Shown one piece after another: positions 1-64,000 of a DNA stretch of 64,000 nucleotides; the first letter of the stretch is position 1; every line of letters begins with the position of its first letter. The position numbers and the translations under genes are program-made. Where the stretch lies: positions 129,074 to 193,073 of the forward strand of contig KN832898.1 of the NCBI GenBank assembly GCA_000827325.1. Reading direction: 5' to 3'. Under the pieces are notes generated by a model. The model ran no database searches, had not been told where the DNA came from, and was given only the letters and a program-made list of their open reading frames with translations. The stretch comes from Oidiodendron maius Zn. Its lineage: Eukaryota; Ascomycota; Leotiomycetes; Myxotrichaceae.

Positions 1-376
1 GGGGGGGGGATGAAGACAGCGAGAAATACGGTCAAGAAGTGCTAATTCTGATCCATTGAAAATAGTGAGGAGAAGGCGAATATTTCCGATTGCGTAAACT
101 CATCGGGACACGCCAAGAGGATTCACCAAACTTTGGCTGAACTAAGCTAGGACACCCTCACGCTTGTTAGGGCCGTTATACAACGGGGGGTGTCATATCG
201 GATACGAGGTCCCATCACTTATTCGGTTTACTACAATTAGGTGGCATACAAATGATGGTCTCACAAGCATGAGGGGGACTTGTCGCTCTATGGACAGACA
301 GTATACTTAATGGACGTGTGCATTGAAGATTGCTAGGCATCATATTCAGGTTTAACCATTGACAGCTTACTGCACT
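1..376. other. Window edge, no gene seen
   Basis: The window begins with a run of nine G, then AT-balanced sequence with no convincing reading frame on either strand. The 70-codon frame on the minus strand (215-427) has no recognisable features and overlaps the start of the next gene, so I do not call it. Confidence 0.4.
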
Positions 377-1054
377 ATGCCATTGCCGCACCTTGCTCAA
401 GAATTGAAGGAATTGATAGTGGATCACTCACGCATACATCCTGCCAGATACATTTCTCGCATCTTCCGTGTGGATTCTGCATCAGAGAGGACTAGAAAGA
501 TATGGGGCGAGATATTTAAGGATTACAGGTGGATTTCAACAGCCGAAAAGATGGGGTTGACGCCTATTTTAGTCGGCCATGACTTGTATAGTCTCTGCTA
601 CGGGCCTCAAAAGCCGTGCTACCTTGCCCTCGTTGACGGAGATTGGTCTGGGGACCTGAGATACGAGAGACTGAATATCCTCGATTGCCTAAATCCACAT
701 CACTTCAACAAGGACACCAACGAGGTAACATTCAAGAATTCGAATATCATCCTCAACATTGATGGACAAATTCGGCGCCGTGATTATATCGCCATGGCCC
801 CGACAAAGCTCTTCTCGAGGAAAGCAGTGTCTTCAGCTGCACTAGTCTGGGGCGAGACTACCTTGCGCAAAATTTCGCGCAAAAATGTTACTGGAGCTAA
901 ACAAAGAACCAACCTCAATAGCGTAAGGACATGCTGTTATTTCGAGTTGTCTGACAAGAACTGGCGTTGGGATCAGTGTTTCGGGGACCATGCCTCTGGA
1001 CTTCGCTTTGCACGGCGGCCTGATCCTAGTAAGCGGCCAGTATGTAGGGACTGA
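377..1054 (+). CDS. Hypothetical protein, 225 aa
   Basis: I do not recognise this protein. The reading frame is open from position 359, but the first ATG is at 377, giving about 225 residues with no intron needed. The sequence is basic towards its C-terminus and has an N-terminal amphipathic stretch (LAQELKELIVDHSRI). No transmembrane segment, zinc-binding pattern or nucleotide-binding motif is visible. It could be one exon of a longer gene, because no clear promoter or upstream exon can be judged this close to the window edge. The next gene lies 660 bp away on the other strand, so the two would be convergent. It is called on length alone. Confidence 0.35.
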   Translation: MPLPHLAQELKELIVDHSRIHPARYISRIFRVDSASERTRKIWGEIFKDYRWISTAEKMGLTPILVGHDLYSLCYGPQKPCYLALVDGDWSGDLRYERLNILDCLNPHHFNKDTNEVTFKNSNIILNIDGQIRRRDYIAMAPTKLFSRKAVSSAALVWGETTLRKISRKNVTGAKQRTNLNSVRTCCYFELSDKNWRWDQCFGDHASGLRFARRPDPSKRPVCRD

Positions 1055-1718
1055 TAGAGTTATATCAATTGGGATGGATCTTGCTCACTCGTTGTCAGCT
1101 GTTTAGAATACTCAAGGGAATGTCCAAATACTCGTGGCTGTTGAGGAAACTTGACATTCAGATTCATGTAATTAGGTGCTAGTCAATCAACTTCAGTCGT
1201 CGGGCATCCCTTTTGTGGCCATAGTCTGTATCAGCTCCTATATCATATATATTGTAAGTAAAATACGGACCATAGTTATCAGAGTACAGTCATCCAACAT
1301 ATGTTCCGATCTCTGTTGAAACGGATATTATCGATGGTATAATTAATTTTGAATCCCCGAAGCGCTTCGGGGATTCAAAGCATATTGGTTCGAATTTACC
1401 AGAGCTTGCTCAACATATAGTCCCAGCTAATAAGTTTTTGTGGTTAGCGAATGAAAATTTCAGACTGAAAAAGAGTAAAGATATATAGGATTGAGATCTA
1501 AGATTATTGTCAGAGTCTAGTAAGAAGGCTTTAACACACTAGAGGAGTGCGTATTTAAAGCCATTGCGAGGATTCCAGATGCACGAGTTAGACTTGACAC
1601 GACACCACGGAGCATGGAGAAGAATTCCATTTTCTCATTGCTCCATCACAAGCTACTGGCGCCTCTTCCGTCTACCTTTGGACATCATCGGCGTCTGTTT
1701 CGCCTCTTGAATGTGTAC
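1055..1718. other. Convergent intergenic region
   Basis: This lies between the 3' ends of the unknown gene and the first MFS gene. It holds no open frame of note, is AT-rich and contains the perfect palindrome described separately at 1348-1379. Confidence 0.5.
1348..1379. repeat. Perfect 32-bp palindrome
   Basis: Two 16-nt arms (TTTGAATCCCCGAAGC and its exact reverse complement) meet with no spacer. Symmetry breaks at the next base on each side (T at 1347, G at 1380). A GC-rich core in an AT-rich setting would extrude as a stable hairpin. It lies between two convergent genes, so it could act as a shared 3' processing signal, be a transposon footprint, or be a binding site for a dimeric protein. 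The palindrome is certain; its function is unknown. Confidence 0.9.
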
Positions 1719-3465
1719 TCAATCGAGCTCAATCGTGAATCTCTTCCGCCATCCTTCGCCATACCTGCAGAATAATAGTGGTAGTCCTCCAAGGCCGAGT
1801 GAAACAAAGGCCAGGAGAGAGTTGCCCCAGCCGAGTCCTAGCCTGTCGTAGAGTGGGATGCCTGCCAGAGGTACAAGAGCGCCAGCGATGCTCCGTAATA
1901 CACTACTGGCTGCGATTGCACTGGCAGCATATTTAGTATACGCAATAGTCATGTATACCTGGATAGGAATCTAGGAAAAGTTTAAACATTAGAGTCGCAC
2001 AACAGTTTGACTTTCCGTAATACTTGCAAATGTGAACATAACTCCAAATCCCACGAAGCTGGTCGCAACAATAGGAACAACACTTGGGAGAGCTTTTTCA
2101 GCTGTCCAGCCATATATGACGAACCCAATCGGAATTGCAATCGCGCCATAGACCAGAGATTCCAAGTGGTACCTGCAAGATGGACTAGGTTAGTGCATAT
2201 AACGTAGTTCCTGAGAGACAAGAGTATGCTTGCCAATAGTTAGACGTACTCGGGCTTCTCTTCACCATGCTTCTTGCTTAGGCGCATAAATATTCTGTCG
2301 CTCACAACACCAGCAAGACCTAGAGAGAGAAGCATGCCTCCAGCTAATCCTAGATATGCTAGCCCGAGATTTCCTCCGCTGTAGTGATATTGCTCTTTAA
2401 ATACAATCGAGAAGGTAGACAAAAGGAGATATGCGAAGCCGTACACGGCAGCAATGTACAGAGATAATCCCATAATGAGCGGGGATAGGGAGAGCATCTT
2501 AAGAGGACGTATAATGGCTCGTTTTAGTATAACACCTCCCGGTAGCGGACGGCTGCCTTTGGAATAAAGTTCGGAGTTGCCTGTTTCCTTCCGAAGCATC
2601 CCTGCTTTCCACTCAAGAAGGACTGGCTCATATGTCTCTGGGCATACGATAGCAAAAATGCTTCCCAGCGAACCGGTCTAGAAAGTCTGTTAGCATAGCA
2701 GGACTAGAACTCGCTGTGCAACTCACGAAGATCAGGAGGAGCCAGAATATCCATCGCCACCCCGCTGCGGACGCCAAATAACTACCGACGATGGGGCCAA
2801 TGACGGGACCAAGCAAGAAGCCCATGGAAAACAATGACATGACTGCGCCTCTTCTGTGTGTTGGGACGACATCAGCAATTGTCCCACCCGCGTTATTGAC
2901 TGAGCATGATGCCGCACATCCCTGCAGGAACCGCATCGCAACCAAACCAGCTATCGTTGGCGTCAATGCACATCCAGCTGAGAACGCGCAGAATCCCAGA
3001 TTGGCGATGTTGTAGACGATACGACGTCCTCGTATCTCGGATATCGGGGCGAGGATGAGAGGCCCTACGGCTGTTCCCATGAGCTGCGAAAGTGTCAGCG
3101 ATTTCTATACCGACAAGACACAGAGTTCCGTTACACACGAACCTCGATTGTAACTACAAGAGTCCCTATTTTAGGACTATCTACCCCGAACTCGTCCAGA
3201 ACTTGAGGCACTGCCGGGGCTATGGCCGAAGAAGCCAAGCACCTGGCCCGGAAGAGCTTTGTCAGCCAGAGGTATTAGGTACGATTCCTGCACTAACTCA
3301 CGTTGAGAAGACTATAGACGTCACTATTCCAACTATCAACGCACGTCTCCGGACTGACCAATTGCGCGGATTATGGGGGTCGTGAGGCCCATCCCAGTCC
3401 ACTTCGTTTGGGTCGATCGAGTTTTCGCACGGCAGTACATCCTCGACTTCCGGGTCACCTTTCAT
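1719..3465 (-). CDS. MFS drug transporter (DHA1 type), 481 aa
   Basis: A plasma-membrane proton-antiport drug or metabolite exporter by family. Exons are 3465-3302, 3242-3143, 3083-2727, 2677-2250, 2172-2028 and 1970-1719, summing to 1446 nt (481 aa plus stop). The N-terminus has the usual DPNEVDWDGPHDPHNPRNWS block before the first membrane segment. Then come GPLILAPISEIRGRR (the MFS loop 2-3 signature), the GFLLGPVIGPIVGSYL segment typical of drug antiporters, and TKYAASAIAASSVLRS near the end. The five introns are 49-77 nt. The last (2027-1971) fits only as a GC-AG intron: GCAAGT donor, CTAATG branch, CTAG acceptor. The ATG at 3465 is the only one upstream in frame with the N-terminal block. 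All membrane segments seem kept, so the gene looks functional. Substrate cannot be told from sequence. Confidence 0.92.
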
Positions 3466-4299
3466 ATTTGCCGCAGGGTTATGATTAAAGGAATAAGATG
3501 CTGCCCTGGATATTTTTCTCGAGTTGAATAGCGGAGGGATTTGAGCTTTATTATATAAGCAGGATCTGTGCTCTCATCAGAGTGGACAGCAGAAGGGTAA
3601 GAGTTAACGGGTCATCGGACGCCGTAAGTCACATCAGAGTGGCGATACTGTAAGTTGGATGGGTGATGAAGAGAGCTACTATAGCCGAGGGTTCATCCTT
3701 TGCGGCTTCTTTTTAGTAGCCTACAGTGTTGGTGGGCTCTGACTTTTGCACTCGGTCAATAATAAAAAGGGCCAGGACCCAAGGCAAACAGCCCATGTGC
3801 AGCTCACTATGACCGCCAGAATGACAAAGATAAGTTTGAATTAGAAAACGCACTAAAAGTCACCGGGGAGCGCGATTACGGGCAAAGCGAAAATAATTAG
3901 GTGAACAAATCCTTCCTGGACTTGCACTAAGGAGAGGGAACATCACTGGAGGCCGACGCCCGTCGAACGGAGTGGATTCACCATAATGTTCCTGGTGGGA
4001 GAGGCTGCCAGCAAGGGAGGGTCCGCTATAATATTCTTGAGGGAAGAGGCTAGCATAAGAGTGGATCCGCCATAACACTCCTGAGGGGGTCCACCACAAT
4101 GTTCCTGGAGGGGCCAACGTTCCGAGGGTGGAGCCTTTTAAGGGCCCGATTGGGGTGGTCCGCCTGGTGAAGCCGCATTACCTTTGAGCGGCCCATCAGA
4201 TCAAGCAATATTAAGTGTGACTTGAGTACAACATAGGCGTGTCCCTCTGTGGACGAAAGGTCGTAGAACACTTTTGCTCGGTTAAGGTAGCCTTAAATA
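3466..4299. other. Divergent promoter region with degenerate minisatellite
   Basis: This separates the divergent MFS and arrestin genes. Positions about 3960-4125 hold a diverged, minus-oriented copy of the 46-bp repeat family (CCATAATGTTCCTGG, CTATAATATTCTTGAGG and CCATAACACTCCTGAGG at 44-45 bp spacing). The rest shows nothing recognisable. Confidence 0.6.
3960..4125 (-). repeat. Dispersed 44-46-bp minisatellite, diverged array
   Basis: Three to four imperfect units carry the core CCATAATGTTCCTGAGGGG at 3981, 4026 and 4070, with GGATCCGCC- or GGTCCGC-like spacers. The same core, in better-kept form, recurs near 6.8 kb (opposite orientation), 24.5 kb and 31.7 kb. Confidence 0.7.
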
Positions 4300-6006
4300 A
4301 TGCCGAGCTTCAAGCAATTTGGTGGCATAGTAGGCAGGACTATCGCCAGTCTCTTTGAGATACGGTATGTGATGCGACTGCCTTAATTGGTGGGAGGTGT
4401 TGATAATTAAAAGCCTCGACAATCAAACTATCGTTCTGCGAGGCGTCGAGAGTGAGTCATCTAGCCAGCTGCTACGAGGTGTACTTGTGCTGTGTCTACC
4501 TGTGGAATTGGGAGTTGAAGATGTGTGTCTGCGAATGACGGGCCAACTAAAGATCGGGCAGGTTCGACCTCCAACGCGGTGTGCAGAGAGCTAATGGATG
4601 CTAGCAGATGGAACGATAGAGTGACAGGTGTTTGGAACCCCTCTCGGTGGATGGATAGGTCGACGGAGATATTTAATTATAGCTGGCCGCCTTTCGTTGG
4701 TGGGGGAGAGGCTGTCTCACCATCCAAGGACACTCTTCTGCCACCTGGAAATTATGAATGGCCATTTGAGCTTGTGATTGATGGGTCGACATCTGAGACC
4801 ATTGAAGGGCTAACGAGCAGCTATATTACATATAGGCTAGAAGCCACGATTAGGAGGGGCAAGATGGGATGTAATTTACATACCTATAAGCCTGTTCGGA
4901 TTGTTCGAACTCTCGGCCCGGCTGCTCTAGAGCTGGCACATCCCATGACGGTGGAATGCCTCTGGTCAGACAAGGTTGAGTGTGAGATACGTGTTCCTCA
5001 GAAAGGCGTTATTTTTGGGACGGAAGTTATCATGCAGATGAAGATCACTCCTCTGCTAAAAGGTCTGAGAGTAGGAACGGTACGGTGCTTTCTGCTCGAA
5101 CACCAGGAGTTTACTCTGGTAGAGGCGGCCGAGCCTAGCCTTCTACGTGTACGGGTTGTGGATTCGTGGAAGTTCGAACCAAATAATGAAGACGATATAC
5201 CGAGCGATTACCAAGATGAACATACATTAGAGCGGGTTCTACTGTTACCAAAGCAATTGAGCAAGTGTGTGCCGGATGCTGATGCCTGTGGAATCAAAGT
5301 GCGGCATAGGGTTCGGGCCAGCCTCGACATACACAACCCTGATGGACATATTTCAGAGGTGAGTTCACTCAACATTGTAGCTGAGTGCTTACAAGTTTAG
5401 CTCCGCGCAACACTTCCTATCACCATCTTTATTTCGCCTGACATGCTCCCTGATGCCAACGGCCGTGTTCACGCAGCCTGCCAGGGAACCACTCTGTTGG
5501 GCACGGTTTCGCACGCGCCACCACCCTATGGAAGGCACGTCCTAGATCAACCTTACGAGGATCGGCCACTCCTTGTAGCTTCGATGCCACAGTCAGGGAC
5601 AGGCAGCCCAATTTCTGACTGCCCCTGGTCACTCTCACTTGATAATTTAGCCCGGCCTCATACCGTTGTTCGTTTGCGTGGTGTCCGTCCCGCAGACTTA
5701 TCAGAAAGACTTCAGAACCTCCACACTGCAAATCGTAGTCTTTCAAGGCTCCTCAGAGCGGGATCTGCAACAAGTGCATCCTGCCAGAATGATAGTTCTT
5801 ATAGCAGCCATAGTGGAAGCGCGGCCGAAGACCTTACACTTGGTGCAGGCCTCGAAAATGCAGACTATTCTGATCTGGATGATCTGAATGATCTGAGCAT
5901 GGTTCCTCCATATTCAACGGCTATTCGAGCACCCATACCATCAGCATATTATCATGAGACACTACCTAACTACAACGCCAGTGTGGCCCCAGAAGATCAA
6001 ACTTAA
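4300..6006 (+). CDS. Alpha-arrestin (ART/CreD-like), 521 aa
   Basis: Alpha-arrestins recruit the HECT ubiquitin ligase HulA/Rsp5 to membrane transporters and trigger their endocytosis. Exons 4300-4364, 4414-4557, 4608-5358 and 5401-6006 sum to 1566 nt (521 aa). The N-terminal arrestin fold runs from FEIRLDNQTIVLRG through LPPGNYEWPFELVIDG; the C-terminal fold contains VRHRVRASLDIHNPDGHISE followed by LRATLPITIFISP. The tail carries a PPPYG motif, a VPPY and an LPNY, which fit PY-type WW-domain ligands. The second intron (4558-4607) has a GC donor (GCAGGT) with CTAATG branch and TAG/CAG acceptor, and is the only choice that joins KIG to WNDRV in frame. The gene sits between two MFS transporter genes and may regulate them, which is inference. 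Exact orthology among fungal arrestins (CreD, ApyA, ArtA-C) is not settled. Confidence 0.92.
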
Positions 6007-7282
6007 GGCCGCACCGATGTTAGAAGTTCCAAAGGACAATACATTGAAGAACCCAGCCAAGCGTCATTAATCAAATTAATAGCCATTATTTATATCCAGC
6101 TCCATCTGCACAGTGTGGGAGAAATGCTGCAGGCAAATCGCGGGAGTAGGTGGAATTATGGCGATAAGATACGAGAAACAGAGCAAGTTTAACCAAATCT
6201 ATGTTACTGTTAGGCTTGCATCGACCTCTTTGTTCACGGGCTGTATCGTAGTGCAGGAATACCTATGGTGATACACCACCCCTACTATACCTATTAAAGC
6301 TCTCCCCTCAAGTACGTAATGGGGGGCCTACCATTATAACGACCCCACTCTTATTAACCTCTCTACACAAACACTACGGTTGACATGTCCCTCTTTTAGC
6401 CTCTCCCTCACGAGTGTTATGGTTGATCCACTACTATTTTAGCCCATGCAGACGGCCGCTCCCATCAGGAATGCTATGCCTAACCCACCGCTCCAACTAT
6501 ACCTTTTATGGCTTTCCCCTAAGTACATTATGGCGAACCCACCCTCTCGGTGGCCTCTCCCTTCAGGAACAGCATGGCCCACTCTTCTAGCCTCTACCAT
6601 CGGAAAGTTTATGGCCAGATCCACCAGATTAGCTATACCTTTTGTGACCTCTCTCTTCAGGTATGTTATGGTCTACCATTCGTACTCTACCGTTTAAGGC
6701 AGCCCCAGGAATGTTATTGCGGACCCATTATTCATACTATGCCTTCTACGGCTCTCCCCTCAGTTAAGTTATGGGCAGACACACCCCTGTCAGTATGCTT
6801 TTGTCGCCCTCAGCAACATTATGGTCGGACCCACTCCTGTCTACATCTCATCCCCTCAAGAACATTATGGTCGGACCCACTCCTGTCCGCATCTTATCCC
6901 CTCAAGAACATTATGGTCGGACCCACTCCTGTCCGCATTTTATCCCCTCAAGAATATTATGGTCGGACCCACTCCTGTCCGCATCTTATCCCCTCAAGAA
7001 TATTATGGTCAGACCCACTCCAGTCAGCAGCCTCTCCCCTCCACGTGCTCCGCACGTTGCATAGCCAGGCCTAGAACCTTTTCCGAGAGATGATCCGGAT
7101 GGGGCTCTATAGTCCCAGCTAGAGTCAGCCACAATGATGGGAATATGCGCCGGCCTAGCGCATCACCATCATGATATTGCTGTACTAAGTATCATGTAAG
7201 CGGCAGCTCCGACCACGCTTCTTATCCCCCAGTTATGCCCCCTAGAAAATGGACAGAATACGCTCTGATCTGCTGACAAAAG
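6007..7282. other. Repeat-rich intergenic region
   Basis: It is made largely of the minisatellite family: degenerate from about 6300 to 6780 and regular from 6817 to 7030. Overlapping frames of up to 174 codons here are by-products of the repeat and are not genes. Confidence 0.75.
6300..7030 (+). repeat. 46-bp minisatellite, best array
   Basis: The element ATGGTCGGACCCACTCCTGT recurs at 6821, 6867, 6913, 6959 and 7005 (the last two show base changes), exactly 46 bp apart. Each unit also carries CCCCTCAAGAACATT. From 6300 to 6780 there are older, diverged units. Because 46 is not a multiple of three and the unit lacks stops in several frames, long ORFs appear in all three plus-strand frames. 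The reverse complement of the same unit forms arrays elsewhere in the window. Confidence 0.9.
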
Positions 7283-8994
7283 ATGGACGAAAGATTTGAA
7301 GCTGAAGACTTTAAATCAATACCACACTGGCGGCTGCTGGTTGACCACTCCCGCATCACACCAGCGGTTGTATCCCACCAGTATGTTGGCGAGGGAACGG
7401 AAGATAATCCCTTCATTGTGTGTTGGATTCCATCCGATCCCGGAAATCCTATGACATTCCCAACTCTAAAGAAGTGGATTCTCAGTTGCATTGTCGCCGT
7501 ATGTATGTTGGCAACGACTTTAAACTCAAGTGCCTTCAGCGGTATATCCTGCATAAGCTTTGACACCCAACTGAAGCTGACCAGGCCGTAGGGGGTATAC
7601 GTGAGGTAGTTGACAATTTTGATACTAGCACTGAAATCGCTACCCTAGGGGTATCGTTATTCGTCCTTGGGTTCGCCGTGGGGCCATTCCTGTGGGCACC
7701 CTTGAGCGAGATGTACGGCCGTCAGATCATATTTGCTATTACCTACGGTGCCTTCACAGCATTTAATATCGGAGGGACTGGCTCAAAAAATATACAAACT
7801 CTTCTAGTTCTCCGCTTCTTTGCTGGTGCTTTCGGGTCATCACCTCTAACCAATGCGGGAGGCCAGATTGCGGATATGTTTGATCCATCCGAGCGCGGTC
7901 TTGCCTTGGGTCTCTTTGCCCTTTCGCCGTTCCTTGGGCCGACCATCGGTCCCATCGTTGGTGGATTCCTCGGCCGCTCTAAAGGCTGGGTCTGGATCGA
8001 AGCCATGATGGGTATCGTCTCTGGTGCGATGTGGCTGCTGGGACTCGCCTTCGTTCCCGAGACCTACGCACCTGTACTACTCAGAAAACGTGCACAGACG
8101 CTTTCCTCAATGAGTGGCAAAGTGTATCGAACAAAGGGGGACATTGAAGGGCAGGAAGCTGGCTGGCAGGCACTGAATACCGCTCTAGTGCGTCCTTGCA
8201 TCTTACTTTTCAAGGAACCTATTGTCTTGGTGCTGTCTATATACATGGCTATTATCTACGGAACACTATATATGCTGTTCGGCGCGTTCCCTATATGCTT
8301 TCAAGAAGTTCGCGGCTGGAGTGAAAGCACTGGTGGTCTTGCCTTCCTAGGAGTTGCTGTCGGAATGATAGTTGCTACTATGCTGGTCCCTCTAGGGAAC
8401 AAGTACTACCTCCAAACCGCGGCGCAACATGGAGGCATCGCTCCTCCAGAAACGCGACTGAAATCCGCCACAATTGGCGCAGTCGCTATCCCTGTGGGCC
8501 TCTTCTGGTTTGCATGGACCAATGGGCCGTCGATCCACTGGATCTCTAGTATCATGGTCGGCATGCCTTTTGGATTTGGCATGGTTATCATTTTCCTTGC
8601 CGTCACGAGCTACCTCATCGATGCTTACACTATTTTTGCGGCCTCAGCCCTTGCTGCGAATTCAATTTTACGATCTCTCTTTGGATTTGCATTCCCACTC
8701 TTTACGAACTATATGTACGAAAATCTCGGCATTCATTGGGCATCCTCTGTGCCTGCATTCCTGGCTCTTACATGCCTACCAGCCCCGTTCTTCTTTTACA
8801 AATATGGCGCGGCAATTCGGGCACAATCCTCCTATGCTGCAGAGTACGAAGCCGCAATACGGAGCATGATCGCCCCGGAAGCAGGCCCGAGTTATGAGGC
8901 TCGCAATTATCACGATGCTAGGGGGCGGTGCGCCATCAATGAAGGAAACCAGACAGGCGATGGAGGTCTGGGGAGTGCAGGTTGCCAGGACTGA
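7283..8994 (+). CDS. MFS drug transporter (DHA1 type), 553 aa
   Basis: A second, distinct DHA1 exporter. Exons 7283-7541 and 7592-8994 sum to 1662 nt (553 aa). The long cytosolic N-terminus ends in DPFIV-like and PSDPGNPMTFPTLKKW blocks. After the 50-nt intron (GTATAT donor, CCGTAG acceptor, phase 1) follow STEIATLGVSLFVLGFAVGP, the WAPLSEMYGRQ loop signature, GLFALSPFLGPTIGPIVGGF (antiporter motif) and TIFAASALAANSILRSLFG. The C-tail is about 50 polar residues. An alternative acceptor seven bases upstream would break the frame. It is transcribed in the same direction as the arrestin gene 1.3 kb upstream. No cluster-specific synthase gene is adjacent, so the substrate is unknown. Confidence 0.92.
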
Positions 8995-9334
8995 TTAGGT
9001 CAATAGGTGATAAGATCAAGGGAGCAACTATTACTAAAAGAGAGCTATATATTCGAGTTCGAGTGTCTTTTCCAGAGTGACATGTCGAAAATGTAGGGAT
9101 CGGACTTAAAAGCCAGGGCCGCAGTGAATGAGGGCGAAGACTAGCTGCGAGATGCGTCAGGAATGGCAAGGAAGAGAATTGCGGGGAGAAATAGGTAGAC
9201 TGGCTCTGGCTTTGCGACTAGTTATGTTGGTGCCGAAAAGCTCTTAATCGATAGAGACGCACAGATGTATAATTATGCCTTCTAAATTATATCCTCTCGA
9301 AAATGTCTCATTCACTTCCTATTCCTCTTCCTCA
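8995..9334. other. Convergent intergenic region
   Basis: Short spacer between the 3' ends of the MFS gene and the first F-box gene. I see no gene or repeat in it. Confidence 0.5.
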
Positions 9335-10556
9335 CTAAAGTGCCTCAGGCGTCACCTCGTCACTAGACTGTTGACTTGTTGTTATACTTTCATCATGTTT
9401 TCTCTTCGCCGGAGTCCTTTTTAGGTGGTCATCAAGCACCAGCCTCCATCCATTCTCCCGGGAGCCACAGCAGCCGCAATCAGCTGCTTGGCATGGTGTA
9501 GATTGTGACATACTCAGCATGCACCGAAGCACATCTGAAGACAGGTCAGAAATTTCGACATCCCGATGACTGGATTTAATCATTTGGACATTATGAAAGC
9601 CAATAGAGCGGATGGATTTCTTATTTCCTTCAAGGAAACCTTCCAATCTCTCGTAATTGACTACGGCACTGCACATGTCAAATTGATGGATATCTAATGC
9701 ACAGAGAGAAAGCACTTCCAGGGCAGAATGAGATGCAGTCAGGCGCAGGATCTGAACAAAGCGCAGTAGTTCAGTCAGAGGCCTCGATAGTCTGTTCAAG
9801 GAGTAGTCTTGCTGTACATCGCGCGCCCAGAGTTTGAATCCTAACAAATTGACGGCTTGGGCCCGAACGCCGCCATTTCTAGCTCTCCGGAGAGCATTTG
9901 AGACAACCTTGATGTGGTGTTGGCAAGACCTGTCAGGCATGATCATATGTGGAAAGTGCACATAACGCCCTAACCACTCCTGTCCTCTTACCGTCCAACG
10001 GAAACGCAAACAGGCCTCTGTTAAACGAGGGAGCGCCCCGAGGACGGATGAAAGGACCGTATAGTCAACACCTTCGTCAACAATGCTGCGCTGCTCCTCA
10101 CATGTGATGTGTAGCGTGTCATATATGATCATATACGAGGGATCAACCCCGTACCCCTCATCGTACATCTCTTTCGCTTCTTCCGCGTAGCTTTCTGGAG
10201 TCAAGATGTCGGACTTGAAACGATTAAAGTCTAATATTTCTGTACCAGCACCGTTAGGACAAGCCTTGCCACCACAAGGAATATTTACCAGGCTTAAGCA
10301 GTTCTGGAGCTGTATATGTAAAGCAGATTATATGGTGGCGAGCATCTGACTTCAAGAGGCTCCTGAGATCCTCGAATCCAGCCCGCGAGAACTGAAACTC
10401 GACATTGCGAAAGAGAAACGGCAGGCTCCATTCTCTAAGCTGTTTACTAGCACGTGACAGTTGTTTGATCTCCCAGGGTGGAAGAAGATCAAGGACTGCG
10501 CGGAGTGCATCCGCTGGGAGAGTCTCGAAGCGAAGTTTTGGGCGGCTCAGGCTCAT
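9335..10556 (-). CDS. F-box protein, paralogue 1, 390 aa
   Basis: Probably a substrate adaptor of an SCF ubiquitin ligase. Exons 10556-10289 and 10239-9335 sum to 1173 nt (390 aa). The F-box lies at residues about 10-50: FETLPADALRAVLDLLPPWE followed by IKQLSRASKQLREW. The rest is a divergent, leucine-rich helical region. After a 49-nt phase-1 intron the protein continues EILDFNRFKSDILTPESY. The C-terminus has a short cysteine cluster (ADCGCCGS) and a lysine-rich segment. The neighbouring gene at 12170-13346 has the same exon-1 length (268 nt), intron position and phase, and matching residues along its whole length, so the two are an old tandem duplication. The target is unknown. Confidence 0.85.
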
Positions 10557-11177
10557 TGCAAAGGCCGGGGAGAGGTAAAGAAGGACTTAAGGATACTATA
10601 CTGTACCTAAGTAGGTGACCATAGACAGTACAGTATTACACTGTAAAACTCAAACATAAGGGACACATTCCCCAGACAGAAATAAAAACTTCAACTTCAT
10701 TTTGGACCTTCAAACCTCCCTGTGCTAGGACTATGTGTGATGTAATCCTGTCCGTCAAGGGTACACAGACAGTAGTATATGGCCACATTATAGTGATGGG
10801 TAGTAGGCCATATTTACGCCATGAGCCATATGGATAGTAGTAAAGTGGGTCAGTGTGTAATATCGATGCACACTAGGGCTATTATGCCTACAAAGTTTTC
10901 CCCTCTGACCCTAGCTCACCTCCGGACGGCTCGAGCTCAGGCAACATACAGGGGGTTCGTGTATCGGGTTCCCGTATATCATGGGGTTAATAAGTGCTGA
11001 CCAGAGCCATCAACAGTATGCAGGCCAGGATGACCGAACGGGGCGCAAGCCAAAACTATCTGCAGTGTGCCCACCGACGAATATCCCATGAACTTAGATT
11101 TGACTCATCGTATATATACATTCCACACAACCCGCTCCTGCAAAATCATATTCCAAAACTCTTGCACATCAACTATA
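10557..11177. other. Intergenic region
   Basis: Upstream of the F-box gene. I see no open frame of note and no repeat belonging to the families in this window. Confidence 0.4.
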
Positions 11178-11657
11178 ATGCCATCGGTAATGCCCTAAAT
11201 TGTTGCCACAGGGACTCATTTTCTCACATGCTTCCAGCCAGTTCCTACTGCAGACCTCGAAAGCGACCCGCGAACACCTACCCTGGCCAGCATCAACACT
11301 GCTGCTGCGTTTGATTGGCACCACCGTGTTAACAAAGCCGAACAAGAGCTTTCTTTTGAGCGCGAAAAGTTAAAACGGACGCACCGGAAGGCCGAACGGC
11401 TTCGACACCAAGTCGAGGAGGCTACTCAAGCATTAGAGCGTCAAGCCCGAGACTATGCCCGGGTGGTGAACCAATGCCAATACCTGTCAAACACAAACCT
11501 TACCCTCTCTCAGCAGGCTCAGAAGTCGAGGTTAATGGTGGAAACTCTGGAGGCCGTTATCATGATGCTCTACACTCATCCGCTGAAGGGTATTGTGGAG
11601 GCTTATCGACTGGTGGAGAAGGGGTCCTCAGAAGGGGGCGATCCATCTACAACTTGA
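11178..11657 (+). CDS. Small coiled-coil hypothetical protein, 142 aa
   Basis: The family is not known to me. The favoured model has a nine-base first exon (ATG CCA TCG, 11178-11186), an intron at 11187-11237 (GTAATG to TTCCAG, 51 nt) and a second exon at 11238-11657, giving 142 aa. The protein starts with a proline/aspartate stretch (TADLESDPRTPTLASINT). It then forms one long charged coiled coil (KAEQELSFEREKLKRTHRKA and onward) to residue about 105, ending in a short hydrophobic helix. Small coiled-coil genes of similar style occur at 38.7-40.2 kb. The tiny first exon is the weak point; the coiled-coil exon is better supported. It lies between the two F-box paralogues. Confidence 0.5.
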
Positions 11658-12169
11658 TTCTGAGATATAATTTGGCTGTAGATTGAGATGAACTCTAGTC
11701 CTGGCTACCTCTGCTAGCCCGATGGACTGAGGCAGGTTGCATTTACCATTATTATATTGTTAGAGTTCCTAGTTATATAATACGGTGGCTTAGATTGAAC
11801 TGTGACGCCTCTTGGCTGAAAAGCAGGCTGTTTAAACGCGGCAAAATACTAGAGTTTTGAATACTACAGTTAAATGCTTCGTCCTTTATTAAGTTATGGC
11901 TATTATAGACCGTTCTCTGATCTGGCCTTTGGCTCGCAGTCTCATCACTGTCATTAGCACTGGCATACTAAAGTTCTCAAGGCCATCCTGCAGGGAAGCA
12001 ATGCATATACAGATTATCTATTTTACCGGTACCATTGGGTGAGTCAAAAATCGCCTCCCGCTTGTTCTAGAAACTCGTTTCAGTGCTAATTAGACTACAA
12101 AGCTGCTCTTAGACATTATCAATCTTACTAAAGTCAGAAGAGCTTTACACAGTAAAGGATAGGCAAGAG
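11658..12169. other. Intergenic region
   Basis: AT-rich spacer between the coiled-coil gene and the second F-box gene. Nothing recognised. Confidence 0.4.
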
Positions 12170-13346
12170 TCACACCTCGTCAAATTTCGTTTTTGCCGAT
12201 GACCTAGAATGCTCTGAGCAACCATCATTCAGCAACAACCTCGAAGCCTTCTTCCAAAAGGGAAGACAGCGGCATTCGGAATCTCGGCATTGTATTGGGG
12301 GTGGCGCATCCAGCATGCTATAAAGCACATCTGGGGTCAACCCAAGAAGCCCAACTTCAAAATCTTTCTTGACATTAACGTCATGAAAGCCAATTGACTG
12401 AATGGATTTCTTGTTAGTGTTAAGAAACTCCCGCAAAGACGTATATCCAGCCACCAGACAGCACATGTCCAACTCACGAAGTTTTATTGCCCGGTGAGAT
12501 AGCAACTTCAGAGGAGAGCCAGATTTGCTTAAGCGCAGGACTCGAATAGATTGCAGCAGCTCTGCTAGAATCTCTGATAAAGAACCCCAATCGAAGACTT
12601 GCCAAGGATGATAGTACGAAAGTTGAACCCCTGATAAACTAATTGTATGAATGGAGATACCCATGTCCGAGGTATTCCGGATAGCCTTTGAAACAACTCG
12701 GATGTGGTGTTCGTAGGATTTTTCAACCATAGTCAGGTCCCAGCCAAGGAAGTACGAGTACAGCCAGTCTTCTTCCGTAATCATCTTACGAAAAGACAGG
12801 TTGACATCTGTAAGTTTGGGGAGCGCTCTGAAAGTGGATGATAAAACTTTGAGATCAATACCGCCATCTATAATGCCGCGCTGCTCCTCACACATGCTGT
12901 GTAAGCTGTCGTATATGTCTATATAAGGGGGAGCATCATATCCAAAGCCCTCATCCCGTAAATCTTTGGCTTCCTCTACATAGCTATCAGGGGTCAATAT
13001 TTCCGACTTAAAGTGATAGAAGTCTAGGATTCCTGCCTATCATTAGAATTCGCTCAGTCTACTAGAGGAAGCGCTTACCAGTCTTGAGCAATTCCGGGGC
13101 CTCATAAGTAAAAAAGACAACATGGTGACGCGCATCAGACTCCAAGAGGCTCTGAAGTTTATCCAAACCAGATTGCGAGAACTCAAATTTGACTCTGCGA
13201 AAGATCGAGGGCAGGCACACTTTCCTCAGCCTTTTGCTAACATAGGACAGTTCTGTGATATCCCAGAAAGAGAGACTATCAACGATGTCGCGGATTATCT
13301 CTGTTGGGAGAAGCTCGAGGTGGGATTTCAGGCCATCTATGGCCAT
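12170..13346 (-). CDS. F-box protein, paralogue 2, 376 aa
   Basis: Exons 13346-13079 and 13032-12170 sum to 1131 nt (376 aa). The start is the ATG that gives MAIDGLKSHLELLP; the longer open frame above it begins with a non-ATG codon. The F-box is LELLPTEIIRDIVDSLSFWD followed by ITELSYVSKRLRKV. After a 46-nt phase-1 intron the sequence continues ILDFYHFKSEILTPDSYVEE, matching the paralogue at 9335-10556. The C-terminal cysteine cluster (DSECRCLP) is also shared. The predicted role is SCF adaptor. The two proteins have diverged clearly, so the duplication is not recent. Confidence 0.85.
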
Positions 13347-13728
13347 CCTGGGACAGCGAACGACTACAGGCAACCGAACAAGAAATATCGTGCTGTAGTT
13401 TGAAGTAGAGAGACACTGAGGTATGAGACAGAAGAGAATCGCCTCCGGCAAAGGGGCGGAGACAGGGATGGCATGCTTACTTTTGGACGGCGGCAGCCTC
13501 GGTTTGTAGATGGTATGGCATGGGATGGAGGGTTAGGGGCGGTACGAACTATGTGGGCTATTCGGGAGGAACATCGGATATTCGATGGGGAGGGTCCTGG
13601 AGAGACTGGTTGTCCGATTAGAGAGACTCGAGATTAGCGAGGCGCATGCGCCAGGCCGTAACGTTATAGCAGACCCACCCCCTCATCTACTGGATGGTCT
13701 GGCCCCACTTTATTACCTCCCTCACATA
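13347..13728. other. Intergenic region with a relic of the minisatellite
   Basis: Around 13660-13710 the sequence AACGTTATAGCAGACCCACC resembles a decayed unit of the 46-bp repeat (AACATTATGGTCGGACCCAC). The transposon starting at 13729 is inserted right beside it. Confidence 0.45.
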
Positions 13729-13755
13729 CAGTAACCGATCATATTAAAAAGCCGC
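13729..13755 (+). repeat. Left terminal inverted repeat of the Tc1-like element
   Basis: 27 bp, identical to the reverse complement of 15069-15095. The next base differs (G here, A on the other arm), which fixes the length. Confidence 0.95.
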
Positions 13756-13909
13756 GCCTTATTTTTAGCCGAGAATTCAAAATGCAGCCAACCATTTATT
13801 ATTATAATTAAAGCATTAAAATACACTAGAATCCTAGTATTATAAAATGAAAAGAATGAAAATAACCATGGCTTTCTACTGTATTAATTTCCACCTGAAA
13901 AATCCACCT

Positions 13910-15004
13910 CTAGTACTTAGTATGCCACCCTTTAGCCTTAATACATGCTGCAATCCTCCTCGGCATACTCTCAATTAAGGACTCAAATAATGAGTCAGGC
14001 AATGCATCCCATGCAACTTTTAGACAGTCCTCAATGGCCTTTCGATGCTCCTCTGTATCCCCTGAACCATTCATAATGTCTGGAAACATTTTCATCGCTA
14101 GAGCCTTAAGCATAAACCATGCATTTTCAATAGGATTTAGGTCAGGCGAATAGGGTGGCCAATCTGTAGTATGAATGTCATAATTAGCAAACCACTCCTT
14201 TATATCGCCAGCAGTATGAATTGAAGCATTATCCTGCATGAAAATAAGGTCATCATTATAATGCTGGAGCAGCTGAGTCTCTAATACCTCAAGGTATGAC
14301 CATGCAGAGTACCCATGCTTCTTAGACTCAAAGTCACGCTCCATTATATGTAGATTCGTCCGTCTACCTGACCAAAATGCTGCCCAAACCATGACTCGTA
14401 TATCCTTTCCAGCTTTATATGTTGTAACCATGTCTGGGTTCCATTTATCGGCTCGAGGTCCAAATACCCATTCGATTAATTTACCCCTCCCTCGCTCAAC
14501 AGAACACTCATCACTCCACATATATTTCCCCCATTGTTCTACTGTCCAGTGTGCTCGACAACGACACCAGAGAAGCCTCTCAGCTGCATGTTGCTCTGAG
14601 AGCTCTGGACGCTTCTTTGCGCGCCAGTGGGAGAGTCCATTCTCATGTGCAAGTCTCTTAATTGTGGAATTGCTCATTTTGAGGCCTGTATCATCTCGAC
14701 GCTGCTGAAAGGTGGATTTTGGGTGATTTCGTAAATGTCGTAGCATTACACGCTTGTCTCGAGTGCCATAAGTAGATGGACAGCCAGGCCGAGGCTGGGA
14801 GGCTCCATTGGTGTTGATATTTTGAAGCTTAAGTGTTGAGCGTACAGCCCCTCTTGACTGGTTTTCATGAAGCTCGATTTCACGTGGAGATAATCCAATA
14901 TCTCGTAAGGCTGCAATACGCCCGCGCTGATAAGGTGTTAGATCAGGACCTCGAGTATCAGAATTGCCATCAATTGCACATAAAGGGGTACGTTGTGGCG
15001 GCAT
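13910..15004 (-). CDS. Tc1/impala-type DD34E transposase, 364 aa
   Basis: Catalyses cut-and-paste transposition of the surrounding element. It is a single uninterrupted frame of 364 aa, the usual length for Tc1-like enzymes and shorter than pogo/Fot1 types. The N-terminal part holds a helix-turn-helix (LTPYQRGRIAALRDIGLSPR) and a second one around TFQQRRDDTGLKMSNSTIKR. The catalytic triad is visible: D in WSDECSVERG, D in IFMQDNASIHTA and E in SPDLNPIENAW. There are 34 residues between the last two (DD34E). The GC content and lack of introns fit a selfish element. The start ATG at 15004 lies about 65 bp inside the right inverted repeat. All key residues are present. Confidence 0.95.
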   Translation of the reverse strand: MPPQRTPLCAIDGNSDTRGPDLTPYQRGRIAALRDIGLSPREIELHENQSRGAVRSTLKLQNINTNGASQPRPGCPSTYGTRDKRVMLRHLRNHPKSTFQQRRDDTGLKMSNSTIKRLAHENGLSHWRAKKRPELSEQHAAERLLWCRCRAHWTVEQWGKYMWSDECSVERGRGKLIEWVFGPRADKWNPDMVTTYKAGKDIRVMVWAAFWSGRRTNLHIMERDFESKKHGYSAWSYLEVLETQLLQHYNDDLIFMQDNASIHTAGDIKEWFANYDIHTTDWPPYSPDLNPIENAWFMLKALAMKMFPDIMNGSGDTEEHRKAIEDCLKVAWDALPDSLFESLIESMPRRIAACIKAKGWHTKY

Positions 15005-15068
15005 TTCAGGGTGGTGTTGTAAAAAGAAAGTGGAGGCGCGTCCGGAAAAATCGCGTAAATTACGCGTT

Positions 15069-15095
15069 GCGGCTTTTTAATATGATCGGTTACTG
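15069..15095 (-). repeat. Right terminal inverted repeat of the Tc1-like element
   Basis: 27 bp, the exact reverse complement of 13729-13755, followed by the TA target duplicate at 15096-15097. Confidence 0.95.
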
Positions 15096-15493
15096 TAGCG
15101 GATGGTCTTCACGGCCCTTGACCGCCATGGGCACACAATCCTTCTCAGGGGCACCAAGTGCCTTGCGACCCACTTGCTAGCACGTCAGCCCAATCCCAAT
15201 CGCTGCACAAGCACCGCCAGTATGACCCATCACTAATTGTATGTCCTCCCGTCATGTTAGCTCTCTCAGACCAGAGAAGGTTTACCACGACATGTACAAA
15301 TTTGCGTACAAGCTGATGTCCACTACTAATGACAGTACCACGTCTATTTGGTTCGACGGGGTTTGTATTACTAGAGTCTGTCAAAGGCCAGATAGATATT
15401 CTCTTATATTTCTAGTACTGCTACGAGTATCAACAATAAATAAGATAGCATCAACGCAGGTTCCAAGACTATCTCATTCGGATATTCGTCAAA
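15096..15493. other. Promoter region of the ATP-grasp gene
   Basis: Spacer between the transposon and the ATP-grasp start codon. It has AT-rich segments and no gene that I can support. Confidence 0.4.
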
Positions 15494-16759
15494 ATGAGCA
15501 AAACAAAGATAGCTGTTATTGTTGACCCCTACTCCTCTGGTGCGCTTTATGCGTCGGAATTTGCAAAGCATGGGGTGCTGTGTATCGCTATACAGTCCAG
15601 CCTTCCATTACCGGCGCACTTCCTTCAGGATTTCGACCCATCAAACTTTATCGAAATACTATCCCCATCTCCTAGCTGGGAGCTAGCTTCGCATCTATCT
15701 GCCCGAAACGTTGTGGCGGTCGTGGCAGGCTGCGATACCGCAGTAATGTTGACTGACGAGCTGTCTCAGAGACTTGGTATCTCTGGTAATGATTCTTCAA
15801 CATCGGCGATCCGACGGTTCAAGGATCAAATGCATGAGGCGCTAAAGTTGCGTGGCTTGCGACATATCGACACCGCCGTTTTCAAGAGTTTCGAAGATTT
15901 CTCTAGACGGCTAGACGAATTTGGCGAGGGAACAACTTTTGTTATCAAACCATTAAATTCCGCGGGTAGCGAGGGCGTCCGTTTTGCCCAAGGTCATCAG
16001 GGTTTAGTCGAGGAGATGAAGGTGGCGGCCTGGGAGCAGGAGAATGTGCTCGGGGAAATCAATAGCGGATTTGCGGTTCAACCATTTATCCACGGCTGTG
16101 AATACGTTGTTGACATGGTGGCAACCGGTGAAGGGTTCTTTACTGCATCAGTCTGCCGAGTCCACAAGATTCAGATGAATGGTTCAAGATTCGTCTGTGA
16201 TTCTGTAGATCTCCTCGATCCTCAGGATGCAGAGTTGGATGATTTGATCAAATACGCCCAGGAGGCAGCGCTCGCTCTTGGTGCGCTCTCAGGTCCCATT
16301 CATATGGAATTAATATGGGGGAACGATGGGCCGGTCATGATCGAGGCCGGTGCTAGACTGCCTGGCGCAGGGCTTCCTTCTCTTTACTCTGAGGTCTATG
16401 ATCCGGACCTCCTATCGGCTGCAGTCTGCACTTATCTAGACAAGCCCATCACTTATCCAGGCACGCTCCTCCCTGCTTCTAGCCCAAGGCGAAAACGATT
16501 TGGGCGAGCAGTCTGCCTGATTTCCGAAGCTGACCACGAGTTCCGTGGTATAGACAACGGTGATTTAAAGAGGCTACGTACGCTGATGTCGTATCGTGGA
16601 CACAAGCTTTATGTTAAGAAGCATAGTACCTTATTAAGAACGATAGATTTTGCCACTTGTCCTGGTATCATTTTCCTAGCTCATGAAAGTTTACAACGAC
16701 TTGATGAAGACGAGAAAAGAGCCCGAAACATATTTTCTCGCTACTTTGGGGCAGATTAG
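15494..16759 (+). CDS. ATP-grasp carboxylate-amine ligase, 421 aa
   Basis: ATP-grasp ligases join a carboxylate to an amine or thiol through an acyl phosphate. This one has the size and order of the amino-acid or dipeptide ligase branch. Residues 1-110 form the N-terminal Rossmann-like domain (KIAVIVDPYSSGALYASEF). The ATP-grasp core starts near 115: FVIKPLNSAGSEGV (ATP-binding lysine 152 and glycine-rich loop), then FIHGCEYVVDMV, then HMELIW and MIEAGARLPGAG (metal-binding glutamates around 284). The usual EIN-R pattern is replaced by EAGAR. The gene has a single exon, unlike most neighbours, and a bacterial-like architecture, so horizontal origin is possible. The insertion of a Tc1 element 400 bp upstream could affect its promoter. 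Substrates cannot be named. Confidence 0.85.
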   Translation: MSKTKIAVIVDPYSSGALYASEFAKHGVLCIAIQSSLPLPAHFLQDFDPSNFIEILSPSPSWELASHLSARNVVAVVAGCDTAVMLTDELSQRLGISGNDSSTSAIRRFKDQMHEALKLRGLRHIDTAVFKSFEDFSRRLDEFGEGTTFVIKPLNSAGSEGVRFAQGHQGLVEEMKVAAWEQENVLGEINSGFAVQPFIHGCEYVVDMVATGEGFFTASVCRVHKIQMNGSRFVCDSVDLLDPQDAELDDLIKYAQEAALALGALSGPIHMELIWGNDGPVMIEAGARLPGAGLPSLYSEVYDPDLLSAAVCTYLDKPITYPGTLLPASSPRRKRFGRAVCLISEADHEFRGIDNGDLKRLRTLMSYRGHKLYVKKHSTLLRTIDFATCPGIIFLAHESLQRLDEDEKRARNIFSRYFGAD

Positions 16760-17132
16760 ACTTTGAGGTTATTTTTGAGCTAGAAGGAGAAGGCTCGAGA
16801 TGTAAATTCTCTTATTTGAAGTCTCACTACAGAATGAAAATACATGGTTCCTATTCTATACGCCCGGTCTGGTTACACCCTTGTAAGTAATATTATATGC
16901 AGCGGCACGGACAGTCCGAAGATCAACTACACCTCCGGTCTGCCGGTAAAGGTATACCGCTCGATAGCTTCCTCCATTTCTTTGTACTGGCAGCCTTTTC
17001 CATTAATCAAGCTCAGCCCTTTAATTAGCATGTGATATTTCTTGAAGTAGCAGGATAAAAGCATTACTATCAGAAGAATATTTTAGGTACAAAGCAACCT
17101 CGTTTGCAAGGTTGTTTATAGACCCTCCTCCC
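16760..17132. other. Convergent intergenic region
   Basis: 3' flank of the ATP-grasp gene. A 63-codon frame at 16844-17035 shows no features, so I see no gene here. Confidence 0.4.
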
Positions 17133-17780
17133 TTATATTCTTAATACCTCATCCTCTTCAAGCTCCTCGCTATAGTCTATATCCTCCTTGGAATAGTACC
17201 CCACATCCCCATTGGAATACACACTCTCTTCATCAAAGTCCTTCTCCTCTTCCTCATCTGTGTACGCAGTATCGTGATAATCTGCATCTTCCTCGGAATC
17301 AGTCCCTACATCATGGACGACGAAGTCGCGAAGATCTTCACCATCATCGTCGTCATCACTGTCATCCTCCTCCTCCTCCTCGTCTTCCTCCTCGTCTTCC
17401 TCCTCGTCTTCCTCCTCATCTTCCTCCTCGTCTTCCTCCCCGTCTTCCTTCTCGTCTTCCTTCTCGTCTTCCTCCTCGTCTTTATCCTTGTCGTCCTCCT
17501 CTTCATCTTCCTCTTCATCCTCATCCTCACTACCCTCCTCCTTCACCTGCTCGTCGCCTTTCTCCTCACCCTCCGCCTCGTCATCTCTTTCTCCACCTTT
17601 GTCTTGACTTTTATGGTCATAATCATCATTATCCCCTTTGTCGCCTTCTTTCTCCTCATCTCTTTCATCAATATTATCCTCGTTATGTTGTTCCTGCTCC
17701 GCCTGCTCCTCCATTATCCACTTATCCTCCGGACCTTCATCAATTGGCACTAAGACCGGCTTATTCCCTCTGTAGAGCAT
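17133..17780 (-). CDS. Highly acidic low-complexity protein, 215 aa
   Basis: The frame opens above 17780, but the first ATG gives MLYRGNKPVLVPIDEGPEDK and about 215 residues. From residue 30 on, the protein is dominated by Glu and Asp, with a long run of EEDEEED-type repeats around residues 80-140. These are encoded by an expanded TCCTCCTCGTCT-type microsatellite (17368-17490 on the plus strand). The C-terminus mixes acidic residues with tyrosines. Such proteins can act as histone or nucleic-acid-mimic chaperones, but nothing here proves a role, and the gene may be a repeat expansion with a chance reading frame. The long complementary ORF on the plus strand is a mirror of the repeat. Confidence 0.45.
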   Translation of the reverse strand: MLYRGNKPVLVPIDEGPEDKWIMEEQAEQEQHNEDNIDERDEEKEGDKGDNDDYDHKSQDKGGERDDEAEGEEKGDEQVKEEGSEDEDEEEDEEEDDKDKDEEEDEKEDEKEDGEEDEEEDEEEDEEEDEEEDEEEEEDDSDDDDDGEDLRDFVVHDVGTDSEEDADYHDTAYTDEEEEKDFDEESVYSNGDVGYYSKEDIDYSEELEEDEVLRI

Positions 17781-18428
17781 GACTTTATACTTCTTCGAGC
17801 ATGCAGTTTTCAGCTTCAAAGTTAGCTTAGTTATTTAGCGCTTCAAGGTCACCTTCACCTACTTTGCGACCGGTCATAACTGGCCAAGTTCAATTATAAT
17901 GAGCGATAATAACAATAGGCAGACTTCTGGATTTGGGCAAGTATATAGGGCGAATGAGACATTAAGATCAAGATGACCCCCCCCAGTCATACTCATGAGC
18001 TAAGGAGAATCTTAGAGCTGTGGGGCCCCTCACTAAATCGAGGGCCATTGAGATACATTGTGATGGAAAGGTTTGGCTGGACCCACTAACTATATCCCTG
18101 GTCACACAATTTAGCGGGAACCATCATGAAGAGGAAGGGAGCAGTTTCGGCTGCGAAAACAGCCGAGCAAACCGGACTCAGGCGGGACTAACAGTTCACC
18201 CTATATATTGTTTCCTTATTAATTAGGTGACTATATTGTTATATTATTCAACATTGTATTTTGGTGATTCGGTAAATGAAGCATTTTGTAATTATTTGCA
18301 TAACTAGGTTCGGATCAATTATTTAATTCACAATCAAACAATTCTATATCCAAGTATCTGATGGATTTCGACTTCAAGATTGGGGCTTAGATGGGGTCAG
18401 GCTTTCAATACAATCCCAGCGCGCGTAT
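17781..18428. other. Intergenic region
   Basis: No frame, repeat or RNA gene recognised. AT-rich, with a short C-run near 17977. Confidence 0.4.
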
Positions 18429-19507
18429 TCAATAAATGGAACCATGACCGTTGGCGACACATATCTCTTTATAAATTTGTGCTGAAAGTACCGTCAGAAA
18501 AATCTGCGCCAAGAATAAACGAACTTTTCTGACCTCTTCAATATCCTTTAGGGTACCCCAATTGGTAATATACAGAAAGTTCGATGCTTCTGGCGACCAC
18601 GGCCCAGGGTGACGCAAGACCAATTTTTCCTCTGTCTCAGGAGGACTGCCTTGCTCCATCATCTCAAAAGCAATGAGACCAAGTGGACGGGCCGAAGTGG
18701 ACTGTGCACGATGACACTCATCAAAGTATGCTGAGGATTTGGTCAGCGTCTATTCTAGTCAACTTTAGTGAGCGTACCTATCTTCACAAGACCCGATTTC
18801 TCGGGTGCGATGCGGCTTTCAGGCATGAAAAGAATCCTCGAGCTGTCCAGGTTTTGGTGGGTAAGGCCGAATCTTGACAAATGCTGCATCCCTTTGAAGA
18901 CCTGTCAGATGTCAGCAAGACATACGATTACACGAGAGGAGTAACGTCCCTGTTGGCAAATAGCAGAGATGTGGAGCTCCTGTAACGGGCGTGAGCTACT
19001 ACCAATGATCTGTTTGAGAGTAGCTACAGTGTAATCTGTAATGACAAAAAAGGTACCGTCGTGCTTATACAGCTCGAGGACGGAGAGTAAATTTTCATGC
19101 TGGCATGTTGCAAGCTCTTTAGCGAAGTCAGAGGAGAGCCTCTTCACGGCAACCATCTTCACCGGGACTACACGCGTGCAGGCCGTAGTAACCTCGCCTC
19201 CACGTTCTAGGAGGCCAAGATGAGTGTAAGTATTCCATGGGCTCTCATTCCGTGTAGGAGGCGGCTTTGATGGAGTGGACGTGGGAAGGTTCGCTTTGAA
19301 AGGTAGTCTTGGAACCTGGACCGTGCTTTGAACCTCTGCCTTTGCTACGCTGGGCGGTTTGTCTTTTCTTTGGAGCGACAGCTTCAATAATTCTGTGCCT
19401 CCAGGAAATTTAGTTTTGCGTTTGATATCAACATCCTCCGAATGATACTTTGCAGTGGAACTCTGATCTTCGCCAAAGCGAGTACGCCGCTGAGATTTCG
19501 ATTCCAT
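18429..19507 (-). CDS. Kinase-like (pseudokinase) protein, 327 aa model with a lost splice donor
   Basis: Ser/Thr-kinase-like fold of the divergent type found in fungal accessory regions. Exons 19507-18950, 18901-18778 and 18730-18429 sum to 984 nt (327 aa). The N-terminal 90 residues are basic and low-complexity. The N-lobe keeps VAVK (KMVAVKRL). The C-lobe has VFKGMQHLSRFGLTHQNLDS, where the catalytic HRD is HQN, and no clear DFG is seen, so catalysis is doubtful. The first intron (18949-18902, 48 nt) starts with GGACGT where GTACGT would be expected, although its CAG acceptor, length and phase are right. Without splicing, translation ends at a TGA near 18905. The gene may thus be a young pseudogene. 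A second kinase-like gene lies on the far side of the DUF3723 gene. Confidence 0.6.
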
Positions 19508-20370
19508 GAATTGCAAAAATAAGTACAGTATTACGGCCTATCAGTACATATATCTTAATGCCAGTTAAACCGAGAATGTTGCTACGGGCACTCCCCATGG
19601 GATATGAGGGGCGCATGTCCTCTCTCAGGCCAGGCCCCTCAAAATGCAGGGGCCTGTAAGCTAGCGAGGAAAGTGTTTGCCCTCGTACCTTCGTGCTACT
19701 AATCTTAACGCTGACCTAGTGCTGGAGCGAATTGGTATTCTCACGATCGTGATGCCACTCACTACAAATTGAAATTCCGTACAAATTGAAAATATTACTC
19801 TTAAATCAAGAGCCAAGTAGCATGTAGATAGCCTCCGTGGCTCTGTGCCGTATTGAACCATAAACACTCAGGAGTCACTAGCAGAGGTGTAAACGCAACA
19901 AGAAGATGTAAACGCAGCAGGAGGTGTAAACGCAACAAGAAGGTGTAAACGCACTAGGAGGTGTAAACGCAACAAGAAGATGTAAACGCAGCAGGAGGTG
20001 TAAACGCAACAAGAAGGTGTAAACGCACTAGGAGGTGTAAACGCAACAAGAAGGTGTAAACGCACTAGGAGGTGTAAACGCAGCAGGAGGTGTAAACGCA
20101 ACAAGAAGGTGTAAACGCACTAGGAGGTGTAAACGCAGCAGGAGGTGTAAACGCAGCAGGAGGTGTAAACACACTAGGAGGTGTAAACGCACCTAGGTGG
20201 TGTAAACGCACTAGGCGTAAAAACATGGTGCACTGTCCTATAAACCATCCGATTTGTGCATACCACCTTATTTCAGCTCCCGCGGGTATATATGCCACTT
20301 ACGCCACCGTGACTTAGGAGTAAGAAATTCAACGACATGATTTTATTTATTATTTTGATCTTAGATAACC
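19508..20370. other. Divergent promoter region with an 18-bp minisatellite
   Basis: It separates the kinase-like gene (minus) from the DUF3723 gene (plus). Its central third is the minisatellite described at 19880-20217. The other parts show no gene. Confidence 0.6.
19880..20217. repeat. 18-bp minisatellite, 18 copies
   Basis: The unit is GGAGGTGTAAACGCAGCA with variants at the end (AACAAGAA, ACTAGGAG, AGCAGGAG). I count 18 occurrences of GTAAACGC or GTAAACAC at 18-bp spacing. It ends about 150 bp before the DUF3723 start codon. Because 18 is a multiple of three, the complement reads as a six-residue repeat, which explains the apparent leucine- or proline-rich frames on the minus strand. Variant units alternate in a higher-order pattern, suggesting past expansion of two-unit blocks. 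Confidence 0.92.
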
Positions 20371-22555
20371 ATGCCCGAATCCTCTCTACTTGCCGCGAGA
20401 GAGGAAAGAATTTCAAATGACAAGCGCGCCAAGTACAGAGGTTCCGCTCAAGTATCGATTGAACACTTGGATTTTCCGCACCCATGCCGCCACATTGATA
20501 CAAATGTTATCGAACAACTGATAAGAGATTTTGAAGGTGAAGGATGTATCAAAGATACCAATCGGATTCCGGCCATTATCGACGATTCAGTTCTCCACGC
20601 AGGGCTAAAGAAACTAGCAATGAGCGCCGAATCTTTTAAGGCTGTTTCCAATAGCGTACCACCACGGCTTGATCTGGAACGCGATGTGAGGATAGAATGC
20701 TTGCACGGACAACACAGAATTCTGGCTGCCAAAAAGTTTCTAAAATCACCGAAAAGGTGGTGGATCGTTGACTTTTACAGCAGTGGTCAGTATATTGAAT
20801 ATTCTGAGATCTACGCTAATATCTCCGAGATCTCGAAGTGGATACCAAGCAGGCTCTTCGAGAAGGCGAGTTTTACTCGGAACCATACGCCTCCGGTGAG
20901 ATATTTCGCAACTTCCGACTCTGCTGTTACAATAAGGACGATTTGGGAGCGCAGCGTTGGCGAAACAGGCTCAAGCCCTATCAAGAAAAGTATCTCAATA
21001 TAATACTAAAAAGGGAGACTCTCATCAAGGCCTTGGACTCTGTCCTGAATATTAGTGGACTATGGAGGTCGTTTTATGCTGGCTCACTAAATGATTTTAT
21101 TAGTCTGGGTTGTGATGAAGTACGTAGTGAGGCACCATTTTAGACTGGGTTGCTAACCTGTACCAGGAAATTGCCCGTTTCATAAAGGCCATCAAGACTG
21201 AGTTTACACGCATCTTTGGAAACAACATGGTGATAATGATGGCCACCGATCCTTCGAGCATCGAATCCATCCAGTCGAGAGCTCCAGCCCTCTCAAAGTC
21301 GGACTTCAAATTCATCGATGAGGGTATGAGATCAGGAGAGCTATTTCCGGCAGTAGCAGACCCTGTGACGAGAGAAAACATCGCAGAGGGCCTCCTCTCA
21401 ACTGAGATGCCTATACAAAGCTTGTGGACGCTACTTTGTGACATTAGATACCTCAAGAAACCGGCAAGGCTCCTGAACGTTCTACTTCCATCCCGAAAAG
21501 AGAGAAAAATAAAGAATAGTCTGTATGAGAGGTTTCGCGTCTCCTTCACGGAATCAACCAGTAACGATTTTGAAGTACAACAGAGTACTCTATCTTATAA
21601 GCCCCTCTCAGGAAACCTTGTAGATCATTTCGACGCCGCATATCAACAGCTGTGGCTCTGTGCGTGTCGGGTCTGGAAATACCCGAACGTATATGGCCTC
21701 ATACAGCTGGCAACACTTGCACACCAGTTAGGATTCTCGACTACAGAGATTAAACACGAGCGCGCAAAAGATCCAGGTCATATAATTATCGAGAGAGCAT
21801 TTCGAGAGGGGCACTCTGTCTTGCGTCCAGGCGAGAAGTTTAGCTTCGATCCCAATCAGGCAATTTCTCTCATCAGATTATTTAACGAGAAAATGGATGA
21901 AACGTTAGGATCCTCTCCGATAGCATTATATCCCTTTATTACGGTGGCGGGGCCTGCCGAGCCTCTATCCCGCAGATGTGGCAATAGCTCTAAGGATACT
22001 GAAGACCTCGGCCATCTCTTCCTCGACAAGATACATGCCCCTCTTCAAGATTACCAAAGAGCTGGGGACGAGATTAGCTCTTTTTATGTCAAGCGGTCGC
22101 GACACATAGCTTTTTTTGGTACACTGGCCCTTGAGAATAACCCTCAAAACACATCAACTCGCGTACTATCGGCCAATCCACCTCAAACCCAAGATACGAG
22201 CGGGATGATTTCATCACATGCAGGCTCTCCCATCGAAGAATCCCGGTACTCTGACGAAGGATCTTCAAACCGAGCCCAAACTGACCCTGGACCGATTGGG
22301 AGGGTGGTTACATTTATGGAGAACAATGTGAATATTCAACAGGTCCCGTACGAGAAGCAGAAGATCAACAATCAGGCCCAGAAATATGCCGCGGAGGGAA
22401 AAAAGCTGCGACTGGAAAATGGACATCATTTTGTCTGGTACGACTGTTTTCGGGTCTTGGAGCTGGCACAAGAATTGACTGTGATTGTACACAATGTTGT
22501 TCAAGATCCAGAGAGACTCGATCAAGAGATGACATATATGGAGGCTGACATATGA
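20371..22555 (+). CDS. DUF3723 family protein, 694 aa
   Basis: A fungal family of unknown biochemical role, reported as a recurrent auxiliary gene of Starship giant transposons. Exons 20371-20785, 20839-21119 and 21167-22555 sum to 2085 nt (694 aa). Seen in the sequence: an N-terminal segment ending in VRIECLHGQHRILAAKKFL (the family's GQHR block), then WWIVDFYSS. The first junction then leads to DTKQALREGEFYSEPY and GAQRWRNRLKPYQEK. The C-terminal half has FDAAYQQLWLCACRVWKYPN and ends in a charged helix (YEKQKINNQAQKYAAEGKKL). The GQHR block resembles ParB/Srx-like folds, a distant possibility only. Introns are 53 and 47 nt with clear branch sites. Flanked by kinase-like genes on both sides. 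The frame is intact. Confidence 0.88.
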
Positions 22556-23046
22556 GTGCTTCAGGGCAGCGAAGTAATTAACTGGGGCAGCCGAGCAAAC
22601 TTCCTATTTTTTTGTCGACATGCTTCTTTGTCTTATGATGGGAGACAATACTAATAGAGACGCCCAGTTTCTCGACTTATGATTCCTCTCTCCTTCTCTT
22701 TATGTTCTATTGTATCTTAAATCAAAGCATGTTTTGCAATTTTCCAGGTTACGAGGATTACATAGAACTAAAATATTATATAATATCAACTCCAGGCAGC
22801 CAGTTACCTCTCCCCCCCAGGGTGAAACCCCAAAAGCCTCGCCCCAGGGGCGATACTGATAAAACCGTTCATCACCCCTTTTAAAGGAGGCAACTACTAC
22901 GGCTTACACCACCTTTTGGATGGCCACTCCAACAGATGCTGCCATCCAGAACACGCGGTCAGTCTCTAATTCACTTCTTTTGCTAAAACTAACATTCCAC
23001 GAAATATATCTACACAAATTTCAAACCAGTCTATCATCAGTGCAAA
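22556..23046. other. Intergenic region
   Basis: 3' flank of the DUF3723 gene and promoter of the second kinase-like gene. There is a C-rich stretch near 22810, but no gene. Confidence 0.4.
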
Positions 23047-23927
23047 ATGACCGAATCGTTTAAATTAAATCGTATGCAGAGAGCTAAGACGGTATTTCCT
23101 GGATCATCAAGATCGTCCCAGGAGGTCCACTCGGAAACCATTCCGCCTAAGACAACTAAGACCGTCAAGAAGATCCTGAGAATCTTGCTTAGAGACCCTT
23201 GGGAGGATTATGATTATATCATGCACCTTGACCAAGGTATCTTAGCAGTACACAGAGGATCGTCTTTTAAGATTGTTAGTATTCAGCAATTTCATTGTGC
23301 TGAAATACTCCAACAGACGCGAATGTTCTCCAGTATACAGCATCCCAACATTGCATCCATTTATGACATTTATTGTCATGATGAAAATCACTTTCTCATC
23401 ATGGAGCATCTAAGTGTTCGTATTTCCCACTTAGACATCCAAAATCACGAGCTCGAAGAATGGGAGATAGCCACTATAATTTTAGAGGTGATTGTAATTT
23501 GTCTCTTTGGGTAACCAGACTTACGATCATAGGTCCTGAAAGGGGTGGTTCATATATCCTCATTGAGGATATCTTGCAAAGAGCTGTCAAGTGACAACAT
23601 TAGACTGTCTCTGGATGGAGAGCTGAAACTTGGTAAGTTGGCTAGAGCACTCCTAGCACGCTTTTTCTGATATCTAGGTCAGTTATAGATCCCAATAACA
23701 TCAAGTACGATCCTTTATACGAGAGCCCAAGAATGTCGCAGGTCCTATTAGATTATCCTATCTTGGCTGAAATTATAGAAGAGATGATGCTTTCAAGCTA
23801 TCACCTTGCCTCGGATGATGATAGAAGGTCCGAGGAGGCCCTAAGCTTCTTATCATGTACGCTCTCGGGATCACTCGAGAGTTTGATGAACGTGAGCCAG
23901 CCAAAATTGGAATACTGGCATAACTGA
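23047..23927 (+). CDS. Kinase-like (pseudokinase) protein, 261 aa
   Basis: Exons 23047-23487, 23533-23632 and 23683-23927 sum to 786 nt (261 aa). The order of elements is that of a protein kinase: RMFSSIQHPNIASIYDIYCH with HFLIMEHL (helix C to hinge), VLKGVVHI (helix E) and ISCKELSSDNIRLS at the place of HRDLKxxN. HRD has become CKE; there is no VAIK lysine in the expected context and no DFG. The exon boundaries fall at the same structural places (before helix E and after beta 7) as in the gene at 18429-19507, so the two are related. It is probably a non-catalytic scaffold or sensor. All splice sites are canonical and the frame is open. Confidence 0.7.
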
Positions 23928-25072
23928 TGATATAAATAGCATTGTTTCCTAAATCTTGCTGTATCGCCAAGGAGGCTGATCCCGCGGATCCGTTACAACT
24001 ATGAAATCTCGCGGGGAGATGCTAGCCATCATAACTAATGACGAAAGACTTCCGGTTTTGAAATTAAGTCTTAGGCTATCACTTCGGACTCACATATTTC
24101 ACTGATTTGTGCATAAATCTCAATATTCTACACTTGTCTTAAGAAGATAATTTATCCCAAATCTTATAGACTATCCTATCGAAATACAAGCCTTGAAATC
24201 GTTCGTACTAGCTAATGGTCGTATTCCGACTGTTGTCAAGCCCAGGATTGTCGTCATTTTGAGATGATGCATACCATCGGATGGTGAAAGCATACCATAA
24301 AGTTCTTGATGGTAGAGGACAGAATGCACAGGAGGTCGGTGGGCCACGCTCAAGGCCATAATAATCCTGGTGATAGAGGCCGCAAAAAGGTAGCGGGTCC
24401 GATGGTCTTGCCATAAGCTTCCGGGTGGTCGAGACTAGAGGAGGGGTGGGTCGACCATGCTACTCCTGGGGAGGGAGTTAAATCTAACCATCCCCGAGAT
24501 AAGGGCCACCGAGGGGGGTGGGTTCGCCATAATGTTCCTTGGGGGAGGGCCATAAAGGGTATAGTAGAGCTAGTAAATCACCATACGGTATATGAGGGGA
24601 GCCATACAAGGGATAGCAGCGCCGGTAGATCGCCATAACATTCATAGGGGGAGCGGTCGCTGACAGGGGTAAAAATAGTAGTAGGTCAGCATAACGTTCG
24701 TAAAAACCCTGCATCGCTGGCCGTGAATTAAGACCCACCCACGTAACAAAACATAACGCCCGTAATAGAGTGGCCACGTGAAAGATGATGGGTCTGGGGT
24801 GGTATCCCGGTAAGCTATATTGTGAAGAAATGGTCGTGGAGTATGTGATGAACCGTAATACGCTATCGTGTCAGCGTCAACCTCTTTTGCGGTCAATTTT
24901 AGAACAATATAAATAAAGATTTAATGACAGTCATACGCGATTAACGATATTTTGTACATAGACTATTTCGTAATGATAGTATTCTAATTTGGAAACATTA
25001 TGCCTTTCAATTACGTGATCTTCAGTCGATATTGCCCTGGTCACCTCCTTCAACACCTTTCAGGACTAGCAG
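23928..25072. other. Repeat-rich intergenic region
   Basis: From about 24240 to 24800 it holds degenerate units of the 46-bp family. The overlapping minus-strand frames here (62-97 codons) arise from that repeat. I see no gene. Confidence 0.65.
24240..24800 (-). repeat. Dispersed minisatellite, degenerate array
   Basis: CCATAATGTTCCTTGGGGGAGGGCCATAAAGGG-like units (for example at 24528) and weaker copies (CCATAAGCTTCCGGGTGG, GCCATAACATTCATAGGGGG) share the core of the arrays at 4.0, 6.8 and 31.7 kb. Spacing is no longer regular, so this is an old array. It has the same orientation as the 4.0 and 31.7 kb arrays. Confidence 0.6.
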
Positions 25073-26308
25073 TTAAATATCATCATTTAAAGGATTAAGT
25101 AACTGGTGTATATTAGATTCGCGTCTTACTTGTGGAGGTTGAAGATCCTGAAATGAGGAGGAGACTCCAGGTGCATTTCCAGCGGTAAAGCCTTCTACAC
25201 CGGGCTTCACCAGGACCTCTGAATATGGTAAGGCGGTCAGCATTGAAGAGTTAGCTGTAAAAGAAGTCGTCATCTCAAAAGCAGATTCAATGGTGCCGTA
25301 CTCAAGATTGTTACCGGGTAGATGGCTGACAAATATGTGAAATGGAGTACAATTCAAAGAAGACATGAGCCAAAAGCAGTCCCAGATATTTTGCTTGAGG
25401 AGTTGAAAGTAACGCAAGTTCCCCCCAGGAACAAGTATGGTTCCTCCATCGTACCAGTTGCAATCCAGTAGTTTGAATCGAAGAACAGAGACTTTCGCGG
25501 CGGCCTTTGATTCAACCGCATACCATTTGTAGAAATCGGTCGAGGTCTGCCTCATCAAGGCCTCCACAGGGTAAAGTATACCTTCAGTCGGACATCCCTT
25601 TGATCTTAGGAGAAGTCGCGCATTCCTTGAGAAAAACTGAAAGAGAAGGTCTATCTCGGTCGGGGATAGAGCGGACCTAATTTCATTCTCAATCGTGAAT
25701 GTGACGGCGTTAGATTTGCAAGGCTGCTGCGGTATCATGAGTTCAGATGATGGTGTAGTCGAGAATGGCGGGAGAAGTGGCGGGAGATATTGATGCTGGG
25801 GCGCTAGTACAATGTCTGAGTTTAAAGCAGCATGTAGGTGGGCTACATCCTGTTGAGAGCGAGTTGAATCTTGAGCTGGTGGATGGACCTGTTCGGGCCG
25901 TAGGAGAGGCTGTAACTCGGTACCGTGAGGGGCTGTGCCATTCCAAGACGATCTTAGGCGCTCATCAGGCCTTTGCGACAATTCATCGTAGCAAGCAACC
26001 GAGTCGACTGTGTTCGTGGAAGCCCTCTGTGTATTCCAAGGCGTTGTATTATGAAGCGTACTCCCTTGGACCACTTCGCACCCATCTAAAGCACGCTTCG
26101 TCGCTAGTTGATCCGCATCTTCAACCCCGTCAATGTGGCCTTTGCCATCTTGTAGACTCAGTTTCTCTCTCGATCCCATCTCGCCAACGACGGTCCCCTC
26201 GATTGGATCCGACTCAACCGCGTCAGTCATTCTAGTGTCAACAACGATACACTCGTCAACCCCTTCCCCTATATGGGCCACACTTCTCCTTGTTCGTCTA
26301 ACTTGCAT
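25073..26308 (-). CDS. Hypothetical protein, 411 aa, intronless
   Basis: I do not recognise this family. It is a single frame from an ATG at 26308. Residues 1-210 are low-complexity and rich in Asp, Glu, Ser, Thr and Gln, and look disordered. Residues about 215-340 look folded: IENEIRSALSPTEIDLLFQF, then YKWYAVESKAAAKVSVLRFK, then LLDCNWYDGGTILVPGGN and NIWDCFWLMSSLNCTPFHIF. The tail is again polar. The two-part layout suggests a regulatory protein with a globular C-terminal domain, but no DNA-binding or catalytic motif is visible. The overlapping ORF on the plus strand (25765-26235) is a shadow. The length of the open frame, over 1.2 kb without an intron, supports it as real. Confidence 0.6.
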   Translation of the reverse strand: MQVRRTRRSVAHIGEGVDECIVVDTRMTDAVESDPIEGTVVGEMGSREKLSLQDGKGHIDGVEDADQLATKRALDGCEVVQGSTLHNTTPWNTQRASTNTVDSVACYDELSQRPDERLRSSWNGTAPHGTELQPLLRPEQVHPPAQDSTRSQQDVAHLHAALNSDIVLAPQHQYLPPLLPPFSTTPSSELMIPQQPCKSNAVTFTIENEIRSALSPTEIDLLFQFFSRNARLLLRSKGCPTEGILYPVEALMRQTSTDFYKWYAVESKAAAKVSVLRFKLLDCNWYDGGTILVPGGNLRYFQLLKQNIWDCFWLMSSLNCTPFHIFVSHLPGNNLEYGTIESAFEMTTSFTANSSMLTALPYSEVLVKPGVEGFTAGNAPGVSSSFQDLQPPQVRRESNIHQLLNPLNDDI

Positions 26309-27956
26309 GAGGGTTGTGCCGGGTCCCTCTGGCTTACTCTTTGGAAAATTCCCGTTCTTCGGACGGAAATTTTGCTCGTAGGTATTTCCAGTGAGTTATT
26401 TGATGCAAGAAAGCCCGCGTAAGCTCCTACCAAGTACCCTGCAATTACGTCCCAGTGCTTGCAGAGGGAGGATATACCGGTTTTCTTGGCTCGTCGGACT
26501 CTACTGGGTTACTTGTCAGCCGTGAATATGCGGAATGTGAGCGTGAACTTGCTTGGACGTTAAGCAACTTGATCTTAACCTACGACAAATTGCCCTAGTT
26601 ATCTTTCTGCTAGGCAAGCTAGACGCAGTTTCCCTAGCACGGGTCAAAGTAACTGGACATATAACATAACGAGACGGTGGTATTAGATATTTCGAAGTTG
26701 AAGGTATATATCGGCTTAGGGTAGGTACAATGATGCGTAACAATCAACCCCATGCCTGGGCCTAACATGAATTTCCGGCCATCGAGTACTGTGCATAGCC
26801 ATAGCGCTTGTAAGGCCAGAAAGGCCTAGGAGGAACTGGTGGATCAGACCATAACGTTCCTGATGTACGTGGGTTAGCTCTCTGGACCCCTGGCCTTCCG
26901 CCGGTATGCTGGCCTTACGCGCGGCCCCTCACGAAACGTATGGCCTCGACCCACCTTTCGTAGCCCATCACCCATCGTATGGCTTCACCTACGAAATTGC
27001 CACCGACCCACCTGTTTAGCCGACATGCCTTTTGGACGGCCAGCAGACTCAGCCCCAAAGATTTCATCCAAACCCACGCATCTGCAGCGGCCAGAATTCC
27101 GACCAGCTTTTGCGATGTGCAACAAAAGAAGATCTAACCTAATTGGCTGGCTTAGCGAGTATTTATTACGGGGCCTACCCCTTTTTAAGCGAGAAGCGCC
27201 TCTCACAAGGGGGAATCATAGTGGTCTTGTTTCGAACGCTTATTGTTTTGTCACTCAATATTTGAGCGCTAATTTGATAGAGTTACTGCATCCAAATCCT
27301 CTACAAGATGTCACTTCTCCAAACTCTCCTTGATTTGACTTGTCTGAGCATCCCAGCGCCTGCGAATATCCCTATACTTTGAAAGCGTGAGAGAATCGGG
27401 CCTCTCATGGGCCGGTTTGGCTTTGTTTTGCTGACAGGAGGGTCTTTGTTCACATTGTGGTAGCGTTGTGTTGCGCTTCGAGAAAAGAGAAGTTAGCCGT
27501 CTAATTATAGTGCTTCGCGGTTGCCGTTTCTCGATCGACTGCTCTCCCTTCTTGAAGACACACATGTTAGATTTAGGCTAATAATGTTAGAAGCAGAGCT
27601 ATGGAAACAATACTGGAAGATATACCTCTAATTTGGTTGCACTCTTAGTTGCTTTGCGGATGACCGTTTTAGAAGTCATCCAGCAACATATGCAATGGCA
27701 ATCCTAATGAAAACTCCGTCATGTCCCACGAACGTAGATAAAATCGCAATCTGTAGGCGACACGCAACCAATGCAAGAGGTAATCCTCATATCAGTGTCC
27801 CCATGACTCTGTCTGACCAGCAACTTTTAGCTTGCTCAGTCCTTCCGCCTTCTCACTGACCATCGCATCCTGGCTGGTAAACAGGATTGCGTCTCGGGCT
27901 CATAATAAAGAGACATCACACTTGTGCACGGTTAATTGACCTCCTTTCTTTACACA
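26309..27956. other. Intergenic region with small frames and a repeat relic
   Basis: Mostly featureless. Around 26840-26880 (ACCATAACGTTCCTGATG) there is a single diverged unit of the 46-bp family. Small frames at 27025-27333 (plus) and 27311-27565 (minus) overlap slightly; only the second starts with ATG in a plausible setting and is listed separately. Confidence 0.45.
27311..27565 (-). CDS. Small basic hypothetical ORF, 84 aa
   Basis: An ATG-initiated frame (MCVFKKGEQSIEKRQPRS) rich in Arg, Lys and Gln. No motif and no known family. Its size is near what chance allows, and it lies in a long region without other genes. Kept only as a weak candidate. Confidence 0.15.
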   Translation of the reverse strand: MCVFKKGEQSIEKRQPRSTIIRRLTSLFSKRNTTLPQCEQRPSCQQNKAKPAHERPDSLTLSKYRDIRRRWDAQTSQIKESLEK

Positions 27957-30900
27957 ATGGCGTCGTGTGCCCATCAGCAATGGCTACGACTGAACGAGGA
28001 CGAGAATGGCTTCGCGGTACAGTATGGAAGTCGGCTCTACAATATCACAAACTCCTTTCTCTCTCCGGCCAGGCAGTACCCGTCCTTAATTTTCTTCATC
28101 GGTAAACGTGCCAAGGCAAGAGCTCTGCGGGCTTTATTCCCTGGGAGTGACATATCCAGCTGTTGGAGGTCTGGCGTAGCAAATATACGCGCCGATCAAA
28201 CGTCAACGAATGATGATTATCCAATTCTCATTGCTGACAGTTCTCCAGAGTATACTCATTCATACTCGAGAGTAAAGGATATCTGCCATGAGACCATCAC
28301 TCACCACGTATCCTGGCCGGATGACGAAAACGGCTTACCAACGCAGCAGGATCTGATCGACCACGTCCACGCTCGACTCTTATCGCTATTTACTGACGTT
28401 CTCTGCATATTCGCACAAGACTGCGGTGGCATTGACAAGGTAGCAGAGCGTCTTGCCGCCTGGACGGCAATTGGCTCCGCATCAAGCCTCCCGACCAGTG
28501 TTCGTCCTCGGTTGCTTGTTGTTACGAGCATCAATGGGAACGACTTCCACGCGGAGGCTCTTCGATTTCGCCTTCGGGTGTTCTCGGATTCCAAATTCTC
28601 TGACTTGTTCTCGTCTTTGAATGTTGTGAATATATTGGGATTGGGTCGAGCTCAAAGGGGGGATTTTAGCGGCCTGGGGGAAATCTTGGGCGAAGAGACA
28701 AGGGCGGCGCGTCGAGAAAGAGTCAATACGCATACCCTGTTCTCCATGGTCCACCTTGCGGCATTCTTTGATATGGCGCTGAGAGAATTTGCGGCATCGC
28801 CGCGGCAGACGTTCGACTTTATTCAGCACACACGAGAAGACAATCCTACTCCGCCAAACTTTCAGCGCCACCTGGCATCGTTCATGACCTTATGTTCTGA
28901 GAAAGAGCTACCTGAGAGCATCCTTTGGGATTTCATTGCTTCCGCGATTGTCCTGGACTGCTTCCCTCCTGACATGCACTGTAAGAGCCGAGTCGCCACT
29001 ACTACTGATATTCTAACCAGGTTCAGTGTTCAATCCATCAGAAGTCTTCCACACCTTCTATCGGCCCGCGTGCCTCCTTGGCATTAACGACTTTGCAGCC
29101 TCCCGACAGCTTTCGACCGAGTTGGTCTGTGCGGATATCGAGGGACACATAATATCTATGTTCTCCCACATGAAATATGGTGGGCAGACCGCAGTGGCAC
29201 TTCGGCTACAAAGCCTTGAGCGCAATAGGCAGTATTGGCAGCTGTTGAGATCCAATGTCGACTGCTTTATCTGCCTCCAGAGAAAACCAGAGCATGTCAT
29301 GGGTTGTGGACATGGCATATGCGATCCTTGCGTCACTATCCGCGGATTCAGCCAGCCGACGAGAGGAAGGGAGTACCACTACGAGATCACCACCTGCCCT
29401 CAATGTGGAACCGACATATCTTTTCAGGTAAGAATTGTGCCGCCGACATGCGGAATACGATTCCTTGCTATTGATGGCGGTGGTTCAAGAGGCATTGTAT
29501 CACTCGGATTTATGGAAGAACTCCGGCAGGCACTGGGCCTGCGCTACGCCGTTCAAGACAACTTCGACTACTGCATTGGTACCAGTTCAGGTCAGTCAAT
29601 AATGCGGCTTAGAGAATTTGCGCTGATGAATTCTAGGCGGTATTGCAACCATCGGGCTTTTTGGCAAGCACTGGACCCCAAAGAAATGCATTGCTTTTTT
29701 CCAGAGGTTTGCAAGGAATATTTTCCCGTCCAGGCGCAACGCCAGAGTCTCAATTTGTGCTATAATCAAGCGTCTTTTTTCATTCTACTTTGAGGATGGG
29801 AAGTACGATGCAACCCTCTTGGAGGGGGTTATGAAAGAAGCGCTTGGTCTCGATCCTATTTTTACGCCACCGAAGTCCAGATCTTCTGGGATCAAATTCG
29901 CAGTTACTGCAACCACCATATCTGATGCAACACTTTGTTTAATGTCGAATTACAACGGTGAGGGTAGTCATAGTAAAGAACTAAGTGTGTCCACACTGTT
30001 TCGCAACGTCACTGGACTAATGAAGTGCAGGGTATAAACACCTACGAGCAGCCCAACCTGACGATGAGCTCTCGCTCTGGGAGGCGTGAGTACTACCAAT
30101 GGTCCACTTACTCGCTGCTGATCAATCACAGTGCTAGATGTACCACTGCGGCGCCCACGTATTACCCTCTGCAGCAGGCCTTCGCAATCTATACTGACTA
30201 GAGGCATAGTTACTTCAAACCCAAATTCCTGCCGTTGTTTGGTACCTTTCAAGACGGGGGTTTGAAATACAATAACCCAGTGCGGCCCGGCATGCGCGAG
30301 GTTCGCCGCATCTGGAAAGACCGTGACTGCGACCTTGTCCTCTCCATTGGGACCGGCTTCGAGCAGAAACTGATGTCACCCGTGGCTTCCAATGTCCGAA
30401 ACCTACTCCAGGATGGAGCGCTGGCGCGGCTCTACCGGGCGTCTATGGACTCACTATCTCTCAATGGCCAGATGAGCTGGGAGGATCATTGGTTTGGCTT
30501 GGGAGAAGAGGCAAAGAAACGGCATTTCCGACTGAACCTGCCCTTGGCAGGTAAGGAGCCTAATATTGATGACGTAGACCAGATGCCATACCTCTACGAC
30601 CAGATCCGTCTTCACCTAGGCGATATGGAGGGCATAGCCAGGGCATTTAAGGCCGTATCCTTTTTCTTCGAGCTAGACGAGCCCTTGGTGAAAGAAGGCG
30701 GGCGCTACAGGTGTCGGGGATCCATCCTATCCCGCAGTCCAGATAGTCCGCATCTTGTGCAGAACCTTGAAACATGCTTCCCATCTGCACAGTTCTTCAC
30801 AATGGAGACCCCAATTGGTTTTCTCAGCTCGAACGATATCTGCTCTCAGTGCGGACGTTTCCAGAAGGCGGTCGTATTTTATGTACGCCATCCATCTGAT

Positions 30901-31161
30901 CTAGTCGATGTGTACATCGCGTTCAACAGATTATACCGCCAGAGTATTAGCTCGTTCCCGGAAGCGATGCAACATTTTGAGGAACGCCAGAGGATTAGAG
31001 CAAAGTTCGGGCAACCCGACCATAGGAGCAGGGTTGAGCCACCGAGGGACCCTTCCTGTAGGTGCGACCTTCAGCGCTTGTGGAAATCGATGCCAAGCAC
31101 AGAGAGCAAAAAGCGTCCACTTACGACTTGGACTAGGAGTAGGAAACGGCGATGTATATGA
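27957..31161 (+). CDS. RING-patatin fusion protein (patatin-like phospholipase), 982 aa
   Basis: Patatin-like lipid acyl hydrolase fused to a zinc finger. Six exons (27957-28980, 29021-29590, 29637-29957, 30031-30085, 30132-30158, 30210-31161) sum to 2949 nt (982 aa). Residues 1-410 form a large alpha/beta and helical region of unknown role. Around residue 422 lies a RING-like finger: CFICLQRKPEHVMGCGHGIC, then CPQC. The patatin domain follows: oxyanion loop DGGGSRG at about 493, nucleophile elbow GTSSG with Ser 530, and catalytic Asp in QDGGLKYNNP at about 681, so the Ser-Asp dyad is complete. The C-terminal 200 residues are mixed. Introns of 40-73 nt are canonical; one exon has only 27 nt. 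Patatin-like genes are a recurrent class in Starship elements and in fungal allorecognition NLRs. Here no NB-ARC or NACHT is attached. Confidence 0.9.
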
Positions 31162-32627
31162 ATAGCTGAGGAGGATGGAAATCCAAAGGCTGATGATGTC
31201 TTTTACGGGAAATATAGGCTCTGTAATATTGCCTGGCATTAATATCTGGACTCTCTTCAGGCGGAGGCCCGTTTCTACGAATGTCACCATTTCGTCACAA
31301 ATCCCATGGACCCCTGTCTAGTATATCGAGTTTATCACGGTCACAGATAGGAACCAACATAGCAAGCAACGATGATCAAGGAGAGTCCTTGCTCGGAATA
31401 TTCAAATAAAAGCTCGATAAGGAGTTTTAGTTAGTGTAGGATCTAGCTAGATTGGTTTAGGATTAATATAATTTTGCACTCGCAGAGGCGAACAACATCT
31501 AAGCGACCCGACCAAGCACTGTAGAGCCATGAGAGCGCCACAATGCTGCAGAGGCTAGCAAAGGAGCGGATCAGCCACAACATTCCTGGAGGAGGGGTGG
31601 GTCCGCCATAGTGTTCTTTGAGGGGAGAAGCCTCCGACCATAATGTTCTTGAGGGGAGGAGATGCGGATAGGAGTGGGTCCGACCATACTGTTCTTGAGG
31701 GGAGAAAATGCGGGCAGAAGTCGGTCCGACCATAATGTTCCTGAGGGGATAAGATGCAGATAGAAGTACTGTTCCTGAGGGGAGAATATGCGGACAGAAT
31801 TGGCTCCGACCATAATGTTCCTGAGGGGAGAGCCGTAAAGGGCATAGCAGTACGGGTGGGCCAGGCACCAGCGTTGTTGAAAATGATGGCTTAGAGGTGG
31901 GACGATGGGACGATGGGACTCCCTCACAAAAGATCCTTGCTTGGATATCTGGCCGCAAGCATAACAGCCTTAAACCCATCACAATCCTGATGAACACCAC
32001 TTCGTACCGTAGGCTCCACTCCTTACTCACCCAAGCGGCCGCAAATTTTTAGGGTCAAATCGATTCCCACCCTTCAAAGTCTTTTGTGTCTTCAAGATTC
32101 GATCTCTCCTCCACTTTAACGGCAACCTTCACGAATGGCCCAAGGAATTTCTTTATCCTGCAGACCGGGAGAATTTTTACGCACTCTGTTGATCGAAAAT
32201 TCTCTCCTTGACAGAGAACAGAATGAAGCGCCTACTTTGCCGCAGTGTAGGACGACTAGTGAAAGCGGTTATCATCAGTCCGCAAATATTTTTGGTGGGC
32301 GCTAATGCTTTTTCTAAAGCCTTGTTACTCTGCTGCTGTAATACGCAGGATTATACAATTCACATGGTTTTTTGGGGGGCATGTGTTTGGGATTCCTGTG
32401 CCATGATCGTTCCAATGCAAGCGCAATATCATTTGTTTGGCTCATGTTGCCAGCCGTATAATTATAACCCCAAAACTCGATTCAATTTGTTAACTCAATT
32501 CTTCAATTACCACACAATTGCATTAACTAGGTTAAGATTAACTATAAACGCAGAAAAAATTACTGAGACTAATTAAATCAGATAAAAATGAGCAAAGCCA
32601 TATAGAATTTGTGAGATGTTTTTGCGT
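31162..32627. other. Repeat-bearing intergenic region
   Basis: It contains the minus-oriented 46-bp array at 31560-31860. The 195-, 118- and 96-codon frames across it are repeat artefacts. From 31900 to 32627 I see no gene. Confidence 0.65.
31560..31860 (-). repeat. 46-bp minisatellite, regular array in opposite orientation
   Basis: The core GTTCYTGAGGGGAGA recurs at 31645, 31691, 31737, 31771 and 31817. Spacing is 46 bp except for one 34-bp unit that lost 12 bp. The units (TCCGACCATAATGTTCCTGA with GATGCGGACAG) are the reverse complement of those at 6821-7030, 25 kb away. Confidence 0.9.
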
Positions 32628-34077
32628 TTACGCGGCAGCCATCGCAGCACTGTCAAGTCTCCAAGCTTGCATCATCTCAGCGTTCTGCTGAGCTGACATC
32701 GTTGCGGGGTCTTTAATCTTCTTGAAGTCAAGGAAGTCCTTTATCCAAACGTCCTTAGACATGATAGCCGATTTACCAGCCGAAATAGGCTCCTGAATTA
32801 TTACTTTTGGACCAGGAGTTCGTGCCCTCGAGCTGCGAGCCAACGAGGCAGGAGTGCCACCCCTATCTGACATAAGGCCAGGGGTCAGCTCTCTCTCAGG
32901 CGTTGGCTCGAGCCCAGAGCGCCATGGCGTTTCGGATCCGTCCCTAAGCGATTCTGGATTCCCCAGCCACTCCTCAAAGTCGCTTTCTTGAACTTGAGCG
33001 GCTGTGTAGATCTTCTCATCGGCTGCCCCCTTCCCCTCAAATACCCTGCGGGCAGTTTCTCGCGATTCCCAGCTCGAGATAGATTCTCCATGGATTTCCC
33101 ATCGGATTTTGATGACGCAATCGACGATCTTCATCCTTCCTATTGGGACCCCCTCCGCATCATACTTGGTAACGGGGAAGTCGGAAGGCCTCGTCTTCGG
33201 CTTGACTAAGTCCACTGGTCTTGCGAAATAATCGGGGTAATCTCGCAAGACACTTTCGACCACGTACCAAGCCACTCCTTGAATTCCTCTCGCGTGTTCC
33301 GGACCGTATCTGAAATTTGGCTTGCTTTTCTTGCCTTTGGTGCCTTTCGTTTCCGCAAATGTCTCAAGCATTCCAATCCTATCCTCCAAGAGATCTGGCA
33401 AACCCGGAACATTGAATCCGGCCATCTCGCCTTTTACCTTATACAGACGATATGTAGTAGCATGCTTGGGGCCGTTTGCCATTACAAGCATCTTGCCATT
33501 ACCAAAGCGCCTAACTGTGCCGACTGCTCTGAGGTCTTCTGGGCCCAATCCATGTTTCTTTCGGAAGCGAGCGTCGCTCCACTTGTCTTCCATTTCGTCC
33601 TCGGGAGTGTCATCGCGGTCCCTTTGAAGTCTCTGGCCAGGCGGCACCTCTTCGGTAGAGGGCCGGACAGTCGAGTTGGCTAAGCCAGATGCGTCATATC
33701 CTGGAGGCCCATTGCGCTCACCGTTCAGTGTGCCAGAGCCTAACTCATCGGTAACATCTTCAGTGATCGACTCTTGATTCTGCGTAAGGTTAGCAAGGGG
33801 CCACTGAGACTACGAGCTGGCTTACTGTTTCCTGTGTTTTGCCGTCGTCCTGGACGAAGAGACCCGCGACCTTGTCCGCCTTGGCTTGGTCTCGCTCGCG
33901 CTTTTCGGTAAGCATGGCATCAGGATCTTGCTGTTCTTGAATCTCTCTTTCTTGTGCTTTGGCCTCATCAAACAGTGCCTTGGCATCTTTCTTTTCCTTG
34001 GAACGCTCTTTACTGATACCCCCCGCCGGGTTCTGACCTTTCCTTGGCTTAAGATTCGATGGTGCGGTTGGAGCCAT
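32628..34077 (-). CDS. Hypothetical charged protein, 467 aa
   Basis: Family not recognised. Exons 34077-33826 and 33779-32628 (intron 46 nt, GTAAGC to CGCAG, phase 0) sum to 1404 nt. The N-terminal exon is a charged, coiled-coil-like stretch (KERSKEKKDAKALFDEAKAQ). Residues about 150-310 seem to form a globular domain (KWSDARFRKKHGLGPEDLRA, ANGPKHATTYRLYKVKGEMA, KIVDCVIKIRWEIHGES). The C-terminus is Ser/Pro/Thr-rich with a last helix (DVWIKDFLDFKKIKDP). No membrane segment or catalytic motif is seen. The frame is intact with canonical splice sites, so the gene is probably real. Confidence 0.65.
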
Positions 34078-34886
34078 GATGAGTGTTTGGTCCCTGGGAT
34101 GGGCGTGGCCTGGAAACTTTGACGAAGGAAAATCTGCAACTTATATTGCTTTCGCCTCCCTCTTCCGAGACCATCACACACCGCCTGGGAGATAAATTGC
34201 CTATCATCCGAACTGTTGAAGGTGTAAGAAATACGTGGCTCCTCGTTACGGAAATCCCTATAGAACAAGCTGGCCGGTAGCAAGCGAGGGGATTTCATGG
34301 GCAGGCAGGTATGTGATGGGTATTGTCTCGGCAGTGCTATCCATTCTTGGTGGGCCAGTCTGTGGACTAGTCTATAGATCCGATCTGTAATTGTAGAGCA
34401 GATAGATGTCCATCCTCCAAAACCGAGAAAGCAAGCTGTCAGGGGACGACAGCAAACCTACGGCGGCCATGACTTGGGTACAGTACACACCGATACTGTA
34501 ATACTGTATATTCATGATATTAATACCGGCCCAGGGCAGCATGAATAGATCAAAGTAGTCTCCAGTAATATGCTCTAACGAAAGGTTGCGATGGCTCTTC
34601 TCTTTAATTCAACATAGATCTACCGGGTACCTGTGCTACTCCACAATCTTATTAGTAGTAAACTTTTATTTCATATCATCGGTACATAACTGCTGAAGCT
34701 ATCTCAGATACTTTGACTAGAGAGAGGTTTTGGAACGTATTAAGGTGTGGTTACAGAACGATTAAGGAACAGCAAGTAGTTAAAATAAAGCGACAATTAA
34801 TTATCTTCGCTTCCTCAACAGCAAATCTGTCATTCATCACCTGATATATCTCTAGATACTGCCTAGTATTATCCTTCCTTGATCCC
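34078..34886. other. Intergenic region
   Basis: Upstream of the 467-aa gene and downstream of the MADS-like gene. AT-rich; no gene or repeat recognised. Confidence 0.4.
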
Positions 34887-35558
34887 TCAGCAGCCTATTT
34901 TCCTGATGCGACTAAGCGCAGCCGCTGCAAGAAAAACCAGCGACCCATGTCCTGCAGAACTTTCACCATTATCTGGAGACCCAAATTTCAGAGGCGGTGT
35001 TGTCGGCAGTCTGGTCTTAAATGATGTGGGGGAGCTCGTTTGGCTCATTGTAGCGGGAGAAGGTGCAGATCTATGTTTTTCAGACATAGTCGGGAATGAC
35101 GGAGACCCTTCCGTCGTAGGTACAACAGGAGACTCTGTAACCTTTCCTCTTTCAGGCACGATCGGAGGAGGTGTGGACAGTCGTTTGGAAGGCACAACCA
35201 AAGGAGACGTGGCTTTCCTCTTTAAAGGTGAAGTCGTGTCTTTTTCCTTTACAGGGCATTCAGGCAAATCTGCCGGAGTCTTGTCCATGGACAGATTAGC
35301 CTCCTTTATCGGTTAGCCTCTGCATGGAGCACACCAAATTTACGCCCTACTTACTATCTCTGTCTCAGATATGTGCAGTAAATCGTCCGAGTTGCAGAAC
35401 CTATAGAACTTTCCTTTTCTTCTAATTAGAATGAGCATTTCTGCTTTGTTCTTGCAAGAAATCTCATTGCCCCGTTTGAACAGATTATTTCTCGCCTTTC
35501 GAAACCGCTCGGATCTATTTCTGGCTAGGCGGAAGTCGTCATAATCTGTGCCGGTCAT
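34887..35558 (-). CDS. MADS-box-like protein, 206 aa
   Basis: A short DNA-binding-type protein. Exons 35558-35355 and 35303-34887 (intron 51 nt, GTAAGT donor, phase 0) sum to 621 nt (206 aa). Residues about 10-60 resemble a MADS (SRF-type) domain: RNRSERFRKARNNLFKRGNE then AEMLILIRRKGKFYRF. The usual KKA-ELS turn is modified. The second exon encodes a disordered tail rich in Pro, Ser and Thr with repeated SP, TSP and TTP. Such small MADS-like genes are common in fungal genomes; few are characterised. It is divergent from the ferric reductase gene, with 315 bp between their start codons, so it may share a promoter with it. Regulation of the reductase is a guess. Confidence 0.65.
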
Positions 35559-35873
35559 GGTCGATACGGACGAGTTTCGATGGCATGCTCTCCATAAGTG
35601 TGCGACCCATATTATATGGCTGTGCCTATATTGCCAGATGGTCTTGGTTCCTGGGGCATGAACCAGGGGGTGGTGGGGTTGGGGATTGCGTGGGGCGATG
35701 GAACGCACTGTAATAGCCAGCCATATTCCGATGGTGTTGACCGGGGGCTCGAAAGGAGCCCCTCCTTATACCCACGGCAACTTGATGGTTGCGACTTGAG
35801 GGACATACCACTGGCCCGTCCGCCTGCTATTTCACACACAGTCTTACATCCAGGTTCGATATTTTCTTTAATC
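35559..35873. promoter_or_regulatory. Bidirectional promoter, MADS-like gene and ferric reductase
   Basis: A 315-bp spacer between two divergent start codons. No specific binding site is claimed. A longer open frame extends upstream of the reductase ATG through this spacer, but its N-terminal sequence does not fit the family. Confidence 0.35.
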
Positions 35874-37685
35874 ATGTCGTTTATGTCTTTCCTGCACTGG
35901 CTGTGGTCGAGGCTGGGCCAGATGGATAGCCTGTCCTGGTACTCATTCGTGTCTGGCTGTCTCATTGCTTTGTGGTTGCTGCTCTACAACATCTATCGTG
36001 CGGTTCATGCACTTGCCTCAGGTTGCCTGCGGATTTCCTTCTTCCTGAAGCACTTTGTCTACCCGCTCCTCTTCCCACGGACCCGCTTCGTGGGAACCGC
36101 CACAAGATTAGGGGCCGGTACTGTGCTCGTATACCTCCTCGCTAATATTTTCTTGGTTCTTATCGGGACGAGAGCCAACATTGGGAAGCGAGCCGCCACT
36201 ATGTCAGTCATCAACGTGATCCCGCTACTCTGCGGTCCCCGACTGAGTCTCGTAGCGGAGTTGCTGGGAATATCGCGTCGGAACAGCATCTGGTCTCACC
36301 AGTGGCTCGGCAGAACAGTGATCGCACAGGTGCTGTTGCATACCATCACCTCTTTGACAGGTAGTAGTGCATTTGCGTGGACGGCGCCGAACCTCTTCGG
36401 AGCGGTGGTACGGACCTGCACACCATCTCAGACAGGACTGCTCGCTGACATTCTGTGCAAGGCCAGCTCCGCCTTCGGGTTCATCTTTCTAATCTCCGTA
36501 GGCTTCGTAAGGCATGCCATCTATGAGTGGTTCCTCAACTCCCATACGCTGCTCTCGGCCGTGGTCGTCGTCGCCGCATGGCGCCATGTTCCCTCAAAGA
36601 CGCCGGCCTGGTTCTTCTTGCGGATCGGCATGGGCTTGTGGGCAGGCGCGACCGGCATCCACTGGCTCATCTTCGCATTCAGGAACCTTGCTCTGGGCCG
36701 GCCCCTGGCAACAGTAGTGGCAGCTAAGTTCTCGGACGCGTCCGACCACGCCCTCGTTGGTCCGTCGAACGTCCTGCGCGTCGACATCGCCATCCATAGA
36801 CCTTGGTGGCGAGTCAAGGCGGGTCAGTCCATCTTCCTCTCCATCCCGAGCCTCGGGTTATTCACGGGTGTTCGTGGCCACCCCTTCGTGATATCCTGGT
36901 GGGAGCGGGACGAGAGAGGCCTGAGGCTGTCCATCCTGGTGCAGTCGAGAGCCGGCTTCACAGCAGCGCTTAGTCGGCGCACGCACACGGTGCTCCGTGC
37001 ATTCGTCGATGGGCCGTACGGCGCCCCACACAGCTTCGGGGAGTATGGGACGGTCGTAATGTTGGCGTCGGGGATCGGAATCGCCGGTCACATGCCGTAC
37101 ATCAAAGATCTCATCAGGGGTTACAACAGCTGCGAGGTGCGGACGCGTCGCATACTCGTAGTCTGGGAGATGGAGGACCTGGGTGAGGGAGGCCCTGCCA
37201 ACTCAAGACGTGCGTGCTAACGAGTCCTAGGCCAGGTACAGTGGGTCGAGTCCTGGATGAATGAGGCTCTAGATAACGATACAGGATATGTAAGGCACCG
37301 GACCCCACCACGGAATCCCTGCTAATATCATGTTGATCCTTGCAATTCACATCCATGTCCCAGGCGAGGGAGAGGACGTACCGTACGGGAACCATGGTAG
37401 GATCACAAAGAAACACGGTCCGCCAGATGTTGTAGGCGTGCTCGAGAAAGAATTTCAAGACCGGACCGGGAAGGTGATTGTGTCTCGTAAGGGCATCCTC
37501 TTGCCTCAACGGAACCTGCTAACTTCGAAGTTTGCGCGGCTCACGGTATCCGCGACACTGCCCGCATGCACATGCAGCGGAGAATGGAGAAGCGCCTCCG
37601 TCTCGTCGAGCTAGACTTTCAGCCGCCGTTGGAGGAAACGGGTCGCCGAGGATCGGCCGGTATGGACATCATGTGTAGGGGGTGA
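35874..37685 (+). CDS. Ferric reductase (FRE/NOX superfamily), 557-aa model with a lost splice acceptor
   Basis: Membrane metalloreductase moving electrons from NADPH through FAD and two hemes to extracellular iron or copper. Exons 35874-37182, 37231-37289, 37336-37486 and 37531-37685 sum to 1674 nt (557 aa). Heme ligands are visible as two H-x13-H pairs: IWSHQWLGR to LLHT, and NSHTLLS to WRHV. HPFVIS marks the FAD site; DGPYGAP and MLASGIGIAGHMPYIKDL mark NADPH binding; LRLVELDFQPP ends the fold. The intron at 37290-37335 (46 nt, GTAAGG donor, CTAATA branch) ends in TTG, not TAG; this is the only join that keeps IHIHVPGEGEDVPYGNHG in frame. The next AG (37362) shifts the frame and stops early. 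The gene is therefore probably damaged by one base, or uses a non-canonical acceptor. Ferric reductases recur in Starships. Confidence 0.8.
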
Positions 37686-38653
37686 CCTTCTGCTGGCGGG
37701 AGCGGAAATAGTATTGTTAAAACCGGCGGTAGAACCTCGGGAGATACATGTCGGTAGCTGGCGACGGTAGTCTCACCGGCCTTAGATATTCCGTGCTAGA
37801 AAGAAATTTGATCTGACAAAGCCCGTCAAAATTCGAGCCAGAGACATTAGTCTTTGTCCCCCACGTCTGCGTTGGAACTAGGCGATTATTGGAGGATAAT
37901 TACTGTAATCGTGCATCTCGCTTCGGGTGCCGTGCAGATCGATGCAGATCTCAGTTGTCAACGTGGTCCCCTGCCAGTCAAGGGCGGGTATTGAGACGTC
38001 CTCTGCCGCCTGGTGCATTGCGACAGACCCAACGGGGCACAAGCCTCAATCGCTCGCTCTTTGAGTGGTCAAGGTACGAGAAACCGAGCCTGGACCGAGC
38101 TCTGGAGGTCAATTGCACAAGTTCATGGCGAGCGACAAGGATCTGTTGCGGCTCTTCTGGATCGACCTGTGGGTCAAAGCTTGACTTGCCCCACGTGGAG
38201 GACCAATCAGGGGACTGCCGGTCGGATGCCAGGCCGTCCAGTCCAGTCTACGTATCGGAAAGCTTGGAGTTTCGCTGGGTTTAAGTCTCCACACGGCCCT
38301 TCAATTACGAGAATTAATCACTTTTACGACAGATTCTATGTGCGCCATACACGGCACAACATACTGGCCGTGATCTCCGTCCGGGAAAATGGCTTGTAAG
38401 TGACACCTACGTAGGTCCACCCTCGCTTCAATGAGGTCTTCCCTTGGCTTTCTGTGCAATATTAGTGCCAGATCGGATTGATGTAGAATGCTTTCTGTAC
38501 TAGGGGCCGCGTAATGCATGGCCGGCCCTACATGCAGACCCATATTCCCTCGACACGTATACTCCATGCAGCGTGTGACCGTTAGCTATCATCTTCGACG
38601 CCCATGAGCGGCGGCTGACGGCACGTACGTAGCCTCAGAAGCACCCGATCGTA
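37686..38653. other. Intergenic region
   Basis: Frames at 37889-38284 and 38013-38399 overlap one another and resemble no protein. No repeat is seen. Confidence 0.4.
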
Positions 38654-39139
38654 TTAGATCCAACCCCCATCTTCGATCTCGTTAGACTCTCGACCCCAGA
38701 ATCTCATCCAGGCCTTCTTTGCCGCTGCTTCATGCCGCACTGACTCCTCCAGCGCATGGTGGAGCTGGGTCATGAGTTCACCCACCCGGTCAGAACCAGG
38801 GTTAAGATAGTGCTCCAAGAAGATTTGCTGATACACGCCGTAAGATTTATCACGAAGCCTCTGGAGTATCTCGAAGCACTGCCGGTAGAACTGGATCTCT
38901 TGACGCATCTGGCCCAGTTCTCTCGTGAGCTCTTCCACCCTAGCAGAGGGGGTTGGGCGGGGGGCTAGCTTCGCAAGTTGCACCCGACTCGGCGAGAACT
39001 CGAGGACAGATGTGGATCCATTTTGGAGGCTGATCTGGTGGTCAAGTCGATTGACTTCCGGCGGCTTTGAATAAGGCAGGAGTGGAAGGTCGCTTGTCTT
39101 TGCCTGATTGGGGTTTCTGGAAGTCGATCGCTGGAACAT
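38654..39139 (-). CDS. Coiled-coil hypothetical protein, 161 aa
   Basis: The first ATG in the frame (39139) gives MFQRSTSRNPNQ. Residues 60-100 form a coiled coil (RVEELTRELGQMRQEIQFYR) and residues 125-150 a second helix ending in a short tryptophan-bearing segment (AWMRFWGRES). The layout, with a disordered basic N-terminus, is that of many short uncharacterised fungal proteins. It has the same strand and style as the gene at 39562-40152. Upstream codons without ATG may belong to another exon. Confidence 0.5.
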   Translation of the reverse strand: MFQRSTSRNPNQAKTSDLPLLPYSKPPEVNRLDHQISLQNGSTSVLEFSPSRVQLAKLAPRPTPSARVEELTRELGQMRQEIQFYRQCFEILQRLRDKSYGVYQQIFLEHYLNPGSDRVGELMTQLHHALEESVRHEAAAKKAWMRFWGRESNEIEDGGWI

Positions 39140-39561
39140 TTTGGGTAAGCTTTTACTCAGACGGGTTGACGTCAATCTGGTAGCATATGCTTGAAGGCCA
39201 GGAGCGAGGGCTCGATCATTCTCAACTTCATAGGGTTAAAGGTTGCGGGCAAGGGGTCTTGATTCCAGGTACCGCAGGACGAGGATGGCAGGCCCATATG
39301 TGATGTGAGGATCGACGGTGCCCATCATGACTCTTCTGGGCCAACCTCCGGGACTCACTGATGGGTTGTCACCACTCCAGCTACGGCCGTCAACCCAGCC
39401 TGGACTCATCTAAATCGGCTCACGCACCTCTGTGCCGAATGGCGTTGTAGAGAAAAAATGGTGGAAATTTCATTAATTATTGTGCCGAAAACTAAGTAAG
39501 GCAGTTTTAGCAGACCCTCCTCCTCCTCCCTCCATCCCCTGCCTCCTTCCCTACTCAATTA
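39140..39561. other. Intergenic region
   Basis: Spacer between two minus-strand coiled-coil genes. It has a CT-rich run near 39518; no gene. Confidence 0.4.
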
Positions 39562-40152
39562 CTAAGAAAATCTTGTCATCCTTGCGTGCTGATGCGTTTC
39601 TTCTCCCTGCGTCGGATCTCTGCCTGGAGTGGCGGGGGCGCTCCCCTGGTAACCAGGCTGTAAAATGCTGGGAAATCGAGTCCGTTTGAGCTTCCCGTTC
39701 GGTGCAGGAGTTGCTGTCGCATGTACCTGCAGGTTCTGGGGCGGAGAATTGATCGATGGTACTTCTGCTACTGGCGGGGCCTGAGAGTTCTGCTCCGCTG
39801 CTTCCAGCACGGCGACCCTATTGCCAAGGCGGTCCGCTATCTCGCCGCTCCGCGTGGCCTCTTTGAATACCCGATCGAGCAAGTCAATGGTTTCTTTGTG
39901 TCTCTCTCGTTCAAGGGTCAGTTCGAGTGTGAGCTCGAGTGTGAGTTCCTCTCGACAGCGCTGATGGTCAAGACGCTCTTGCTTCATCTGCTCCCAGCTC
40001 GCGACCAGAGCGGCTTCGCAGTGGGTGAGGGTGACTCGAGACTGCTCTAGAGTTTGTGTGGTTCGGTGGAGATCGTCCTTGAGTTTTTGAATATACGCAT
40101 GTGCGGCAGCCTCTCTCACATGATACTCGCGCGATGCATTAATGTCGCACAT
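39562..40152 (-). CDS. Coiled-coil hypothetical protein, 196 aa
   Basis: ATG at 40152, single exon. Residues 10-115 form an almost continuous coiled coil (AYIQKLKDDLHRTTQTLEQS). It contains a small internal tandem, ELTLELTLELTLER, encoded by a 12-bp repeat near 39905-39950. The C-terminal 80 residues are disordered, rich in Pro, Ala and Thr. No function can be named. Short coiled-coil genes at 11178-11657 and 38654-39139 are similar in style. Confidence 0.55.
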   Translation of the reverse strand: MCDINASREYHVREAAAHAYIQKLKDDLHRTTQTLEQSRVTLTHCEAALVASWEQMKQERLDHQRCREELTLELTLELTLERERHKETIDLLDRVFKEATRSGEIADRLGNRVAVLEAAEQNSQAPPVAEVPSINSPPQNLQVHATATPAPNGKLKRTRFPSILQPGYQGSAPATPGRDPTQGEETHQHARMTRFS

Positions 40153-41547
40153 GTAGCATGGAGTGACAGCCGCCAGCTACACGTTTTCAGCATTATTCTG
40201 TCATGGCCACGGTATTGCTCACTGGGAGATATGGTGGTCGGGACATTAAGTACTTTTGGAAGCCAACATGCAACGACCTGAGGTAGATTAAACTTTGGAC
40301 TTTGGTTCACTCATTCTCGAGGTGCATTATATAGATAGTAAAATAATAGGCGATCTAAAGAATAGAAGCATCATATCGACTCCCCTCCAGTACAATAGGT
40401 ATAGAGCACTCTATCGATCACAATACACCAAGCAGTGGGAATTTAGGCAGCAACACTGGTTGCGGAGGTGCTTGGACTTGAGCAGCCCAGACATATTCAT
40501 ATGGATGTTGCTACATTTACCATGCCACGCTAAAACAATCGCCACTAGCCGTTCAATCTGCCCCTCAGAATCCTTCCGAATAAAGCCCCTCGCCCTTGTT
40601 TAAAAAAACGCATCTGGCCAGTATCGCAATTACGAAGAGTGTGCCTGAACGGTCGCATGGTGCTGGCCAAATGTGATCGAACTGATGCAGTAGCAAGAGG
40701 CACTAAATAGAGATTCTATTCTCCTCATCAGCAGTGGTAACGTGGACAGAAGCAACATACCTTCAAGCAGTTCTAGAGCTTTCTGTTTTGGACCTTGCTG
40801 CCGTTGAGTGCTCCATTTATTGTACGATTACCGTACTCTCTTTTGGGTTCTTGAAAACAAAGTTCTGGCATCTCAGATCATAACCCGCAGAGAAGTCGCC
40901 TTTGTAATCAAGTCTAAGGCAATTTTGTCGCGGTGAGTTCTTCTCGCATAGGCCATAGAGAAGAACCTTCAATCAGGGAGGGTCGTTTTGTGCCTATGTT
41001 GCAGGTAATTCTCACTTTTTGCTTCGGTGGGGTTGATTTATCATGATCTTGAGTTCCAAAACAGGGGACCCTTGTGCTAATCTTCTTGAAGGCTGCTGGC
41101 GTCGGAAACGTGCCGAATACAGGTGCAGGGACTACATGCCACATTGGGTATAATCACCGTCCAAGCCGTGTTATGTAAGGACCACGGCAACACAACCAGA
41201 TTGTGTCTCTTACCACAGAACTAGTTTTATCCCGGGGGATGAAGAGGAGGAGAACCTCGCAGAGGTTTATCGGTTCTACGCCACTATACTCGCCTCTGAC
41301 CAGCGCAGCGCAGGGCTCTTAACCCATTGTGGACACTCATCCAACGTAGTATCGTGAGATGGCAGAGACTGTGATACCCACTACTAATTATTTCTCTAAT
41401 CATTACAGCGAGGAGGCACAACCGGACTGCTTCAGACAATTGAATCAAGATGTGAGCGAATTTGGCACACACTAGAACATGGTGGAACTCTTGTACTTTC
41501 ATATGATTAGAATCTATCGTCCGTAATGTGCCCAGTAAAACTTGTGG
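40153..41547. other. Gene-poor region
   Basis: Short frames (64-102 codons) on both strands show no conserved features. I see no repeat family or RNA gene. Confidence 0.4.
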
Positions 41548-42151
41548 TTATACATCAGCCTCATTCTTCACCTGTGCATGATTCCATACTCGGAGGAAGT
41601 TTAAGTATCTCTGCATGGTATCTGTGTCACGCGCAGAGAACCCGAGCCCCTTGATATCCCAACGCTCAAGTATGAAGTCCCACAAGATCGGGACAGTTTC
41701 ATCTGGATGGCCAGTCTTCTCGAAGCTAGCCACGTGGCTTCGTGCCTCCTGAATGAACGGCGGAACTGGCACTCTCAATCTGGGTCGTGTTGACTAACGT
41801 GGTCAGCGAAGTGTATCATTCAAGAGGTGGCTAACCTACAGTCGTCAAAGGTTGAGAAGGATGAGTCAAAGTAGACTGTTCAGGCTGTACGGATATCATG
41901 CCGTTGTACCCTTTCAACTATCATCAGTATTCCCTGTCTGAAAAATAGTATGATTTCTCACTTGGAGGCGAATAATTCAGCTTTCTCCTCACCGCATCAG
42001 GCTTTCGTGTCTGGTCGGGCCCTCTGGCATTAAACTGGTCCGCAAGGACTTTGTAGCTGGCGTCTGGCATCTCGGAGCGTAACTGAAACAATAATGATAC
42101 GTCTGAGTCAGTCCAAAAATTCTCACGAGGCCGTTTTAATGTGCGGATCAT
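41548..42151 (-). CDS. Myb/SANT-like small protein, 168 aa
   Basis: Exons 42151-41962, 41910-41840 and 41793-41548 sum to 507 nt (168 aa), with introns of 51 and 46 nt. Residues 5-65 look like one Myb/SANT repeat: RENFWTDSDVSLLFQLRSEM then ASYKVLADQFN and DAVRRKLNY. This has the spaced tryptophan/aromatic positions and basic third helix of DNA-binding repeats. The C-terminal part (ETVPILWDFILERWDIKGLG, MQRYLNFLRVW) is helical and resembles nothing I know. It may be a transcription factor or an element-encoded DNA-binding protein. Myb/SANT genes are also reported inside Starships, but that link is weak here. Confidence 0.6.
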
Positions 42152-42739
42152 GCTGAGACATGCATAAAGGCAGAGCCAAATGTCAGTACAGATCACAGGC
42201 ATCGAAAAGGGGGGGGAGGGGAAGAGGGGGGTTCCCCTTTCAATATCTGGCGGCCGAAAGCGGGCAAACAATCGTGGATTGTCTCATGACCTAGCGTGTC
42301 TGGATAGAGATAACCCGGGACAAAGTCGGTAACGTAAACACAGAAAAGGCCGAACCGATGCCCTCCACTCCACCATGTCCCCTCCTAAGCTCCACATATT
42401 TCAAGATGGGCATCGCTATACATGGGTTACAATAGAGAATCCCATGTTGTATTTTCCCAGGTAAGAGCCAACATCACAACGATGGCGTTTACGGGCCAAG
42501 TCAGGAAGGGCCTCTTGAAATGCCGTCCCCCTCCCCCACTCGGGCTCTCGTAAAGGTGGATCGTGTTCATTTGGAGCCCGGATCGAAGGCTTGCTCTCCT
42601 GGAATCCCCTTGACCCTTGGCCCCAATAACCCCTCACGACACCCACGGGCAAGATGATTATACCCCTGACCGGGGTTGGTTGTAGGTATATATATCGTGG
42701 TGACTGCATGGCACAAGCGAATCATCCCAATTATTAGCT
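42152..42739. other. Divergent promoter region
   Basis: Spacer between the Myb/SANT-like gene and the small plus-strand genes. Two poly-purine/pyrimidine runs (42210-42235 and 42790-42830) are visible. No gene. Confidence 0.4.
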
Positions 42740-43090
42740 ATGTCGAACATCGAAGACAGATTTTCTTTGAAGAGATTTACTCTCGAAACTCGACCAAGCA
42801 GGAGGCCTAACTCCCACCCCCCTCCGCCTGTGTCAGCGTTGAGATCCGTGCCTGAGACACGGGACTGGCATGTCACTCCTGTTCAGAAGCAGCCCCTAGG
42901 TCGGCTGACTCCAGGTCGGCAACCTCAATTCAATCCAAACACCTTACCGTTGTCTCCTGTACGCCAACATCAGGGAGCTGTATCATATCCCGAATTTAAC
43001 AAGATTTATCTAGCTTTGAAGCAGCTTCAGGAAGAGTTTGGGATGCCCTTGCCCATTCAATATTTGCCATTAACAGATAGAAAGTCATAA
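42740..43090 (+). CDS. Hypothetical protein, 116 aa
   Basis: ATG-initiated frame, MSNIEDRFSLKRFTLETRPS. Most of it is Pro-, Arg- and Gln-rich and disordered. The last 35 residues (YPEFNKIYLALKQLQEEFGM) form a helix like the one at the middle of the next small gene (ERLFAAMEEIANWVRQLCQG), so the two may be old paralogues. No known family. Confidence 0.4.
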   Translation: MSNIEDRFSLKRFTLETRPSRRPNSHPPPPVSALRSVPETRDWHVTPVQKQPLGRLTPGRQPQFNPNTLPLSPVRQHQGAVSYPEFNKIYLALKQLQEEFGMPLPIQYLPLTDRKS

Positions 43091-43165
43091 TCGCGTCGAA
43101 GAGGCCATAAAGGATCAGCAGGATGTGTACGTACTCAATCTCAGCTCATTTAATATTTCTTTCTA

Positions 43166-43480
43166 ATGGATTGCAAGATACCAAACCGTGATGCGGTAGA
43201 CTACCCCCTTTCTGATCGAAGGATGGTCCTAATCCCGCGTAGAAATCACGAACGTTTATTTGCCGCCATGGAAGAGATTGCTAATTGGGTGAGGCAGTTG
43301 TGTCAGGGGTTTGGGATAACAGATGCCCCAAGGAATGTGCCAATCATGGGTGGGGAGAATCAAGCTGAAGAAACTCCTGTATATGAGAACCTACTTGGAG
43401 TGAAGTATGAGAATTCGGCCGAGTCAAATTATCAGGACATGGTAGATTGGTCGATGCCTGGAGGGGAGGGCCTGCCATGA
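43166..43480 (+). CDS. Hypothetical protein, 104 aa
   Basis: ATG-initiated frame starting MDCKIPNRDAVDYPLSDRRM. One amphipathic helix (HERLFAAMEEIANWVRQL) is followed by an acidic tail. It lies 75 bp after the 116-aa frame on the same strand. The two could also be exons of one gene, but I found no join that keeps both frames. No function assigned. Confidence 0.35.
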   Translation: MDCKIPNRDAVDYPLSDRRMVLIPRRNHERLFAAMEEIANWVRQLCQGFGITDAPRNVPIMGGENQAEETPVYENLLGVKYENSAESNYQDMVDWSMPGGEGLP

Positions 43481-44466
43481 GTGTGTTGATCCACGACCAG
43501 ACAAATAGCTCTCTTAAAGGATCATCGATAGTACCATTACGCATTGCAATAAGATCTGGTTCACTGTTCAATTAATAGTCGTATTATAACCTATTTCAGT
43601 GATATAACTTCTACTCCATCTATAAATCGCAGATGATACCGGACCTCGATTCTTTGCTTGTCCGCCGACTATCTGTATGTCATAAAACGTGCTATAAAAC
43701 GTGTAGTACCCCAAGGTACTGTAGCCCCTGCAGTCATCTAGGGGGCGATGGGTAGTACGTTGGATGGCACCTAGCACACTGCGAGCAGTATGCCATCTTG
43801 TAGATGATGGATACTACGGGCGATATGCGGCGATGCTGGCCGTGCAGTCTGGTGCTACAGTATTAGGATTGCCGAAACTATGCCAGAAAAGTGGGATAGG
43901 GAGCTGTTGGCTATGTACGGAGCTAGGTGGGGATATAGGCTAAGCAATGAGCCATGCGATTAGTGATGGGTCGTATTGTTAGCGTTTGCGCAGCACTTCT
44001 GAGGCCATCCTGTAAATGCTGATGGGCTGGCGGGTTGTGATTGTACGTGTCGAACCAGAGAGTGATTGATGGTCATACATCGCCAAGTTACGCATACAAC
44101 GCTCCTAAGAAACTTTTCAATACGACCCCCTGTATCTCTCACATACTATGTTCCTGTAAGATATTTTAGCTCAGAGTTCAGACAGGGACCACGAATCCAT
44201 CCATGTGCAGCGGACTTCGGAAAATTACTTGGAGACAATCTCGCTCATATCCATAATTTAGGTGCTGGTCATCTTGGCTTTATTGATTGATCTAGATGCG
44301 ATGGTGAGTAGTATTACAGCCAGTCAATAACTGGGCGTCAGTCAAATTGGCAACAGCATTCCACTTTTGCTGTATTGGATCCTGTTTCGGACTCCCGCAC
44401 TCTATTCACTGATGGAGTATCACTCACTATAGCCATATTCTTATTTATTTGCTTATTTGTTGAAGA
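43481..44466. other. Intergenic region
   Basis: No conserved frame and no recognised repeat. Promoter of the following channel gene. Confidence 0.4.
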
Positions 44467-46987
44467 ATGGACAATCAAATCAATAGCATGCTCAACAATG
44501 CTGCTGGAAAGGCTCAGGACACGCAGGGGGAATCATTGAGCACTTTTCTGGCATCTCTCACCACGTCAATGATGATATTATGCTTGGGGATTGCCGCCTA
44601 CATATTTCTAAACCGTCCGTTTGGGAAATTACAGTAGGTATGTCTTAAGTTGAGTAGAACAGATGCTGATTTATAGTTCGCGACGAGTGTTCTGGATCCC
44701 GAGTTCAAATTGGAAGCCGGTCACCCTAACACCGCGAACATTTTTCTCGCCAATGCCGGATCCGGAAATGAAGCACGCGACTGGACTCGATAACTACTTT
44801 TTCGACCGCTACTTGCACACCATAGTGAGAATTTTCCTCCTCCTGGGTTTAACAATACCCGCTGTTCTTCTCCCGCTGAATCTTATTGATGGCTGGAACC
44901 AACTCGGCGGTGTGAGAGGGCTAGATCGCCTTAGCTTCGCAAATATTGCACCCTCTCATACGAGCAGGTACTGGGCCCATCTTGTACTTGCTATATTTGT
45001 CGTTTTTTCTGTGTGCGTCATCCTTCAGCGCGAGATCCAGGACTACAATAGACTGCGACAAACCCTGGGAGCTTCTGGCCTAGACTGGCCATCATCCTCC
45101 GTGCTTCTGGTCTCAAACTCAAGAAAGCCACTCTCGACTGAAGCCATTAAGAGGTACTTCCACAACGCATCCGGTGAGGTATACAGGATAGTGGTCAATC
45201 GAGACTATAACAGCTTACGCGCCAAGGTGCGCCAACGAGATGAGTCGATCGAGAAACTAGAGGTTGCCGAGACAAAGCTTATCATGAAGGCTAACCGTCA
45301 GAAAGAGCCTCGTGGCCATGGACAGGCCGATAAGGAGCAATACGATATGCCCCTGTGGATGAGTTACTTAGATCACAAGGACCGCCCATCAATCCGTCTC
45401 CCAGTTCGAATGTGGCTGCCACCTCTCCCATTTCTCGGGATCGAGGTCGACGAGATATCTCATTTCCGTAAACAGATCGCTCGGCTCAATCTTGAGATAG
45501 AACTTGCTCAACGGAATCCGGACAAGTTTCCCGAGTCCAACTCGGCCTTAATCTCGTTTAGGAGACTTACAACGCCGCTTACAGCTTTGGCGCTGAAGGC
45601 ACGGATCCCTCCTTCATGGACCCTGAAATACGCCACTACGGCTGATGATACAATATGGCAGAACGTCTCCATCAGTTGGTGGCAGCAATTTATTCGTACG
45701 GTAGTCGCCTCTCTACTAGTTGCTGCCCTCACACTAGGCTTCGCCATCCCAGTCACAGTTGCAGGTTCTCTCTCCCAGATCACGTACCTGGCCGACGTAG
45801 CTTCTTGGCTGCATTGGATAAATGAGCTTCCCGGCTGGCTAGCAGCTGCAATCCAGGGGATACTCCCTCAAGCGATATTGAGTCTCATTACTAGCATGGT
45901 TCCAAATGTGTTTTGTCTTCTTGCAAATGCTCAAGGCCTTCATTCGCGACAAGTAATCGAAAGTCGCGTCCAGGTTTACTACTTTACATTCCTGTTCATA
46001 CAGGTGTTCCTTACGGTATCCTTATCAGCAGGCATCACAACCATTGCCGGGCAGCTAAGAGGAACAGTTCAATCAGTTCCGCTTATCCTTGCTCGGAATC
46101 TACCCAAGGCGAGCAATTACTTCTTCTCCTATATCATCATTTACACGTTCACAACAATCTCGCACACGCTCCTCCAGTTGGGTGAATTCATCCAAATGTA
46201 TATCCTCTCCCCTTGGCTAGATACAACAGCTAGACAGATATGGGCGAGAAGAAAGTGGTTAGATTTGCAGAAGTGGGGTACTTTTATACCAGTACTCACG
46301 AATATTGCCTGTATCGGTATCTTCAAGCCCCCTCCAAAAATTATGGCGAGAGCTGTGATAACATATTGTATAGGCATAGTATATTCGGTGATCGCTCCTA
46401 TTATCTTATTCTTCAGTGCCATTTGCTTTGGAGTACTTTGGAAACTGTATCGAGTCTACCCACCAAAGCTCACGGAATCGGATCTGGGCGGGAGCATACG
46501 GTTCTACCCCACAGCAATACGACAACTGTTTACCGGCATCTACTTCCTAGAGTTATGTCTTACTGGCTTGTTCTTCCTGGTGCGCGATACAGAAGACAAC
46601 GCTGCGTGCACAGGGCAGGCAATAATTATGATAATTGTCACGGCTATAACTGCATTGTTCCATTGTACTTTGAATCATAGCCACGGGCCCGGTTTGATAG
46701 CTCTGTCGGCTATTTTCTATCGCCAAATAGGCAAACCGGATGCTAAGAGACAACCTGAATGGGATGAAGAGAGATCAGCAGTAACGGCTGTGACTACCCA
46801 GGCTGGCCCCGACCGAGATGATGTCCTAAGCTCTCGGCCTTCCATTTTATGGATTCCAAAGGATAGGCTGGGTATCTCGGATGATGAGATCTATGATATG
46901 ATAAATGCTAGGGGTCTCTGGATTAGTAACAAAGGTGCTTATCTGGACGGAGGAAGAGTAAAATTGCAAGGGCCACCCCCGGAGTGA
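44467..46987 (+). CDS. OSCA/CSC1-type stress-gated cation channel (TMEM63/DUF221), 825 aa
   Basis: Family members are calcium-permeable channels opened by hyperosmotic or mechanical stress. Exons 44467-44633 and 44677-46987 sum to 2478 nt (825 aa). The first exon holds the extracellular start and first membrane helix (SLTTSMMILCLGIAAYIFLN) and ends in RPFGKL. A 43-nt phase-2 intron (GTAGGT to TTATAG) leads to HSRRVFWIPSSNWK. Two further helices follow, then a cytosolic loop with SNSRKPLSTEAIKRYF and the lead-in to the pore region (WQNVSISWWQQFIRTVVASL). The helices of the pore domain follow, including YYFTFLFIQVFLTVSLSAGI and FFSYIIIYTFTTISHTLLQL. The cytosolic tail is about 90 residues. All parts are present, so it looks functional. 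A Sho1-like gene lies tail-to-tail with it. Confidence 0.92.
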
Positions 46988-47288
46988 CTCAAGGTACTTC
47001 AGATTTGTAGCTCGATACAGAAAAATGGCTACCTATAATGCTCTTTATTGAGTGAACGATAGGTTGACAGGCTTTATATTTCATTCTGGTAGCGGTTTTA
47101 TTATGTTAACAAATATTTTAACAATCTTTCTCCCAAACTCTGCACCGCAGCCCTCGGCTCCCACTCACCAACGCTACTGAACTCCCCTACGCACTATACT
47201 TTATTTCGTAACGGGTTGGAGATGTAGAAAATCCACACAATCTAGTTGCCATCAGTATCCCCATTCCAATCACTGGGAGGGGACTTGT
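46988..47288. other. Convergent 3' region
   Basis: A 301-bp spacer between the channel gene and the Sho1-like gene; only AT-rich 3' flanks are seen. Confidence 0.4.
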
Positions 47289-47794
47289 CTATACATTTAC
47301 TGTAGTAAGCACAATGAACCCTGCCGCGGCAGCCTGTTTCGCGCTATTCGAGGTGTAAAGTAGACCATCAACAGAAGAACTCGTCAAAATGAGCCCAGCG
47401 GCAAGGAAACCAACAATGGCCATGTGGTAGCACTCAGTGGTATCAGTCACGATAGCAGCAATGATACCAACAATCAGGCAGAGCATAAAGACTATGCTGA
47501 ACCAGCAGTAATTCGGATAGGGGTCCGTGTCCTGTTGTGTGGCTGAGACTGCCGACGCGACGAAGGTGAGAAACCACCCAAACTGTTTAGAATGACCAGT
47601 TAGAGAGACGTGAAGGCGGCCGTTGTATGAAAGGTTCGACCTACCGTAGAGACTGAGATTGTGGCTAGTGTGACGGGATCTCCGAGAATATTATCTGTAG
47701 TTGTACGGTGAATGCCCGTAATTGGACTTTTCATATCCACTTGCTCTTCCCTTTTCCGAGGCAATTGAGAATGCAAGGACTCGTAAGAAGGCAT
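47289..47794 (-). CDS. Sho1-like membrane domain without SH3, 147 aa
   Basis: Resembles the four-helix membrane domain of the fungal osmosensor Sho1, which feeds the HOG MAP-kinase pathway. Exons 47794-47645 and 47582-47289 sum to 444 nt (147 aa), with a 62-nt phase-0 intron (GTAGGT to AACAG). After a 30-residue cytosolic start comes DNILGDPVTLATISVST, the Sho1 entry block. Then FGWFLTFVASAVSA, YPNYCWFSIVFMLCLIVGII, MAIVGFLAAGLILTSSSVDG and SAKQAAAAGFIVLTTVNV follow. The frame ends right after the fourth helix; Sho1 normally continues for about 150 residues to an SH3 domain that binds Pbs2. I find no SH3 exon downstream. It could be a decoy, a truncated duplicate or a stand-alone sensor module. 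Confidence 0.75.
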
Positions 47795-48780
47795 GATAAA
47801 GATAGTGTTTCAATTTGATTAAATAACTTCACATTTACGAACCACAATAAATGTTTTTAGCAATTGGAGGGGGTTGGCGGTGGGTTAATAAAAGCGCAAA
47901 TAATCATCTCACGGTGCAGAGAAAGTCATTTGCTTTAATACTTGAATCGTAAAGTCAACGGGCCTGGCCAGCCATGTTCTTTCCGGATCTATTGTCATGG
48001 ATTGCCGTGAATGACCACGAATTTGCTAGGTACAGTATGCACGGTCCTATGCCGTAATTACAGTCTTCCTTCGGTTCAGGCAACGTTTGATACCTTCCCA
48101 TGAGTATTCCGTCCCAGGGTAGGGCCAGGGGGGAATATAACTAGCCGTGCATCAATATGGTGCAGGGTAAGCGCTATCTTCGATGGTAACGGTCGGATGA
48201 GCAGGACATCAACATCCCGCGGCCATGGATCATGGCCTAAGAAACGGGACCCACTCACTTAACTAGTTGTAAAACGCCCATCAATTATGATTATCTGTAT
48301 GACCATCGTTAGATTCTTCTTAAGTTGGTAGGGTGGAATTCTGTATGGAAGGAATTTTATTCCTTTTCCATTATGGAGATTTTCAGGTGTAATTAAATGG
48401 GCTAATTGGCTATGGATCATGATCCAGACAGTGAAGGTGAACGGCCATGTACATGTAATTGAGCCACACTATTACAAGGCTCCGTCCTCTGCCGACGAGG
48501 TGCACAGGTGAGGGCCAAACTCTTACTTCTCACGCTTGGACAGCGGCAAAAACAGCACGAAGGGCGGTTGAATTCTTGGTCGTGAACACGGTTCAGAAGA
48601 ACGAAGTATACGAGGACACGAAGCTGTACGGCAGTGTGTCATTTATCTAAGGATTCGCATCAGGACGCAGAGCCTAGGCGTGTACACAGGGGATTTATTT
48701 TAAGATTTTTATTTAGTTAAATAGAAGGGGGTAAAGAGGGCAAGTTTCGGTGTGAAAGTGGGGTATACACAATAGCCTTT
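47795..48780. other. Intergenic region
   Basis: Promoter side of the Sho1-like gene. Frames of about 60 codons at 48076-48258 and 48459-48650 show no features. Confidence 0.4.
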
Positions 48781-49097
48781 GGGACCTGCTAAATCGTAGC
48801 CTCACTTGGCTAAATCGCCGTCGCTGCCTGAATTCTCAAAGCGATCAAAACACACCTATCTTTTAGAACATATTCAAAAATGGGAGGTCGGACACCCCCA
48901 AACCCCCCGAGACTAATCCTAACCACTAACCTCTAACCTTTGTATCAAAAAGTTATTTACCCCAAGATAGGTGGGAAAATAGTTGATGCCTTACGAAATA
49001 TTGTGTAATTTCTGGCTTATAGTTATTGGTAGATTTTTCTGTAAGAGGAAAGGTGGCTACGATTTAGCCAAGCAAGGCTACGATTTAGCTGGTCCCC
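48781..49097. mobile_element. MITE-like element with about 37-bp imperfect inverted repeats
   Basis: The left end (48781-48817) reads GGGACCTGCTAAATCGTAGC then CTCACTTGGCTAAATCG. The right end (49060-49096) is its reverse complement with a few mismatches (TAGCCAAGCAAGGCTACG and GATTTAGCTGGTCCC). The interior of about 240 bp has no coding capacity and includes a stretch of CTAAC-rich sequence. Size, repeat ends and lack of a gene fit a miniature inverted-repeat element. The TAAATCG word occurs twice in each arm, a subterminal repeat as in binding sites for a transposase. The exact target duplication is not clear. Confidence 0.75.
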
Positions 49098-49780
49098 AGC
49101 TTTTGTCACCTAATTTTTTATGAAATGTGCTATGCCTCTCATTAGACGACTGTGACACAGAACATTGCACTTCCATCCTCCGCTCTCCCTTCTTGGATTA
49201 TTTCCCTCATTTACTGGCTGCCTACTCCCCCACCCAACTCCCTTCTTAGCTTTCCCTCGTTTCTCGGTCGCCTTGGCCCCACTCTTCCCGGGCTCTCACT
49301 TGCCTGGTGAAATAACCACAGTTGGTGATGGACGATCATGAATTGCAGGCGCTTAGCGGAAGAGCTCAGGGCTTACGAACACCCGAGAATGGAAGTTTGC
49401 GCTACTTATTTGATACGCGCTCCCTCAAAAGGCATAACGCGGGAATATTCCCCTGCCATTATCCCGTATCTCCAGACGTTCGGCGGCTATCAGCAGGGAA
49501 AGATCTCAGGTGAATTTCATTCCAGCTTTAACCAATCGGATACGCGAGCACGTATTTCGCCTCTAACTACTGCGATTAGGATGGTCCTTTTGTAAGTCAT
49601 ATACGATTAGATTCAAGTGGGGAACCAACAGTGCAATTCCTATAAATTGAAATGCGTTGCTCTCCTCGGCCAATTCTAACTCTCAGCTCTCCCACAATAT
49701 CCGGTCCTGTAGCCAATGTGACTAAATAGCACGACTTGACTGGACGCCAGCAGCTTCTTACTCCTCTTTTCTATCAGTTA
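49098..49780. other. Intergenic region with a small ORF
   Basis: An 85-codon ATG frame at 49338-49595 (MNCRRLAEELRAYEHPRM) overlaps another frame and has no known relatives that I can recognise. Not called as a gene. Confidence 0.3.
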
Positions 49781-50209
49781 ATGTGTGAGATGTGTTTCTT
49801 TGATCAGAAAGTATTCCAATGTGGAGACTGGAAGTGGGGTTCACGGCGAGAGGCATGCCTGAAAGCGCCAGCGACCGGCGATTCATGTCGCATAAAGCTC
49901 ATAATGAATTCTCAACACACGAGCGAGCTATGCACCATTTGTCGAAATATTGAGACGAAACGGCGTCGCATCTGCAGTTTGGAGGCAAACGTTAAGCGTT
50001 GGAGTGAAGATGTACAAAGTTGGAAGGCTTCGATAGAAATTGCAAAGCAAGATATTCGCAGCATCGACGCCCAGTGCAGAGAGCTAGATATGAGAAGAGC
50101 CAGCAGACAGAAATGCCTCGCCAAAGAGACCTACACCACTGTAGACCACCAAGCTGTAGACGTCCCTTTCGATCAAGGGTGGTTTGCGTGGCGACGAGCT
50201 GCGGGATAG
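49781..50209 (+). CDS. Cysteine-bearing coiled-coil hypothetical protein, 142 aa
   Basis: The first ATG in the frame (49781) gives MCEMCFFDQKVFQCGDWKWG. Two cysteine groups (CEMC with FQCGDWKWG, and LCTICRNIETKRRRIC) suggest a small metal-binding unit. A coiled coil follows (LEANVKRWSEDVQSWKASIE). The C-terminus is unremarkable. Similar short proteins with a W-K-W-G element after a C-x2-C pair seem common in filamentous fungi, but none has a known role that I can name. Single exon. Confidence 0.5.
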   Translation: MCEMCFFDQKVFQCGDWKWGSRREACLKAPATGDSCRIKLIMNSQHTSELCTICRNIETKRRRICSLEANVKRWSEDVQSWKASIEIAKQDIRSIDAQCRELDMRRASRQKCLAKETYTTVDHQAVDVPFDQGWFAWRRAAG

Positions 50210-51363
50210 AGATTCCTCAAGTCTGGCTGGGACGTTTGCAGGAGGTAGCATGGGAGATAGCGCCAGCTCGCATGAATTTGTGCATCACTGTAAATAGAAT
50301 GCATCATAATTGAATCCTCACTGGAAGAAACAATCTAGTCGGGTTGGTTTTTGAGACGGTCCGAACAGGATGCCATTGTCCCCGCTAGATAAGCCCCGCA
50401 TCCAGCAAGGCCAGTAGCCAGGAGTTTCAAGCGATATCTCGGTCACCCCTCTCCTCCTGTCCTTTATGCCGCACACAGACTGATGCACTCCTGTAGGTTC
50501 TGCAACGATTTACTCTTCGGCCGCGGAATCCCTGACGCTGTTGATCAATCGTTCGGCAGGCTCGTCCAGCCCGTGTGGCTTTCTGCAATTCTCAAGCGCT
50601 GGAGTTCGGCGAGGTAGTCATCCAACTGAAAACGTTTAATCTAATTTCAGATTAGCGACTGAACTGAGGGAACGGGAAGCCTGGATGAAGGCGGTCGTAC
50701 CGTGAGCTTCAAAGGCAGTGGGGACTGTGGCATCGTAATGAGCTTATATCACATCGTATAAGACTTGACTAGGGGTAACATCGCCGACATGCTTTGACAC
50801 CAGACAATTGGTGAGGTCCGTCAGAGAAGTTCGGGTTTTAATCCTCGGTATGTGAGTACCAAAGAGGGGTTCTAACGGTGTTGGAACGTTACCACTCAAA
50901 CTCTTCGCCTCCTACTCGGACCATGGTCTCAAGATAATGTATTAGAGATAATAGGACTAGATCGGAGGACGATATTATTGAACGGGCCGCAGCCATCTGA
51001 TGAGCGGATTGGATGGACGAGGAACGCGTGGAAATCTGGCTGGGGCTTAGGAAGGCTTCCAGACGAGGGTTGCATAGCCTCATGCCCGTGATGTTATATG
51101 TGGGCAGAGACCAGAGAAGAGGTAGATCGATCTAGTAGACCCCCCTTGTCTTGATCGCGATCTGACTCTCGGCCTTGTAAAGGTGATCAACATGTCTCAC
51201 CGCCTAGCACAGTCCCGCTTGCGAGCTGCGGTGTCTCGCCTTCATCTCGACGATTCTATTACTTTGCAGTTGAGTTAAAGGTCCAGACTAGATCCCGGAG
51301 ATGTTGCCTCAGAGCCAACAGCATAAGCAAGCACTAAGTAATCACTGCGGCCATTCAGTCAAT
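50210..51363. other. Gene-poor region
   Basis: No frame longer than 64 codons has supporting features. A minus-strand frame at 50889-51083 overlaps nothing known. Confidence 0.4.
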
Positions 51364-52100
51364 GGATGTACCTCCTTCCATCAGTGCCGAATATCTGCTA
51401 GAGATTTGCGACCATTCAGCCAAGATAGCCGTCGTCTTTGTCGGAGCCTTCACAACCGTCATTGTCTCCGCGGTTTATCTCCCGACGCAGTGTGAGTCGT
51501 CTGGGTATCGATGATGCACTTGCGGGCTTCTCTCTATGCGCAGTCCCAACTCCTCCCTCATACCTATGAATGCTGATATGTGGGCCTAGCTTCTTCAAAT
51601 CCCCTTCATTCCTCTTGCCGACTCATCGATCAAATACACTCCTCATCGCAACTACCTGCCACATGTGTGCCTCATTATCTTCCGCAAACCAATTACCGGG
51701 CTGTGGCCTTATCCGTGGGGAGCTTAGACCAGTGGATCATGTCTAGCTGCGATGCGGCTGGTCTACGTCTTGAAATCTGGCCTCTCTCTCTGCAAAATTT
51801 CCATGCTTGGGATCGCTGCCGGCCTGATATCTACGATCTCGCTTCCCCTTAGCAGGAAGCTTCGTCTGTACATTGTCCTTCCTCCTGGAGAGCTATGTAG
51901 CCTCCCTTCATTCCTTGTCTATTACGCAGGCCATTGAGCAGTCCAACATACCTCTTCCGGTGACGTCATATTATCGAGTATCAAGCGTGTGCGTCTACGT
52001 CATCGTGGAAGGGGAGTGGTACCCCGACAATTCCTGGGATTATGATTCTATGCTCTTAATAGAGAATGCGGAGATCTGTGGGACGCTTTTTCCGGACTGA
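51364..52100 (+). pseudogene. Pth11-like receptor relic, frameshifted
   Basis: The ATG at 51364 starts MDVPPSISAEYLLEICDHSA then KIAVVFVGAFTTVIV, the first helix of rhodopsin-like/Pth11-like fungal receptors. After the codons for IVS the homologous sequence continues one frame over (RFISRRSVSRLGIDDALAGF). The expected arginine-rich loop and DDAL motif are therefore kept but out of frame, around 51468-51475. Further downstream, fragments with membrane-helix character (LCKISMLGIAAGLISTIS near 51795) are again in other frames. Stops and shifts rule out a full protein. The extent of the relic on the right is uncertain. Confidence 0.45.
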
Positions 52101-52876
52101 AGCCCCTCGACAAAGTGTTCTCTTAGCCGGATGGCATTGCGAAGAATACGGCCACGGCTGCCATGGTGTTTAGCATGGCGTATATCTTGGTTAGTGAATG
52201 GGCTGGGCGTGATAGAGGGGTCGGGCGCAAAGAGAACCATTGCCCCGGTGTCTCCGGGGAGCTGGACAGGATGGAGAACAGAGAAGGTCGAGAGGATAGC
52301 CATTGCTGCTAGGAATTAGGAAGAGGAGGTTGAAAAAAACAACGGCGGTTGGCCAGTTTATCTCTCCTTAATCCAGAGCTGGCCTTGGATGCTTAAAGTC
52401 AAATGGATACATTTCATCTCAATACAAATCCTGACCGGTTCGAGATCATCTCATAGTATCAGAGCAATTTATATTCGGACATCCCGCTCAAGCACTGTGT
52501 CTTCTCTATCACTAATTGGCAGCTAGCTAATTAGATACTTCACAACCTAGCTCCTGAAGCAGATTTGGTAATTATCGCCTTGCTAAGTCACCATTTTAAT
52601 ATGTCTTTTGTCTTGCACTTAGTCTTACGCTGATACACATTCCATCTATTATCTGCCGTCCGCTAGAGTACACTATTCGTCCAGGAACTAAAATCCATGG
52701 TATGCTGGGTGTGGTTAGCATAAAATAGTCTTTAAAAGTGATGACGTATTTTACTTTGGTAGGATCCAAACAGCTGTTAATTTTACCCAGCTATTGTGGC
52801 CAACATTTGCGAAGTTCGAAAATATTTCATTGAGAGCTGTAGCTAGTTAGCACCGAATCTCTTCGCCAGGATCAGG
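52101..52876. other. Intergenic region
   Basis: It contains minus-strand frame 52040-52303 (87 codons), without recognisable motifs. AT-rich toward the right. No gene called. Confidence 0.35.
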
Positions 52877-53314
52877 TTAAATGTGGTTACCGTAAAGAAT
52901 TGTCTTTATACAGACCGTCAATGAAGTGGCAAACATAACCAGTAAGACCTTGTTGCCTATACATCCCTCGATATATCTTTCCTGAAACCACAATCCTTGG
53001 CGGCCCTGGCCAACTTTGCTCTCCCAAAGTATCTTCCAGGCACACCAGATATATAAAACACTTTCCATAAAATTAACAACCGCATATGCGGCTACGAGCC
53101 CATCGCCTCTTTCTAGGCCTGGTAACCCATAAAGATAATCTACGCTACCGTAGAGTTCATATGGTAGCCACAGGTGATGGATCGGCCCTCCAGGCATTGA
53201 AAGTGGACGCAAAAGCACATACGCAACATCCCAAAGCACTATAAATGGGGAGATAAACACCCATAAAAGCTCAACACCCGTGTAATAATATGTTGGCCGG
53301 AGAGAAGGAAACAT
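52877..53314 (-). CDS. Small integral membrane protein (possibly EXPERA-like), 145 aa
   Basis: ATG at 53314, single exon. The protein has three to four membrane helices: GVELLWVFISPFIVLWDVAY, VAAYAVVNFMESVLYIWCAW and NKVLLVMFATSLTVCIKTIL. Between them lies a conserved-looking loop (MPGGPIHHLWLPYELYGSVD then YLYGLPGLERGDG). The helix order and the tryptophan, glutamate and asparagine positions recall the EXPERA/emopamil-binding superfamily, and similar proteins occur near fungal terpenoid genes, but I am not sure. It is short for that family and may lack a last helix. It is divergent from the cytochrome P450 gene, 548 bp away, which suggests joint control. Confidence 0.55.
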   Translation of the reverse strand: MFPSLRPTYYYTGVELLWVFISPFIVLWDVAYVLLRPLSMPGGPIHHLWLPYELYGSVDYLYGLPGLERGDGLVAAYAVVNFMESVLYIWCAWKILWESKVGQGRQGLWFQERYIEGCIGNKVLLVMFATSLTVCIKTILYGNHI

Positions 53315-53862
53315 TTGAGGAGATTTATAATGGTGAAGCTAAACGGGAGTGTCGAGACGGGCAGCAATCTGAAGTCCCGAAGGGTATTTATAGAACTGAC
53401 ATGGAACAATTATTACTACACATGGTTATCCATGGATCCCTGCTCCCTTGGCAATGAAAGCAAGGATTGAGTTTTCCGAATATGTGGGAGGGCTGGATTG
53501 AGACCAAGTCCAACATGCTCTGAACATATCCTACACGGTCAACCAGCCGTTTTGTGAGGTATGAAGGACATTAATTTGAAGGTCACAGAAGTGATGGCAG
53601 TAATAACTGTGCCTATAGGCCCGCACCGAGGGAGGTTGGCCATACGAGAAGTGATGGCCTGGCGATAGGTACTTCGGCTATTGGCAAACACAAGTGCGAT
53701 ATTGCGATGCTGGGAGTCGATGGCCATAACAGAGTGAGTGATGGGACACACGTGGGCCCAAGTTGACAGATCATCGTCTTTGCAGTCCTATAAATGAACT
53801 AATAACGTTATGTTCTAGTTTATTGCTCCCTATTATCTGTAAAATCCTACAGTCCCGTAAAC
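53315..53862. promoter_or_regulatory. Bidirectional promoter, membrane protein and P450
   Basis: A 548-bp spacer between two divergent start codons. It has no open frame of note and no obvious repeat. Its role as a shared promoter is inferred from gene orientation alone. Confidence 0.35.
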
Positions 53863-55653
53863 ATGTGGTTTACCTTCGGCGCGGTAATCACATACTTGGC
53901 TGTGGAAATCATCCGTTCGGTATACCGTCTCTATTTTAGCCCTCTGGCAAAATTCCCTGGACCTAGATTAGCTGCCGTCTCGCGACTCTACGAATTGTAC
54001 TATGACGGGTACCAGCCAGATGGTTATATCCGCAAGTTGAGAGACCTCCACGAGGAATATGGTATCTACCCAGCTCGCAGCTTCGTCAAATTTCTCATAT
54101 TTGGGCAGGGCCAATAGTTCGTATAAATCCACGCGAGGTTCATATCGATGATCCCAAGCTTTATACAGAGCTTTGTGGTAACCCAAGGCTAGATAAAGAT
54201 CATTGGTACTATAATGTTGGAGATGCCATAGTTACGACACCTAGCTACGAAGAGCACAAGCAGCAAAGGGCTGCAGTCTATAGGTTTTTCCAACCCCAGG
54301 CCCTCAAGGACACTGAATCTTTGATCTTCGAAACCGTCGAAAGGCTTTGCCTGGGTTTCCGGTCCATCCCCGGAGGTTTCGTTAACTTGTCAAATGCTTA
54401 TCGATCTTTGACTAATGACATCGTCACTACCTTCTACTTCTCGACTTCGAATAATCTCATCGATGAGGATAATTATGCAGCCGAGTTCCACAGAGCATGC
54501 GGAGGCTTCCTACGTCTGTTGGCCTTCATTCGTCCATTCGGAATCGTGGGACATATACTCACGGTAATGTCTCGATGGTACCAACATTTGCTTAAGCCGG
54601 CACCAAAATTACGATCAGTCCTCCAGCATCAGCAGGTATGACAGGCCCAAAATGATTTAATGAAAATCTACCCTAACTCAGATCCAGAACATTGGTATTA
54701 GAGTAAATACAGCAATTAAAAACCATCGTCAGCACCAAGTACCAAAAGCCAGAGGTCTGATATATAAGCTTCTCGATAGTTCTCTGCCGATGAAGTACAA
54801 GAGTCGTGCTCGTTTACACTCTGAAACTCTTGGTGCTATTATCGCGGGAACTGAGGCTACAGCGAACGTCCTAGTGACAGCCACCTTCTACCTCTTAAGC
54901 AACCCTACATGCTGCGAGAAACTGAAGACCGAGTTGAGAGAGGCATGGCCAAGTAGAGGAAACCCGGATATTAAGAGCCTCCTTCAACTCCCTTATCTGG
55001 TACGTCGCTCTCCACATACTGCAAACGAAGGAAATGTTGACCACAGATAGACGTGTGTAATATTAGAAGCGTACCGGTATGTTTTTCCTGTTGTTGCCCA
55101 CCGAAAGATATAGACTCACATTTTACGTAGCTTGGAGGAAGGCAGCGTTTTCCGAAAGCCAATGGTAAGCCGGACTCCATTAAATCTCAGAGGACGGATC
55201 ATCCCGGCTGGTGTAAGTGCTATCAGTGTCTGTCACCTCAATTAGTGCTAATTGGGGAACCAGACTACATTCAGCTTCACGCCTAAGCTCAATCACGAGA
55301 ACAAGACAATATTTCCAAACCCCCAAGTTTTCAAACCTGATCGCTGGCAATGCCAAGATAATCAAGCTCTCAAGAAGTATTTAGGAACCTTCTCAAAGGG
55401 CAGCAGAAGCTGTTTGGGTCAACAGTAAGAACAGCTTTCCTTCAAATCTGCTTGCCACTAAAGAGAGAATAGTATGGCAGAGAGACTTATATTCGCGACT
55501 GTTGCATATGTTTTCCACAACTTCGATTTAGCTTTTAGAGATATCAACGAAGAGACTGGAAGATCCGATGGGCTATTAAAACTGTTCCCTCCAAAGAGTT
55601 CCCGTGGGTTAACGGTTAATATCGTCGCTGCACGAGGGAGGCATATCGTTTAA
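53863..55653 (+). CDS. Cytochrome P450 monooxygenase, 497 aa
   Basis: Heme-thiolate monooxygenase anchored in the ER. Seven exons (53863-54061, 54109-54635, 54682-54999, 55051-55076, 55131-55212, 55264-55424, 55473-55653) sum to 1494 nt (497 aa). The start shows a membrane anchor (FGAVITYLAVEIIRSVY) and the KFPGPRLAAVSRLYELYYDG proline hinge. The I-helix has AGTEATA, in which threonine is present but the preceding acid is Glu. The K-helix is EAYR (ExxR), and the heme loop is FSKGSRSCLG with the axial cysteine. The order and the RIIPAG to FSFTPKL block match CYPs of trichodiene-oxygenase type. Six introns of 46-54 nt are all canonical, one leaving a 26-nt exon. The gene looks intact. No synthase gene lies nearby, so the substrate is unknown. 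Confidence 0.9.
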
Positions 55654-56299
55654 CCGTGATCATGAAATTTATTACTATTAATCGTTTACAACTACCTCAC
55701 TCCAAGGAATGCTCACCTCCTATGTATAATCTTGCTTTAGATTCTCTTGATTAGAGAGGTCACTCATACGCAGGTCGTACCTATCTCTATTTAACTAACC
55801 CTAACTACACATCGAAGCAACTAGACCACGTTCTCCACCCCCGGGTGGCAGTACGCCGTTTCCGAATCTGGATATACTGACTCTAAGATTAGCTTAGACT
55901 GAAGCGTATTTTCCATCCTGAAACTAAGGAGCGGGCTAACAAGAAACCGCTGACCGCATGCGCCGTATCCGATCAAACCTGCTCCTCTTCGGATCAACTC
56001 AAGTCCCATCGAATGCTGCTGGCCGACCCAAGACAATCACTCTTGCTAGCTAAGTCACGTGATATTGCACGTGAAATTTCTTTCTGATACTAGAGCTATT
56101 ATGGCTAGCTGGTTTTCCGGCCAATCTGAATATCTGCCTAAGGATTAGAGCGTCATCAGTCCCACCATCGCCACGAGGGTGTTGTTCAGCTCTGTCGATA
56201 TGAGTGCACACAACTCAACAAATAACTACGTATGCATACGGACCTTACCACAAATATTACTGAGAACGCTTCCTAAATATTCGAAATCTGGTCTGACTA
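55654..56299. other. Intergenic region
   Basis: Promoter side of the first NLR gene. Frames at 55821-56036 and 56179-56493 are shadows or chance. No repeat. Confidence 0.4.
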
Positions 56300-59200
56300 A
56301 TGCGTTTACTAGCATACAACAACGACGGCGAGTTCAGCCTAACCCAGTTCTTTGGCGGCGACATTCCCGAGCAGTATGCTATACTTTCGCACAGATGGGG
56401 TCCGGAGGAAGTCGCCTTGGCAGATCTTATGGATGGTACTGGCAAGAAAATGGCGGGCTACAGCAAGATACAGTTCTGCGGAGAACAGGCTAGACGTGAC
56501 GGCTTGCAATACTTCTGGGTGGACACCTGCTGTATCGACAAATCCAATGCCGTTGAGCTTCAAGAGGCCATCACCTCAATGTTCCGCTGGTACCAGAATG
56601 CGGTCAAATGCTACGTCTATCTATCGGATGTTTCGACAGCCAAGCGGAACAGAAGCACTTCGCTCTCTGGGTGTGATTGGGAATCGGCTTTTCGGGCAAG
56701 CAGATGGTTTACCCGAGGATGGACCCTTCAAGAGCTCCTTGCCCCGAGTTCAGTTGAGTTTTTCTCCCAAGAGGGCAAGCTGTTAGGTAATAAGAAATCC
56801 CTGGAGCAACAAATTCCCGAGATAACTGGAATTGCTGTTTCAGCGATTCACGGAGCCCCTCTGTCTCATTTCAGTGTTGAAGAGCGTCTACTATGGGCAA
56901 AATATCGCCAGACCACGCGCGAAGAAGACAAGGCATACTCGTTACTAGGCATATTTGATGTCTATATGCCGCTTATATATGGTGAAGGGAGAGATAATGC
57001 ATTGAGCCGGCTCAAGGAGGAGATCGACAAACCTTCGAATGGTAGGTGCTTAACTTCGATTTGATATCTAGTATAGCCACCTAAACGAACCCTGACTAGC
57101 AACTTAGGACTTGATCGTCTTCCGTCCGCTGCTGATGCACCGTTTAATTCATACAACAAACAACATGCCCCTCTCTGCCTGCCCGGCACCCGAGTCGAGC
57201 TATTACAAGAGATATACAACTGGGCTGATGGACGAGATAATCGGTGCATCTTTTGGCTTAATGGTTTGGCCGGCACAGGAAAATCAACAATTGCGCGAAC
57301 TGTCGCTCGCAGATACTTTGAACAAAAGCGTCTTGGGTCCAGCTTCTTCTTCTCAAGAGGCGGTGGAGATGTTAGTCATGCTAGCAAGTTCTTTACGAGT
57401 ATTGCTGTGCAGCTTGCGCACAACGTGCCACAAATCCGGCGATTCATCTGCGATGCTGTTACAGAGCAGAATGACATTGCAAACCAGTCTCTCCACGACC
57501 AGTGGCGCCACCTTGTATTCCACCCATTGTCAAGGCTAGAAGAGAGCTCATCTCTATCCGCATACGTGCTTATAGTCGATGCCCTTGACGAGTGTGATAA
57601 TGAGGACGATGTCCGGATTATTCCACAGCTCTTAGCTGAGGCTAGATTGCTGAAGATTCGACTACGGGTACTAATCACAAGCAGACCAGAGGTTCCGATC
57701 AGATACAGTTTCCTCCAGATTCTAGATGCTGACCACCGTGACTTCATCCTTCACGATATACAAGCGGCCATTGTAGACCAAGATATTTCTACTTTCCTCG
57801 ACTATGAACTGAGATCGATTGGGCAGGAACGGGGTCTTGAGTCTAGCTGGCCAGGTGAGCCGGCCATCCGGCTGTTAGCGCAAAAGGCTAGTGGCTTGTT
57901 TATATGGGCCGCAACTGCATGTCGCTTTATTCGTAAAGGCCGACGTTTTGCTCCGAGATGACTTGATATAATTCTTAAAGGCGACAAATCTGTTGCTCTA
58001 CCGGAAAATCAACTTGGCGAGATCTACCTAACTGTCCTCAAGAGCTCTATTCACCAGTGTTATACGGAACAAGAAAGAGAAGACATGTACAATACAATAA
58101 GAGAGATTCTTGGAAGTATTGTTATTTTGTCCTCTCCCCTTTCTGTTGACGCCCTTGCTAGGTTACTCTATATTTCTAAATATGACGTTAACCAGACGCT
58201 AGATGATCTTCATGCGATCTTGAAAATCTCGGAGGATAGAACTCGCCCACTCCTCCTGCATCATCCTTCATTTCGTGACTTCCTGCTTGATAAAGAGAGG
58301 TGCAGTGATCCGAAATTTCAAGTAGACGCAAGGCAAGCGCATCGGACCTTAGCTAATAACTGCATACGGCTTATGTCGACCTCTCTCAAGCAGGATATCT
58401 GTGATGTTAAAGCTCCCGGAATACTTGTAACTGATGTAAAAAGTAGTCAAGTGAACAACTGCATTCCTCCGGATATTCAATACGCATGCCTATATTGGGT
58501 CCAGCATCTACAAAGAAGCAATGCTCAACTCTATGACGAAGTTTATCTGTTCCTACAGCACCACTTACTTCACTGGCTTGAGGCCCTTAGCTGGATAGGA
58601 AAGACTTCAGAGGGGATTCTTGCAATATCTGCCTTAAAGTTGTTTACTACAGTAAGCCATCTTAATAGGCTTCTATTAAATCTTACTAAAATTAGTATTT
58701 AAGGCCGATGAAAGTCCTAATCTACAGACATTCATTCACGATGCAGAGCGATTTACTCTATACAACCGATCAGTAATTGAACAAGCCCCACTCCAATTAT
58801 ACTGTTCGGCCCTTGTTTTCGCCCCAGAGAAGAGCATTATTCGGAAAGGATTCGAGAAGTGTATCCCAGCTTGGATTCAAACAAAACCGAAATTACAAGC
58901 TGATTGGAGCGCTACTTTGCAGACGCTCGAGGGCCACTCATTCTCAGTCGAGTCAGTGGCGTTCTCACCAGACGACAAGCAGGTAGTGTCCGGGTCGCTC
59001 GATAAGACAGTGCGGCTCTGGGACGCAGTAACGGGAGCGACGATTCAGACGCTCGAAGGTCATTCGGAGCCAGTCAAGTCAGTAGCCTTCTCACCGGACG
59101 GCAAGCAGGTGGTGTCCGGGTCGGACGATACAGCAGTACGGCTCTGGGATACTGTGACAGGAGCAGTGCTTCAGATTCTCGAGGGCCACTTGTCCTCGGC

Positions 59201-60419
59201 CGAGTCAGTGGCCTTCTCACTAGACAGCAAGCAGGTAGTATCCGGGTCGGACGACAAGACAGTGCGGCTTTGGGATACTGTGACGGGAGCAACAGTACAG
59301 ACGCTCAAGGGCCGCTCGTTCTCAGTCATGTCAGTAGCCTTCTCACCAGACGGCAAGCAGGTAGTATCCGGGTCGCTCGACAAGACGGTGCGGCTCTGGG
59401 ATACCGTAACGGGAGCAGCAGTTCAGACACTCGAGGGACACTTGGGCTGGGTTTACTCAGTGGCCTTCTCGCCAGACGGCAAGCAGGTAGTGTCAGGGTC
59501 GCGCGACAAGACGGTGCGCCTCTGGGATACTATTACGGGAGCGGCAGTTCAGACACTCGGGGGCCACTCGGGCTGGGTTTACTCAGTGGCCTTCTCACCG
59601 GACGGCAAGCAGATCGTGTCCGGGTCAGATGACGAGACGATACGGCTCTGGGATACTGTGGCGGGAGCGGTACTTCAGACGCTCGAGGGCCACTCGTTCT
59701 CGGTCAAGTCAGTGGCCTACTCACCAGACGGTAGGCAGGTCGTGTCCGGGTCGCTCGACACGACAGTGCGGCTCTGGGACGCAGTAACGGGAGCGGTGCT
59801 TCAGACGCTCGAGGGCCACTCGGGCCGGCTCCATTCAGTAGCCTTCTCGCCAGACGGCAAGCAGGTAGTATCCGGGTCGCACGACGCGATAGTGCAGCTT
59901 TGGGACACTATGACTGGAGCAGTACTTCAGATGCTCGAGGGTCATTTGGGCCCGGTCAATTCAGTAGCCTTCTCACCAGACGGCAAGCAGATCGTGTCCG
60001 GGTCAGATGACAAGACGATACGGCTCTGGGATACTGTAACGGGAGCGGCACTTCAGATGCTCGAGGGCTACTTGTCCTTGGTCGGGTCAGTAGCCTTCTC
60101 GCCAGACGGCAAGCAGATAGTATCCGGGTCGCTCGACAGGACGGTGCAGCTCTGGGACGCCGTGACAGGAGCAGTGCCTCAGACACTCAAGGGCCATTTG
60201 TCCTTGGTCGGGCCAGTGGCCTTCTCGCTAGACAGCAATACTACACGCAATTTATATACATCAAATAATTGGGTAGCAGAAGGGGGATCAAATCTTATCT
60301 GGCTTCCTCCCGCTTATCGAGTGACTTGTGAGGCTGTCTGGAACAAAATCATTGTATTAGGGCACTCATCGGGGAGAATTTCTATTCTCGGATTTAAGGA
60401 AGGGTCAAGGCTTATATAG
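56300..60419 (+). CDS. HET-NACHT-WD40 NLR (HNWD type), 1333-codon model with an in-frame TGA
   Basis: Fungal NOD-like receptor of the heterokaryon-incompatibility type. Exons 56300-57041, 57108-58651 and 58704-60419 sum to 4002 nt. HET domain, residues 1-235: YAILSHRWG, FWVDTCCIDKS, GWTLQELLAP. NACHT from about 280: Walker A GLAGTGKST near 300, and LIVDALDECD near 403. A helical linker follows (LLLHHPSFRDFLLDKER), then NRSVIEQAPLQLYCSALVFA, the usual lead-in to the propeller. Ten full 42-residue WD repeats and one partial close the protein. The frame is broken by TGA at codon 532 (57959-57961), in RRFAPR-stop-LDIILKG where family members have an arginine. A 48-nt GTAAAG to TTAAAG segment around it would splice out in frame, but it removes conserved residues. 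The gene is probably a recent pseudogene or a two-part gene. Confidence 0.85.
58917..60230 (+). repeat. WD40-coding tandem repeat, 126-bp unit
   Basis: Ten complete 126-bp (42-codon) units and one partial. The repeated words are GTGGCCTTCTCACCAGACGG, CAGGTAGTGTCCGGGTCG and CGGCTCTGGGA. Units are nearly identical except at a few codons just after GH, near the SGS-D element and before the LWD strand. Those positions line the propeller surface in HNWD proteins and are known to vary under diversifying selection. High nucleotide identity between units fits concerted evolution by unequal exchange. Confidence 0.92.
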
Positions 60420-61073
60420 GACTAGTAAACGCTTTCTGCATGTAATATATATTTTTTCATACCTCTATTTCATAGAGTTTCTTGTCACGGCGGTGGCTGG
60501 GCTAGCTGGTCACCTGATCAGCTACCAGAGCTCTGACCGTGACCTCACTTCGACTAGTCAGGTGACTAGCCGCCTGTAAATATAGAAAGCTCCAGAGGGC
60601 CAAAGGGGCTGTAGAGCTTGCAACCTGGTTGACAAAGACCTGCTTCTTTGAGGACATATGCCCTCGACAGCCCCCCCCCCCCTCTTTACTAGCGAATAGC
60701 TAACTTTATGCTCACTTTTCTTTGTTCTGTACTATTATATTAGTGGTAGGAGTATAGCGAGGTCACGGGGTAGGGGACCGGGAGCGCATGGCTTTATAGT
60801 GGTTGATAACTGCCACTCAGTGTCTAGAATCTTCTAGATTCCTCTACGTATAGTATGACAGGATGATGGCGAGTTTGTACTTTGCAGGTATTGGAATCAG
60901 AAGATCAATAATAGTTGGGTAAAGAATCCTTTCAACAGCGATGCTTCCGACACAGCCACTGCATAGCCGCCCAAGGCTGAAAACAAACAGCCCTGTGTCC
61001 AAACTTGATTCCATCCTATATTTCACAGCGTCGTACATCATAGAATGACAATGAGTACACAGCAGACGCCACA
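60420..61073. other. Intergenic region between the two NLR genes
   Basis: It contains an imperfect inverted repeat at about 60484-60580 (GTCACGG to CCGTGAC, with GGCGG, CTAG and GTCACCTGA also repeated in inverse). There is a C-run at 60670-60682. Frames on the minus strand here show no motif. Confidence 0.45.
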
Positions 61074-64000
61074 ATGAGCTTCGGATTCAGCATCAGCGAC
61101 TTCATCGCGATAATCGAACTCGCTACCAAAATCCGGAAGAATATCATATCTGCTCCAAGGCAATTCAAAGATATCACTGACGAGTATGAGGCTTCAATAT
61201 ATTATTCATGGCTGCTAACAACTTTTATTTAACAGAACCAGGAGTCTCTCCATTACCCTTCAGGATGTTGATGTTGCCCTAGAGGACCACGAGCTTAGTG
61301 ACGTGCAACGCAGACACCTGGAGGAGATTACTGAGAACTGCCGAAATGTTCTCCACGAGCTGCAAAAGACATTAGAGAAGTATCGGCATTTAGAATCATG
61401 CCATAAGTACTTAGGAACAAGGAGGGAAAGGGTTTGGATGAGAGCCAGATGGGAGCCAGAGGATATACGAGACCTACGAAGTCGGATCACATCAAATGTT
61501 ACTTTGCTCAACACATTCCTCGGACGAATATCTAGGTAAGCGCCCATGGACATCTTTGTATCTCTTAATTGAATTAGGGCAGTAATGCGATCACTATGAC
61601 AAAAATCGGGGTAGATCGCTTAAATCGACTACAAGATGACCAACAGCGACAAGTTATTCTCAACTGGCTTACGCCAATCGACTACACCCTGGAGCAGAAT
61701 AATGCCCTTAGTAGGCGCGAACTAGGGACATGTCAGTGGCTGTTGGATTCGGTAGAGTATCGGGAGTGGATAGAGACTGACAAGAAAACGCTGTTCTGCC
61801 CAGGCATCCCAGGCGCAGGAAAGACAACCCTTACGGCCATTGTCATTGAGAACCTTACGTCGCGGATTTATAATGACCCGAAGATAGGCATTGCATACAT
61901 CTACTATAGCTTGGAGCGAAGGGAAGAACAGACAGTTGACTCAATGCTCACAAGCCTGCTAAGACAGCTCGTTCAAGGCCTATCTCCTGTGCCACAAGTT
62001 ATAGAGAAGCTCTATACTGAGCACGAAAAGAAAGGGACGCGACCCTCTCGTGAGAAAGTTATGAAAGCTCTCCATTCCGTGACCACTGTCTATTCCCGAG
62101 CCTATATTGTCGTTGACGCTCTTGATGAATGTCACACTGTCGACCGCGCGCGAACAACATTTCTTAAAGAGATATTCAGCCTCCAGGCCAGCTGCTCAAT
62201 AAATATCTTTGCCACTTCGAGATTCATTCCAGAAATTATGAAGAACTTTAAGGATTGCATAAGGAAAGATATCTGTGCTAGTAACGACGACATAGGAAAG
62301 TACCTGGACGGTCGCATGTTCCAACTGCCAGGATTTGTCACTCGTAGCTCCAAACTCCAAGAGGAAATTAAGACTAAAATCATCCAATCAGTGGGAGGGA
62401 TGTACGTGCCTTCCTTCTCGCATGGAACGGGAATGCGATGCTAATAGTGACAGGTTTCTACTTGCAAAATTCCATCTAGAATCTCTTATCGGAGAGGAGT
62501 CAGCAAGAACAACTCGTAGAGCCTTAAAAATGTTACCAACAGGGTCCAATGCATACGATAAGGCGTATATTAATGCAATGGAACGAATTAAAGGGCAAGT
62601 TGAAGGGCAAACGAAGCTTGCTATGCGGGCGCTATCATGGATCACTTGCACAAAGAAGCAGCTTACCACGTCGGAACTCCAGCATGCTCTAGCAGTGGAG
62701 TCGGGCGATACCGAGCTTGTCATGGATGGCCTCCCGGAAGTTGAAGACATAGTCTCTGCTTGTGCAGGGCTGGTCACTGTTGACGAAGAAAGCAACTTCA
62801 TCCATCTGGTCCACCGCACGGCGCAGGAATATTTTGAGCGAACACAAAACGACCTGTTTCCAAGGGCGCAATTCGATATCACTGTTGTCTGCGTTACCTA
62901 TCTCTCATTTGAAGTCTTTAAGAGAGGGGTTTGCCAAACGGATGACGCGTTCGAGGATCGTTTACTATTATATCCGCTCTATGAGTATGCTAGTCACCAC
63001 TGGGGCCATCACGCTCGTCAAATTCCGAAGAATCCTATGTTGGGCCAGATTATTGTAGGATTTCTTGAGAGCGATTTACAAGTGGAGGCATCGGTTCAGG
63101 CACTTCTGGCTGTCAAACGATACCAATCACATAAGGGATACAGCCAAGAATTTACTAGACGTGTGACAGGATCTCACTTGGCGGCACACTTTGGACTTGA
63201 CGACATCATGAAGAAGTTGGAAGTGCGCGGGAATAACTTAAATTACGAGGATTCTGAAGGTCGAACACCGCTATTGTGGGCTGCAGTGCTCGGGCACACG
63301 GCTGTTGTCGAACTACTTGTTTCGAGAGAAGACATCCGCGCGGATGCTCCGAACAATAGATCCCGAGTACCCTTATTAGCTAAAATGTTCGATCACCAAG
63401 CTGTCGTTAAGCTTCTGCTCGATACTGGCATGGTTAGTCCTGACGTAGAAGATGTGAATCATGGCCGGACACCTCTGTCCTGGGCAGCAGAGAGAGGCTA
63501 TATAGATATTGTGGAAAGTCTCCTCAGCACAGGTGGTGTCGGTCCCGATTTGAAGTCCCGCGGATCTTGGGCCAAGGGCCGCACGCCGCTATCTTATGCT
63601 GCTGAGGGAGGACACCAGACTATAATGGAACTGTTAGTGCAAACTGGGAAAGTCGATCTAGATTCGAAAGACATTTCCGGCCGAACTCCTCTATCATATG
63701 CGGTACCACGAGCAGAGATCGGAGCAAGCAAATATCTACTAGAAAAGGGCGCTAGCCCCATGATAATTGATATTCATCAGAAAGGCCTACTCCACCATGC
63801 GGTTTCTCGTGCGGACTGCAACCTCAACACTATCAAGACGCTGCTAGAACTCGGTGCGCCAAAATATTTAGTAGACGATGACAACATGACACCGCTACAT
63901 TATACATCTTTATACGGGGGGCCCGATATCGCAAAGCTGCTAATACAAAATGGGGTGAAAGTAGATATCGGGATTCGGAGGAGGGGGTGGAAACAACGGC
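61074..64000 (+). CDS. NACHT-ankyrin NLR with Helo-like N-terminus, 3' end outside the window
   Basis: A STAND-type receptor. Exons 61074-61183, 61236-61535, 61583-62401 and 62454 to beyond 64000 stay in one frame; about 925 codons lie inside the window. The N-terminal 165 residues (SISDFIAIIELATKIRKNI, then SLSITLQDVDVALEDHEL) fit the fungal STAND N-terminal (Helo-like) domain. NACHT follows: CPGIPGAGKTT near 211 (Walker A) and YIVVDALDEC (Walker B). Helical linker: IHLVHRTAQEYFERT, the NLR winged-helix hallmark. Ankyrin repeats begin near codon 665: GRTPLLWAAVLGHTAVVELL, GRTPLSWAAERGYIDIVESL, GRTPLSYAAEGGHQTIMELL and others to the edge. Introns (52, 47 and 52 nt) are canonical, and no stop or frameshift is seen. 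It lies 654 bp after the HET-NACHT-WD40 gene on the same strand. Confidence 0.9.

Follow-up and report, generated by a model that had tools for sequence, protein, structure and literature searches.

The 64-kb window that was analyzed, the whole stretch from position 129,074 to 193,073 of contig C29 (242,219 bp in total; window coordinates are contig coordinates minus 129073), carries members of four gene classes, DUF3723, ferric reductase (FRE), patatin and NLR, that are common auxiliaries of Starships without being obligatory. Domains in the window were assigned with Pfam on exons, some small exons of some models being left out, and the gene models are predictions from a laxer gene-finder run; the first, stricter run had missed the ferric reductase. 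The sequence-only reading had named a DUF3723 gene, a patatin-like gene, a ferric reductase and two NLRs here, and Pfam recovered them all: the DUF3723 gene at 20371..22555 (plus strand; E 6.8e-21 and 1.1e-52), a RING and patatin-like phospholipase at 27957..31242 (plus; patatin E 1.3e-6) whose protein has GTSSGG and DGG motifs, the ferric reductase at 35616..37685 (plus; Ferric_reduct 1.8e-9, FAD_binding_8 3.6e-7), a HET-NACHT-WD40 NLR of het-d/het-e architecture at 56300..60419 (plus; the three domains in that order), and a NACHT-ankyrin NLR that begins at 61074 and runs through the window end at 64000 to C29:194314 (plus; domain scan). Domains were also confirmed for two MFS transporters (1719..3465, minus, domain scan; 7283..8994, plus, MFS_1 3e-36), an arrestin-like protein (4300..6192, plus; Arrestin_C 3.2e-12), and, by domain scan and all on the plus strand, an ATP-grasp protein (14645..16759), an RSN1/CSC1-type 7TM channel (44467..46987) and a cytochrome P450 (53863..56087). 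The Myb/SANT-like and Sho1-like genes that had also been proposed fared worse, neither domain being found in the window exons scanned, from which some small exons were omitted.

This genome abounds in NLRs (at least 152 NPHP3_N and at least 58 NB-ARC matches), and NLRs alone carry little weight. All comparisons were internal to one genome, a 45.9-Mb assembly, which with neighbours merged by hand holds 14 DUF3723, 21 FRE and 18–19 patatin loci. From these counts, the chance that a random 64-kb segment contains all four classes with two NLRs is about 3e-7 if they are independent, and about 2e-4 genome-wide, both figures being post hoc. With C29 excluded, eight pairs of captain, DUF3723, FRE or patatin loci lie within 50 kb of each other, a number reached in 70 of 5,000 random placements, and one cluster on C1 supplies three of the eight.

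At C29:44,191/44,192, 85 kb left of the window, RIP-mutated AT-rich DNA switches abruptly to a 198-kb block of un-mutated DNA, a portion of which is N and hence unread. GC rises from 17% to about 60% across the junction; the left flank has a GC content of 25.9% and a TA/AT ratio of 1.64, and the block 48.2% and 0.78. A 13-bp motif, TATRATAAAATTY, occupies C29:44179–44191 and is followed by a 3′ terminal sequence (C29:44192–44614) that recurs on C34 for about 380 bp, giving way there to unrelated AT-rich DNA, and on C6 and C1 for about 70–95 bp. In the 60 bp to the left of the motif just 17–26 of 60 positions are alike among the four loci. A 26-bp terminal pattern, allowing up to three mismatches, occurs at three places in 45.9 Mb (C29, C6 and C34, not C1), and the reversed pattern, used as a control, had no match in the same 45.9 Mb. 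Five contigs besides C29 matched the border query; C34, C6, C1 and C49 were fetched, and C26, which was not, matched at 71% in an internal part only. C49 carries a copy of the left-flank repeat without an insert (C49:533–1555, 80% alike), the alignment of which ends at the border when the query extends into the element, its right side not being comparable; weaker left-flank matches occur on C25 (66%) and C24 (69%). By eye, no target duplication surrounds the C34 terminal copy. Captain and 3′ terminus are linked on C29 alone, and C34, C6 and C1 are without a demonstrated full captain-bearing element. A nested element delimited by a second 3′ border within the block was considered and rejected, GTCGGTGATT occurring solely at the border when both strands were searched.

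The sequence-only reading had suggested looking for a DUF3435 gene near one end of the flanking contig, and one is present at the right end of C29 (C29:239,958–242,219, minus strand), 47–49 kb beyond the right edge of the window and facing the window, as Starship captains typically face into their element. Its DUF3435 domain is distributed over several exons, one of which scores 98.2 bits (profile cut-off 25.8); by eye, its frames are open to the contig limit and its C-terminal tail is zinc-finger-like. C29 terminates within this gene, and the right flank and 5′ end lie beyond the assembled sequence. A search of the assembly for the N-terminal part of the captain returned only a relative on C33 and matches of 69–71% on C11 and C1. 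Captains usually read MGH near the catalytic tyrosine; the activity of this one appears uncertain from its residues because MGN stands in that place. Captain fragments with DUF3435 are dispersed over the genome (22 matches).

A truncated second captain tail lies at C29:230422–230981 (minus strand). The two tails are 91% alike and for that reason do not represent a recent duplication; given this second remnant, the block may be composite. Exactly where the truncated tail stops, at 230,982, a second copy of the border motif begins (C29:230982–230994), in the same orientation as the left copy and alike at 11 of 13 letters, both differences being RIP-type and in the left copy. The block holds three copies of the motif, both strands counted, and the chance of one falling at the captain-remnant junction is about 1e-5 by a post hoc estimate. 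Right of 230,994 the sequence differs from the known 3′ terminal sequence and is not recognised as flank. As to the short direct repeats anticipated at an insertion site, the same-orientation motif stands at 44,179 and 230,982, and the sequence beyond the intact captain is unassembled.

Captains elsewhere in the genome show varying agreement with the border. The C33 relative has an 11-bp copy of the motif 493 bp upstream of its start codon (start assigned by eye), a repeat noticed post hoc; 12 of 2,000 shuffles reach it, as do 4 of 410 real windows. Two captains that are less closely related were compared as well: one (C1:6149500–6150400) has the loosely resembling TGTAATAA about 480 bp upstream of its start (by eye), and the other (C11:208050–208960) has no border motif at the corresponding place. 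Beyond TGTAATAA on C1, a LINE RNase H-like reading was noted by eye. No inverted terminal repeat emerged when the border (C29:44165–44204) was compared with the 5′ region of the C33 captain: the longest inverted match, 8 bp, was equalled or exceeded in 520 of 2,000 shuffles.

Cell-death and self-recognition genes are plentiful among the cargo of the block, with six NLRs, three patatin loci, one caspase-like protein and one CHAT-TPR protein. Besides the two NLRs of the window, these comprise two patatin-NB-ARC-TPR NLRs (C29:94443–101551, minus; C29:105664–109982, plus), a NACHT-WD40 NLR (C29:203636–208410, plus), a HET-NB-ARC-TPR NLR (C29:231047–238294, plus), the caspase-like gene (C29:216298–218322, plus) and the TPR-CHAT gene (C29:222318–229039, minus). 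All six NLR models have intact P-loop motifs, and their N-terminal domains are of HET, patatin, alpha/beta-hydrolase-like (by eye) and unknown kinds. The HET-NACHT-WD40 protein contains YAILSHRWG and GLAGTGKS motifs and 10 highly alike 42-aa WD40 repeats. Published HNWD repeats are likewise highly alike and 42 aa long, and are variable at positions 10, 11, 12, 14, 30, 32 and 39 in the part of the account available (PMC12222747). Five of the seven most variable columns here (11, 12, 14, 30 and 32) are among those positions (P 4.7e-4), with 10 and 39 falling outside the top seven.

An inward-facing DUF3435 captain, a sharp border common to several sites, the auxiliary genes and the size of the block together point to a further example of the known Starship superfamily. 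The suggestion that the window lies inside a Starship is upheld by the captain on the same contig, the shared 3′ terminus at a RIP edge and the motif at the captain remnant. We consider it highly probable (about 0.9) that the whole window (1..64000) is cargo of a giant captain-led Starship, 187 to more than 198 kb long, with its 3′ end at C29:44192. Its limits may possibly be 44,192–230,981 (186.8 kb), or 44,192 to beyond 242,219 (more than 198 kb); under either pair the window is inside the element, which is at least about 187 kb long. The element would extend leftward from a captain-bearing 5′ end to the 3′ end at C29:44192, and its insertion site would be a RIP-mutated AT-rich repeat, entered at an AT-rich target like TATRATAAAATTY. 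Most likely the short direct repeat is where the captain recombines both ends, the unit being re-inserted at a similar AT-rich target; the cargo would move along, the DUF3723, ferric reductase, patatin and NLR classes travelling with the element, and could be exchanged between related elements. According to the portions of the reports available, the first gene from a Starship's 5′ edge is its captain, about 350 bp in for Sanctuary (PMC12506042), Starships span about 15–700 kb (PMC12134995), and captain-dependent transposition has been reported experimentally for another Starship, the available part of that account showing no circular intermediate (PMC12506042).

The two pairs of limits correspond to different histories, and one of these, to which we give slightly less than even odds, is that two related Starships lie adjacent or overlap. 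The element of the window would then be 44,192–230,981, with TATRATAAAATTY at both sides and its own captain reduced to a tail, and the intact captain and the HET-NB-ARC-TPR gene would be the neighbour's; the first element would be immobile alone, or would move only by a captain acting in trans. The same-orientation motif copies with their RIP-type differences, the captain remnant at the right end, fittingly oriented and cut off exactly at the motif, and the low, post hoc probability of that coincidence speak for such an arrangement. It requires, however, a special event, the deletion of most of a captain ending exactly at the repeat, and the absence of a known 3′ terminal sequence or recognised flank right of 230,994, as well as the divergence of the captain tails, which excludes a recent duplication, weigh against it. 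As an observation on its scope, this history departs from the best explanation in limits and not in kind.

Alternatives that would remove the element altogether are far less probable. An accessory or fast-evolving host segment might have gathered NLRs and the other classes, captain and border being unrelated remnants; the richness of this genome in NLRs and the scattering of captain fragments would suit such an origin, but it is very unlikely in view of a sharp border whose terminus stands at three further places, un-RIPped DNA within a RIPped repeat, and an inward-facing captain at the opposite end together with a border motif that returns at the captain remnant. We regard as marginally less credible again that the left border is a small dispersed repeat lying at a RIP edge by accident. 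The shortness of the shared sequence on C34, C6 and C1 is what such a repeat would give, whereas the lack of a target duplication around the C34 copy, the start of the repeat at the exact RIP edge, and the reappearance of the border motif at the opposite end, beside the captain remnant, all speak against it.

The giant Starship favoured here resembles Sanctuary of Bipolaris sorokiniana (170–196 kb, with NLR, patatin and ferric-reductase genes; PMC12506042) and Horizon of Pyrenophora tritici-repentis (143 kb, with ferric reductase, NACHT, ankyrin and HET genes; PMC9594970), as far as the available portions of those accounts describe them, in having a DUF3435 captain at one end, a similar size class, overlapping auxiliary genes, an insertion border with short direct repeats (putative on C29), and a smaller transposon nested inside, here represented by a Tc1/mariner-type transposase exon (13910..14926, minus; DDE_3, HTH_Tnp_Tc3_2). 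Relative to the same portions, it differs in its six NLRs with caspase-like and CHAT proteins, and in the truncated second captain that ends at the border motif. Hephaestus-type elements, as described in part of the report available, use the target TTAC(N7)A (PMC12153272); C29 likewise shows a short target and a putative short direct repeat, whereas its motif, RAATTTTATYATA in the captain-side reading, is without the TTAC core. With the Podospora anserina HNWD genes het-d, het-e and het-r, so far as the available passages describe them, the NLR at 56300..60419 shares the HET-NACHT-WD40 order, the 10 highly alike 42-aa repeats (PMC1805685, PMC12222747) and the agreement in variable columns (PMC12222747); unlike those genes, it belongs to the cargo of a giant transposon and is known from sequence alone.

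Where there had been a hunch from gene content, there is now a captain-bearing element with a target-site motif, of which one end is mapped and the second can be tested. The junction of captain remnant and border motif offers a concrete case for how Starships lose or swap captains. The NLRs most likely would serve hyphal self/non-self recognition and cell death. It is conceivable, as a speculative and rather improbable extension, that the Starship acts as a mobile island of self-recognition, with its own receptors, at least one fast-changing recognition surface and free-standing executioners (caspase-like, CHAT-TPR and RING-patatin proteins), such that fusion of hyphae with the element to hyphae without it, or with a rival element, would cause cell death, to the protection or advantage of the element. 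With six NLR models, one of them with incompatibility-type variable positions, whether such genes act in allorecognition or are passive cargo becomes a question that can be asked.

The sequence-only reading had inferred a Starship without having seen a captain or element ends, and both a captain and a sharp 3′ border have now been found on the source contig (C29, 242,219 bp). Up to position 44,191 this contig is AT-rich and RIP-mutated (GC 25.9%, TA/AT 1.64, (CA+TG)/(AC+GT) 0.20 over 37,844 readable bases), while the sequence that begins at 44,192 shows no RIP signal over the remainder of the contig (GC 48.2%, TA/AT 0.78, (CA+TG)/(AC+GT) 1.25). A 1,441-bp query spanning both sides of this border matched other contigs of the genome: its element side was recovered on C34, C6, and C1, its flank side on C49, and an internal portion on C26. 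In the aligned loci, TATAATAAAATTTATGTCGGTGATTCTGCTTCAGGAAGCTGC is common to C29, C34, C6, and C1 with small changes, most of them in C1, and only 17–26 of the 60 positions left of the shared terminus are alike. A 26-bp terminal pattern with up to three mismatches matched C29, C6, and C34 only (reversed control, 0). The flank copy at C49:533-1555 is 80% alike, and its match ends at the border though the query ran on into the element; over 110 bp compared, all 20 of 20 differences are changes to the C29 state by C>T or G>A. The RIP contrast and the flank copy stopping at the same point indicate that the un-mutated 198-kb block sits in a mutated repeat, and C49, compared over the left flank, is a candidate empty site. 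The same 3′ terminal sequence is found at C6:2091460-2193815, with DUF3723 matches 52–55 kb on its inner side; this region is a candidate second element, in which no captain was detected.

A DUF3435 gene, which the sequence-only reading had proposed to look for on the flanking contig, lies outside the window (C29:129,074-193,073), near the right end of C29 (239,958-242,219, minus strand; profile matches at 240,366-241,944, a single exon alone scoring 98.2 bits). Its frames appear open by eye over the available length, and the contig end falls inside the gene; the remainder was not found in the assembly. Both C29 and C46 end within captain-like sequence, the former in the N-terminal part and the latter in the tail. 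Repeated captain sequence would thus seem to have interrupted the assembly. A relative on C33 (93% over 796 bp) extends upstream to a start codon, as judged by eye, with the recombinase domain itself broken. Elsewhere, the 112 kb of C25:44574-156499 are a candidate for another Starship region, as they hold a pair of DUF3435 loci together with three DUF3723 genes and one ferric reductase. A genome-wide search for the 5.8S rRNA gene gave nothing over threshold in the assembly.

The border sequence TAATAAAATTT has a single copy in the C29 block and another at the C33 locus, where it precedes the start of the captain by 493 bp. An equally good match turned up in 12 shuffles out of 2,000 and in 4 of the 410 real windows, so the C33 copy is, taken alone, suggestive. 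A stronger sign comes from C29:230,422-230,981, which is 91% alike to the tail of the captain, is oriented as the captain is, and ends directly before the first base of TATGATAAAATTC. The motif TATRATAAAATTY, both variable letters of which are seen in the C34 and C6 borders, occurs three times on the two strands of the block: at the border, at this junction (chance approximately 1e-5, calculated after the junction was seen), and on the opposite strand within a caspase-like gene. Either the element spans 44,192-230,981, in which case it is flanked by the repeat at each end, its own captain is truncated, and the intact captain is a neighbour's; or it continues beyond 242,219, which would make the junction a scar within it. 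Under both options the window is inside the element.

Gene content was assessed from 70 gene models of at least 80 aa on C29, produced by a home-made intron-aware gene finder, with the longer exons chosen for a Pfam scan (80 exon references, 78 distinct). The four auxiliary classes claimed for the window were all found: DUF3723 (window 20,371-22,555; E 6.8e-21 and 1.1e-52), RING-patatin (27,957-31,242), ferric reductase (35,616-37,685), and NLRs, of which there are two, one HET-NACHT-WD40 (56,300-60,419) and one NACHT-ankyrin (from 61,074). The claimed MFS (two genes), arrestin, ATP-grasp, RSN1/CSC1 channel, and P450 were likewise recovered, together with a Tc1/mariner transposase and an F-box match; none of the scanned exons yielded the claimed Myb/SANT-like or Sho1-like gene. 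An apparently identical 46-bp tandem-repeat unit is seen by eye at window 6807-7041 and 31633-31767, 25 kb apart and in opposite orientations. A protein at C29:200083-201138 has no Pfam match and one stretch that is GIY-YIG-like by eye.

By Pfam and profile searches the block carries six NLRs, all six models with P-loop motifs. Outside the window are two patatin-NB-ARC-TPR genes (C29:94.4-101.6 and 105.7-110.0 kb), a HET-NB-ARC-TPR gene (231.0-238.3 kb), and a NACHT-WD40 gene with an alpha/beta-hydrolase-like N-terminus by eye. Free-standing cargo includes a caspase-like protein (YAGHG, DCCYSG), a TPR-CHAT protein (FAGHG, SACSTG), RING-patatin, and a HET fragment. The three NB-ARC-TPR genes are 75–78% alike in DNA over 2–4 kb and differ at their N-termini (patatin in two, HET in one), as if these domains had been swapped. 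The HET-NACHT-WD40 gene has the domain order of het-d/het-e and 10 good, nearly identical WD40 repeats, a degenerate last one being excluded. Five of its seven most variable repeat columns coincide with the seven positions used for het-d/het-e in the available text of PMC12222747 (overlap P 4.7e-4); that of PMC1805685 reports positive selection at four codons, numbered by a scheme of its own. A role in self-recognition is plausible.

Lower-bound profile counts for the 45.9-Mb genome were at least 22 DUF3435, 27 DUF3723 (14 loci after hand-merging neighbours), 24 Ferric_reduct (21 loci), 28 Patatin (18–19 loci), 152 NPHP3_N (150 of 218 candidates scored), and 58 NB-ARC matches; the NLR set is thus very large. 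If independent, all four classes would share one 64-kb segment with a joint chance of approximately 3e-7, or 2e-4 genome-wide. Of the 18 patatin loci, 3 fall on the block (P 7e-5), as do 6 of the 210 NLR matches (P 4e-4); these counts overlap because two patatin loci form the N-termini of NLRs. With C29 removed, captain, DUF3723, ferric reductase, and patatin loci form eight pairs within 50 kb (matched by 70 of 5,000 random placements), three of them from one C1 cluster, and four within 20 kb (144 of 5,000). These tests were devised after the cluster was seen and treat the genome as uniform.

In make-up the element resembles, as far as the accessible text of their descriptions goes, Sanctuary (170–196 kb; two ferric reductases, three NLRs, three patatins; a 6-bp repeat, and a captain that lies approximately 350 bp inside the edge; PMC12506042) and Horizon (143 kb; PMC9594970). 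Most auxiliary genes are absent from Gaeumannomyces Starships in the available part of PMC12134995, so possession of the full set is no rule. A literature search covering few subscription papers found no published account of the C29 element, a weak negative. The evidence supports an element that is itself new and belongs to the already known Starship kind, instructive for its captain-remnant junction and with a cargo rich in NLRs.
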